Assembly (NCBI GenBank): GCA_028284235.1
Contig: JANQSC010000004.1
Span: 1 to 45,293 of the forward strand
Source of the DNA: Opitutaceae bacterium
Lineage (GTDB): Bacteria > Verrucomicrobiota > Verrucomicrobiia > Opitutales > Opitutaceae
DNA length: 45,293 bases
Direction of reading: 5' to 3'
This document shows, piece after piece, positions 1-45,293 of this stretch. Each line of letters starts with the position of its first letter. Positions within the stretch are counted from its first letter, which is position 1. The notes beneath the pieces were generated by a model. That model was given only the letters and a program-made list of their open reading frames with translations, was not told where the DNA came from and did not search any database. The position numbers and the translations under genes were made by a program.

Positions 1-1
1 G

Positions 2-1099
2 CGCGACCTCGTCAAAAACGCCAACGGCGACACCGACCTCGCCCAGTACGGGATCATCTACATCGACGAAATCGACAAGATCGCTCAGAAAAGCGAGAAC
101 GGACGCGATGTATCCGGAAGAGGGGTACAAATCAACCTCCTCAAACTCATGGAGGAAACCGACGTAAACCTGCAGAGCCAAACCGACCTCCTCGGTCAAA
201 TGCAGGCCATGATGGACTTCCAGCAAACCGGAAAGCCACGCAAGAAAACCCTCAACACGCGCCACATCCTCTTCATCGTCAGCGGCGCCTTCGACAAACT
301 CGGCGACGCCGTCAAGAAACGCCTCACGACCACCACTATGGGATTCGGCGCGGCAAGGTCCGACGACGAAGAAGAAAGCGACGACTATCTCAGCAAAGTC
401 GAAACGCGCGACTTTATCGACTACGGATTCGAACCCGAGTTCGTCGGGCGCCTCCCTGTGCGGGTCGCCTGCCAGCACCTTCGCTCCGAGGACCTCTACC
501 AAATCCTCACGTCCTCGGAAGGGAGCATCCTCGCCCAATACCTCGCCGACTTCGACGGCTACAATATCAAGCTCGATGTATCGAAAGAAGCGCTACAGAA
601 GATTTCCGACCGGGCTTACAAGGAAAAAACCGGAGCCCGCGGACTCATGACCGTACTCGAGCAAGTGTTCCGCGATTTCAAGTTCGAGCTCCCCTCCACC
701 GGTATCCGCAAGTTCAAAGTAACCGAGGATACCGTCGACGACCCGTCCGAAGATCTAAAGAAACTCCTTCGCGAGAATATCTCCGAACAGCGCAGCACGC
801 TCATGGAAGAAGTTTTCACCTACGCCCAGCGCTTCGAAAACCAGTACTCCTTCACCCTCGAGTTCGACAAAGACGCCGTCGTCGCCCTCGTCGAGGAAAG
901 CCTCGACAGCGACAAGACCATCCGGGCCCTCTGCGAGCAGAAGTTCCGCGACTTCCACCACGGCCTCACGCTCATCTCGCGCAACACCGGCCAAAAAGCC
1001 TTCCCCATCACCGAGTCGGTCGTCAAAAACGCCGAGAAGGAACTCTCCGAGTGGGTCGTCAAAAGCTATCGGGACAACGAAGAAAACCAGAGCGAGTAG
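2..1099 (+). CDS. ClpX-like AAA+ ATPase, 3' part (5' end outside window)
   Basis: The reading frame is open from base 2, so the N-terminal part, including Walker A, is missing. The visible part starts just before a Walker B segment ([10 protein letters not shown], bases 56-85) and continues with RDVSG, SGAFDKL, an arginine-finger region ([10 protein letters not shown]) and a sensor-2 motif (GARGL). These are the landmarks of ClpX, the hexameric protein unfoldase that feeds ClpP. The loop that in ClpX carries IGF and docks on ClpP reads MGFGA here (base 338 onward), so ClpP binding is possible. It differs from ordinary ClpX in an expanded pore-loop-2 region and in about 100 extra C-terminal residues, which look like a second copy of the small lid domain (bases ~851-1040). 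It is probably a ClpX paralogue rather than the housekeeping clpX. ubiE follows 75 bases downstream. Confidence 0.8.
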
Positions 1100-1124
1100 C
1101 CACCCACAAACAACACGATTAGTC

Positions 1125-1159
1125 TCGAATCGAATAGCGCCCCATTCGCGCCGATTCGA
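1125..1159. repeat. Perfect 8-bp inverted repeat between the ClpX-like gene and ubiE
   Basis: TCGAATCG (1125-1132) and CGATTCGA (1152-1159) can form a hairpin with a 19-base loop. The stem is not followed by a T-run, so it is a weak terminator candidate at best. It lies 16 bases before the ubiE start and could affect its translation. Confidence 0.4.
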
Positions 1160-1174
1160 GCGATTCGTGGGCAA

Positions 1175-1885
1175 ATGAAACCCATGCCCGACGCCTCCAA
1201 AGTCAACTCCATGTTCGCTCGTATCGCCTCGCGCTACGACCTGGCCAACCGCATGCTCAGTTTCGGCATCGACCAAATCTGGCGCAACCGGCTCGTCGAG
1301 GAAGTCGATTACCGCGACCCCGCCTCCGTCGTCGACCTCGCCACCGGCAGCGGCGACGTCGCCTTCGCCCTGCGCGAAGGGCTCGCCCCAGGAACGCGAA
1401 TCACCGGCCTAGACTTCTGCGCTCCCATGATCGACGAGGCCAAGAAAAAGCAGATCCAACACAATGCCCCCGACATCGAATTCGGAATCGGCGACATCCT
1501 CGACCTCCCGTTAAAAGACGGCGCGGCCGACGCAGTCACGATCTCATTCGGTTACCGCAACTTGGAAGACCGGCACAAAGGCCTGCTCGAAATCCGCCGG
1601 ATCTTGAGCCCGGGAAGCGGGCGCCTCTTCATTTTAGAGTTTTCCCAGCCACACCCGTTGTATCGACCCTTCTACTACTTCTATCTGAAACGCGTACTGC
1701 CGTTCTTTGCGAATCTCATTACGGGCGACCTCGCCGCTTACGAATACCTCTGCGGTTCGATTGAGAAATTCCCCGATCGCGACGGGATCACGAAAGAACT
1801 AGAAGACGCCGGCTTCACCGACGTTAAAGCCATCCCAATGGCCCTAGGCAGCGTCGCCCTCCACATCGCCCAAACAAAATCCTGA
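1175..1885 (+). CDS. ubiE: Demethylmenaquinone / benzoquinol C-methyltransferase
   Basis: A 236-residue class I SAM-dependent methyltransferase of the UbiE/MenG family, which carries out the C-methylation step in menaquinone (and, in other bacteria, ubiquinone) synthesis. Family features are the N-terminal FARIASRYDLANRMLSFG block, the SAM-binding motif VVDLATGSGDVAF, the acidic GLDFCAPMI loop, ISFGYRNLEDR, and the late LEFSQP motif with the following FYFYLKRVLPF segment. Length is normal for the family. Two in-frame ATG codons lie nine bases apart (1175 and 1184) and neither has a strong ribosome-binding site, so the start is uncertain by three residues. Verrucomicrobia normally use menaquinone, so the MenG role is the likely one; that is an inference from taxonomy. 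Confidence 0.93.
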   Translation: MKPMPDASKVNSMFARIASRYDLANRMLSFGIDQIWRNRLVEEVDYRDPASVVDLATGSGDVAFALREGLAPGTRITGLDFCAPMIDEAKKKQIQHNAPDIEFGIGDILDLPLKDGAADAVTISFGYRNLEDRHKGLLEIRRILSPGSGRLFILEFSQPHPLYRPFYYFYLKRVLPFFANLITGDLAAYEYLCGSIEKFPDRDGITKELEDAGFTDVKAIPMALGSVALHIAQTKS

Positions 1886-1890
1886 TCATA

Positions 1891-1947
1891 GTCTTACTCC
1901 TAATCCTAATCAAACCGCTCAACCTGATTGAAGATTAGGAGTAGGAC
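1891..1947. terminator. Bidirectional hairpin between convergent ubiE and erpA
   Basis: GTCTTACTCCTAATC (1891-1905) pairs with GATTAGGAGTAGGAC (1933-1947), with a single mismatch that becomes G-U in RNA. An inner AATCA/TGATT stem (1908-1912, 1925-1929) extends it. It sits between two converging genes, where a shared terminator is expected. There is no clean T-run. Confidence 0.55.
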
Positions 1948-1978
1948 TAGGATTAAGATTATGAAGTGAGAGCTCGTT

Positions 1979-2296
1979 CTAGTTAAATGACTTCCCACAG
2001 CCGCAGGTGCTCTCTGCGTTGGGATTGCGGATCTCGAAGCCCTTCCCCTGCAACCCGTCATCGAAATCGATTTCGCTGCCGTTCATGTAGGCAAGGCTCT
2101 CCGCGTCCATCAGGAAGGACACGCCCCCGCTCTCCAAGACCTGGTCCCCCTCTTTTTCCACGTCGAAGGACATGCCGTATTGAAAGCCCGAGCATCCGCC
2201 CGACTCCACGAAGATGCGTAGCCGCTTGCCGCCCGCTCCCTTCTCCTCCTGGAGCTGGTTCACCTTGGTTGCCGCGTTTTCAGTCAGTGTAATCAC
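1979..2296 (-). CDS. erpA: A-type iron-sulfur carrier (ErpA/IscA family)
   Basis: A 105-residue HesB/IscA/ErpA protein that delivers or inserts iron-sulfur clusters into apoproteins in the cytoplasm. The three conserved cysteines are present: one in ESGGCSGFQYGMSF and the C-terminal CGCG pair in STCGCGKSFN. The start MITLTENAATKVNQL is typical for the family, and length is normal. It stands alone, convergent with ubiE and divergent from rpoN, with no isc or suf genes beside it, so ErpA is preferred over a suf-linked SufA. The window holds several likely iron-sulfur clients: sulfite reductase, the GltD-like flavoprotein and the radical SAM protein. Confidence 0.88.
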   Translation of the reverse strand: MITLTENAATKVNQLQEEKGAGGKRLRIFVESGGCSGFQYGMSFDVEKEGDQVLESGGVSFLMDAESLAYMNGSEIDFDDGLQGKGFEIRNPNAESTCGCGKSFN

Positions 2297-2512
2297 GCCC
2301 TATTCATCCCCGATTCGAACGAATCTGTCAAGAAACCGAGATCCAATTGTAAAGCGATTATGACTTAGACAGACTCTTTGCAGCATAAATCGCGCTCAAA
2401 CGCTCATGCGGCTTGCAAAGAACAAATTTACTCTATCACAATCGCGCCGATAAATCACTGACACGCGACCGCGCAGCGAGCGGCGCCGCAACTTTTCTTC
2501 CACCACGACTCA

Positions 2513-3976
2513 ATGGCCGCCCAAGGATTCAATCAAGAACTGAGACAGAAGCAGACGCAGTCTCAAGTCCTTGCCCCCCAGCTACGCCATTCCCTCAAAG
2601 TCCTTCAAGTCGCCGCCCAGGATCTTCAAACCACGATCCTGGAGGAGCTGCAAACCAATCCCTCGCTGGAAGAACTGCCCATGGAAGGAGTCAGCCTGGA
2701 CGAATCTCCCGAGCCGGAGAAGGAAGGGGACTCCCCCGCTTCCGAAAGCGAGAACGGCAGCGACGAGATCCAGTTCGACGAGACCTTCGAAATCCTCGCC
2801 AAGCTCGACCAGGATTGGCAGGACCACTTCGCCGAAGCCGGCGGCGCCCAGTCCTTCACCTCGGAGGACGCGGAACGACGCGACCATTTTTTCGATTCGC
2901 TCGTCACCGAAACCTCGCTGCAAGAGCATCTGCTTTCCCAGGCCTCGCTCTCGGATCTGGACGAAAGGGAGCTCAAGGCCATCGAGTACCTCGTAGGCAG
3001 CCTCGACAACAGCGGCTTCCTCAACACCCCGCTTTCAGACCTCGCCCTTGTCTCCGGCACCTCGCTCGGCGAAATGCAAGCCGCTCATCGAATTCTAAAG
3101 TCCTTCGACCCCCCGGGTATCGGCGCTTTCGACTTGCAGGACTGCCTCGCCACTCAACTCGAACTCCTTGGCCTCCGCAACTCCGACGCCTACGAAATGG
3201 TGCAAAACCACTTCGCTCTTCTCACTCGCCGGCGCATACCCGACATCGCCAGAAAGATGGGTATCCACCCCGACGACGTGCAAGCAGCGATCGACGAAAT
3301 CTCCGTCCTCGACCCCGCTCCAGGGCGACGCTTCGCCGAAGACACCAACCGCTCCGTCCTGCCCGACGTCGTGGTCGAGCGGGACGACGACAAGTGGAAG
3401 ATCACTCTCAACAGCGACTACATCCCACGGCTCCGCATCAGCCCCGCCTACAAAGAGATGATCGCCAAAGGCCAGCTCTCCCGGAAAGAAAAAGAGTACA
3501 TTCAGGAGAAGATGCGCTCCGGAAAACTCCTCATCACCTCCATCGAACAGCGGCAGCAGACGATCGAACGCATCTCCAAGGAAATCGTCCGCATCCAGGA
3601 CGCCTTCCTCGAAAACGGCGTCTCCAAACTCAAGCCCTGCACGATGACCCAAGTCGCGGATGCGGTCGGGGTCCACGAGACCACCGTGAGCCGGGCCATC
3701 GCCAACAAGTACATGCAGACCCCGCACGGAGTCTTCGACATGAAGTTCTTCTTCACCCCCGGTTACAAAGGGGGCGACGGGGAGGCGATCTCCAACGCCA
3801 GCGTCAAGGACATGATCCAGCATCTCGTCTCCAACGAAGACCCCACCAAGCCTCTCAGCGACCAAGGCATCGTCACCCAGCTCAAAGCCAAGGAAATCGA
3901 CATCGCCCGCCGTACCGTCGCCAAATACCGCGAAGAGCTCGGCATCCTCCCAAGCAACTTGCGGCGACAGTACTAA
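2513..3976 (+). CDS. rpoN: RNA polymerase sigma-54 factor
   Basis: A 487-residue sigma-54. The N-terminal region I is glutamine-rich (QKQTQSQVLAPQLRHSLKVL), which is the activator-interacting segment. An acidic low-complexity stretch follows (about residues 60-110, rich in E, S and D), then the core-binding domain. The DNA-binding part has the helix-turn-helix with HETTVSRAIANKYMQTPHG and the C-terminal RpoN box (ARRTVAKYREELGI), which reads the -24 element. Sigma-54 needs AAA+ activators; none is encoded nearby. ATG 2513 fits the usual family start. No hpf, ptsN or lptB neighbour, the common proteobacterial context, is present. Confidence 0.97.
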   Translation: MAAQGFNQELRQKQTQSQVLAPQLRHSLKVLQVAAQDLQTTILEELQTNPSLEELPMEGVSLDESPEPEKEGDSPASESENGSDEIQFDETFEILAKLDQDWQDHFAEAGGAQSFTSEDAERRDHFFDSLVTETSLQEHLLSQASLSDLDERELKAIEYLVGSLDNSGFLNTPLSDLALVSGTSLGEMQAAHRILKSFDPPGIGAFDLQDCLATQLELLGLRNSDAYEMVQNHFALLTRRRIPDIARKMGIHPDDVQAAIDEISVLDPAPGRRFAEDTNRSVLPDVVVERDDDKWKITLNSDYIPRLRISPAYKEMIAKGQLSRKEKEYIQEKMRSGKLLITSIEQRQQTIERISKEIVRIQDAFLENGVSKLKPCTMTQVADAVGVHETTVSRAIANKYMQTPHGVFDMKFFFTPGYKGGDGEAISNASVKDMIQHLVSNEDPTKPLSDQGIVTQLKAKEIDIARRTVAKYREELGILPSNLRRQY

Positions 3977-4007
3977 GCGATCCTCGCAGGGATTCTGTAT
4001 AGCGAAG

Positions 4008-4299
4008 ACGGATACACTGCAATAGGACATCGCTCACTCCGCTCGCTAGACCCACTCTCTCCGTTCGTGGCCAGGATCCCCGCGATGCGGGGGCGGGACA
4101 AAGAGCGATTTCAATCTACTGCATCGATGTAAATTCCGTTTGGGAATCGCTGACCCATTGCCCGAATTTTCCCCGAACGAGCCTGCCCACGCGCAGCCAC
4201 CGACTGGGTCGGGGTCTTCGACGTGGATCCTGGCCCCCCGTAGCGGGGGTCCAGCCCCGACCCTTGTCGGGGCGATGTCCAAAAAAACGGCTACACTGC
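4008..4299. repeat. Large palindromic intergenic element downstream of rpoN
   Basis: Terminal inverted repeats GGACATCGC (4025-4033) and GCGATGTCC (4272-4280) enclose several hairpins: CCCCGC-gat-GCGGGG, CCCCCG-tag-CGGGGG and CCCCGAC-ccTT-GTCGGGG. A long-range pair GGCCAGGATCC/GGATCCTGGCC also lies inside. Outside the ends lies a near-perfect direct repeat, ACGGATACACTGC (4008-4020) and ACGGCTACACTGC (4287-4299), which could be a target duplication. The CCACCGAC/GTCGGGGTC module is shared with 6844-6887 and 24241-24283. The stretch between rpoN and the pseudogene patch shows no convincing gene. Confidence 0.6.
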
Positions 4300-4300
4300 C

Positions 4301-4489
4301 CTACCGCTTCGCCAATCTGCGCGCGTCCGTGGCCACCTTGTCCAAGGCGTCCAGCGCGATGCCGGGATTGAGCAGTTCCGGCAACACTTGCAGCATACCG
4401 CTCTTCCCGTTATAGAGCACGTACAGCGGAACCCCGAACGTCCAAACGACTCCAGCGCCTCGGTGATCACCGGATTGCGCTAGGCTGCC
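4301..4489 (-). pseudogene. Duplicated 3' end of dsbD, distal copy
   Basis: On the minus strand this encodes a degraded copy of the DsbD C-terminus (GVPLYVLYNGKSG, then VLPELLNPGIALDALDKV and a final LAKR stop) matching intact dsbD at 6937-7118. A one-base deletion near 4435 breaks the frame relative to dsbD. It shares substitutions with the proximal copy (5590-5753) that intact dsbD lacks, for example GIALDAL against GIVLDAL and YNGKSG against YDGKNG. So the two fragments are closer to each other than to the parent. It begins directly at the stop codon of the upstream VPDSG pseudogene. Confidence 0.8.
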
Positions 4490-5152
4490 ATACGCTTGCG
4501 GAGCGTCACGCAACCAAGTAACCCGAGGCCAAGAAGAATTACTGTCATCCTTGAATCTGGTACAGAGCGGTACAGGGGCGAGATCGTAATTAATCACGCC
4601 AACAAACCCCTTATCGGTGTGAACACTGAAATCGCCGAACCTAGTGCCTAGACCGATGCCGCTTGCGTGGAGGCGTAGATTACTATCTTCGAAGGTGCCA
4701 GATGACACGTTATCTTTATAGCCGATTCCCGCCGCCGCTTCACCATATGCATATAAATAGATACCGTATTTCGTGTTAGCGCTGAGTTCAAGATCTACAA
4801 AATCAAGGTTCCGATTGACATACACAAAAGACTCATCCGTGAAGTTGAAGGTAACAGAGCCGTTAAACACCCAGTCATCCTGATTGTATTCGTGACCACT
4901 GTAACCTCCGCTTCGGTACCACATTTCGACAGTATAAGTTTTGGTTGTGTTGGATATAAGCTCAAGGATATCCATGTCGAAGCTCGTAAGCGTTAGAGCG
5001 TTGCCCAGCGTCTCGATATCGAACATATGACTGTTACTTGCATTTTCAGCAATATATGAAGAGTTGAGCGAAATGCCGTTGGAGGCTTTTGCAGATAGAA
5101 GAGCGAGACCGAAAGTCCCGAAAGTCGCCATTAGCTTAAGTTGGTTTATCAT
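4490..5152 (-). pseudogene. VPDSG-CTERM protein gene, frameshifted distal copy
   Basis: This is a tandem duplicate of the gene at 5754-6410, with a similar signal peptide and extracellular domain (shared FDIETLGNALTLTSFD and YTVEMWYRSGGY). Near 4555-4575 it carries an extra 10 bases that form a short tandem repeat (CTGTACCgct CTGTACCaga). This shifts the frame just before the sorting signal. In the shifted frame the VPDSR-MTVILLGLGLLG tail and its stop at 4490 are still readable. In the original frame translation instead runs into the dsbD fragment and stops at 4301, giving a hybrid tail. The true start is taken as ATG 5152, homologous to the start of the intact copy, although an ATG at 5197 is also in frame. 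It has probably lost cell-surface sorting. Confidence 0.8.
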
Positions 5153-5343
5153 AGTGGTCTGTGGATTGACATTTAATCTGTTTTTGAGCGGGTGCACCTT
5201 GCAGAGCCTTCATGCAGTAAGCCATTCTCATGCCAAAACAGTCTCTCTCAAAACAGTCATCGAAAATGATGAAGCGTTTAATTTTTAAAAATCACCGACT
5301 TGCACACCAATAAATTCGACAGATTATTTTTGTATTAAAAATT

Positions 5344-5531
5344 GAATACAAAATGAACTGTAAACATATCCGACACTTTTCCGAAGAGCTTCTTAAGCCT
5401 CAAAAAGAATCTCCCTAACCCACAACGACTTACCCATCAAAAGTCGATCCAGCCAGACATTGTCGGAATTCTTTACAGTTTATCAATCAAAAGTGAACAA
5501 AATCAATCCAGTTTGTGAATACAAAATGAAC
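5344..5531. repeat. Intergenic repeat unit, distal copy
   Basis: GAATACAAAATGAAC occurs at 5344-5358 and again at 5517-5531, 173 bases apart. Just inside lies an imperfect inverted repeat, AACTGTAAAcatatCCGACA (5356-5375) against TGTCGGaattcTTTACAGTT (5461-5480). The same arrangement with the same 173-base spacing recurs at 6600-6787. The region is AT-rich unlike its surroundings and lies upstream of the VPDSG gene, so it could be its regulatory region or a small non-coding mobile unit. No gene is seen in 5198-5540. Confidence 0.6.
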
Positions 5532-5589
5532 ATTTGACGGCTACATCAAACAAACCCGATCCCCCACGAAACCGCAACCAACTAACCCG

Positions 5590-5753
5590 CCGCTCGCCCC
5601 CGCGGCCACCATGTCCAAGGCGTCCAGCGCGATGCCGGGATTGAGCAGTTCCGGCAACATTTGCAGCGTACCGCTCTTCCCGTTATAGAGCACGTACAGC
5701 GGGACCCCCGAGCGGCCAAACGACTCCAGCGCCTCGGTGATCACCGGATTGCG
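5590..5753 (-). pseudogene. Duplicated 3' end of dsbD, proximal copy
   Basis: The minus strand encodes ITEALESFGRSGVPLYVLYN and then LLNPGIALDALD, matching residues near the C-terminus of the intact DsbD at 6937-7118. It lacks the Trx active site and any start of its own, and its end has drifted from LAKR to an unrelated tail, with the frame open down to 5541. It abuts the stop codon of the VPDSG gene at 5754: dsbD homology runs up to the shared GCGCT and then switches to VPDSG sequence. It is a duplication scar, not a gene. Confidence 0.8.
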
Positions 5754-6410
5754 CTAGGCTGCCATACACTTGCGGAACGTCGCGCAACCAAGTAACCCGA
5801 GGCCAAGAAGAATGACTGTCATTCCCGAATCAGGTACAGCGGCGAGATTGTAATTCACTGCGCCTACGAAACCCCTATCGGTGTTTACACTGAAATCGCC
5901 GAACCTACGATAGCCTAGACCGGTTCCGCTTGCGTAGAGGCGAAGATTGCTATCTTCGAAGGCGCCAGATGACACGTCATTTTTATAGCCGATTCCCGCA
6001 GCCGCTTCACCATATGCATATAAATAGATACCGTATTTCGTGTTAGGGCTGAACTCAAGATCTACAAAATCAAGGTTCCGATTGACATACACCCTAGACT
6101 CATCCGTGAAGTTGAACGTAACAGAGCCGTTAAACAACCAGTCATCCTGATCGTGTTCGTGGCCACGGTAACCTCCGCTTCGGTACCACATTTCGACAGT
6201 ATAAGTTTTTGTTGTGGTCGGTGAAAATTCATAGATATCTACGTCGAAGCTCGTAAGCGTTAGAGCGTTGCCCAGTGTCTCGATATCGAACATATAACTG
6301 TTGCCTTGATTATCAGCGCTGTACGACGAGCTTAGCGATATGCCTTTGGAGGCTTTTGTAGATAGAAGAGCGAGACCGAAGATCACTGTTAGCTTTAGTA
6401 GGTTTCTCAT
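5754..6410 (-). CDS. VPDSG-CTERM sorted extracellular protein
   Basis: A 218-residue secreted protein of unknown function. An N-terminal signal peptide (MRNLLKLTVIFGLALLSTKA) is followed by a predicted beta-rich domain of about 160 residues with many Tyr, Asn and Gly, and aromatic motifs such as YTVEMWYRSGGY and YGIYLYAYGEAAAG. The C-terminus has the tripartite sorting signal: VPDSG, a hydrophobic helix (MTVILLGLGLLGCATF) and a basic end (RKC). This is the verrucomicrobial VPDSG version of PEP-CTERM, which is recognised by an exosortase. No exosortase is encoded in the window. The gene is the intact member of a tandem pair whose second member (4490-5152) is frameshifted. It is more AT-rich than its neighbours, which fits horizontal acquisition. 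Confidence 0.8.
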   Translation of the reverse strand: MRNLLKLTVIFGLALLSTKASKGISLSSSYSADNQGNSYMFDIETLGNALTLTSFDVDIYEFSPTTTKTYTVEMWYRSGGYRGHEHDQDDWLFNGSVTFNFTDESRVYVNRNLDFVDLEFSPNTKYGIYLYAYGEAAAGIGYKNDVSSGAFEDSNLRLYASGTGLGYRRFGDFSVNTDRGFVGAVNYNLAAVPDSGMTVILLGLGLLGCATFRKCMAA

Positions 6411-6599
6411 AGTCGTCTATAGTTTGACAGGTTACATTTTTTAAAGGAGTGCAGCGTGCACAGCCTTTATTCAATCAGCCAGTCTCGCGCCAACACATCT
6501 CCACCCAATCATTCCCCAAAATTTAATTACGCGATTAATTTCTGTATGTCATCGAGTTACGAAATAGAAAATCATCACAGTTCTTTTCGCGCCAATATT

Positions 6600-6787
6600 G
6601 AATACAATATGAATCGTAAACAATCCCGACACATCGCCCGAACCACTCCCCGTTCACCACTCCAATCCCCTTCACTTCCAACACCTTATAAAACACAACG
6701 ACACAAAACCGAACACTGTCGAAATCTATTACACTATTTCCATTTCACATGAATATGATCAATCCATATAGTGAATACAAAATTAAC
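6600..6787. repeat. Intergenic repeat unit, proximal copy
   Basis: GAATACAATATGAAT (6600-6614) and GAATACAAAATTAAC (6773-6787) lie 173 bases apart. They enclose a degenerate inverted repeat (6612-6631 and 6717-6736, sharing TAAACAATCCCGACA-like arms). This is the counterpart of 5344-5531. The stretch 6411-6936 has no convincing gene; the open frames in it lack homology and use AT-rich spacer sequence. Confidence 0.55.
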
Positions 6788-6843
6788 AATCAAAACCCCG
6801 ACAAGACAACCTCATTTTCCGCGCCGCGGAGACCTATTGGCCT

Positions 6844-6920
6844 CGTCCCGCTTAGCCACCGACGCAGTCGGGGTCGTGGACGGGACGGGGACTCCTAGCG
6901 AGCGAAGGGAGCGATGTAAA
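6844..6920. repeat. Palindromic element downstream of dsbD
   Basis: CGTCCCG (6844-6850) pairs with CGGGACG (6881-6887) and encloses CCACCGAC-gca-GTCGGGGTC. The following CCTAGCGAGCGAAGGGAGCG recurs, slightly changed, in reverse complement at 4027-4052. It lies just past the dsbD stop and may act as its terminator. It shares the CCGAC/GTCGGGGTC module with the elements after rpoN and after the radical SAM gene. Confidence 0.5.
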
Positions 6921-6936
6921 AACAATCTACCCAGTC

Positions 6937-9123
6937 CTACCGCTTCGCCAATCCACTCGCGCCCGCGTCCACCTTGTCCAAGGCGTCCAGCACGATTCCG
7001 GGATTGAGCAGTTCCGGCAGCACCTGCGGCGTCCCGTTCTTCCCGTCGTAAAGCACGTACAGCGGGACCCCCGAGCGGCCAAACGACTCCAGCGCCTCGG
7101 TGATCACCGGGTTGCGCTTGGTCCAGTCCGCTTTGACCATGACCACTCCCATCGAGTCAAAGCGTTCCTTCACCGCGTTCGACGCGAAAACGACCGCCTT
7201 GTTCGCTTTGCAGGTCAAACACCAAGCCGCTGTGAAATCGATAAACACCGGTTTCCCCTCCGCGCGGGCCGCGGCAACGAGCTCCGGCGAAAACGCCTCC
7301 CAAACCACTCCGTACTTGTCCGGGCCACCCGCGTCTCCCGCCGCCACTGCTGTCGCAGACTCTTCACTCGGCATCAGCATCCAAATTCCCAATACACATA
7401 CCACTGCCGCAATCGCGGTAGACAATCGACGCGTCCCCGCGCTTCGCGACGGCGTCGCCCAGCGACCGTAAATCCAGGCGCCGATCGCCACGACCAGCAA
7501 TCCGCCCATAACCATGACGAGGCCGTCGTTGCCCACATGGGCTCCCATCAGCCAAATGAGCCAAATACAAGTCGCGAACATCGGGAAGGACATCACTTGC
7601 TTAAATGTCTCCATCCACGCCCCTGGTCGCGGCAGTTTGTCGATCAACTTAGGAAACGACGACAAAATCACGTACGGCGCCGCCATGCCCAGCGCCAGAA
7701 AAGTGAATACAGTCATCGATTGAATTGCCGACAATGAAAGCGCGAAGCCCAGAGCCGGCCCCATAAACGGCCCTGTACACGGGGTCGCCACCGCAGTCGC
7801 CAAAATGCCCGAGAAAAACGAACCTCCGTAACCCTCGCCTTTTACTTTGCCCGCGAGACTGATCGCCGAAGTCCCCATCTCAAACACGCCCGCAAGGCTC
7901 AATCCAAACAGGAACATTATCAGCAGCAGCGCCCCGACGAAATACGGCGACTGCAGCTGGAATCCCCAACCGAGACTCTCACCACCCGCTCGCAAGGCGA
8001 TCAAAGCGCCCGCCAAAGCCCAGAACGACATCAAGACGCCCCCCGCAAACAAGAGCCCGTGCATCAACACCTTCTTGTTGTCCTCGCCCGACTGCTGGAC
8101 AAATCCCAGGACCTTGATCGAAAGCACCGGAAAGACGCAGGGCATGAGATTCAAAATTAACCCGCCCGCGAACGCGAACAGCAATGCCTTGCCAAAAGTC
8201 AATTGAGACGCTCCCACTCCCGATTCAAACGCCGCGCCAGTCGAAGACTCCGCCGACTGGTCCGAATCGACAAACAGCTCGCGCGCTCCATCCAGACTTG
8301 AAAATCCGTCCGCATTCTGAAGTACCCCGGACAATCGACTCACCGGCCCTTCGTGGTACTCCGACTTCTCCATCGTGACGATCAGAGTCGTCCCGTTGAG
8401 CACGAAAGTCTGCGCCGCTGCGGAATTCACCAAACCCTCTTCCTCCGCGTAAAAGTAGAGCTTCCCCGTGTCCACTCCCTCGAAGCCCGGCCAGTCGATG
8501 CTCGCCGCAACCGACGTTTCCAACACCTCGAACGACACCTGGGCTCCTTCCGGCACGCCCGGCAAACCCGCGCGAACCGCGCTCAACTTGTCCGCCCAAG
8601 GCGACGCCGCGAGCGATTCGCCCGATTCCGCCACGGGCAGCGAAAGCGCCAGCTGAGCGTCCCCGGGAATGCACATTTGCTCGCACACCAACCAGCTCGC
8701 GTCGGCCTTCAACGTAACAGCCTCCCCGGCCGCCAGCGTATCGGGAGCCGTGACTCGGGCCAAAAAGAAAACCTCGCCCTCGTAGCCGTAGGAAACGAAA
8801 TCCGGAGGCGTAATAATCTTCTCCGGAGCCATGAACTCCAGTTCCCCGACCTCAAAACCCTCGGGAAGCGTCCACTCGATCGAAGGCGCCAAGCCCGTAT
8901 CGCCCGGGTTTTTCCAGTAAACGTGCCAATGGGGATCCAAATCCAATCGCAGGGCCACATCGAAACTCTGCCCCGGCTGCACCACCGCCGTGTCGGCAAC
9001 CAGCTCCGCAATCGCCTGCTCCGTGTCCACCGGACCCGTCTGAAACTCCTGTCCGATCAAAACCGCGGGCGTCAAACCGCACCACAGCGCGAATTGCTTG
9101 AGAGAGATTGAGATTCTGTGCAT
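6937..9123 (-). CDS. dsbD: Thiol:disulfide interchange protein DsbD
   Basis: A 728-residue inner-membrane reductase that passes electrons from cytoplasmic thioredoxin to periplasmic thiols. After a signal peptide comes a periplasmic DsbC/DsbD-N-like region (about residues 25-290) with a cysteine pair in WLVCEQMCIPGDAQL. The central membrane domain (about 305-590) holds several helices, with NLMPCVFPVLS and TAVATPCTGPFMGPAL carrying the two membrane cysteines. A C-terminal thioredoxin domain follows, with the active site FTAAWCLTCK near residue 637. All expected redox cysteines are present. Two degraded copies of its last ~180 bases lie downstream (4301-4489, 5590-5753), each joined to a VPDSG-CTERM gene. 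Likely clients are periplasmic oxidoreductases or cytochrome c maturation factors, none of which is in the window. Confidence 0.93.
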   Translation of the reverse strand: MHRISISLKQFALWCGLTPAVLIGQEFQTGPVDTEQAIAELVADTAVVQPGQSFDVALRLDLDPHWHVYWKNPGDTGLAPSIEWTLPEGFEVGELEFMAPEKIITPPDFVSYGYEGEVFFLARVTAPDTLAAGEAVTLKADASWLVCEQMCIPGDAQLALSLPVAESGESLAASPWADKLSAVRAGLPGVPEGAQVSFEVLETSVAASIDWPGFEGVDTGKLYFYAEEEGLVNSAAAQTFVLNGTTLIVTMEKSEYHEGPVSRLSGVLQNADGFSSLDGARELFVDSDQSAESSTGAAFESGVGASQLTFGKALLFAFAGGLILNLMPCVFPVLSIKVLGFVQQSGEDNKKVLMHGLLFAGGVLMSFWALAGALIALRAGGESLGWGFQLQSPYFVGALLLIMFLFGLSLAGVFEMGTSAISLAGKVKGEGYGGSFFSGILATAVATPCTGPFMGPALGFALSLSAIQSMTVFTFLALGMAAPYVILSSFPKLIDKLPRPGAWMETFKQVMSFPMFATCIWLIWLMGAHVGNDGLVMVMGGLLVVAIGAWIYGRWATPSRSAGTRRLSTAIAAVVCVLGIWMLMPSEESATAVAAGDAGGPDKYGVVWEAFSPELVAAARAEGKPVFIDFTAAWCLTCKANKAVVFASNAVKERFDSMGVVMVKADWTKRNPVITEALESFGRSGVPLYVLYDGKNGTPQVLPELLNPGIVLDALDKVDAGASGLAKR

Positions 9124-9183
9124 AGCTATCGGTTACTAATCGGCGTTCTAGCGCTAATTCGTACGCTAATCCACTCTGTATTC

Positions 9184-9276
9184 ATGCTTCTAAAAACGAC
9201 TCGACAAGAGAGAAAAGTCCTGTCGATCCTCGCTCTCCTGCTTATATTGGGGGTGATCGGACTCATTCTCGTGTAG
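9184..9276 (+). CDS. Possible 30-residue single-pass membrane peptide
   Basis: A short frame in an otherwise gene-free stretch (9124-9462). It encodes a basic N-terminus (LLKTTRQERKVLS) and a strongly hydrophobic end (ILALLLILGVIGLILV), the plan of a small type II membrane peptide. The N-terminal TRQERKVLSILALLL resembles the start of some helix-hairpin-helix (ComEA-type) proteins, so it could also be the remnant of a truncated longer gene. There is no clear ribosome-binding site. The rest of the stretch shows nothing recognisable. The assignment is tentative. Confidence 0.3.
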   Translation: MLLKTTRQERKVLSILALLLILGVIGLILV

Positions 9277-9462
9277 CGACGCAAGAACGCGACCGACCGA
9301 CTTGCAAAACGGTGCCCGTCTCCGCCTGATTGCGTGCCATGCGCCTTCAGAGCGGCGATTCACCGTCTCGATTCCGGAAATCCCGGCTGAAAAATGGCTG
9401 GATCATTGGCAAAATCTTAACCAAACAGTCACTAGAGCCTTACAATAGATAAAGAGAATCGC

Positions 9463-10650
9463 ATGATCATTCGCCCAAAAGTAAGAGGTTTCGTCTGCGT
9501 CACCGCCCATCCGACCGGATGCGCCGCCAACGTTCGCGAGCAGATCGAACACGTAAAACGCCAGCCCGCGATCGAAGGCGGACCCAAAAACGTCCTCGTC
9601 GTCGGCGCCTCGACCGGCTACGGCCTCGCCTCGCGCATCGCCGCCGCGTTCGGCTGCCAGTCCAACACGCTCGGCGTATTCTTCGAACGCCCGTCCGAGC
9701 GCGGACGCACCGCCACCCCCGGATGGTACAACTCCGTGGCCTTCGAGAACGAAGCCAAGGCCGCAGGACTCTACGCCTCCAGCATCAACGGAGACGCCTT
9801 CTCCAACGAAATCAAAGCCCAGGCCATCGAACGCATCAAAGCCGACATGGGCAAAATCGACCTCGTCGTCTACTCCTTAGCTTCCCCGCGCAGGACCGAC
9901 CCGGAAACCGGCGAAGTCTACCGCTCTACACTCAAGCCGATCGGGGCGGACTACTCGAACAAGTACCTCGATACCGACAAGAAGACTATCCAGGAAGCCT
10001 CCCTCGAAGCCGCAACCGACGAAGACATTCAGAACACCGTCAAAGTCATGGGCGGCGAAGACTGGAAACTTTGGATACAAGCGCTCAAAGACGCCGACCT
10101 CCTCGCCGAAGGCTGCAAGACGGTCGCCTACGACTACATTGGACCCGAAGTCACCTGGCCGATCTACAAAGACGGCACCATCGGGCGGGCCAAAATCGAC
10201 CTGCGACGGGCGAAAGACGCGATCAACGAGTCCATCGCCGGGCTCAACGGCGAAGCCCACGTATCCGTCAACAAGGCAGTCGTCACCCAAGCCAGCTCCG
10301 CAATTCCAGGCGTCAACCTCTACATCACCATTCTCTTCAAAATCATGAAGGAACTAGGCGGGCACGAAGGCTGCATCGAGCAAATGAGCCGCCTCTTCAG
10401 CGACCGGCTTTACAAAAGCGGTTCGCCCGTACCCGTCGACGCGCTCGGACTCATCCGCATGGACGACTGGGAAATGGAGACCAAGATCCAAGACGCGGTC
10501 ACCGATGTATGGCCAAAAGTGAATACGGAAACCGTCGACACGCTCACGGACTTTGAAGGCTACCAAACCGAGTTCCTGCGCCTGTTCGGATTCGGAATCG
10601 ACGGCGTCGACTACGAAGCGGAAGTCGAACCCGAAGTCGATTTCCAGTAG
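9463..10650 (+). CDS. fabV: NADH-dependent enoyl-[acyl-carrier-protein] reductase FabV
   Basis: A 395-residue FabV/trans-2-enoyl-CoA reductase, which performs the last reduction of each fatty acid elongation cycle. It begins with the family's MIIRPKVRGFVCVTAHPTGC and has the Rossmann dinucleotide motif LVVGASTGYGLASRI. The catalytic pair is Y235-x8-K244 (PIYKDGTIGRAK), the same spacing and numbering as in characterised FabV. Other family blocks are TPGWYNSVAF, VYSLASPRR and YIGPEVTWPIY. Length is typical. An AAAGAGA ribosome-binding site precedes the ATG. FabV is less sensitive to triclosan than FabI, so the organism may tolerate that inhibitor if this is its only enoyl reductase; this is family knowledge. 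The methyltransferase gene follows after 29 bases. Confidence 0.96.
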   Translation: MIIRPKVRGFVCVTAHPTGCAANVREQIEHVKRQPAIEGGPKNVLVVGASTGYGLASRIAAAFGCQSNTLGVFFERPSERGRTATPGWYNSVAFENEAKAAGLYASSINGDAFSNEIKAQAIERIKADMGKIDLVVYSLASPRRTDPETGEVYRSTLKPIGADYSNKYLDTDKKTIQEASLEAATDEDIQNTVKVMGGEDWKLWIQALKDADLLAEGCKTVAYDYIGPEVTWPIYKDGTIGRAKIDLRRAKDAINESIAGLNGEAHVSVNKAVVTQASSAIPGVNLYITILFKIMKELGGHEGCIEQMSRLFSDRLYKSGSPVPVDALGLIRMDDWEMETKIQDAVTDVWPKVNTETVDTLTDFEGYQTEFLRLFGFGIDGVDYEAEVEPEVDFQ

Positions 10651-10679
10651 ACGCCACCGCTCGACGCCCCTCCCCGCTC

Positions 10680-11372
10680 TTGAAACACCGCGACGAAGGA
10701 TACGCGCTTTTGAGCGGGCAAGGCCTTGAAATCGGAGCCCTCCACGAGCCCGCTCCGCTTCCGGACGCCTGCGCCGTTCGGTACTTCGACGCGCTCTCTA
10801 TAGACGAAGCCGCCGAACGCTTTCCCGAACTCGACCGCAACACGCTCGTAGACGTCGACTTCGTAGGCAATATCGACCAGCGCGAATTGCGAACACTCGG
10901 CGAACACTCCCAGGACTTCGTCATCGCCAACCACGTCATCGAGCACGTCGCCTGCCCCATTGCCATGATCGAAGACATGTTCTACATCCTTAGACCCGGC
11001 GGACGGATCGCGATCGCCGCCCCCGACAAGCGATTCACCTTCGACCGCGAACGAGCCATCACTACCTTTGAGCATCTAAAATCCGAATACGAAGCGGGCG
11101 TACAGGAAGTCGACGACGAACACTACCTCGACTTCCTCCGCCACGTGGGGAAACACGTATTCGAAGAACCCGGACGCGACATAAAGGCGGACATCGCCTT
11201 CGTTCGCTCCCGCCGAGAGCACGCCCACGTCTGGGACAGCGACGCGTTTCGCGACTTTCTTGTTCGATGCAAATCGGTCCTAGGGATCGATTTCGAAATC
11301 GAGTATCAATCATCCGGCGACGAGAACTCGATTGAATACTTCGCCATCCTAAAGTCGGAGGCGACCGCGTGA
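10680..11372 (+). CDS. SAM-dependent methyltransferase (Methyltransf_11 type)
   Basis: A 230-residue class I methyltransferase of unknown substrate. Motif I is present as GLEIGALHEPAPL near the N-terminus, followed by an acidic strand, the motif IV-like region DFVIANHVIEHVACPIAMI, and a post-motif block LRPGGRIAIAAPDKRFTFD. The last of these is common in methyltransferases of cell-surface polysaccharide or lipid pathways. The start is TTG 10680: the next in-frame ATG lies after motif I, so it cannot be the start. The gene follows fabV closely and overlaps dtd by four bases, so it is probably cotranscribed with both. No neighbouring gene suggests the substrate. Confidence 0.75.
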   Translation: MKHRDEGYALLSGQGLEIGALHEPAPLPDACAVRYFDALSIDEAAERFPELDRNTLVDVDFVGNIDQRELRTLGEHSQDFVIANHVIEHVACPIAMIEDMFYILRPGGRIAIAAPDKRFTFDRERAITTFEHLKSEYEAGVQEVDDEHYLDFLRHVGKHVFEEPGRDIKADIAFVRSRREHAHVWDSDAFRDFLVRCKSVLGIDFEIEYQSSGDENSIEYFAILKSEATA

Positions 11373-11821
11373 AGGCCGTCGTCCAGCGCGTCGCCAAGGC
11401 TCAAGTCGACGTCGACGGAGAAACCGTCGCCTCCATCGGCCCGGGCTTTCTCGCGCTCGTTGGCGTCCACAAGGAGGACACCGAAGCGGATGTCGAGTGG
11501 ATCGTTCGCAAAATCGCCCACCTCCGCGTGTTCGAGGATTCGAACGGGCATATGAACGAACCCATCCAGTCAATCCAGGGGGAGATCCTTCTTGTCAGCC
11601 AGTTCACCCTCATCGCCTCGACTCGCAAAGGCAACCGCCCCTCCTTCAACGACGCCGCCGATCCCCCCAAAGGCGACGCCTACTACCAGAAAGTCGCCGC
11701 CGCTCTCGAGACCGCAATCGGCCGGCCCGTGCAAACCGGCGTATTCGGCGCCATGATGGAAGTTTCGCTGATCAACGACGGTCCAGTCACCATCGTCTTC
11801 GACAGTCGCAACAGAGAGTAG
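11369..11821 (+). CDS. dtd: D-aminoacyl-tRNA deacylase
   Basis: A 150-residue DTD. It hydrolyses D-amino acids, and glycine on tRNA-Ala, from mischarged tRNAs in the cytoplasm. Both signature motifs are present: SQFTL in the first half and NDGPVT (family NXGP(V/F)T) near the C-terminus. The typical start is MKAVVQRVAKAQV. It uses GTG and overlaps the upstream methyltransferase stop in GTGA, which suggests translational coupling. Length is normal. Confidence 0.96.
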   Translation: MKAVVQRVAKAQVDVDGETVASIGPGFLALVGVHKEDTEADVEWIVRKIAHLRVFEDSNGHMNEPIQSIQGEILLVSQFTLIASTRKGNRPSFNDAADPPKGDAYYQKVAAALETAIGRPVQTGVFGAMMEVSLINDGPVTIVFDSRNRE

Positions 11822-11898
11822 GCGCGACGCCCGTTTAATCCGTTGCTCTTTGAAATGCCATTCGTTTACTGTCCCTTCGAATTGAAAGAAACCGCTAC

Positions 11899-12318
11899 AT
11901 GAAGGTCTCCCTCTCCAGTTTAAGTAAATTCGATTTCTTCGGCGTGTTCCTGCTTCGCCTCGGAGTGGGCTCCCTCATCGCCTACAACGGGTTTCCGCTG
12001 CTGGTGGGCGGTGTCGAAGCTTACGAACGCGTCGGAAGCGCCGTCGCCCTCGTCGGTATCGGTTCCTTCCACCTTCTTTTCGGCCTGGCTTCCGCCGTAA
12101 TCCAAACCGTGGGCGGGGCCTTCCTCGTTCTCGGCATTCTCACGCGCGGAATTGCCGCCCTGCTGGCGATCATCGTCGGGCTCGCCCTCGCGGGCTTGGT
12201 CATGAACAGCGGCAGCGTCGACACCGTCATGCTCGTCCACGCCCAAATCACGCTCGCCCTCCTCTCCCTCGTGTTTATCGGGCCGGGAAGATTCAGCCTC
12301 GATCGACGCGGCATCTAG
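11899..12318 (+). CDS. DoxX family membrane protein
   Basis: A 139-residue integral membrane protein with four predicted helices and the DoxX-type opening FLLRLGVGSLIAYNGFPLLVGG. The family is loosely linked to redox or oxidative stress functions, and the substrate is usually unknown. The middle helices (VGIGSFHLLFGLASAVIQTV and GGAFLVLGILTRGIAALLA) match the usual DoxX layout. The ligase-exonuclease fusion starts six bases after its stop, so the two may be cotranscribed, though no functional link is evident. Confidence 0.75.
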   Translation: MKVSLSSLSKFDFFGVFLLRLGVGSLIAYNGFPLLVGGVEAYERVGSAVALVGIGSFHLLFGLASAVIQTVGGAFLVLGILTRGIAALLAIIVGLALAGLVMNSGSVDTVMLVHAQITLALLSLVFIGPGRFSLDRRGI

Positions 12319-12324
12319 CTGCCA

Positions 12325-14601
12325 ATGAGTTGGACCGTCGAAAAACGCAACGGAATTTACCTGCCGCAAATCGACTGGCGACTCGACGCCCGCAAGCCCG
12401 CGAAAAACGTATTCATTTCGCACGCGCACTTTGACCATATCGGCGATCACCCGTCCCCCCTGTGCTCGGAAGGCACCGCCCACCTGATTCGGGCCCGCCT
12501 CCCCGGGAAACGGGAATGGCAAACGCATCCCTTTCAAAAACCCTTCGAAATCGCCCCCAATACGGAAGCGACGCTCTACCCGGCCGGGCATATCCCGGGA
12601 TCGGCCATGCTTCACCTTCAACGGAACGACTCGTCTCTCCTCTACACGGGCGACTTCAAGCTGAGCCCCAACGCGACCGCCGAGAAATGCGTCGTCCCCA
12701 AAGCCGACACGCTCATAATCGAAACGACGTACGGGATTCCCAAATACACATTCCCGCCAGTCGAGGAAGTCGCGAGGGACATTGTCGACTTTTGCCAGGA
12801 CACGCTCGAAAACGGTCAGACGCCCATACTCTTTGGATACAGTTTAGGAAAAGCCCAAGAACTTCTGAAAACCCTCGAAGGACATTCCTTTCGCATTCTC
12901 CTTCACCCGCAAGTCCTCAAAATGACGCACGCGTGCGAAGAGATCGGCTTCACGTTTCCACCGTATTCAGAATTTCGATTCGATCAGTTCAAAGGCAGCG
13001 TAGTGATCGCCCCGCCCCAGCGAGCGGACTCGGAGTGGCTATCCAAAATCCCCAATCGGCGCACTGCCCAGATTTCCGGCTGGGCGCTCGACGAGTCGTT
13101 TCGCCAGCGAAGCCAGTACGACCGGTCCTTTCCCCTGTCCGACCACGCCGACTTCCTCGATCTGATCGAATTCGTCACTCTCGTGGATCCCCGCATCGTC
13201 TACACCACCCACGGGTTCGCCAAGGAGTTCGCCGAGACGCTGAAAGAGCGAGGAATCAACGCCCTCGAACTCGGCAGTCCCGACCAAATGGGACTCTCGA
13301 TCGCAACCCCCGCCGCCTCGCCCAAACCAGCGCCGCAACCCACCCCCTCGACCGAATCGCAAACCAACCCGAGCCCCAATTCCATCGCTGCTTTCACCGA
13401 AACATGGCAACGACTCGAGAAGATCGACGGTCATCGGCGGGCGGTCGAAACCGCGAGCCAGTATTTCGATACTCTCGACCCCATCGACGTCCCCATCGCA
13501 GCTCTCTTCCTGACCGCGCGGGCCTTTCCGAGAGCCTCCGACCAACCGCTTCGAATCGATCCCGCCCTCAACCGGCAAGCCATCCTCTTCGGCGCCGGAG
13601 CGAGCGACGCCGACTACAAGCGGGCGCGCAAAACGCAGGCGAATGCACAGTTGGCCCAGCTTTCCTTACTCCCCAAGCCGGAGCGAGCGACGCGGACTCT
13701 TTCCGACTTTCGAGCCCTATTCGACAGTCTTCGCTCCGCGCCGAATCCCGTTTTCCAGCATTCCTTGCTCGCCGACGAATACCGCAAGCTCTCGCCCCAG
13801 GAAGCGCGGGCGCTGGCCCGCATCGCGACCGGCGATTTCAAATCCGGAATCGATGAAGCCATTCTCGAAGGCGCCATCGCTCGCCGATTCGACGCGCCCG
13901 AAGGGTCCGTGAAACGCGCCCACCTGCGCTGCTCCGATCTCGAGCAAGTCTGCAACGCCGCCATGGACCGGCTCCTCGACTACGTCCCGCTGAAATTGTT
14001 CTTTCCGCTCCCGCTCGAAACCTACACCGAGCGCGCCCTCGATCTCGAGTCGCTGTCCGAACTCCCACTACCGCTTTGGATCGAGGACCGCTACGACGGG
14101 CTGCGCTGCCAGATTCACAAGGTGGACGACCGTGTGGAGCTGTTCGATCGAACCGGGACGCGAATCACTCGCAAATTTCCCGAGATCGCCGAAAACGCCA
14201 TTCTGATCCCCCAGGACTACGTCGCCGACGGCACCCTCGTCGCCTGGTCGAAGGAGAATCCGCTCCCGTTTGCCGCCCTCAAACAGCGCCTAACGCGCCC
14301 CGCACAGGACCTCTTTATCGGGGAAGACACCGAAGTGCTCCTCTGGCTGCACGACCTGTTTTGGTTCAACGGCGATTCCCTCCTCGACCGGCCGCTGAGC
14401 TATCGAAAACGCGAGCTGGACACGTTTTCAGTCAATCCGCGGCTGCGGATCTCGCCAGTAACCCGAAGCAAGTCGACGGACCCGCTCCCCAGCATGCTCC
14501 GAGACGCGCAAAGCAGGGGCCATCAAGGGCTTATCATCAAAAATGCAACTCGCCCCTACGATCCGCTGTCTACCGAATCCGCGTGGATTACCTTGAAATA
14601 A
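12325..14601 (+). CDS. Fusion: ligase-associated MBL exonuclease + degenerate ATP-dependent DNA ligase
   Basis: A 758-residue fusion. Residues ~1-330 are a metallo-beta-lactamase/beta-CASP nuclease of the DNA-ligase-associated exonuclease type, with an intact metal motif H33-A-H35-F-D37-H38, YTGDFKLSP, ETTYG, SDHADF and TTHGF. A Pro/Ser/Thr linker (~335-365) joins it to an ATP-dependent ligase-like region with an N-terminal helical domain and a nucleotidyltransferase domain. In that domain the AMP-accepting lysine of motif I (KxDGxR) is Arg589 (RYDGLR), the Glu of motif III (DGE) is Thr637 (DGTLVAW), and the Glu of motif IV (EGxxxK) is Gln734 (HQGLIIK). The usual lysine-rich motif V (WxKxK) has become AWITLK at the very end. 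So the nuclease half looks active and the ligase half looks unable to adenylate. In other bacteria these are two genes beside an Lhr-type helicase and a phosphoesterase; neither is here. Confidence 0.85.
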   Translation: MSWTVEKRNGIYLPQIDWRLDARKPAKNVFISHAHFDHIGDHPSPLCSEGTAHLIRARLPGKREWQTHPFQKPFEIAPNTEATLYPAGHIPGSAMLHLQRNDSSLLYTGDFKLSPNATAEKCVVPKADTLIIETTYGIPKYTFPPVEEVARDIVDFCQDTLENGQTPILFGYSLGKAQELLKTLEGHSFRILLHPQVLKMTHACEEIGFTFPPYSEFRFDQFKGSVVIAPPQRADSEWLSKIPNRRTAQISGWALDESFRQRSQYDRSFPLSDHADFLDLIEFVTLVDPRIVYTTHGFAKEFAETLKERGINALELGSPDQMGLSIATPAASPKPAPQPTPSTESQTNPSPNSIAAFTETWQRLEKIDGHRRAVETASQYFDTLDPIDVPIAALFLTARAFPRASDQPLRIDPALNRQAILFGAGASDADYKRARKTQANAQLAQLSLLPKPERATRTLSDFRALFDSLRSAPNPVFQHSLLADEYRKLSPQEARALARIATGDFKSGIDEAILEGAIARRFDAPEGSVKRAHLRCSDLEQVCNAAMDRLLDYVPLKLFFPLPLETYTERALDLESLSELPLPLWIEDRYDGLRCQIHKVDDRVELFDRTGTRITRKFPEIAENAILIPQDYVADGTLVAWSKENPLPFAALKQRLTRPAQDLFIGEDTEVLLWLHDLFWFNGDSLLDRPLSYRKRELDTFSVNPRLRISPVTRSKSTDPLPSMLRDAQSRGHQGLIIKNATRPYDPLSTESAWITLK

Positions 14602-14627
14602 TCGCGAGCGCCTCTACTTCAAAAATA

Positions 14628-14658
14628 GCCCGAATCCTTCAAAAGCGGATTTTCGGGC
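14628..14658 (+). terminator. Hairpin after the exonuclease-ligase fusion
   Basis: GCCCGAA (14628-14634) pairs with TTCGGGC (14652-14658), 27 bases after the stop codon and before the next gene. There is no T-run after it, so termination would be weak. Confidence 0.35.
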
Positions 14659-14673
14659 CGATCACACAAAACG

Positions 14674-15597
14674 ATGCCTGCGAACGTTCATAGACACGCG
14701 TCCCGCCGTCGCTCCTTCTCTCCGAGGATCGCGGCGGTAGCGATTTCGCTCGGTCTGCTCTTCGCCAGCCCGCTCATGGCGATCAATCCAAACGAAATTA
14801 GAGAGGACGCCGATTCGGAAGAGCCTACGAAACTGGTTTGGCCCCAGCGCGATTTCCCCGACCCGGACGACGTCAAAAGCGGCTTCAAACCCGGAGAGCG
14901 ATTCCAGTACCGCGGCCAATGGGGCGTATTCCGAAAAGTCGCCCAGATCACCATCTCCACCGAAGAAGTCCAATCCGGTGATCCCTCTCTGCTGAACGTG
15001 AAAACCGAAGCGAAGACAACCGGGTTCATAAAAGCGCTTTTCCCGCTCATGCTCAAAGGCGAGACGCTCCTCGAGCCCAGCGAAGGCCGAATCCTGGAAA
15101 ACCATGTGACCGACACGGGACGGTCCAACGAGAAAGACTCCACCAGCACGTTCGACTACGAGACCGGTCGTATGAAGCACGTGGATACGGTTCGCCCTGA
15201 GCGCAACCAGGAACGCGACGTCCCCTATCCCGCCCCGCTCGACTATGCCTCGGCCATCTTGCAGATCCGCGGCTGGGATCTCGAAGCGGACACGCAACAC
15301 CCGCTATTCATCAGCTCCAACGGGAAATTCTATCTCATCGAATTGGAGACCAAAGCCACCGAGATCATCTCTACTCAATTCGGAAAGATCGAGGCCTACC
15401 GCGTCGAGCCCGTGAGCGCCTACCCGCAAAGCAAGATCTTCCGAGAAGGCGGCAAAATGTCGATCTGGGTATCCAAAGACGCCCGACGCATCCCCTTGCG
15501 AATCGACGTCAACACCTCCATCGGCACCGCTTCCATGCGCATCGAAGAGTTCACCCTCGCCAGCGAAGCGCTCGTCGCCCAATCGCAGCAGCCCTAG
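14674..15597 (+). CDS. Secreted DUF3108 domain protein
   Basis: A 307-residue exported protein. A long basic N-region is followed by a signal peptide core (IAAVAISLGLLFASPLMA). The mature part has the DUF3108 pattern (FKPGERFQYRGQWGVFRKVAQI) and ends in a beta-rich half with IWVSKDARRIPLRIDV. DUF3108 proteins are periplasmic and of unknown biochemical role; some are linked to envelope lipids. Its last four bases overlap the convergent glycosylase gene. An ATG some 20 residues further in could be the real start, given the unusually long N-region. Confidence 0.75.
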   Translation: MPANVHRHASRRRSFSPRIAAVAISLGLLFASPLMAINPNEIREDADSEEPTKLVWPQRDFPDPDDVKSGFKPGERFQYRGQWGVFRKVAQITISTEEVQSGDPSLLNVKTEAKTTGFIKALFPLMLKGETLLEPSEGRILENHVTDTGRSNEKDSTSTFDYETGRMKHVDTVRPERNQERDVPYPAPLDYASAILQIRGWDLEADTQHPLFISSNGKFYLIELETKATEIISTQFGKIEAYRVEPVSAYPQSKIFREGGKMSIWVSKDARRIPLRIDVNTSIGTASMRIEEFTLASEALVAQSQQP

Positions 15598-16142
15598 CTG
15601 CCCCGCTCCCAGACAAACCGGTAAGGACGATTCGCCCAATCCGGTCCAGCATAGTCGATCCCTATCCGTGGGGTCGCGAGAATTTCGGATTCACTCGGTT
15701 CTCGATCACAATCCTCGAGCCACAAACCTGTCTGAGACGAAGCCGGTTGCCTATTGTACCGCCGATCGATTCCCAATCGCTTCGTCAAGCGTCCTGGCCC
15801 CGAAACCGTATCCAATCCGCGGATGAGAACGGCCGCCGGATAGTCGGCCGGGCCAGTTACCAAGTTAAGCATTTCATGAATCCCGTAGCACAAGTACACG
15901 TACCAGCGTCCGGGTGGCCCAAAGAGTACTTCCGTCCGCTTCGTGCGCCCTTTGCTTGCATGACACGCGAGATCCTCCGGACCGTCGTAGGCTTCCACCT
16001 CCGTGATCCAATGACGCGTCGTTTTACCGCCGTAATTCGTCACCAAGCGCTTGCCAAGCAACCCACGGGCTAGGGCAACCGTGTCGTTCGACTCAAAATC
16101 CGCTTCGACAAGCGTACGCATCCGCCCCATCATCGTCGCCAA
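15594..16142 (-). CDS. mpg: Alkyladenine (3-methyladenine) DNA glycosylase, AAG/MPG family
   Basis: A 182-residue AAG-type base excision repair enzyme that removes 3-methyladenine and other alkylated or deaminated purines. It has the catalytic segment ITEVEAYDGPEDLACHA, where the second E of TEVEAY is the expected water-activating residue. The nucleotide-flipping region FGPPGRWYVYLCYGIHEMLN and the substrate pocket VLIRGLD, then GPGRLTKRLGI, are also present. The length fits the short bacterial form. Several ATG codons cluster at the start (16142, 16133, 16130, 16121), so the exact start is uncertain. It is divergent from the PfkB kinase, with about 50 bases between the starts. Confidence 0.93.
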   Translation of the reverse strand: MATMMGRMRTLVEADFESNDTVALARGLLGKRLVTNYGGKTTRHWITEVEAYDGPEDLACHASKGRTKRTEVLFGPPGRWYVYLCYGIHEMLNLVTGPADYPAAVLIRGLDTVSGPGRLTKRLGIDRRYNRQPASSQTGLWLEDCDREPSESEILATPRIGIDYAGPDWANRPYRFVWERGS

Positions 16143-16191
16143 GTTTCAATTCACAACTAGATTTTCCCACCCAATCGTACGCGATCCACTC

Positions 16192-17127
16192 GTGACTACC
16201 CGCAACACCGACAACGACACTCCTTCCTCCAAGCGCGTGATCACCTTCACCGGAAATCTCGTGGCTGAAACGACTTACTACGTAGACGACTGGGAACCCG
16301 GGAAAACCAGTCGAGCCACCGAAGAGCGATTTCAAGTCGGCGGCAAGGGGATCAATGTATCTAAAATGCTGCGACGACTCGGAGCAGATACAACCGCTTT
16401 GTGCTTCCCCGGCGGTGTCTTTGGCGACGCCTGTCGAGATTGGCTCGAAGAACAGTCAATTCCTTACGCGGCTTTTGCCGAAAAGTGCGTCACCCGTTCC
16501 GGCTCGATCATTCGCAGCTCGCTCAAACCCGAGCTGTCCATTCTGGGGCTAGACAGTCGAGTATCCATCGAAGCCGTTCGGGCCTGTGTCGACTTCCTCG
16601 AAAGCATCGACGGACCCTTCGTCCTTGCGGTTTGCGGCGTGATCCCTAACTGGGACGGGGACCAGTGGCAACCTTTCCGCGATTGGATTCAGCGGCGCGG
16701 CGCTCAGGTGACGCTCGCCCTCGACACCTATGGCGAAGGACTCGATTGGCTCGTACGCCAATCACCCAGCCTCGTGAAAATCAATCGCGACGAACTCGAA
16801 ATGCTCGTCGAACCTGACGAACAGGCTGTGGATACACCTGATTTACTCGAACAAGTGAGCAGGCAGTTCAACTGTCCCCATTGGATCATTACAAACGGAG
16901 AAAAAGAGATCTGGCGAAAGCAAGGCGACAAGCTCGCCACGAGCATCCAACCGAGAGAGGCCCATTGCGTATCGGCCGTCGGATGCGGCGACGTATTCTT
17001 TGCAACACTACTCGATGGTCTCTTCAATCATGCGGAGCGCGGCCAACCAGGAGTCCTCGAACGCGCCGCGGAATACGCCTCGCGCAACGCCGAGTCGAGC
17101 GGCATCGCCGATTTCGAAATGGACTAG
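16192..17127 (+). CDS. PfkB family sugar kinase, 1-phosphofructokinase-like
   Basis: A 311-residue kinase of the ribokinase/PfkB fold, closest in layout to the FruK/LacC branch that phosphorylates sugar phosphates. It starts after the ITFTGNLVAETTYYVDDW opening strand and has the first PfkB signature (VGGKGINVSKMLRRLGA). The ATP-binding/anion-hole region is VGCGDVFFATLL, with the catalytic base D267 and Cys where most members have Ala. GTG 16192 is chosen over an in-frame ATG at 16051, because that extension would overlap the divergent glycosylase start and adds non-homologous sequence. The exact sugar cannot be told from sequence; no PTS or transporter genes flank it. Confidence 0.78.
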   Translation: MTTRNTDNDTPSSKRVITFTGNLVAETTYYVDDWEPGKTSRATEERFQVGGKGINVSKMLRRLGADTTALCFPGGVFGDACRDWLEEQSIPYAAFAEKCVTRSGSIIRSSLKPELSILGLDSRVSIEAVRACVDFLESIDGPFVLAVCGVIPNWDGDQWQPFRDWIQRRGAQVTLALDTYGEGLDWLVRQSPSLVKINRDELEMLVEPDEQAVDTPDLLEQVSRQFNCPHWIITNGEKEIWRKQGDKLATSIQPREAHCVSAVGCGDVFFATLLDGLFNHAERGQPGVLERAAEYASRNAESSGIADFEMD

Positions 17128-17142
17128 GCGCGAAGAGATTTA

Positions 17143-17311
17143 AACAGGATACGTCCCGCTTGGCGCATAAACGTCAACTTATCAATTGTCTCAACTGAGA
17201 AAACGCGCCGGGACGTCGCGTTCCACCCTAGACGCAAGTGGAATAAGGTGGAACCCGCCGTCCCGGCGGGTTTAAGTCGACGCGTATTCGCTTAAAGGGT
17301 CGTATCCTGTT
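17143..17311. repeat. Palindromic element with AACAG/CTGTT ends (copy between pfkB-type kinase and IMP cyclohydrolase)
   Basis: Perfect 11-bp terminal inverted repeats AACAGGATACG (17143-17153) and CGTATCCTGTT (17301-17311) bracket a chain of hairpins: GTCCCG...CGGGAC, GTTCCACC...GGTGGAAC, CCCGCCG-tcc-CGGCGGG and TTAAG...CTTAA. It fills the gap between two convergent genes. Nine A residues follow on the plus strand, directly before the stop of the minus-strand gene. See also 24231-24447 and 42163-42339. Confidence 0.75.
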
Positions 17312-17320
17312 AAAAAAAAA

Positions 17321-18055
17321 CTACACGTACTTGTTTCTCAGTACGATTCGCGAGGCGCTTCCATCCAGGCTGATTTCTTTGACCGCCAGGGAGATTCCGT
17401 TGTCCTCGTCCAAAGCGTTCCAATACAAATCGAGCGTTTCCTCCACCGTCGCCTCGATCGGGAGCAGGAGCGGATCGCCCACGAATGTCGGAAGCGGATC
17501 GCCGTCGCCCATGTAGGTGGTCAGGCCATACCCGAGACCGCTTAGCGGCGCCGACGGATAAAAGTAATGGCGATCCGTCAGCTCCGGATCGATCTTGTTG
17601 GCCTTGAGAATGCTCAACCCGATTTCTGGCGCGGAACCACTCAAATCAAGCATCGCGGTAATTCGCGGCGTGTAGTTCGGCGCGTCCGGCTCGCGTTCCC
17701 GCGATTTCAGCGACGCCCGCATGCTCTGGCCTTGCTCCAATCCGTCGTGAAGCGTCCGTGTCTGGTCGCCGTTGCTCACCAGGAAAACGCGCTTCGTCTC
17801 CAGCATCGCTTCGTAAATGATCAACGATGGATCCTCCACCTTCGACGCGTCGAACGGCTGCGTCTCCAGTGTCCCGCCATTCGCGGCGAACTGCCGATTC
17901 CGGCTGTTCGGGCTTCGGCCCATGATGAAGTACACTTGTTGCCAGCTCGAACCGTCGCTCGACTTCCCAAGTACCAATCCGCGACCTGGATACGGATTCG
18001 CGCCAATGTGATTCTTCAAGGTGCTCGCGGCAATTTCGACGGGACTCATAGACAC
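17321..18055 (-). CDS. IMP cyclohydrolase, PurO-like family
   Basis: A 244-residue protein of the PurO-like IMP cyclohydrolase family (PF07826), which closes FAICAR to IMP in the last step of purine synthesis. In most bacteria PurH does this. Family signs are NPYPGRGLVLGKSSDG and the core VYFIMGRSPNSRNRQF near the N-terminus, followed by YTPRITAMLDL, typical of the bacterial members. The likely start is ATG 18055 (MSMSP). It lies 91 bases downstream of the GltD-like gene on the same strand, so it may be transcribed from the sulfur operon, though no pathway link is obvious. Whether the organism also has a bifunctional PurH cannot be seen. Confidence 0.82.
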   Translation of the reverse strand: MSMSPVEIAASTLKNHIGANPYPGRGLVLGKSSDGSSWQQVYFIMGRSPNSRNRQFAANGGTLETQPFDASKVEDPSLIIYEAMLETKRVFLVSNGDQTRTLHDGLEQGQSMRASLKSREREPDAPNYTPRITAMLDLSGSAPEIGLSILKANKIDPELTDRHYFYPSAPLSGLGYGLTTYMGDGDPLPTFVGDPLLLPIEATVEETLDLYWNALDEDNGISLAVKEISLDGSASRIVLRNKYV

Positions 18056-18146
18056 GAAGCCTTGCTGCCTCCGTATCTCGAATCAACGAAAATTATCCCG
18101 CTCGCGCCTTTGGCAGCGAACAATCCAGCGTTGGGCATTCGACCGC

Positions 18147-20036
18147 CTAGTACTTCGAATGGGCAACCGTGCCGTAGGCTTGGTTCGACAGTTTTTTCTC
18201 TTCGTACTCTTCGGTCGAGCAACCGCAGAGCTCCGTCTTGCGCATCGTAATCGCGCTCGTCGGGCAAATCCGCAGGCACTTGCCGCAGCGAATACACTCC
18301 TTGCTGTCGATCCAAATATAGGTCGCCTCGTGGTTGAGATCGGTTTCCAAGCTGGTCTCGACATAGTCGTCCTCGTCGTAGAACAGCCGGGAGACTTTGT
18401 TGATACAATCGCGCGGCGTCACTTCGATACACCAGTTGCAGTGGATACACTTGTCGTGGTCGATCTCGAACTTGTTCTGGCACCAGTAGCACCGAGTCGC
18501 GTGCACTTGCAGAGCTTCCAAGTCATGGCCAAGCTCGACTTCCGCCACTCCGTCGCGCTGCCCCAAAGGCAAAGTCGGCATCACCGGCGGCAGTTGTAAA
18601 TCGTGGTCCCGCACGCGCCCGGTTTCGCCATTGACCTGTGTCATCTCGATGCCGATGTGCTTTTGACGACGCTTGCGCCCCATCAGGGACGTATCGATTT
18701 TTTCGGCGGCGTCTTTTCCGTCCTGCACCGCAGTAATAACGTCGAGGCTTCCGTAGTTAAAATCTCCCGACATGAAGACTTTATCGTGCGTCGTTGTATG
18801 TCCGTCCTCGCTCTGGTGAACGCCTTCCGGCAAAATGCTCAAAGTCCGGGTCTGGCCGATGGCCACGATCAGCAAATCGCAAGGAAACTCTTCCTCGGTC
18901 CCTTCGATCGCGTGAACGCGGGGCTTGCCACCCTCGTTTTTGGCGTCCTCGAGCGAATTGCGCTGAAAAGTCACTCCCACGAGTTTGCCGTTCTCCACGC
19001 GGGCCGAATGCGGATTCATGAGCGTTTCGATGTGGATGTTTTCCACGCCCATCTCTTCGATCTCGTCGTACTTGGCCGCCATTTGACCGGCGGTCCGGCG
19101 ATACATCATAGTGACCGTTCCTTCCTCCCCGACCAAGCGCAGAGCAGCCCGAGCGCAGGAACGTGCGCAGTCGACCGCGGTAAACCCGCCGCCCACGATG
19201 ATCACGTTCTGGCCCTTCATGGAGCCATCCTCGATGTCCCCCATGTTGTAGTCGTGCATGAACTTCAATCCAGACACGGCGTGGCCGTCGTCCGGCAGGC
19301 CCGGAAGTTTCAAATTGGAAGCATGGACCGTTCCCACTGACACCAGCACGGAATCGTACTCGTCGATGATAGTTTGCATCATCTCCGCATCCACCGAAGT
19401 ATTCAGTTTTACATCTATCCCGCTATCGATGATCGCCTTGATCTCCTGGGCGACCGTTTCACGCGGGAGGCGGAAGATCGGAATCCCCTGGACCATCATA
19501 CCGCCCAAAACGCTGTCACGCTCGAAAATCGTCACGCTGTGACCATAGCGACGCAATTCACGCGCCGCGGTCAAACCGGACGGACCGCCGCCGATGACAG
19601 CCACACGTTTTCCGGTATCCTCGAACCAGCCCGGAAGTGGCTTGGGCTCGCTCGTCTTGAAATCCGAGGCGCCGCGCTTCAGATGGCATATGTGAACCGG
19701 GCCGTTGATGTCGGTCCAGTTGTGACGGCAGCCATCCTCGCAGGGACGGGAGCAAACGCGGCCCAAAACGCCCGAAAACACGTTGTCCTCCTGATTGATC
19801 AAGTAGGCCTTGTCGGGATCGCCTTCCGCCAGAGCTTGGATGTAGTGCGGCACGCGCGTCTTCGCCGGGCAGGCTTCCTGGCAGGGAATGTCCTTGGCGT
19901 AGCTCTTGAAGTCGAGCGGCTCCGCGCCCACACCCGTAAAAGTGGAGTACTCCTGATCGATGGGAGCCATATCGTACTCGATATTCAGCCCCTTAACCGC
20001 GTCCAGAAACGGACCTAGCGTCTTGTCTTCATTCAT
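18147..20036 (-). CDS. GltD-like NAD(P)H-dependent iron-sulfur flavoprotein, probable electron donor for sulfite reductase
   Basis: A 629-residue oxidoreductase. The N-terminus has the cysteine pattern of dihydropyrimidine dehydrogenase domain I/GltD (CQEACPAKTRVPHYI and GRVCSRPCEDGCRH), which binds iron-sulfur clusters. An FAD-binding Rossmann fold (VAVIGGGPSGLTAARELRRY) and an NAD(P)-binding fold (NVIIVGGGFTAVDCARSCAR) follow, then a C-terminal ferredoxin part: CYWC, CIHCNWC and CIRCGKCLRICP. It thus combines an NAD(P)H dehydrogenase with its own ferredoxin. The start is ATG 20036, which overlaps the sulfite reductase stop in ATGA; an ATG at 20063 is less likely. The coupling to the siroheme enzyme and to cysK suggests that it feeds electrons to sulfite reductase. 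This is inference from context; glutamate synthase large subunit is absent. Confidence 0.85.
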   Translation of the reverse strand: MNEDKTLGPFLDAVKGLNIEYDMAPIDQEYSTFTGVGAEPLDFKSYAKDIPCQEACPAKTRVPHYIQALAEGDPDKAYLINQEDNVFSGVLGRVCSRPCEDGCRHNWTDINGPVHICHLKRGASDFKTSEPKPLPGWFEDTGKRVAVIGGGPSGLTAARELRRYGHSVTIFERDSVLGGMMVQGIPIFRLPRETVAQEIKAIIDSGIDVKLNTSVDAEMMQTIIDEYDSVLVSVGTVHASNLKLPGLPDDGHAVSGLKFMHDYNMGDIEDGSMKGQNVIIVGGGFTAVDCARSCARAALRLVGEEGTVTMMYRRTAGQMAAKYDEIEEMGVENIHIETLMNPHSARVENGKLVGVTFQRNSLEDAKNEGGKPRVHAIEGTEEEFPCDLLIVAIGQTRTLSILPEGVHQSEDGHTTTHDKVFMSGDFNYGSLDVITAVQDGKDAAEKIDTSLMGRKRRQKHIGIEMTQVNGETGRVRDHDLQLPPVMPTLPLGQRDGVAEVELGHDLEALQVHATRCYWCQNKFEIDHDKCIHCNWCIEVTPRDCINKVSRLFYDEDDYVETSLETDLNHEATYIWIDSKECIRCGKCLRICPTSAITMRKTELCGCSTEEYEEKKLSNQAYGTVAHSKY

Positions 20037-21598
20037 TGCTCTACCCCCAAACGGTTCACGCACTGCGCCAGCGTCTCGTCGCCTTGCCGCTCTTTCAAAA
20101 ATGTATCCAAGATCGTCTCGACCACCCTCGGGCAGTCCTCCGTCTTGTATTCCCCCAGGACGCGGCCGAGCCGGTCGTGCTCCCCGCCAATTCGAATCTC
20201 GTAGGCTTCAACCGAGCCCACTTGCTCCCGGATCCGCATGCCGCGAAATCCGATATCGGCGATCCGGTAAGGCGAGCAGCTATTCGGGCAGCCGGTGATA
20301 TTGATGTACGCTTTGTCCCAAATTTCCGAATACTTAGTTTGCTTAACGACTGGATGAAGGACGTCGAACAACGCTCTCGTTTCCGTAACCGCCTTCGGGC
20401 AGTAGGTCGACCCCACGCAGGCCACAATATCCTGGAGACCGAAAAAGCCTTCCGTCGCGAAACCCGCTTGCTTGATCAACTCGGAAAGCGCTTCCACTTT
20501 GTCCGGCTTCACTCCGTGGATCTCCACGTTCTGACGCTGGGTGAAAAACAGACGTTTGTCCCCGAACTCCTCGGTGAGCTGGGCCAGTCGCTTCATTTGC
20601 GGGTGCGTCAATTCCCCTTTCGGAACCATCACGCGAACAGTCACCAAGCCATCCGTTCCGACCGGATTCGGTTCGAGCATGGGGCGATCGGGATAAGGGA
20701 CGCCACGGTCTTCAACGGTATCCGTCATAATGATACCATCGAGACTCACACCTTCCTTTTCGAGGAAATCAACGACGATCTTGCGACAAAAATCGATCCC
20801 CTTTTTCTCGACGACGAACTTCAGACGCGACTGCGTGCGATCGCGGCGGTCCCCGTGGTCGCGGAAAAGCAGGGCGATGGCGCGATTGACTCGAGTGATC
20901 CGATCCGGCGGGACAAAGGCGAACAACTCCTTCCCGATGAACGCCTCCCAGCCCATTCCGCCGCCAATCACGACCTTGAATCCCGTTTCCTCTTCGCCCG
21001 CCTCGTTGGCGCGCGTGACGGCGATCACGCCGATGCAATTGATAAAGGGCTGTCCGCAACCGGCCCCGCATCCGGAGAAATTGATCTTAAACTTGCGCGG
21101 CAAGTTGTCCAAGTCCCGCATCGCCGTGATCTCCCGAGCCGTCTCCTTGACGTAGGGAAGCACGTTGATCCGCTTGTACTGGCACGTCTCCGCCAGCGGG
21201 CAGGCCACCACGTTGCGAGCGACGTCGCCGCAACCGTGGAAGCAGCTCAAATTGTCCTTGGCCAAATCTCGCAGCATGTCGGCCAAGGCCGGCGCTTTGA
21301 GCCAGTGGAACTGGATGCACTGGCGTGTCGTGATTGATATCTTCCCCTGGCCGTAGTCTTCCGCTACCTGCACGATGCGACGGGCTTGGCTGGAGGTGAC
21401 CACGCCGCCGGGAATGACCACGCGGGCCATGTGCGCGCCCGGATGGCGCGAGCCATAAATTCCGTACCACTTGGACAGCAGTTTTTCACCGCCGCCCAAG
21501 GCGCCTTTGCGAGCGACCTCGTCAAAGTCGAGCGTCAGACCATTGTCCTTGATCTGCTCTTCTTCGCTTACGTGTCTCTTGTCGAGTCTCCACTGCAT
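20033..21598 (-). CDS. Siroheme nitrite/sulfite reductase, ferredoxin type
   Basis: A 521-residue enzyme with the twofold nitrite/sulfite reductase architecture. The half domains carry RQCIQFHW and RQNVEIHG (siroheme anion-binding regions). The 4Fe-4S/siroheme ligands are C-x5-C in CVGSTYCPKA and C-x3-C in TGCPNSCSP. Extra cysteines occur in the first half (HGCGDVARNVVACPLAETC and GCGAGCGQP). These enzymes reduce sulfite to sulfide or nitrite to ammonium with six electrons. Position between cysK and the flavoprotein argues for sulfite. An AGGAAAGGAA ribosome-binding site precedes the start. Its stop overlaps the next start, so the reductase and its likely donor are made together. Confidence 0.9.
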   Translation of the reverse strand: MQWRLDKRHVSEEEQIKDNGLTLDFDEVARKGALGGGEKLLSKWYGIYGSRHPGAHMARVVIPGGVVTSSQARRIVQVAEDYGQGKISITTRQCIQFHWLKAPALADMLRDLAKDNLSCFHGCGDVARNVVACPLAETCQYKRINVLPYVKETAREITAMRDLDNLPRKFKINFSGCGAGCGQPFINCIGVIAVTRANEAGEEETGFKVVIGGGMGWEAFIGKELFAFVPPDRITRVNRAIALLFRDHGDRRDRTQSRLKFVVEKKGIDFCRKIVVDFLEKEGVSLDGIIMTDTVEDRGVPYPDRPMLEPNPVGTDGLVTVRVMVPKGELTHPQMKRLAQLTEEFGDKRLFFTQRQNVEIHGVKPDKVEALSELIKQAGFATEGFFGLQDIVACVGSTYCPKAVTETRALFDVLHPVVKQTKYSEIWDKAYINITGCPNSCSPYRIADIGFRGMRIREQVGSVEAYEIRIGGEHDRLGRVLGEYKTEDCPRVVETILDTFLKERQGDETLAQCVNRLGVEQ

Positions 21599-21667
21599 AG
21601 TCTAAAGTTCCTTTCCTGCGTCAACGGGCGCGCTGCCAATGCGCTTTCAATTCGCTCCTGCTCCGGA

Positions 21668-22594
21668 TCAGTCTTGATAAAAGAGGAGGGTTGAAACGTA
21701 GCGCTCTCCGGTGTCCGGCTGCATGACCACGATGTTCTTGCCTTCGTTCTCGGGCCGCGCCGCGACCTGCTTCGCCGCCAGCGCCGCCGCGCCTGATGAA
21801 ATTCCCGCAATTAGCCCTTCCTTCTTCCCGAGCTCTTTGCTGGTCCGAATTGCCGCCTGGCTCTCGATCTGAATAATCTCGTCGACGACATTCCCGTCGT
21901 AGGCGCCCGGAACGAATCCGGCCCCAATCCCTTGGATCATGTGAGGGCCCATTTCGCCGCCACTCAAGACAGGCGACTCTTCCGGCTCGACAGCGATTAC
22001 CTGGATGTCCGGCTTTTGTTCTTTGAGGAACTTCCCCGTGCCGGAGACCGTGCCTCCCGTCCCCACTCCGGCGATGAAAATGTCCACTTCCCCGTCGAGG
22101 TCGCGCCAGATTTCCGGGCCTGTCGTGTCGTAGTGGACCTGGGGATTGGCCGGATTCTCGAACTGCTTGGGCATAAACGAGCCTTTGATCTTCTCATTCA
22201 GCATCTCCGCCTCGGCGATCGCCCCCGGCATCCCGAGGTGGCCATCCGTCAAAACGAGCTCCGCCCCGAGATTGATCAACAGCTTGCGACGCTCGACGCT
22301 CATGGACGACGGCATGGTCAGAATGATCTTGTATCCCTTGACCGCTGCGGCAATCGCCAGGCCGATTCCGGTGTTGCCCGAGGTCGGCTCGATTATCGTG
22401 CCGCCCTCTTTCAGCTCCCCATCCCGCTCGGCCGCCTCGATCATCGCTTTGCCGATCCGGTCCTTGACGCTCCAACCCGGATTGTAGCCTTCGAGCTTGC
22501 CAATGATGTTGCCCGGCAAGCCCGCCCCGAACTTGTCCAAACGAACAAGAGACGAGTTGCCGATCATATCGCACAAATTGTTGAAAATCGCCAT
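21668..22594 (-). CDS. cysK: Cysteine synthase A
   Basis: A 308-residue PLP enzyme that makes cysteine from O-acetylserine and sulfide. The PLP lysine lies in NPGWSVKDRIGKAMI, the substrate loop is TSGNTGIGLAIAAA, and the phosphate-binding glycine loop is GVGTGGTVSGTGKFL. Length and motifs match CysK/CysM O-acetylserine sulfhydrylases. It is the first gene of the minus-strand sulfur set; sulfite reductase starts 69 bases downstream. The upstream leader can form alternative hairpins (22634-22666), which may be regulatory. Confidence 0.95.
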   Translation of the reverse strand: MAIFNNLCDMIGNSSLVRLDKFGAGLPGNIIGKLEGYNPGWSVKDRIGKAMIEAAERDGELKEGGTIIEPTSGNTGIGLAIAAAVKGYKIILTMPSSMSVERRKLLINLGAELVLTDGHLGMPGAIAEAEMLNEKIKGSFMPKQFENPANPQVHYDTTGPEIWRDLDGEVDIFIAGVGTGGTVSGTGKFLKEQKPDIQVIAVEPEESPVLSGGEMGPHMIQGIGAGFVPGAYDGNVVDEIIQIESQAAIRTSKELGKKEGLIAGISSGAAALAAKQVAARPENEGKNIVVMQPDTGERYVSTLLFYQD

Positions 22595-22633
22595 GTCAGG
22601 AAACGCTTTGGGAACGCGACCCGCCAGAATAGG

Positions 22634-22666
22634 GGGCTCATTCCGCAGAGCCCACTCAAAATGGGC
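22634..22666 (-). promoter_or_regulatory. Possible alternative hairpins in the cysK leader
   Basis: GGGCTC (22634-22639) pairs with GAGCCC (22648-22653). The latter, extended to GAGCCCA, can instead pair with TGGGC (22662-22666) and nearby bases. The two stems exclude each other, the layout of an attenuator or sensor leader, about 40 bases upstream of cysK. I do not recognise a known riboswitch class. Confidence 0.25.
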
Positions 22667-22836
22667 CCGCTCCCCCCAAGAGCAAGGAGAATCCAGCAGT
22701 CTCCCGCGTCATATAACGACCACGCGTTCACCCTATTAGACGGGCGTATCGAAGGGCAACGGGTTCAAGCGCCCGATTCCGCATCTCCTGAACTCGCAAA
22801 ACCACCCATTCGCTCCTCTGCCCATAAGGCGTTGAC

Positions 22837-24198
22837 ATGGAATTTGCCCAATCCATCAATGGCTCCGATAGCGCTGCTATCCAGGCCGGCATGAACTGCG
22901 AGATTCTCGATATCCTTTACATTCGCTCCAATGGCGAAATCCCGTGCAACTGCTCTTTTGGAGAGCAGGTGAACCTCGACTGGGCTAAGTCAGACGCGGA
23001 CTGGGACATCGACAAGGTCTTCTACAACAGTCGCTTCCAGCACATCCGCGACTCGTTCAAAAACGGCGAGATGCCCTGGAAAGAGTGCGCCGACTGCGCC
23101 TTCCTCAACAAGGACGAGCCCGTTCGCGACCTCATCTCCCAAAAGCGGATCACCAAGGTCCATCTCGAACCATCGCTCGCCTGCAAACTGCGCTGCCCCG
23201 GCTGCAGTCGCGTCGATCAGGCGAAAACCCGCCTCTCGCCCTTCTTCATGGAGCCCGCGATCTGGGAGCGCGTCCTCTCCAGCCTCTCCGAAAAAGGCTA
23301 CTCGGTGGACCTCTTCTTCTACTGCGGCCAAGGCGAGCCCATCAACAACCCGAAGTTCAACGAGCTCGTCCAGATCACCAACAAGTATTTCCCCGACACC
23401 GAGCAGGCCGTGAATACGAACGGGAACCACGACTACCCGTCCACGATCGGTCGCTTGGGCAAAGACCGCCCCGACCTCTTCATCGTGTCTATCGACGGGC
23501 TCTACCAGGAAAGCTACGAGAAGTACCGCGTGCGCGGCAACGTCGAGCAAGCCCTCAAGTTCATGGAGGACGCCAAGTCGCCCGACAACCCCCACCCGCC
23601 CGTTGTCGAGTGGAAGTACATCCTTTTCAAATACAACGACAGCGACGAGGAGATCATCGGCGCCCAGAGGAAAGCGCTCGAGCTCGGAGTCGACCGTATC
23701 CAATTCGTTCTCACGCACACACCCGAAAAGTCGCGCAAGTACACCGTCGAGAACTACCACGAACTACCGATTATCTCCGACATCGCCTACGCCCAAACGA
23801 CGGTGCAAGGACTGTCGCACTCGATCCGAGGCGAACAAAAAAGCGCTCAGCCTCAGGAAATCGCTCCCAATGCGAACGCGAATATCCGAGTCGCCAACTT
23901 CTTCTTCATGAAGTCGGGGCTCATGTCCATCTACGGATTCGTCTCCAACAACGCGACCACCGCAGCGGACCGGGTTTCCCTCGAGCTCAACGGCGACCCT
24001 ATCGGGGAAATCGAAATCGATCCCGAATCGAAAAAAACGGACAACTTCTTTTCCTTGGCAACTCAGCGTCCCTTCGACGGCGAGCGCCATAAAAACTTGC
24101 GCGTCCGACTCCACGCAAATGGGCAGGAGCTCGCTTATTCAGATTTTCAATACGAGTTTACCGACGAAGCCAATAGCCGCAACGTCAACCCGTATTGA
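22837..24198 (+). CDS. Radical SAM protein with N-terminal SPASM-like cysteines
   Basis: A 453-residue protein. The radical SAM cluster motif is C116-x3-C120-x2-C123 (ACKLRCPGCSR). Downstream signs are the FFYCGQGEPINNP (GxxE-like) and TNGN strands and VSIDGLYQESYEKYR. Unusually, a SPASM-like set of cysteines (C21, C37, C39, C84, C87, within YIRSNGEIPCNCSFGE and ECADCAF) lies before the radical SAM domain, whereas SPASM normally follows it. The last ~110 residues form a separate predicted beta domain (VSLELNGDPIGEIEID). The substrate is unknown; members of this type often occur near surface polysaccharide genes, but here it stands alone, divergent from cysK. The start is ATG 22837. Confidence 0.75.
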   Translation: MEFAQSINGSDSAAIQAGMNCEILDILYIRSNGEIPCNCSFGEQVNLDWAKSDADWDIDKVFYNSRFQHIRDSFKNGEMPWKECADCAFLNKDEPVRDLISQKRITKVHLEPSLACKLRCPGCSRVDQAKTRLSPFFMEPAIWERVLSSLSEKGYSVDLFFYCGQGEPINNPKFNELVQITNKYFPDTEQAVNTNGNHDYPSTIGRLGKDRPDLFIVSIDGLYQESYEKYRVRGNVEQALKFMEDAKSPDNPHPPVVEWKYILFKYNDSDEEIIGAQRKALELGVDRIQFVLTHTPEKSRKYTVENYHELPIISDIAYAQTTVQGLSHSIRGEQKSAQPQEIAPNANANIRVANFFFMKSGLMSIYGFVSNNATTAADRVSLELNGDPIGEIEIDPESKKTDNFFSLATQRPFDGERHKNLRVRLHANGQELAYSDFQYEFTDEANSRNVNPY

Positions 24199-24230
24199 GG
24201 CGTTCGAAGGCGAGGAAACAGGATTTGTTT

Positions 24231-24447
24231 TAACAGGATGCGTTCGTCCCGCTGGGCCCCGACGATGTCGGGGTCTTCGACGGGACTCTCTCATTTGATC
24301 CCGTCCCCACGAGCGGGACAGGAACTTGATGAATCAAGGTCCTTGTAGTCAAAACGCTCCCCTTCTTTTATATAGCAAAGCCATCAAGTTCCCGCGCCAG
24401 CGGGATCAAGCGAGTGAACCCGTTTCACGGGTGAACGCATCCTGTTA
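24231..24447. repeat. Palindromic element with AACAG/CTGTT ends (copy between radical SAM gene and ahcY)
   Basis: Perfect 15-bp terminal inverted repeats TAACAGGATGCGTTC (24231-24245) and GAACGCATCCTGTTA (24433-24447). Inside are nested hairpins: TCCCG...CGGGA enclosing CCCCGAC-gat-GTCGGGG, GAACTTGATG...CATCAAGTTC, and ACCCGT-ttc-ACGGGT. It occupies most of the 376-base gap between two convergent genes; no gene is seen there. Confidence 0.8.
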
Positions 24448-24513
24448 GAAAAACTACTTGTTGCACTTCCAACGCGGCGCGGCACAAGCGCTGGCCCACA
24501 GATTGTCCCGGAA

Positions 24514-24545
24514 ACAAAAAAGACCCGCCTCGAAAAGCAGGTCTT
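24514..24545 (-). terminator. Rho-independent terminator of metK-ahcY
   Basis: On the minus strand AAAGACCTGC pairs with GCGGGTCTTT around an 8-base loop, with one mismatch, and is followed by TTTTGTTT. It lies 30 bases after the ahcY stop, a textbook intrinsic terminator. Confidence 0.85.
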
Positions 24546-24574
24546 TGAAATTGGTTTTTCGTCGAAGTCGACTT

Positions 24575-26005
24575 TTAGTACCGGTAGTGGCTCGGCTTGT
24601 ACGGGCCTTCCACTTTGACGCCGATGTAGTCGGCCTGCTCGGGGGTGAGCGTGGTCAGCTTCACGCCGATCTTCTCCAAATGGAGGCGGGCCACTTCCTC
24701 GTCCAGGACCTTTGAGAGCAGGTAAACACCCGGCTCGTAGGTCTCTTTGTTTCGCCACAAGTCGATCTGGGCCAAGGTCTGGTTGGCGAAGGAATTCGAC
24801 ATCACGAACGACGGGTGGCCCGTCGCGCAGCCGAGATTGACCAAGCGGCCTTTGGCGAGCATGTAGATGCTGTTGCCACTCGGGAACGTGTACTTGTCCA
24901 CGGCTCCTTGCGACTCGTCCTTGATCACCTCGATCTCGATTCCGTCGTAGGCATTGAGCTTGTCGATCTGGATCTCGTTGTCGAAGTGGCCGATGTTGCA
25001 GACGATGGCCTGGTCTTTCATCTTCTCCATGTGCTCCACGCGGATGATGTCCTTGTTGCCGGTCGTGGTGACATAGATGTCCGCCCGGCCCAGCGTGTCC
25101 TCGACCGGGCACACCTCGAAGCCTTCCATCGACGCTTGCAAGGCGCAGATCGGGTCGATCTCGGTGACAATTACGCGAGCGCCCATTCCAACCAGCGCCT
25201 GGGCGCAGCCCTTGCCCACGTCGCCGTATCCACATACGACCGCCACTTTGCCGCCCGTCATGACGTCGGTCGCGCGCTTGATTCCATCGACGAGCGACTC
25301 GCGACAGCCGTATAGATTGTCGAACTTCGACTTGGTCACGGAGTCGTTCACGTTGATCGCCGGCACGAGCAGCTTGCCTTCCTCCATCATTTGGTAGAGG
25401 CGGTGCACGCCAGTCGTCGTCTCCTCGGAAACGCCTTTCCATTCTTTAACGACATTGGCCCAGCGAGTTGGATTCTCCGCGTGGATCGACTTGAGGAGGT
25501 TTTTGATCACCTGCTCTTCTTCCGACCCTGAATCCGTATCCACCCAGTCACTACCCTGCTCCAGCTCGACGCCTTTGTGAATCAAGAGCGTGGCGTCACC
25601 ACCATCATCGACAATCAACTGAGGTCCGAGACCGCCCGGGAATGCCAGGGCTTGGTCGGTGCACCACCAGTACTCTTCCAGCGTTTCGCCCTTCCAAGCG
25701 AATACCGGGACGCCCGCCTTGGCGATGGCCGCCGCCGCGTGGTCCTGGGTCGAGTAAATATTGCAGCTGACCCAGCGAACATCCGCGCCCAGCTCCACCA
25801 AGGTCTCGATGAGAACCGCGGTCTGAATGGTCATATGGAGCGAGCCCATAATACGCACGCCCTGCAGCGGCTTTTCCGCCGCGTACTTTTTGCGAATCGC
25901 CATCAAGCCGGGCATCTCGTGCTCGGCGATGTTGATCTCCTTGCGGCCAAAGTCCGCCAGCGAGATATCCGCAACCTTGTAATCGAGTGTTTGTGTATCG
26001 CTCAT
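24575..26005 (-). CDS. ahcY: S-adenosylhomocysteine hydrolase
   Basis: A 476-residue NAD-dependent enzyme that splits S-adenosylhomocysteine into adenosine and homocysteine, relieving product inhibition of methyltransferases. It has the substrate region [19 protein letters not shown], the conserved [26 protein letters not shown], the NAD-binding fold [17 protein letters not shown] and the C-terminal [10 protein letters not shown]. The length includes the ~40-residue insertion typical of many bacterial enzymes. It follows metK after nine bases. Together they complete the methyl cycle except for methionine synthase. Confidence 0.97.
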
Positions 26006-26014
26006 TTGAGTACT

Positions 26015-27196
26015 TTACTTTGAGAGTTTCTTGACGGCGCGGGTCAGCGCTGTCGCTTTATTGGTCTGCTCCCAGGAGAGCTCGTCTTTGCCGAAGTGGC
26101 CGTAATTGGTGGTGGAACGGTAGATCGGGCGTTTCAACTTCAGTTGCTGTACGATTCCGGCCGGCTTGAAGTCGAACACTTCCGCGACCGCCGCTTCGAT
26201 AATCTCTTCGTCAACCTTTCCAGTACCGAATGTATCCACCGTGATGGACACCGGTTCCGGGTGGCCAATCGCGTAGGCCACTTGCAATTCCGCCCGGTCC
26301 GCGAGCTTGGCCGCCACGATATTCTTCGCGACCCAGCGGCACATGTACGCCGCGGAGCGGTCCACTTTCGACGGGTCTTTGCCCGAAAAAGCGCCGCCTC
26401 CATGGCGTCCCGATCCACCGTAGGTATCCACGATGATCTTACGGCCGGTCAATCCAGCGTCGCCCTGCGGTCCGCCGATGACGAATCGTCCGGTCGGGTT
26501 GACGAGAATCTGCGTGTTCTTCGTAAGCAGCTTCTTGGGGAGGCACTTGCGAATGACTTTCTCGACCATGAATTTCTCGATATCCTTGCGACGCACGTCC
26601 TCCGTGTGCTGCGTGGAAATGACCACTGCGGTGATTTCGACCGCCTTGTCCCCTTCGTAGCGAATGGAGACCTGCGACTTGCAGTCGGGACGCAGCCATT
26701 TGGCCTGGCGTCCGGCGTGACGAATCTTGGCGATCTCGCGGCCGATCCGGTGGGCGAACATAACCGCGGCAGGCATCAGCTCGCGCGTTTCGTTGGACGC
26801 GTAGCCGAACATGATTCCCTGGTCGCCCGCGCCTTGCTCCGCCGTGTCCTTGTCCTTGGCCTTCTTCGCGTCTACGCCCTGAGCGATGTCCGCCGACTGG
26901 CTGGTGAGATTGTTAGTGATGAACACCTGGTCGGCATGGAACACGTCGTCGTCGTTGATGTAGCCGATTTCGCGAATGGCCTGACGCACGATCTCCTCGT
27001 AGTTCAACTTGGCTCGAGTCGTGATCTCGCCCGCCAGCACAACCTGGTTGCTCTTAACCAGCGTTTCGCAGGCCACCCGACTGTTCGGGTCTTGAGCGAG
27101 ACAAGCGTCCAAAACGCTGTCGGAAATATAGTCGGAAACCTTGTCCGGATGCCCCTCGGCAACCGACTCGGATGAGAATACGTATTTTTTGGCCAT
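26015..27196 (-). CDS. metK: S-adenosylmethionine synthetase
   Basis: A 393-residue MetK that makes SAM from methionine and ATP. Hallmarks are [20 protein letters not shown] (ATP and metal site), the [12 protein letters not shown] loop, [19 protein letters not shown] and the P-loop-like [16 protein letters not shown]. The start is ATG 27196 ([11 protein letters not shown]). An in-frame upstream ATG at 27235 would add 13 residues without homology and run into the putative leader, so it is rejected. It is the first gene of metK-ahcY; its leader carries an inverted repeat and a small hairpin (27223-27267). Confidence 0.97.
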
Positions 27197-27222
27197 GTGT
27201 GTCTTGCTTTCTATCGAGAGAC

Positions 27223-27267
27223 TTGAGTTCCACACTCAAATATCAACATATCCGAATTTATTGATAT
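27223..27267 (-). promoter_or_regulatory. Candidate operator and hairpin in the metK leader
   Basis: ATATCAA (27240-27246) and TTGATAT (27261-27267) form a perfect interrupted palindrome of operator type. Next to it TTGAG (27223-27227) and CTCAA (27235-27239) form a small hairpin close to the start codon. Either could mediate SAM- or SAH-dependent control; the regulator is not identified. Confidence 0.4.
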
Positions 27268-27371
27268 GTATTTGTAGAAAACCAAGCCAATAATGCCGGG
27301 AGACCACGGAAAACCGGGCTATTTCGCCGATTGAGCCCGCTCGGCTCGACGACTTGAAGTCAATCGGACGG

Positions 27372-27962
27372 CTAGTTTCGACCCGCGGCGGCGCGGCTCG
27401 CTTCTTGCTCGCGCCGATATTTCTCCCGCTGCTGCATCCCCTGGGCGAGGAGGTTGCTGACGAACATTCGCGCCTCTTCTTCTTGGCGCGCGGTTTCCGG
27501 GTCTTTAACGCGAACGGGTTTCGCCGGTTTCGGAGCGGGCGGCTCGGCCCGAGACTGGGGCACCGGCTGTTTCATAGCGACGATCTCGTTCTCGTTTATG
27601 GGGATTTCTCGAGTCACTCCATTGAACGACACGGAAATCGTGCCCGCATCCTCGTCAAAGCCGCTTACCGAAAACCCCTCCTGCGAACCGTCGAGCGGGA
27701 CCCAGAAGCTCCGGTTCTCTTTCGTGTCGAAGAGGCTGATAGTCACTTCCCCTCCAAAGGAGAGCAGTCCTGTGAACTCGACGTTGTCCAGTTTGTTTGG
27801 GACCGGTTTTTGCGCAGGCGCGGCTACCGGCGCCGCGGACGCTCGCTCGAAAGGCGAACGCTCCGTGGATCCCAACGAGTGGACCGGCATGAAAATGAAT
27901 CCGGCCACCAGCGACGCGGTCGCCAGCAATCGTCTTCTTCGGTCTGTTCGTTCGAAAACCAT
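27372..27962 (-). CDS. Exported protein of unknown function
   Basis: A 196-residue protein with an N-terminal basic segment and hydrophobic stretch (LLATASLVAGFIFMPVHSLG), probably a signal peptide or anchor. A small beta domain follows (about residues 58-125: VEFTGLLSFGGEVTISLFD, SFWVPLDGSQEGFSVSGFD). A Pro/Ala-rich linker and a charged helical tail rich in E, R and Q end it. The beta domain resembles short domains common in uncharacterised verrucomicrobial proteins and, loosely, pilus or secretion assembly proteins of PilP/GspC type. The function is not known. It stands alone between metK and the terminator of the beta-helix gene. Confidence 0.6.
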   Translation of the reverse strand: MVFERTDRRRRLLATASLVAGFIFMPVHSLGSTERSPFERASAAPVAAPAQKPVPNKLDNVEFTGLLSFGGEVTISLFDTKENRSFWVPLDGSQEGFSVSGFDEDAGTISVSFNGVTREIPINENEIVAMKQPVPQSRAEPPAPKPAKPVRVKDPETARQEEEARMFVSNLLAQGMQQREKYRREQEASRAAAGRN

Positions 27963-28040
27963 GGTATTGTATTATACGTAACGGCGCCGCCGCCAGGATT
28001 CGTTACAAACAATGCAACCCTGTCTCTGCATGCGACAAGA

Positions 28041-28076
28041 AAATACAAAACCAGCCCCCCGTTGAGAGAGGCTGGT
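28041..28076 (-). terminator. Rho-independent terminator of the TonB receptor/beta-helix pair
   Basis: On the minus strand ACCAGCC (complement of 28070-28076) pairs with GGCTGGT (complement of 28050-28056) and is followed by TTTGTATTTTC. It lies 45 bases after the stop of the beta-helix gene. Confidence 0.8.
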
Positions 28077-28121
28077 CCCCGTAATCACAAAGTCTCGCGA
28101 CCTTGCAAATTTTAAAAAGTC

Positions 28122-29966
28122 TTATTCGACCACGGTTACGTCCACGAGTACTTCACCCGCGGAACCGTCGACAGAAGAGACGTTGACCGTGTAAATGCCC
28201 TCATCCAGCGTGAGAACCGCTGCAGAGCTGGTCGTGTCCACCGTCGGCAATTCCAAGCCAAAGAAGTCGTCCGTCGCAGTGAACGGAAACAGTCCTGAGA
28301 GCTGGGCCGCCGCCGCGACAACCGCGCCGTTGTTCTCGTCCCAGTTGTCGACAGTCGCGACTGCGACGTCCACTGGCTCGGGTCCGCTTAAATCTCTCTT
28401 GAACAAGGTCATGGTCGGGTCAGCCATCGGGTTGGTTACGCCGAGGTCAGCAAGCTTAGGACCTACCGCGCGAATAATAACCGTCTTCGTACCGATAACG
28501 GTGAAACCGGGGATAACGCTTCCTCCGGCCTCAACATTGGCGCGAGTGGAAACGTTGATCACGTCGCCATCGGCAGCGGCAGCAGCAGGCAGGTATCCCG
28601 CCTCGGAGAGGTATGTCCAGCCGGCCATCCAGTTGTTGTTAGCGTCGAAGGCGCCTTGGTAGTCCACTTCGGTGAACCAGGTATCGCCGTCAGGGAGATC
28701 CGCCAAAGCGTTGGTCAAGGCGGGGCTGCCCGCTGCAGGACGTGGATCGAATCCGCCGTCTGCGGTGCGGGAGATCCCTGTCAGCATAGCGTCTTCAACA
28801 GTGTTGTTGTTGGCCGCGTCCGCGAGGAATGCTTCGTCGTCGTCCAGGTTCGTTCCGCCAGCGCCCAGAGTATCGGTTGCGTCTCCAGCAAAGAGGTCGG
28901 TTGCGTCGAAATCCCAGATGTTGTTGGTGATGTCGATAAGCGATTCAGTTTCACCATTACTGGGAATGCGAAGTCCGGAATCCGGCTCGATCTGGATACC
29001 TTCCGGCCATCCGGTGAAAATAGAGTTCTTGTAGACCGCGTAGGCGTTGTCGCGAATGCGAAGGGCCGATCCGCTCTCGCCGTTACCGACGTAGGTCGCG
29101 TTGTAAATCGTTCCACCCCCGATGTTGCGTCCCTCATTGAAGGAGGTCTCGCCGTCGTGCTCGCCGCCGTTGTCTGGCACGAAGGCGCCGTTGGCAACGG
29201 GTCCTCCGATGTATACCCAGAATTGGCCACGGCCTTCCCAGCCTTGGTCGTAGTCGAACCCGTCGTCCCCGCCGTAAGCGGATACCGCGTACTTGAGGTC
29301 GACCGTTCCGCCAAAGAACTCGATGCTATCGTCCGAGTTGGCGAAGACCTCGATGTGGTCGATGGTGGTGCCTCGTCCAACGCCGGCCAAGGTCAAACCG
29401 TTGATCTCCGCGTCCGCGGCAAGGGCCGAACCACCGAAACGAATGGAAACGTAGCTCAGCGTACCCGAATTGTCCTCTTCGTTGGTGCCTCCAAATACGC
29501 GCGAATCCTCGGTGAGAAACTCTGGAATCCCCTCAACCGTGTCGGTGATCGTGTCGGTTGACGCGAACGTGTTCTTGTTGCGGTCGGAGTTGAGAGGCGC
29601 ATTACCCAGGATGATCAATCCACCCCAAGCGTTCCCCTCTTCCGGTCCCCAAGAACCGTCCATGGGATCCGCTTCCGCAGTAAATATGATCGGAGCAGAC
29701 GGGAATCCAACGGCGTTGATCGTCGCGGAACGCGAGATAATCAGCGCGGTCGCGTCGGTGCCTGTACCATCCGCCGCTTTGATGACCGTGCCCGGCTCAA
29801 TCGTAAGTGTAGCGCCGATTACAGTAATAAATCCGGACAGGTGATAGACGTTGTCCGACGTCCAGGTCGTGTCCTCCGTGACGTTGGTAGTAACGTCGAC
29901 GTCGGCCGCGTAGACTGTCCCTGCGAGGAATACAGAGGCAGTGATCATGTTTATTGCTCGTTTCAT
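28122..29966 (-). CDS. Secreted right-handed beta-helix protein paired with TonB receptor
   Basis: A 614-residue exported protein with a signal peptide (MKRAINMITASVFLAGTVYA). Residues ~40-330 show the parallel beta-helix pattern seen in many surface proteins (TLTIEPGTVIKA, WGGLIILGNAPLN, LSYVSIRFGG, TIDHIEVFANSDDSIEFFGG, KYAVSAYGGDDGFDYDQGW). The C-terminal ~120 residues (PGFTVIGTKTVIIRAVGPKL...) are a domain widespread in Verrucomicrobia. The gene lies 60 bases downstream of the TonB-dependent receptor and ends in a strong terminator, so the two form a transcription unit. By analogy with receptor-plus-surface-protein pairs it may bind or release the receptor's ligand; the ligand is unknown. 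Confidence 0.78.
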   Translation of the reverse strand: MKRAINMITASVFLAGTVYAADVDVTTNVTEDTTWTSDNVYHLSGFITVIGATLTIEPGTVIKAADGTGTDATALIISRSATINAVGFPSAPIIFTAEADPMDGSWGPEEGNAWGGLIILGNAPLNSDRNKNTFASTDTITDTVEGIPEFLTEDSRVFGGTNEEDNSGTLSYVSIRFGGSALAADAEINGLTLAGVGRGTTIDHIEVFANSDDSIEFFGGTVDLKYAVSAYGGDDGFDYDQGWEGRGQFWVYIGGPVANGAFVPDNGGEHDGETSFNEGRNIGGGTIYNATYVGNGESGSALRIRDNAYAVYKNSIFTGWPEGIQIEPDSGLRIPSNGETESLIDITNNIWDFDATDLFAGDATDTLGAGGTNLDDDEAFLADAANNNTVEDAMLTGISRTADGGFDPRPAAGSPALTNALADLPDGDTWFTEVDYQGAFDANNNWMAGWTYLSEAGYLPAAAAADGDVINVSTRANVEAGGSVIPGFTVIGTKTVIIRAVGPKLADLGVTNPMADPTMTLFKRDLSGPEPVDVAVATVDNWDENNGAVVAAAAQLSGLFPFTATDDFFGLELPTVDTTSSAAVLTLDEGIYTVNVSSVDGSAGEVLVDVTVVE

Positions 29967-30026
29967 ATTTTTGCTAGGTTCTTATACAGATATTAAGAAT
30001 ATAGGAGAATTGTATCCAACGTACGG

Positions 30027-32939
30027 TTACTTCCCGTAGCTCACGCTTAACGAGAAAGTACGACCCGACCTATCGAGGGAATAGGGAAACTGGACCCCCT
30101 GGTAGGTGTGATACCGCAGGGATTCCGAATCGAGCAGGTTGCTGATCTTGAACTTCATCTTCCACGAAGGGCCGAGACGTTGACTGGCGATCAAGTCCAG
30201 GACCTCTGCCGGTTGCTCGTCCACGAGGGGAAGGTTCGCGTTGGTAACCGCGTAGAGGCGGTCGCCCGTATTGTTGTAGGAAAGCGTAATTGCCGTACCC
30301 CTACGGTAGTGCTCCCAAGAGGTGTCGAAGTTGAAAATCGACGACGACTGGCCCTGCAACTCGCGGGTCGGGGACAAATCCGGGAACTCGGCGATCTTGC
30401 GGTCGATCTCCAGTTGGGACCGGTTTACCTCAGAATCGATTATGGCGAGGTTACCGCCAACCGTCAAGGCGGTGAACTCTGTCGAGAGCGCGTTGATTTT
30501 TTTACGCGCTTCCAGCTCCAGTCCGCGCACCTCGCCGGTCTCGACGTTGTCCCACGAGATGAAACCGAAACGGTCGATAATTTGCTCGATGGGATTGTCG
30601 AGCTCCTTGAAAAAGACGCTGACCGCGAAAATCTCGTCGCCATTCTTCGGGAACATCTCCCAGCGGAGATCGTAGTTGGCGATCTCGGACATCTTAAGGT
30701 TCTCGTTTCCGATCACCAGAAACGAACCGATCGCGTCGAACTCCGCGGCAGGCGTAAGTTCACGGAAGCTTGGGCGAGCGACCGTGTTGGTGTACGCGAA
30801 ACGCAGGTTCTGGGTCTCGTTGAGACTCCAAACCACATTCAAAGAAGGCAACACGTGATCGTCGGCAATGCTCGACTCGGCGCTGGGGATGAACTGCGGT
30901 CTGCCCGAGATAGAAGTCACGTCGATCGAAGTGTCCTCGTGACGAAGTCCGCCGATAATCCGCACTTTCTTCGTGACCGGGACGTCCGCCATCAGATAGG
31001 CCGCGTCAATTTTCCGCGAGCCCGCGTATTGCGGATACGCATCCGTCAGGTTGACCATGACCACGCCCGTTTCGCCATTGTTGTCCAGGTTGATCGCATC
31101 CGGCGAGAGGAAGTTGGCACGATCGCCCGTATAGGGAATGTAGCGGTCCCCATCGCTCCAGCTAAACGAGAGGGAACTGTACCCTCGATCCGCTTCGATG
31201 CTGCGGTAGCCCGTTTTAAGGTAGGAGCCTTCCTTGTCGCCAAAGGCGAATGGGAGTTCTATATCGAATCCAAACTCGTCCGCGGTTTCTTCCAGATCGC
31301 GGAACATGCGGCGGTTCGTAAATCCCGTCGGAAACCGCCAGTCGCTCGGATCCACCGCCGACAGGTCGCTGCCCGCGTCTTGATAGTCCTCCAAACCAAC
31401 TGCATCGAAGAAGATGATGTAGTCCGGCTCATCTTGCGTGCTTTTGGACTTGGAGTAGTCCCATTCAAACTTGGCGTTTCCGAGATCCTGGAACACGTGT
31501 TTCCCGTAGAGCTGGTTGGAGCGTATGTTCCGCTCGGTGAAGTGGATTCGAGACTCGCGCAGGTATAGGTCCTCGCTCCCTCGAACCACGCCCTGCTGCA
31601 GGAAGGACCGATCGCTGCCCGACTGGTTGTAGAAGTTCTTCAAACCGATCTCGTGCTGGGACGAAAGCTGCAGCGCCACATTGAAGAGGCCGCCGAGGTT
31701 CACGTCGTTTTTGGACTCGTCGACCAGCATGTTGTATTCGGGATTCAATACCGAGCCATCGACTCCGCGATCAAACTGATAGCGCACTTCGGGGGCGGCG
31801 AGGCGCGTCGCGAAATCGCGACTGTGGGTCAAGCTCGCTGTGTATCCCAATCGCCTCTCCCCGTTGTCCGAAAGCATGATGCTGTCGCCGAACGCGAGCG
31901 AGAAGCTCTGGTTGAACGGAGCGTCGCCGACGTTGACAGGCGAGACCACCGGAGAAAGGTCATTCAGAATCTCGGACTGCTGGGCGTTCGTGTAGGAGGA
32001 GAGATTCTCGTTTTCAGCCAGCAGATCAGGAACCTCGCGCGAGCCGTCGTCCTTTCCAAGCCAGTCGTCCGAGCCGCCGGGATAAGAGAGGAACGGGTCG
32101 CCGGTCGTGTTCTCATTGTATCCGATTCCCAAAGACACATTGTAGAAAAACTGGTCCGGAAACGATTTCGTCTTAATGTCGATAGCGCCGCCGGTGAACT
32201 CCCCCGACTGGTCCGGCGTGAACGTTTTGGTCGTTTCAATCACGTCGAGCAGCCCCGTCGGAAACTGGTCGAGCTGAACCGACTTGCGATTCGGGTCCGC
32301 GCTCGGAATCGTCGCTCCATTCAAAGTCGTCGAATTGTAGCGATCGGAAAGACCGCGCACGACCACGTACTTCCCGTCCTGAATCGACGCTCCCGTGACT
32401 TTCGACAAGGCGTCCGCTGCGTCGCCCAAGCCGAGCCGGCTAAACGACTCCGACCCCATCGCGTCGCTGATGGACACAGCCTTCTGCCGCTTCGAAAGCA
32501 GTCCAATATCGGACTCCTCGAGGACCTTCGAGGTGACGGTAAACGAATCGAGCTCGATCAGATCCGTCGAGTCGTTAAAGAGAGGGACGTCGAGTTTCTT
32601 AACCTCCCCCGCTACAACCTCAAGCTGTTCAACTTGCGAGGATTTGTAGTAGGGAGCCGTTACGATAAGCGTGTACGTCCCAGCCGGGACTCCACTTATA
32701 TAATACCGGCCGTCAACGTTTGTCTTCGCTGACATCTGGTTCTCCACAAGCGTGATCTTGGCGTCCAAAACGGAGCCGCCGTAATCAGCGTCTTGAATAG
32801 AACCGGATATAATTCCGGTAGCGCTTTCTTGAGCGCCTGCAATACAGGCGCTGGCAATCGCCACAGCGACAGTGAATAAACCTTTGGCATTGAGGCCGGA
32901 GGACTGTGACTTACGGGAGTTCAATCTAATTGTATTCAT
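30027..32939 (-). CDS. TonB-dependent outer-membrane receptor
   Basis: A receptor of about 970 residues. A signal peptide (GLFTVAVAIASACIAGAQ) precedes a carboxypeptidase-like regulatory domain (residues ~40-115, TNVDGRYYISGVPAGTYTLIV), a plug domain (DAADALSKVTGASIQDGKYV, VRGLSDRYNSTTLNGA, SGEFTGGAIDIKTKSFPD) and a 22-strand-type barrel. The barrel ends in an aromatic-rich terminal strand (DRSGRTFSLSVSYGK). TonB receptors import bound ligands using proton-motive force through TonB/ExbBD, none of which is nearby. ATG 32939 is preferred; an in-frame ATG lies five codons upstream at 32954. Three GTAAC repeats upstream (33020-33055) may be regulator sites. Confidence 0.9.
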   Translation of the reverse strand: MNTIRLNSRKSQSSGLNAKGLFTVAVAIASACIAGAQESATGIISGSIQDADYGGSVLDAKITLVENQMSAKTNVDGRYYISGVPAGTYTLIVTAPYYKSSQVEQLEVVAGEVKKLDVPLFNDSTDLIELDSFTVTSKVLEESDIGLLSKRQKAVSISDAMGSESFSRLGLGDAADALSKVTGASIQDGKYVVVRGLSDRYNSTTLNGATIPSADPNRKSVQLDQFPTGLLDVIETTKTFTPDQSGEFTGGAIDIKTKSFPDQFFYNVSLGIGYNENTTGDPFLSYPGGSDDWLGKDDGSREVPDLLAENENLSSYTNAQQSEILNDLSPVVSPVNVGDAPFNQSFSLAFGDSIMLSDNGERRLGYTASLTHSRDFATRLAAPEVRYQFDRGVDGSVLNPEYNMLVDESKNDVNLGGLFNVALQLSSQHEIGLKNFYNQSGSDRSFLQQGVVRGSEDLYLRESRIHFTERNIRSNQLYGKHVFQDLGNAKFEWDYSKSKSTQDEPDYIIFFDAVGLEDYQDAGSDLSAVDPSDWRFPTGFTNRRMFRDLEETADEFGFDIELPFAFGDKEGSYLKTGYRSIEADRGYSSLSFSWSDGDRYIPYTGDRANFLSPDAINLDNNGETGVVMVNLTDAYPQYAGSRKIDAAYLMADVPVTKKVRIIGGLRHEDTSIDVTSISGRPQFIPSAESSIADDHVLPSLNVVWSLNETQNLRFAYTNTVARPSFRELTPAAEFDAIGSFLVIGNENLKMSEIANYDLRWEMFPKNGDEIFAVSVFFKELDNPIEQIIDRFGFISWDNVETGEVRGLELEARKKINALSTEFTALTVGGNLAIIDSEVNRSQLEIDRKIAEFPDLSPTRELQGQSSSIFNFDTSWEHYRRGTAITLSYNNTGDRLYAVTNANLPLVDEQPAEVLDLIASQRLGPSWKMKFKISNLLDSESLRYHTYQGVQFPYSLDRSGRTFSLSVSYGK

Positions 32940-33019
32940 AGATTTAAGCCCCAAGAAACCGGCGCCATCCGCCCGGTTTCAACGCGAAATAGGATCACGA
33001 GCTCCATTGTCACCCTCGC

Positions 33020-33055
33020 GTAACATAAGCCCGCGCTCTGTAACATTGGTGTAAC
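33020..33055 (-). promoter_or_regulatory. GTAAC direct repeats upstream of the TonB receptor, Pho-box-like
   Basis: GTAAC occurs at 33020-33024, 33040-33044 and 33051-33055. The last two form CTGTAAC-ATTG-GTGTAAC (33038-33055), two 7-mers with a 4-base spacer, the geometry of a PhoB box. They lie about 80-115 bases before the receptor start. No regulator in the window is tied to them. Confidence 0.35.
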
Positions 33056-33230
33056 AGAGAAGTGGATATCCGACTGCGTTTGGCGCGCGATTGGCGCGCA
33101 AGCTGATTGAAAACGCCGTTTTTAACATTTGCCTCCGGAAATCCGGTCAGCGAGACCATGGTTTTTGCTGATCGAGATTCCTATTCGATACCCAAATGCA
33201 ATCGCTCCCGTTCCAAAGAATCGCGGCAAG

Positions 33231-33261
33231 AAAAAAGGCCGCCTCGACATTCGAGACGGCC
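33231..33261 (-). terminator. Rho-independent terminator of tRNA-Asp
   Basis: On the minus strand GGCCGTCTCGA pairs with TCGAGGCGGCC around a 3-base loop, followed by TTTTTT. It begins eight bases past the tRNA CCA end. Confidence 0.9.
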
Positions 33262-33268
33262 AAAAAAG

Positions 33269-33345
33269 TGGCGGGATAGACGAGACTTGAACTCGCGGCC
33301 TCCTGCGTGACAGGCAGGCGCTCTAACCAACTGAGCTACTACCCC
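33269..33345 (-). tRNA. tRNA-Asp (anticodon GTC)
   Basis: On the minus strand the acceptor GGGGTAG pairs with CTATCCC, with one G-U. The D arm AGCTCAGTTGGTTAGAGC is standard. The anticodon stem CCTGC/GCAGG holds loop CTGTCAC with anticodon GTC. The T arm contains GAGTTCAAGTCTC, slightly variant. The discriminator is G, as expected for Asp, and CCA is encoded. Promoter and terminator flank it, so it is an independent unit. Confidence 0.96.
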
Positions 33346-33365
33346 GTGAAGATAAGAGGTCGCTG

Positions 33366-33393
33366 AAATTAGGTTTCGACCTACCCAAGTCAA
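33366..33393 (-). promoter_or_regulatory. Sigma-70-type promoter of tRNA-Asp
   Basis: On the minus strand TTGACT (33388-33393) and TAATTT (33366-33371) are separated by 16 bases, and the -10 lies 20 bases before the tRNA 5' end. Confidence 0.65.
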
Positions 33394-33538
33394 GCGCCGT
33401 TTTGGAAAATCCGGCGAAAAAAGAACGCCCGTTTTTGCCCGAATTCCCGTCGGGACGTCCGTCACCTACATCGAGAGCGAAATCGCCCCTTCCCGATTTG
33501 ACCCGAACGCGATTGTTCTAGATAAGGGAATCCAGCCT

Positions 33539-34072
33539 ATGCCATGCGATTCCATGCCGAACGGAGACTTCCAGAGCGACTTGTTCGCCGGCGACTCTCT
33601 CGTCCCCCCGCCCGCATCAACGCCCAATTTCGCCTCTCGACGGCCGCTACGTATCCTCATCGCCGACGACAGCCCCATCAACCGCAACGTCATCCGAACC
33701 GTCTTGGAGCGCCTCGGCTACGAGCCTGAGGAAGCCGCGAACGGGGGCGAAGTCCTGGACCGCCACGGCGACGGCGCCTTCGACTACGTGTTCATGGACA
33801 TCGACATGCCCGGCATGACCGGTATCGAGGCCGCGTCCGCCATTCGCAATGCCGAGTCCTACGCCAAAACGGCTGATCCGTCGTCGCTCCCGGTGGAAAT
33901 CGTGGCGGTCACCGCCAATCCAGACCCCAACATTCGGGAGTGCTGCCGAAACGCCGGGATGAACGACTTCCTTCCCAAGCCGGTCGAGCCCGACGACATT
34001 GAAGCGCAGCTAAAAAAGAGCTGGCGACGAATCAACGCTCGACGCCAGCGGGCAAAATCGCGAACCGGCTAG
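33539..34072 (+). CDS. Response regulator with a single receiver domain
   Basis: A 177-residue CheY-like protein. After about 37 disordered residues comes a receiver domain: the acidic pair in LIADDSPINRNVI, the phosphorylation site D87 in FMDIDMPGMTG, the switch threonine in VAVTANPD and the lysine in FLPKPVEP. There is no output domain. The ADDSPINRNV type of opening is typical of receivers in hybrid histidine kinase relays, so it may act by protein interaction or phosphotransfer. The partner kinase is unknown; the GAF kinase at 43505 is 9 kb away. It overlaps the convergent tpiA end by four bases. An internal ATG (33554) is an alternative start. Confidence 0.85.
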   Translation: MPCDSMPNGDFQSDLFAGDSLVPPPASTPNFASRRPLRILIADDSPINRNVIRTVLERLGYEPEEAANGGEVLDRHGDGAFDYVFMDIDMPGMTGIEAASAIRNAESYAKTADPSSLPVEIVAVTANPDPNIRECCRNAGMNDFLPKPVEPDDIEAQLKKSWRRINARRQRAKSRTG

Positions 34073-34836
34073 GAAGCGGCGCGGGCCGAAGCAATCAGAT
34101 CGCAGAACGACTTGCCGTCGAGCGACGCGCCGCCAATCAAACCGCCGTCGATGTCCTTCTGCCCCAGCAGTTCGTTCGCGTTTGCGGGCTTCATCGAGCC
34201 GCCGTAGAGGATTCTCACCTTCTCCGCAACCGACGCGCCGTACTTCTCGGTCAACAGAGCCCGAATCGAAGCGTGCACTTCCTGAGCCATTTCCGGCGTC
34301 GCAGTCTTTCCGGTGCCGATCGCCCAGACCGGCTCGTAGGCGATCACCACGCTGCCCATGCTGCTGGCTTCGACGCCTTCGAGGCCGCCCAGCAACTGGG
34401 TTTTCACGACTTCCAGAGTTTCGCCCGCTTCCCGCTGCTCGAGGGTTTCACCGATGCACAGAATCGGGCTGAGCAGATTCTCCAACGAGAACTTCACCTT
34501 CTCGTTCACGAACGCGTCGCTCTCGCCAAAATACTCCCGACGCTCGCTGTGGCCGAGGATGACGTACTTGGCGAAAACCGCCCGCAGCATCTCCGGAGAC
34601 GCTTCGCCCGTGTAGGCGCCGCTGGTCTTCGGATACAGGTTTTGGGCTCCCAGCTTGACCGCCGATCCTTCGATCGCCTGGGACACGCGGTCCAGCGCGA
34701 CGAACGAGGGGCAGACGACCACGTCCACGGAAGCGTCTTTCGAAACCATCGACGCGATCTCGGACGCGAGTTCCTTCCCCTCCTCCGGGGTCTTGTTCAT
34801 TTTCCAGTTTCCGGCGATAAAATATTTTCTGCTCAT
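34069..34836 (-). CDS. tpiA: Triosephosphate isomerase
   Basis: A 255-residue TIM that interconverts dihydroxyacetone phosphate and glyceraldehyde 3-phosphate. Catalytic residues are N10 and K12 (GNWKMN), H96 (LGHSERREYFGESD) and E168 (AYEPVWAIGTG). The phosphate-binding ILYGGSMKPANANEL and GGLIGGASL are present. It is third in the gap-pgk-tpiA set, 50 bases after pgk. Confidence 0.98.
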   Translation of the reverse strand: MSRKYFIAGNWKMNKTPEEGKELASEIASMVSKDASVDVVVCPSFVALDRVSQAIEGSAVKLGAQNLYPKTSGAYTGEASPEMLRAVFAKYVILGHSERREYFGESDAFVNEKVKFSLENLLSPILCIGETLEQREAGETLEVVKTQLLGGLEGVEASSMGSVVIAYEPVWAIGTGKTATPEMAQEVHASIRALLTEKYGASVAEKVRILYGGSMKPANANELLGQKDIDGGLIGGASLDGKSFCDLIASARAAS

Positions 34837-34886
34837 GTATCTAGTAGTTCAGGGTGTCTCGTTAAGCGTTGAAAGATAGGCGGACG

Positions 34887-36089
34887 CTACTTGTTCTCAA
34901 GCGCTTCCACGCCCGGAAGGGCCTTGCCCTCGAGAAATTCCAGACTGGCGCCGCCGCCGGTGCTGATGAAGGAAACCTCGCCGCCAAACCCAGCTTGGTT
35001 CACGGCCTTGACCGAGTCGCCGCCGCCGATGATGGAAATCGCGCTCTTGTTCTTGGCCACTGCTTCGGCGATCGCGAATGAGCCTTTGCTGCACGCTTCG
35101 ATCTCGAAAATCCCCATCGGCCCGTTCATGAGAATCGTCTTGGCCCCCGCGAGCTCCTCCGCGTAGAGAGCCGCGGTCTTCGGTCCAATGTCGACGCCTT
35201 CCCAGCCGTCCGGGATGTTGCCGTCAGGATCGCTTACACCCACATTGCCGACGCTCATCGTGTCAAAGTCCAGCGAGTCTACGGTGACGTTGTCCACTGG
35301 CAACAGGAACTTCACGCCCTTCGCTTCCGCCTTCTGCATCGCCGCTTTAGCCGTGTCGATAAACTTGGGCTCGGCCAAACTGTCGCCGACGGTTTTGCCA
35401 TTTGCCAGCGCAAAGGTGTAGGCCATCGCTCCGCCAATGAGAATTGTATCCGCTTTTTCGAGCAGGCGGTCGATCACCGTGATCTTGTCGCTCACCTTGG
35501 CGCCGCCGAGGATGACCACGAACGGGCTTTCCGCGTTTTCTGTTTTCTCGCCCAAATATTCTAGCTCTCTTTGTATCAAGAAACCGGCTACCGCTGGCTT
35601 CAAGTACTCCGCGATTCCCGCAGTGGAAGCGTGAGCCCGGTGGGCGGTGCCAAACGCGTCGTTAATATAAACGTCGCCCAGCTTGGCGAAATCCTGGGCC
35701 AGCTCAGGATCGTTTTTCTCTTCGCCCGCATGGAAGCGAACATTCTCGAGCAAAGCCACAGACCCTGGCGAAAGCTCGGAAACCGCTTTCTCCGCCGCTT
35801 CGCCGCGCGATTCCGGCACAAATACGACCGGCTGGCCCAACTCGGCGGCCAAGGCCTTCGCCACGGGAGCGAGCGAGAATTTCGGATTCGCCTCGCCTTT
35901 CGGGCGACCCAAGTGGCTGAGCAAGATCGCCGTGCCGCCTTGCTCCACGACGTGTTTGATCGTCGGGAGAGCGCCGTAGATACGGGTCTTGTCCGTGATC
36001 TCCCCGCCTTGGAGCGGCACGTTAAAATCCACGCGGATGACCGCTTTCTTCCCTTTTAGGTCTATGTCTTCAATCGTCTTTTTCGCCAT
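34887..36089 (-). CDS. pgk: Phosphoglycerate kinase
   Basis: A 400-residue kinase that transfers phosphate between 1,3-bisphosphoglycerate and ADP. It has VIRVDFNVPLQGGEITD near the start, the substrate arginine regions LLSHLGRPKG and LLENVRFHAGEE, VILGGAKVSDKI, and the C-terminal nucleotide site ISIIGGGDSVKAVN followed by FISTGGGASLEFLEG. ATG 36089 (MAKKTIEDIDLKGK) is chosen over an ATG three codons upstream (36098). A terminator-like hairpin separates it from gap, so it may also be transcribed on its own. Confidence 0.98.
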   Translation of the reverse strand: MAKKTIEDIDLKGKKAVIRVDFNVPLQGGEITDKTRIYGALPTIKHVVEQGGTAILLSHLGRPKGEANPKFSLAPVAKALAAELGQPVVFVPESRGEAAEKAVSELSPGSVALLENVRFHAGEEKNDPELAQDFAKLGDVYINDAFGTAHRAHASTAGIAEYLKPAVAGFLIQRELEYLGEKTENAESPFVVILGGAKVSDKITVIDRLLEKADTILIGGAMAYTFALANGKTVGDSLAEPKFIDTAKAAMQKAEAKGVKFLLPVDNVTVDSLDFDTMSVGNVGVSDPDGNIPDGWEGVDIGPKTAALYAEELAGAKTILMNGPMGIFEIEACSKGSFAIAEAVAKNKSAISIIGGGDSVKAVNQAGFGGEVSFISTGGGASLEFLEGKALPGVEALENK

Positions 36090-36210
36090 GGCGATCAATG
36101 GGCTCCAGGCCCGGAATAATAAGAGTGTCTTAGGTGAAGTTCAGGATTGGATGCGGCGGCTTGCAACGCGAGCGGCTCGTTCATCTCGTCTCCAGCCCCA
36201 CGGGGCCGTT

Positions 36211-36250
36211 GAAAAAAGAAAGCCCTTTGCCCGGGAAGCCCAGACAAAGG
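36211..36250 (-). terminator. Rho-independent terminator between gap and pgk
   Basis: On the minus strand CCTTTG (complement of 36245-36250) pairs with CAAAGG (complement of 36224-36229), extended by an inner CTGGG/CCCGG stem, and is followed by CTTTCTTTTTTC. It starts 20 bases after the gap stop and could uncouple gap from pgk-tpiA. Confidence 0.75.
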
Positions 36251-36269
36251 ACCGAAATCTAAAGCGCGA

Positions 36270-37307
<1,038 letters not shown>

Positions 37308-37433
37308 TTACTGATTGACGTCGATGATTTGGATGATCCGTCACCCTGAATTTAGCCCCAGAGCTCTGGCGAAGCGGGAGTAGATGGCGCCCTTTCAATA
37401 AAATCAAGGGTTTAAAACGCGCCAATTTGATGT

Positions 37434-39869
37434 CTAATCCGCGGAGATCCAAAGCCCCGTTCCCAGGGGGGGAAGGAGCAATTCGTCGGTCAAATCCACC
37501 CGAAGCGGCTCGAGTTCCTCGCCCCAAAACCGGTCGTGATCCGCCAATTGCGTCCACGCGCCCGACCAATCCCCCAGCGACATCCGCAATGGTTCCGTCT
37601 CCGGATTCACTGCGAACAAGAGCTTGCGGGGGCCGCGACTGCCGTCCGCGTTGTAGAGCGCCGCGAGCGCGTTGCGCCCCTCTTGCTCGTCGAACTCGAA
37701 AAACCCGTCCGACGCTCGCGAGTAGTGGCGCAACAAACGGCCCGTTTCCGACATTCGGAACGCGATCCAGCCGCGGATGTAATCGCTGGAAAGAGCGAAC
37801 TCCGACCGCCGTCCATAGTCCAAGGCGTTCAAGTCCCCGCGTTGATAAGTGTTGTTCACCCCGCCCTTGGAAAAGAGAAAATCCTGGCCTGCATGGAGCA
37901 TGGGCATCCCGATCGACGCCATTAGCAGCGCCGCCATCATGTGCGTGCGGCGGATGTCGTTCAACGCGGGCAGCGTTCCGTCGAACTCGGGTTGCTCCGT
38001 AATCACGTCTATCCACACCCGATCGTCGTGAGACTCCGTGTAGTTGACCGTTTGAGACGGCCAGTCGGCATAGTCGTCGGGCGAGCCTTTCAGTAAATGG
38101 GAAAGCTGTCCGGAAGACAACTCGCCCTTCACATAGGATTTGATTCCTTCCCGGTATCCATCATTCCAAGACGCGTAACCGGTATCGATCAAATCCCTGC
38201 CAATATGGCCCCTGAAACTCCAGGGCTCGGCGATGAGGATAACATCGGGTTTCACCGCTTTGAGCTCCCGTTCGATCTCCTGCAACGCTGCTTTGCCCAC
38301 CAGGTCCGCCAGGTCGAATCGAAAGCCATCCACTCCGTAGAATAAAACCAAGTGTTTCAAGCTCTCGACAATGATTCGCCGGGCCATGGGCGCGTCGCAA
38401 CGCAAGTCGTTCCCGCAACCGCTCCAATTCGTCAACGCCCCGTCGCCTTCCACATGGAAGTAGTACAGCTTGTCGATGTACATTAAGTGAGCGGGCTCGC
38501 CCACGTGGTTGTAGACGACATCGAGAATGACCGCCATTCCACGTTGGTGAATACTGGATACAAGCGAGCGAAACTCCTCGATCTGCGACGCGTTCTGTGG
38601 GTCGCTGCCGTACTGCGACGCCGGAGCGAAAAAATTGGCGGTCATGTAGCCCCAGTGATATTCGCCGTAGGAGCGACTGTCGTTCTCCTGCACCGGCTGC
38701 AACTCCAGAGCGTTGATCCCCAAAGTGGCAGGGTAGAAATCCGGGCGATCGACGTAGGCCTGCAAGTCCGGAAAGCCCAGCGGACGGTCGAGTTCAGCGT
38801 TTTCGGGCAGGCCCGCCACTAGGTCTCGCGTGTGCGCTTCCAGAATCACTAAATCCTGCCATTGGGGAACCGGGTAATGATCCAGTGGCTCAAAGCGTTC
38901 CAAATCGACCACGACTCCGGGTCCTTCCCGGCCCAGAGCCGCCTTGGCGTAGGGATCCAGGATCTTGAAATTCGGGTCGAACACGCCGCACTCTCCGTCG
39001 GGGCCGTCCAGCCGGAACCAATAGCGGGCGCCGTCCAGGTTCTCCGAAATCGAAACCTCCCAGACGAAATCCTCCGACGGCTCCATATCGATCCATTCGA
39101 GGTCTGCCTCCATCTCGTCTTTGCCGAATACACCCACTTTGACCCACTCCGCTCTCGGAGCGAACAGCCGGAAAACCGTGCGGTCTCCCTCGACTATGGC
39201 GCCCAGCGCCTTGTCCGATTTCAGCTGTAGAAAGAACGGTCCGGGATCCAGGCGAGTCCGATGCTCGTGGATTCGACTATGGTAAATGAGCGTGTGGTTT
39301 TTCGCCAAGTCGAGCGGCTCTTCCAGCGCGAACCGAAACCGGTGCCGCCCGCTCCGGGCCGCGGCGAAAACGTAGTTGCAGTTCCCGAGGTCGTCCATGA
39401 CCGAGTTCGGCGCCTCCGCGTCGACCGGCAGCCAATGGTGGTCCCCCGTCACGAACTTGAACGGAACTGTACGGGCGATATCCACGGCCTCCAGCGGCAC
39501 GCGCAAGACCAGGGCCCGCTTGCCCTCGATCGTTTCCAGCGACATTCGCCACTGCTCCTCTCCAACCGCCTCTTGCCAGCCGTTGAATGCGCCTGCAACG
39601 TAGACCGTGTCCGAGTCTGGATCGATCCAATCGAACTCCTCCAGATCGAGGACGAATACGCCAAGCCCGCTTCCGTCGACAAAGTAGCGGCTCTCACTCG
39701 CAAAGTCGCTTGCAGGCAGCGGCTCCAGAACGAGATAGCCCCCGAACTCCCCCTCCAAACTAATGCGAGGCGGACGCAACGCCCGCCAGTCGTGGCTCAA
39801 TTCGACAACGCCTTCGGAAGGCGAAGCGAGGAACGCGCGCGCAATTCGATGAGATTCGTGAGAGGACAT
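37434..39869 (-). CDS. Type I pullulanase-like alpha-glucan debranching enzyme (GH13)
   Basis: An 811-residue glycoside hydrolase. The N-terminal region has a carbohydrate-binding/CBM48-like part (VFRLFAPRAEWVKVGVFG, YWFRLDGPDGE). The GH13 barrel has region I VILDVVYNHVGEP, region II GFRFDLADL with nucleophile D519, region III LIAEPWSF with acid/base E548 and region IV ESHDDR with D615, plus the pullulanase/isoamylase-type YHWGYMTANFFAPASQYG. It lacks a signal peptide, so it probably acts on cytoplasmic glycogen or imported dextrins and releases linear chains for glycolysis. The gene lies upstream of gap on the same strand. GlgX-type debranching is an alternative. Confidence 0.87.
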   Translation of the reverse strand: MSSHESHRIARAFLASPSEGVVELSHDWRALRPPRISLEGEFGGYLVLEPLPASDFASESRYFVDGSGLGVFVLDLEEFDWIDPDSDTVYVAGAFNGWQEAVGEEQWRMSLETIEGKRALVLRVPLEAVDIARTVPFKFVTGDHHWLPVDAEAPNSVMDDLGNCNYVFAAARSGRHRFRFALEEPLDLAKNHTLIYHSRIHEHRTRLDPGPFFLQLKSDKALGAIVEGDRTVFRLFAPRAEWVKVGVFGKDEMEADLEWIDMEPSEDFVWEVSISENLDGARYWFRLDGPDGECGVFDPNFKILDPYAKAALGREGPGVVVDLERFEPLDHYPVPQWQDLVILEAHTRDLVAGLPENAELDRPLGFPDLQAYVDRPDFYPATLGINALELQPVQENDSRSYGEYHWGYMTANFFAPASQYGSDPQNASQIEEFRSLVSSIHQRGMAVILDVVYNHVGEPAHLMYIDKLYYFHVEGDGALTNWSGCGNDLRCDAPMARRIIVESLKHLVLFYGVDGFRFDLADLVGKAALQEIERELKAVKPDVILIAEPWSFRGHIGRDLIDTGYASWNDGYREGIKSYVKGELSSGQLSHLLKGSPDDYADWPSQTVNYTESHDDRVWIDVITEQPEFDGTLPALNDIRRTHMMAALLMASIGMPMLHAGQDFLFSKGGVNNTYQRGDLNALDYGRRSEFALSSDYIRGWIAFRMSETGRLLRHYSRASDGFFEFDEQEGRNALAALYNADGSRGPRKLLFAVNPETEPLRMSLGDWSGAWTQLADHDRFWGEELEPLRVDLTDELLLPPLGTGLWISAD

Positions 39870-39993
39870 AAACCGCGGTCAAAAGAAAATCGCCAACAGC
39901 TCAACCGTATTTCCCCAGTCATTACAAGCCAGGAAGCGGTCTCGCGTTCGCTTGGGGCTCCCTGCGAACAGGAATTGAATCGCCCTTTTAACC

Positions 39994-40701
39994 TCAACGG
40001 CGCGCCAGCTGGTGAATTAAGTCGCCCGTGTGCTCCACCGTTTCGATAAATCGCTGGAACAGCGCCCGAGCATCGACCAGCTCCACGTCGATCTTGCCAT
40101 CCTTGAGCTCCTGGATCTCGTCGAACACCGACATCGAAAACGGGACGTGCGTGGCGAACCGACGCACCGCTTCGCGCTTGCGGACCGGCACGTTCACTTC
40201 GAAAAACCGGAGCGCCGCCCGAATCAAAATCTGGAAGGTCGACAGCGTTGCCACCATGAGCGAAGCGATTTCCGATTCCGACCCTTCCAGCAACAGGTAC
40301 CGCTCCCGCAGCTGGATCAGCTTGCCCTTCAACTCGTGCTCGAGCTGGAAACGGAGATTCGCCTGGCTGATCGGCAGGCGCTTCATCACATCCTCGCCCG
40401 CGAGAATCACGTGATTCTCCTTAATGTCCAACATCTCGATCGGAAACACGTCCGACGAGCTTTTCAACCGCTCCCAAGTGAACAACAAAGGCGGCGGATT
40501 CCCGAACTGGGCCCACCGCGTCGTCAACGGGCGTATCTTGTCCAGCTCCTCCAAGGACAACTCCACGCACACCACCAACAAGTTGAAGTCGGAATACTTC
40601 TCCGACCGCTCCCCAGTCGTCGCCGAGCCGTAGAGGATGACCGATACCAACGAGAAACCGAGCGCGTTCGATAGTTCGTCAGTAAATTCCTCCGGTGTCA
40701 T
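39994..40701 (-). CDS. Nucleotidyltransferase-fold protein
   Basis: A 235-residue protein with an N-terminal minimal-nucleotidyltransferase motif (VILYGSATTGERSEKYSDFN, then LLVV): G-S followed by D-x-N where active enzymes normally have D-x-D. The C-terminal half (residues ~125-235) is helical and HEPN-like in general appearance (ERYLLLEGSESEIASLMV, FQILIRAALRFFEVNVPVRK). A small MNT-type antitoxin is much shorter than this, so a toxin-antitoxin role is not supported. The substrate is unknown. It is divergent from the glycosyltransferase gene. Confidence 0.6.
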   Translation of the reverse strand: MTPEEFTDELSNALGFSLVSVILYGSATTGERSEKYSDFNLLVVCVELSLEELDKIRPLTTRWAQFGNPPPLLFTWERLKSSSDVFPIEMLDIKENHVILAGEDVMKRLPISQANLRFQLEHELKGKLIQLRERYLLLEGSESEIASLMVATLSTFQILIRAALRFFEVNVPVRKREAVRRFATHVPFSMSVFDEIQELKDGKIDVELVDARALFQRFIETVEHTGDLIHQLARR

Positions 40702-40850
40702 GAGTTCCTACCTCTTTCTACAACAAGCGACGCCAAAATACTAGCCCCGACTTCGCTCGCCTTGCCCCCTAGCGAATCAGCCATAACGCTTGCCACTCGT
40801 TCCCTCGCCCCCAAACCTTCGACTGACCGACGACCCGACGATTTTCGCGA

Positions 40851-42155
40851 ATGAACGAGCTGCCCAGAATCTCAATCGTGACACCCTCCTACAACCAGGG
40901 GGAATATCTGGCCGAAACCCTGCAAAGCCTCGTCGATCAAGACTACCCGAATCTCGAAGTCGTGATCCAGGACGGCGGCTCCACCGACGCGTCTATCGAA
41001 ATTGCCGAGCGCTTCGTTTCAAACCACCCAGACCTCTTCCAACTCACAGTCGAATCCGACGAAGGCCAGGCGGACGCGCTCGCTCGCGGATTCCGCAAAA
41101 CCACCGGCGAGATAATGGGCTTCCTGAATTCCGACGACTGGCTCGAAACTGGCTGCCTCCACAGCGTCGCCCGAGCCATCGATCCCGCTCGTGGACGCCA
41201 CGTCGTTTTCGGGCGCAGCCTCTTCTTCGGAAACGACCCCGGGAAAGAAGGCCGCGACCACCCGGCTCGATACACCAACCACTACCAGCAGCTCGCGATC
41301 TGGAACCGACAAGTCAACCAGATCCCGCAACCCTCCGCCTTCTGGCATCGAGAGGTCTGGGAGCGTTGCGGCGGGATCAACACCACAGTCAGCCACGCCA
41401 TCGACTACGATCTTTTCTGCCGTTTCAGCCAACGCTACCGATTTCACAAAGTCCCGGAAATCTGGAGCCATTACCGACTCCACGCCTCGTCCAAAACGTC
41501 AAACGTGAATCAATGGGATATCGTCGACGTCTGCATCGAAGTTAGCCGCCGGCACTGGGGTCCCTGGTACTCCCCGATTCGCTGGCGCTGCTTCCTTTCC
41601 CACGCAATGTACCGCCGCAGCCAGCGACCGCGAGCGATCGAAGTCGCCCGCAAAGCGGAAACCGCCCTGATCAAAGGTTCGCGAACCCCCGCGTTCTTTC
41701 TTGGTCTCCACGCCGCCTGGTCGGCGCCGCTCCTTTTCCGGCGACGCATTCTCTTCCCGATCGCAGCCACCCGCGGCTGGGGCCGGATCGCCCGCCATCT
41801 GAGAGAAGATTCCGTCGCCGAAATCTGTCCCAACTCCTGGATCGGCCCCTACTACGAAACCGAAGCGCCGACCGGTCCAGAAGACGAAACGCTCTTTCTC
41901 CAAATCGAAATACCCGATTGCTTCGATCCCGCGACCTACAGGAGCTTCCTATCAATCGACGGGCAACCGGTCGCTTCAAACCAACCGACAGACACCGCGA
42001 TTCGGACCTTCGAGGCCAAAATCCCGGAAACCAGACGCAACGCCATCCGTGTCACCCTCTGCGCCAACCGCTACTTCGTTCCCTCCATCGAAGGCGAGAG
42101 CGACGACAAACGCCTCCTCTCCGCCCGGCTGCTCAAACTGGAGACAAGGCCCTGA
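40851..42155 (+). CDS. Family 2 glycosyltransferase with C-terminal extension
   Basis: A 434-residue protein. Residues ~5-215 are a GT-A family 2 glycosyltransferase: ISIVTPSYNQGEYLAETLQS, VVIQDGGSTDASIE, SDEGQADALARGF, and the metal-binding FLNSDDWLETG. Inverting transfer to surface polysaccharides is usual for the family. The C-terminal ~110 residues (FLQIEIPDCFDPATYRSFLS...) look like a separate beta domain, and basic segments in between may touch the membrane. The acceptor is unknown. It has no neighbouring polysaccharide cluster. It is followed by a palindromic element. Confidence 0.85.
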   Translation: MNELPRISIVTPSYNQGEYLAETLQSLVDQDYPNLEVVIQDGGSTDASIEIAERFVSNHPDLFQLTVESDEGQADALARGFRKTTGEIMGFLNSDDWLETGCLHSVARAIDPARGRHVVFGRSLFFGNDPGKEGRDHPARYTNHYQQLAIWNRQVNQIPQPSAFWHREVWERCGGINTTVSHAIDYDLFCRFSQRYRFHKVPEIWSHYRLHASSKTSNVNQWDIVDVCIEVSRRHWGPWYSPIRWRCFLSHAMYRRSQRPRAIEVARKAETALIKGSRTPAFFLGLHAAWSAPLLFRRRILFPIAATRGWGRIARHLREDSVAEICPNSWIGPYYETEAPTGPEDETLFLQIEIPDCFDPATYRSFLSIDGQPVASNQPTDTAIRTFEAKIPETRRNAIRVTLCANRYFVPSIEGESDDKRLLSARLLKLETRP

Positions 42156-42162
42156 CGGACTT

Positions 42163-42339
42163 TTTTAACAGTCGCCTCCGGCGAAATGACGCTTCGCGTC
42201 ACAAGGATCCCACTAGCGTGGGACAAGGATTTTGGGTTCTCACAGAGACTCGTTGGAGAATCAAAAATCCTTGTGGCTCGGCAGAGCCATCCTGGTGACG
42301 CGCCAGCGTCATTTGATCTCGAAGAGATCACTGTTAAAA
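42163..42339. repeat. Palindromic element with AACAG/CTGTT ends (copy between glycosyltransferase and mnmA)
   Basis: Perfect 10-bp terminal repeats TTTTAACAGT (42163-42172) and ACTGTTAAAA (42330-42339). Inside lie CGCC-tc-CGGCG, TGACGC-ttc-GCGTCA, TCCCAC-tag-cGTGGGA, ACAAGGATTTT...AAAAATCCTTGT, GGCTC-ggca-GAGCC, TGACGC-gcca-GCGTCA and GATCTC-gaa-GAGATC. The halves also complement each other over long range. It is the third clear member of the family. Confidence 0.8.
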
Positions 42340-42407
42340 CGGAACGCCGCCCCCGCTTCCCAATCTAGAAGCTTGCGACTCTCAGTCGGAATTGCCTGAG
42401 TGGCCCC

Positions 42408-43508
42408 GTGAAAAAGGTCCTAGTCGCAATGTCAGGAGGCGTTGACAGCAGCGTCGCCGCCCTGCTCCTCAAAGAGCAAGGCTACGACGTGGAGGGGGCC
42501 TACATGAAAAACTGGATCAACGAGGACGACATCCTAGGCGACTGCCCCTGGCAGCAAGACATCGAGGACGCCGCCGCCGTCGCCGATACGCTCGGAATCC
42601 CCTTTCGCGTCGTCAACCTCATGAAGGAATATCGGGAACGCATCGTCGACTACCTCCTCGACGGCTACCAATCGGGCATCACCCCCAACCCCGACGTCAT
42701 GTGCAATCGCGAGATCAAGTTCGGCGTGTTCCTCGACTACGCGCGGCAACAGGGCTTCGACCAGGTCGCTACCGGCCACTACGCCCGTCTCGAAACAACC
42801 GAAACGGGAAGCGCGATCCTCGAAGGCGCCGACAAAAACAAGGACCAGACCTACTTCCTGGCCCTGATGAAACCGGACCAAGTCGCCCGGGCCCGCTTCC
42901 CGATCGGCCACCTTGAGAAGCCAGAGCTCCGAGCGATGGCCCAAAAAGCCGCCCTCCCCAACGCGGACAAGAAAGACAGTCAAGGAATCTGCTTCATCGG
43001 GAATATCAAAATGCAGGACTTCCTGCGGGAATACGTTCCCGACAACCCGGGCCCCATCATCCGGGCCGACGACGACCAAACGCTCGGCGAACACAAAGGC
43101 CTCCACTATTTCACCATCGGGCAGCGAAAAGGCATCGGCATCCCGTCGAACAGCGACCACAAGAACTACGTCGTCGTGGGCAAGGACCAGGCCCGCAACG
43201 CCCTGCTCATTTCCTTCGAAGCTCAGTCCGCCCCCGGACTCTACGCTTCGAGCTGCCGCGTTTCACAGTTGAGTTTTATCGGCGACCCGATCCCCACCGA
43301 ATCCCGGATCGAAGTGAAAGTCCGCTATCGAGACCCGCGCGTCCTCGCAACGTATTCACTAGATGACGACAATTCCGCGGAAATCGTGTTCGACGAGCCG
43401 CAACGCGCCCTCGCCCTTGGACAAGTCATCGCCTTCTACCAAGGCGAGCGACTTCTCGGAGGTGGCATTTATACGCGCATCGATCCGACAAATGGAGGAA
43501 CGACATGA
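42408..43508 (+). CDS. mnmA: tRNA-specific 2-thiouridylase MnmA
   Basis: A 366-residue enzyme that thiolates U34 of tRNA-Lys, -Glu and -Gln. The PP-loop is [20 protein letters not shown]. The catalytic cysteines lie in [13 protein letters not shown] and [17 protein letters not shown], and the tRNA-binding ATGHYARLE and GQRKGIGI loops are present. Start is GTG 42408. Sulfur supply comes from a cysteine desulfurase relay that is not in the window. Its stop overlaps the start of the histidine kinase in ATGA, an unusual pairing. Confidence 0.96.
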
Positions 43509-45238
43509 CCGATCGCGCCGAAGAACCGGTCACGAAGGACCCCGAACTGCTGCTGAGCTTGTACCGTATCAGCCAAATCGGCACGTCCGCCTTCAACGTG
43601 CGCGAAGCGTTTCAATCCATTACAGAGGAAATCCAGCGACTCTTCACTCCGTCGTCCGCGGCCATCTTCCTGATCAGCCCCAACTCCGGAATGCTCGAGA
43701 TCGAATACGCCTTGGGCTACCCGCCCAATCTCGACGCCCTTTCCCTCCACATCGGAAAAGGCCTGGCCGGCCGAGTCGCCTTTCAAGGGAAGCCGCTGTT
43801 GATCGACGACGTGCGCGAAGATTCTCGATACGTAAAACTCGTGGATTCCGTTCGAGCGAAAATGGCTGTTCCCTTGATTTCCGAGGGCCAGATTATCGGA
43901 GTCATCAGCGTGGATTCCGAAAAAGTCGGACGCTATAGCGCGAACGACATGCAACGCCTCGAAATGATCGCCGACGAAGCCGCTCGCTCCCTCCAGTGCG
44001 TCTGGCGGCAACGGCAGCTGGTCAATCAATCGGACCAGCTCAACGCCCTGATCGAAGTGGGCCAAGGAGTCGTATCCAATCTTGAGTTACGGAGTTTGTG
44101 GGAGAGTATCACAGAGGCCGCGCTCGAACTAACCGGGTCCCGCATGGCCACGCTCCAGCTCTACGACGAGAGCGAGGGACGCGTCACCATGGAAGCCATC
44201 AAGCCGCCATTCAAAGAGTTCCTCTCCCGAGTGGAGGTGCTGCGACTGGATGAGAGCATGACTGCGTCCGCGATTAAAACCCGTCGACAAGTCGAATTTC
44301 GCAATATCACCACGCCCGACTATTTCGACCTCCAGGACGCCCCGCAACGAGCCGACGTCACATCGTGTCTTTCCACCCCGATGATCTACGAAGGCAAAGT
44401 CATTGGAGTCATCAGCATTTTCACTCGCGACCGGCATCGATTCCCCAACGACGAGAAACGACTCCTGCAAGCCTTCGCCACCCTTTCCGCCGCGGCCGCC
44501 CAAAACGCCAACCTCTACGCTCGGGTATTCAATAGCGAAGACCTGCTCCGGAAGAGCGAGCGGCTCACCACGCTCGGACTGCTCTCCGCTGAAATTGCCC
44601 ACGAGATTCGCAACCCGCTCACCGTCATAAAACTGCTCTTCGGCGCCCTCGACTTGCGCTACGACGACGAGGATCCCCGAAAAAAGGATACGCAGGTCAT
44701 CAAAGAGAAAATAGACCAGCTCGAAGAGATTGTATCGCGCGTCCTGTCATTCGGGAAGTCGCCTCAGGAGCTCCACGCCAGCTGGCCGATCGACGAACTC
44801 TTGCAAGAGACGCTGCTGCTGGTGCGCCTAAAAATGGACCAGCAGCGAATCGAGCTGATCCATCACAAACCTGATTCTCCCATTACGATCTTCGGCAACA
44901 AGGGGCAGCTTCAGCAGGTCTTTCTCAATCTAATTATCAATGCCGCGCAGGCGATGCCCAACGGCGGGACGCTTACGATCGAGTCGAAGATCGAACCCCA
45001 AGCGGGCGAAGATCGCCTCGCACTCTATTTTTCGGATACAGGGATCGGAATCCCCGAGGACATCCAATCTAAGATTTTCGACTCCTTTCTGACAGACAAG
45101 CCCGAAGGGACCGGACTCGGGCTGTCCATCGTCAAACGCATCCTCCGTTCCCATCGCGGCGATATCGAAGTCGCGAGTTCCGACAGCCGAGGTACCACCC
45201 TCCGTATCGACCTTCCGCTAGCGAGCGACGAGACGTAA
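43505..45238 (+). CDS. Sensor histidine kinase with two GAF domains
   Basis: A 577-residue soluble kinase with no clear membrane segment. GAF domains span roughly residues 20-165 ([37 protein letters not shown]) and 190-335 ([19 protein letters not shown]). The dimerisation helix has H366 in [15 protein letters not shown]. The catalytic domain has the N box [18 protein letters not shown]1 [12 protein letters not shown] box FDSFLTDK and G2 [12 protein letters not shown]. It is related to NtrB-like GHKL kinases. The signal may be a small molecule bound by GAF. No response regulator follows within the window. Confidence 0.92.
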
Positions 45239-45293
45239 ACGGCTACTCGAGCGCTCTAAATTCGTAGGGCCTTCGCTTGCGAAGCGCCGCGTA

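Follow-up and report, generated by a model that had tools for sequence, protein, structure and literature searches.

Palindromic hairpin-ladder elements in an Opitutaceae genome and their association with GxxExxY genes

Palindromic elements in the window and across the genome

The window (the whole stretch of DNA analysed, 45,293 nucleotides, which is contig C23 of a 6.13-Mb genome in 81 contigs, here G000) carries three intergenic elements that had been recognized in the initial annotation from their inverted repeats, AACAGGATACG at 17143-17311, TAACAGGATGCGTTC at 24231-24447, and TTTTAACAGT at 42163-42339. All three are real and correctly placed, and as single-stranded DNA each folds better than 200 of 200 dinucleotide shuffles (z of -8.8, -9.2, and -10.9 for elements 1, 2, and 3, respectively). 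No strand is assigned to any feature. Element 1 (17141..17313) has the ends of family A, (T)AAACAGGATACG / CGTATCCTGTTAA, but its interior departs from the usual ladder grammar described below. Element 2 (24230..24447) is a full ladder of family A, and element 3 (42163..42339) is a family B ladder with CAAGGAT clamps and the ends AACAGTCGCC + AACAGTGATCTC. A fourth ladder, element 4 at 4025..4280, had been missed. It belongs to a sister family with other ends (GGACATCGC / GCGATGTCC), which are identical to those of an element bearing a GxxExxY gene elsewhere in the genome (locus L282, G000:C38), and it is a gene-free relative of that element.

Two of the annotated elements lie between convergent genes, as had been noted (a pfkB-family kinase and an IMP cyclohydrolase-like gene at one, radical SAM and S-adenosylhomocysteine hydrolase genes at the other), and the third has tandem neighbours, a glycosyltransferase gene and mnmA. 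Rfam covariance models at gathering cut-offs gave only one tRNA in the window and no match at the elements. A terminator-like hairpin (24534..24562) adjoins element 2, outside the element itself, and is kept, by eye, in the sister genome G008.

Other repeats were also seen in the window. A sequence inside element 1 (17160-17200), CGTCAACTTA, is common to a 132-bp palindrome on contig C10 and is perhaps a remnant of another family. An inverted repeat of tandem short repeats of the TCTTACTCCTAATCCTAATC type lies at 1886-1965, with the same words on contig C80. A segment of ~135 bases occurs three times (4341-4473, 5614-5747, and from 6977 onward), all matching one place in G008; they appear to repeat part of the end of the 728-amino acid gene.

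BLAST searches of the own genome with element 2 returned 95 pieces at E ≤ 1. The end pattern TTAACAGGATNCG, with at most one mismatch, matched 140 times there compared with 15 for a reversed-pattern control, so that ~125 family A ends stand above control and the annotated family is indeed dispersed, well beyond three copies. A pattern of TTTAACAG with a gap of 10-40 bases gave zero matches because the true spacing is larger. A strict caller, run on 1.11 Mb of the own genome in stretches of which many had been picked for holding ends, identified 48 elements with a median length of 168.5, comprising 38 with A/A ends (AACAGGAT), 5 with B1/B2 ends (AACAGTCG / AACAGTGA), 3 A/B2, 1 B2/B2, and 1 A/B1. 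For the 47 that have a neighbour on each side, the gap is tandem in 28 cases, convergent in 15, and divergent in 4, compared with 64, 44, and 28 of the 136 gaps of at least 150 bases in the same stretches. Two of the 47 fall wholly within short, mechanically called ORFs (110 and 116 amino acids), and five share over 60 bases with an ORF. Across genomes, element 2 found BLAST matches at E ≤ 0.01 in 6 of 29, the own genome counted. When the end pattern was scanned across taxa, the matches listed were mostly single, chance-like, and in random taxa, with repeated matches in Opitutaceae/Opitutales records, OX638348.1 being one of them.

A separate set of 80-bp GTAGGGC...GCCCTAC palindromes was noted, with 17 pairs in 1.17 Mb of the own genome (e.g. 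L053 105-184 and L043 16021-16100), some of them sitting in the loops of ladder elements. These are probably GTAG-type REP dimers and make a better REP candidate than the ladder elements.

G008 is collinear with the window, and all three element sites are empty there, in intergenic DNA too diverged for base-exact junctions. At the mnmA site, occupied here by element 3, the element is absent by eye from all seven relatives that keep both neighbour genes, one of which, G005, has a different short palindrome in its place. The orthologous sites thus show the presence/absence pattern that the initial annotation had looked to, and its option of non-autonomous mobile elements is counted as right. At loci L272 and L263, which correspond in position between two species, the flanks are collinear and the gene-holding interior is inverted. 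A family A element of ~650 bp in G008 has further palindromic elements nested in its loop. No target-site duplication was found in the 48 elements, with z in the flank comparison staying within ~2.1 of shuffles at all lengths and offsets tried and a TTAA-type duplication being indistinguishable from the palindromic end. Direct repeats adjoining an element were rejected as such duplications. The elements very probably form a dispersed, mobile-looking DNA family, a conclusion that is well supported.

Ladder grammar and covariation

A typical arm consists of TTTTAACAGGAT(G/A)CG, a hairpin, a clamp (CTTGAT or ACAGGAT), a second hairpin, and another clamp, and the opposite arm is its mirror. This order of end motif, hairpins, and clamps fits 55 of 96 arms. 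Stems of at least five pairs are present in 30 of the 55 first hairpins (4 with shuffled letters) and 43 of the 55 second hairpins (2 with shuffled letters), with 16 and 21 distinct stem sequences, respectively. The covariation alignment held 25 arms out of the 27, from the 55 parsed, that passed a spacing filter blind to pairing. Two-sided changes occurred in all 10 pairs tested, amounting to 50 cells compared with 12.8 in shuffles, and none of 500 shuffles equalled this number. With the partner shifted by one column, 44-48% of the cells were paired instead of 90%. For the lateral hairpins, covariation bears out the earlier observation that structure is better conserved than sequence.

Among 239 hairpin pair cells, mispairs were G-T in 3 and A-C in 7; the 418 cells of the outer stems had 7 and 6, respectively. 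Because G-T does not exceed A-C, and RNA is expected to favour G-U, the constraint looks like one on DNA and not on RNA. The ladder structure looks like a DNA-level feature or the product of copying between arms.

Over 80 ends, the sequence upstream of AACAG is T-rich (0.85 at -2 and 0.71 at -3) and that downstream is A-rich, on both strands. An intrinsic terminator has a hairpin followed by a T-run; here, the T-run lies upstream and the A-rich side downstream on both strands. Integron attC core sites, which go with an integrase, have the form RYYYAAC ... GTTRRRY; the element ends agree with this in AAC/GTT and the pyrimidines, with a purine at -4 in only ~36%.

GxxExxY genes and their flanking repeats

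A 550-bp family A element on contig C2 of G000 (21251-21800, locus L272) has a 123-amino acid ORF in its innermost loop that belongs to the GxxExxY family (TIGR04256, 138.5 bits with a cut-off of 35; PF13366, PDDEXK_3, 137.4 bits with a cut-off of 22). PF13366 matches were found in 10 of 11 same-genus genomes, 6 of them in G000, and TIGR04256 in 66 of 80 genomes of the bacterial family. Both are protein models, whereas here the genes with or within ladders, which match far above cut-off, are tied to palindromic elements. This link was missed in the initial annotation and is new relative to it.

Hairpin ladders accompany nine same-genus GxxExxY loci. The gene lies in the loop of a single ladder at L272 (G000), L263 (G008), and L282 (G000:C38), and between two whole direct-repeat ladders of 96-152 bp and 76-99% identity at L262, L278, L279, L284, L273, and L280, some of which have a third copy nearby. 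At L284, the whole elements flanking the gene (1686-1832 and 2273-2419) share 99.3% identity over 147 bp, suggesting a recent duplication. In G000, one gene-bearing family A copy was seen versus dozens of gene-free ones. A search of the 48 solitary elements gave no GxxExxY relics at E < 0.05, which speaks against simple internal deletion.

Flanks were compared for 54 GxxExxY loci selected on profile score, without regard to structure (one more was excluded because its flank was short). Flanking inverted repeats of at least 10 bp were present at 33 of these compared with 3 of 60 control ORFs (Mann-Whitney p 1.6e-12), and of at least 9 at 44 compared with 13, the controls coming from G000 and G008 only and the GxxExxY loci from many genomes. 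Flank folding z was below -4 at 20 loci and 3 controls, a rough value based on 12 shuffles per locus. Among all 55 loci, direct repeats of at least 40 were found in 11 and inverted repeats of at least 20 in 30. Ladder-labelled loci had a mean of 4.7 hairpins and the others 0.96, which conveys what the label means and is no independent test, the label having been set by eye before trees were built.

Many of the GxxExxY genes are found in simple repeats at common locations (atp operon, leuB-alaS-like sites) and seem to have been inherited vertically. At L253 and L271 (G000 C44 and G008), the gene lies in a simple palindrome between apparent atp genes, a location common to the two species; at L283, L285, L259, L255, and L256, it lies in simple iteron repeats at apparently one shared pre-alaS site in several species.

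Outside the lineage, 22 of the 29 phylum-wide loci encoding the nearest proteins have inverted repeats of at least 10, often with tandem ACAGGAT, the same word as at the family A end, and a single one, L353, has at least three hairpins. Our own expectation of ladders at the nearest proteins of other classes therefore half failed, with repeats present and hairpins at L353 alone. This combination suggests that the repeat ends are general and that hairpins were added between them locally.

Ladder copy number follows the ladder protein clade. The nine ladder-associated proteins form one clade among 48 sequences (support 99/95) and remain a single clade among 61 once L353, which comes from a different genus, joins them (95/84; 94% of bootstrap trees). 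Matches to the R1 arm model, the top one genome-wide being the right arm of element 2 (24383-24447), number 101 in G000, 38 in G008, and 12 in G007, all three of which hold the clade. The eight same-genus genomes without it have 6, 5, 3, 2, 2, 2, 0, and 0, the few arms in G004 (6) and G001 (5) thus occurring despite its absence; at most 150 candidates were scored per genome, and clade presence was assigned by best match with small fragments left unplaced. A scan of 61 family genomes with stricter filters matched only in G000 and in G032, which carries L353, with five hairpins in its flanks.

Across 48 GxxExxY sequences, D66, K78, Q90, and Y94 do not vary, and E76 is almost invariant. The resulting motif, D66, E76-x-K78, and Q90-x3-Y94, corresponds to the D, ExK, and QxxxY of PD-(D/E)XK nucleases. 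The best PDB fold matches to the predicted model (pLDDT 94.5) were 4ic1 (SSO0001), which we take to be a Cas4 protein, LHK-Exo, lambda exonuclease, and MGME1, and three fold matches reach E ≤ 0.001; by sequence, the PDB gave nothing better than E 0.056. On modelled fold and residues, the GxxExxY protein is a predicted small nuclease of the Cas4/RecB/lambda-exonuclease type. It shares with those enzymes the nearest solved folds and the D, ExK, and QxxxY residues but differs in having 123 residues in a single domain, with a TM-score to the query of ~0.5-0.6. In the portions of the literature covered, with subscription journals and preprints outside its scope, GxxExxY is mentioned in passing, with no role and no link to palindromic elements. 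Searches with the end-motif strings gave only unrelated work, and those on nucleases and MITEs, Cas4-like proteins and inverted repeats, and palindromes of Verrucomicrobia did not turn up the system.

Proposed origin and spread of the elements

We propose that the elements in the gaps are solitary copies, without coding capacity, of palindromic hairpin ladders, the gene-bearing forms of which carry the GxxExxY nuclease, and regard this reading, with the mechanism that follows, as evenly balanced between right and wrong. The folded ends would be what the nuclease recognizes; it would cut at ends or targets, and repair would copy elements into new intergenic places. The hairpins are probably single-stranded DNA or cruciforms that set the short clamp repeats side by side. 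Solitary copies would either be moved in trans or be left after direct-repeat recombination, like solo LTRs. Given the direct repeats, the gene could be lost with one copy left behind, which would fit the absent gene relics. In favour of this reading are the dispersal and the empty orthologous sites, the arms shared with copies that have the gene in the loop, the direct-repeat ladders, the flank comparison, the single protein clade and the copy number that goes with it, the nuclease residues and fold, the DNA-level pairing, and the inverted and nested elements. Against it count the lack of a target-site duplication and of gene relics, the one gene-bearing family A copy in G000, the restriction of the hairpins to one lineage, the GxxExxY genes that seem vertically inherited, and the few R1 arms in genomes without the clade. 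That the elements belong with the GxxExxY nuclease elements is fairly supported; the solitary ones are read as non-autonomous relatives, which the nuclease would move.

Like MITEs, the elements are short, non-coding, and present in many copies, with terminal inverted repeats and empty sites. They differ from MITEs in having no detected target-site duplication and no matching transposase and in their hairpins between terminal clamp repeats. MITEs have ends in common with an autonomous transposon; the ladder elements share theirs with a copy bearing a nuclease gene, whose product is not a known transposase. REP/REPIN sequences with TIRYT, of which GTAG repeats are reported to be abundant in Opitutus terrae (PMC3733652), are likewise intergenic palindromes in the same bacterial group. 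REP/REPIN hairpins measure 20-40 bp, bear a GTAG or CGTC tag, and go with a RAYT; the ladder elements are much longer, lack a GTAG/CGTC tag (ends TTTTAACAG), and have no paired ends at the Y1 loci examined (12 of 30). The 23S rRNA intervening sequences with an S23p ORF (PMC4990558) also combine a small ORF with a folded selfish element but lie in rRNA and are excised as RNA by RNase III, whereas the ladder elements are intergenic. Mitochondrial GC clusters (PMC4478555) are palindromic, modular, nested, and sporadic as well but belong to organelle DNA, whereas the ladder elements are linked to a nuclease gene. The initial annotation had placed the elements with neither REP/BIME nor ordinary terminators, and the missing GTAG/CGTC tag and the T-run upstream of the ends agree with this.

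A MITE-like nature of the elements, with movement by some other enzyme (such as a Y1/RAYT-type or DDE transposase) and GxxExxY as captured or nearby-inserted cargo, is unlikely. Such an enzyme would suit the terminal inverted repeats, the empty sites, the solitary elements without gene relics, and the six of nine ladder genes that lie between elements and not inside one. Y1 enzymes use hairpins of such kind, and Y1 genes are present in 8 of 11 same-genus genomes. However, at the 12 loci examined of 30 Y1 matches, the AACAGGAT motif was found in 2 and paired in none, G000 has just three matches, all weak, and it is the GxxExxY clade and copy number that track the ladders. With no end pair at the loci examined and weak matches in G000, Y1 transposases were rejected as the first-choice partner.

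An action as RNA, as bidirectional multi-hairpin terminators or mRNA decay barriers 3' of genes, is distinctly improbable, and the transcription or decay barrier offered in the initial annotation does not stand as the main reading. The strong folding, the many elements close behind stop codons, and the few divergent gaps (4/47 versus 28/136) would fit it, but wobble pairs are not in excess, the T-run lies, on both strands, opposite to where a terminator has it, the orthologous gaps of working genes have no element, and beside element 2 stands a separate terminator-like hairpin conserved in the sister genome. Growth and upkeep of perfect palindromes by replication template switching, with spread by recombination between repeats and no mobility enzyme, is very improbable, for although quasi-palindrome correction, the mechanism behind it, fits the near-perfect, wobble-free pairing, the nested and modular build, and the arrays, the conserved end motifs and the clean empty sites, scattered over unrelated places, call for a step that recognizes its site, and the link to the GxxExxY clade is left unexplained.

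Taking the nuclease as the agent of spread, the elements may, more tentatively and with rather less than an even chance, represent a new class of mobile DNA, found in Verrucomicrobiota and possibly in other phyla, whose minimal unit would be a single Cas4/RecB-like GxxExxY nuclease gene with palindromic iteron ends. One lineage would then have gained hairpins between the iterons, and the folded element would have turned into a repeat, duplicated around the gene and spread as solitary copies, partly in the manner of repeat duplication in CRISPR arrays or of solo LTRs.

As naturally occurring DNA hairpins that covary, the ladders lend themselves to studies of cruciforms in cells. With flanking repeats tied to GxxExxY genes, the folded ends become a concrete candidate substrate for the predicted nuclease. 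If it is true that a Cas4-like nuclease spreads the elements, this would be a simple single-gene system with a fold close to that of the nuclease that prepares CRISPR spacers.
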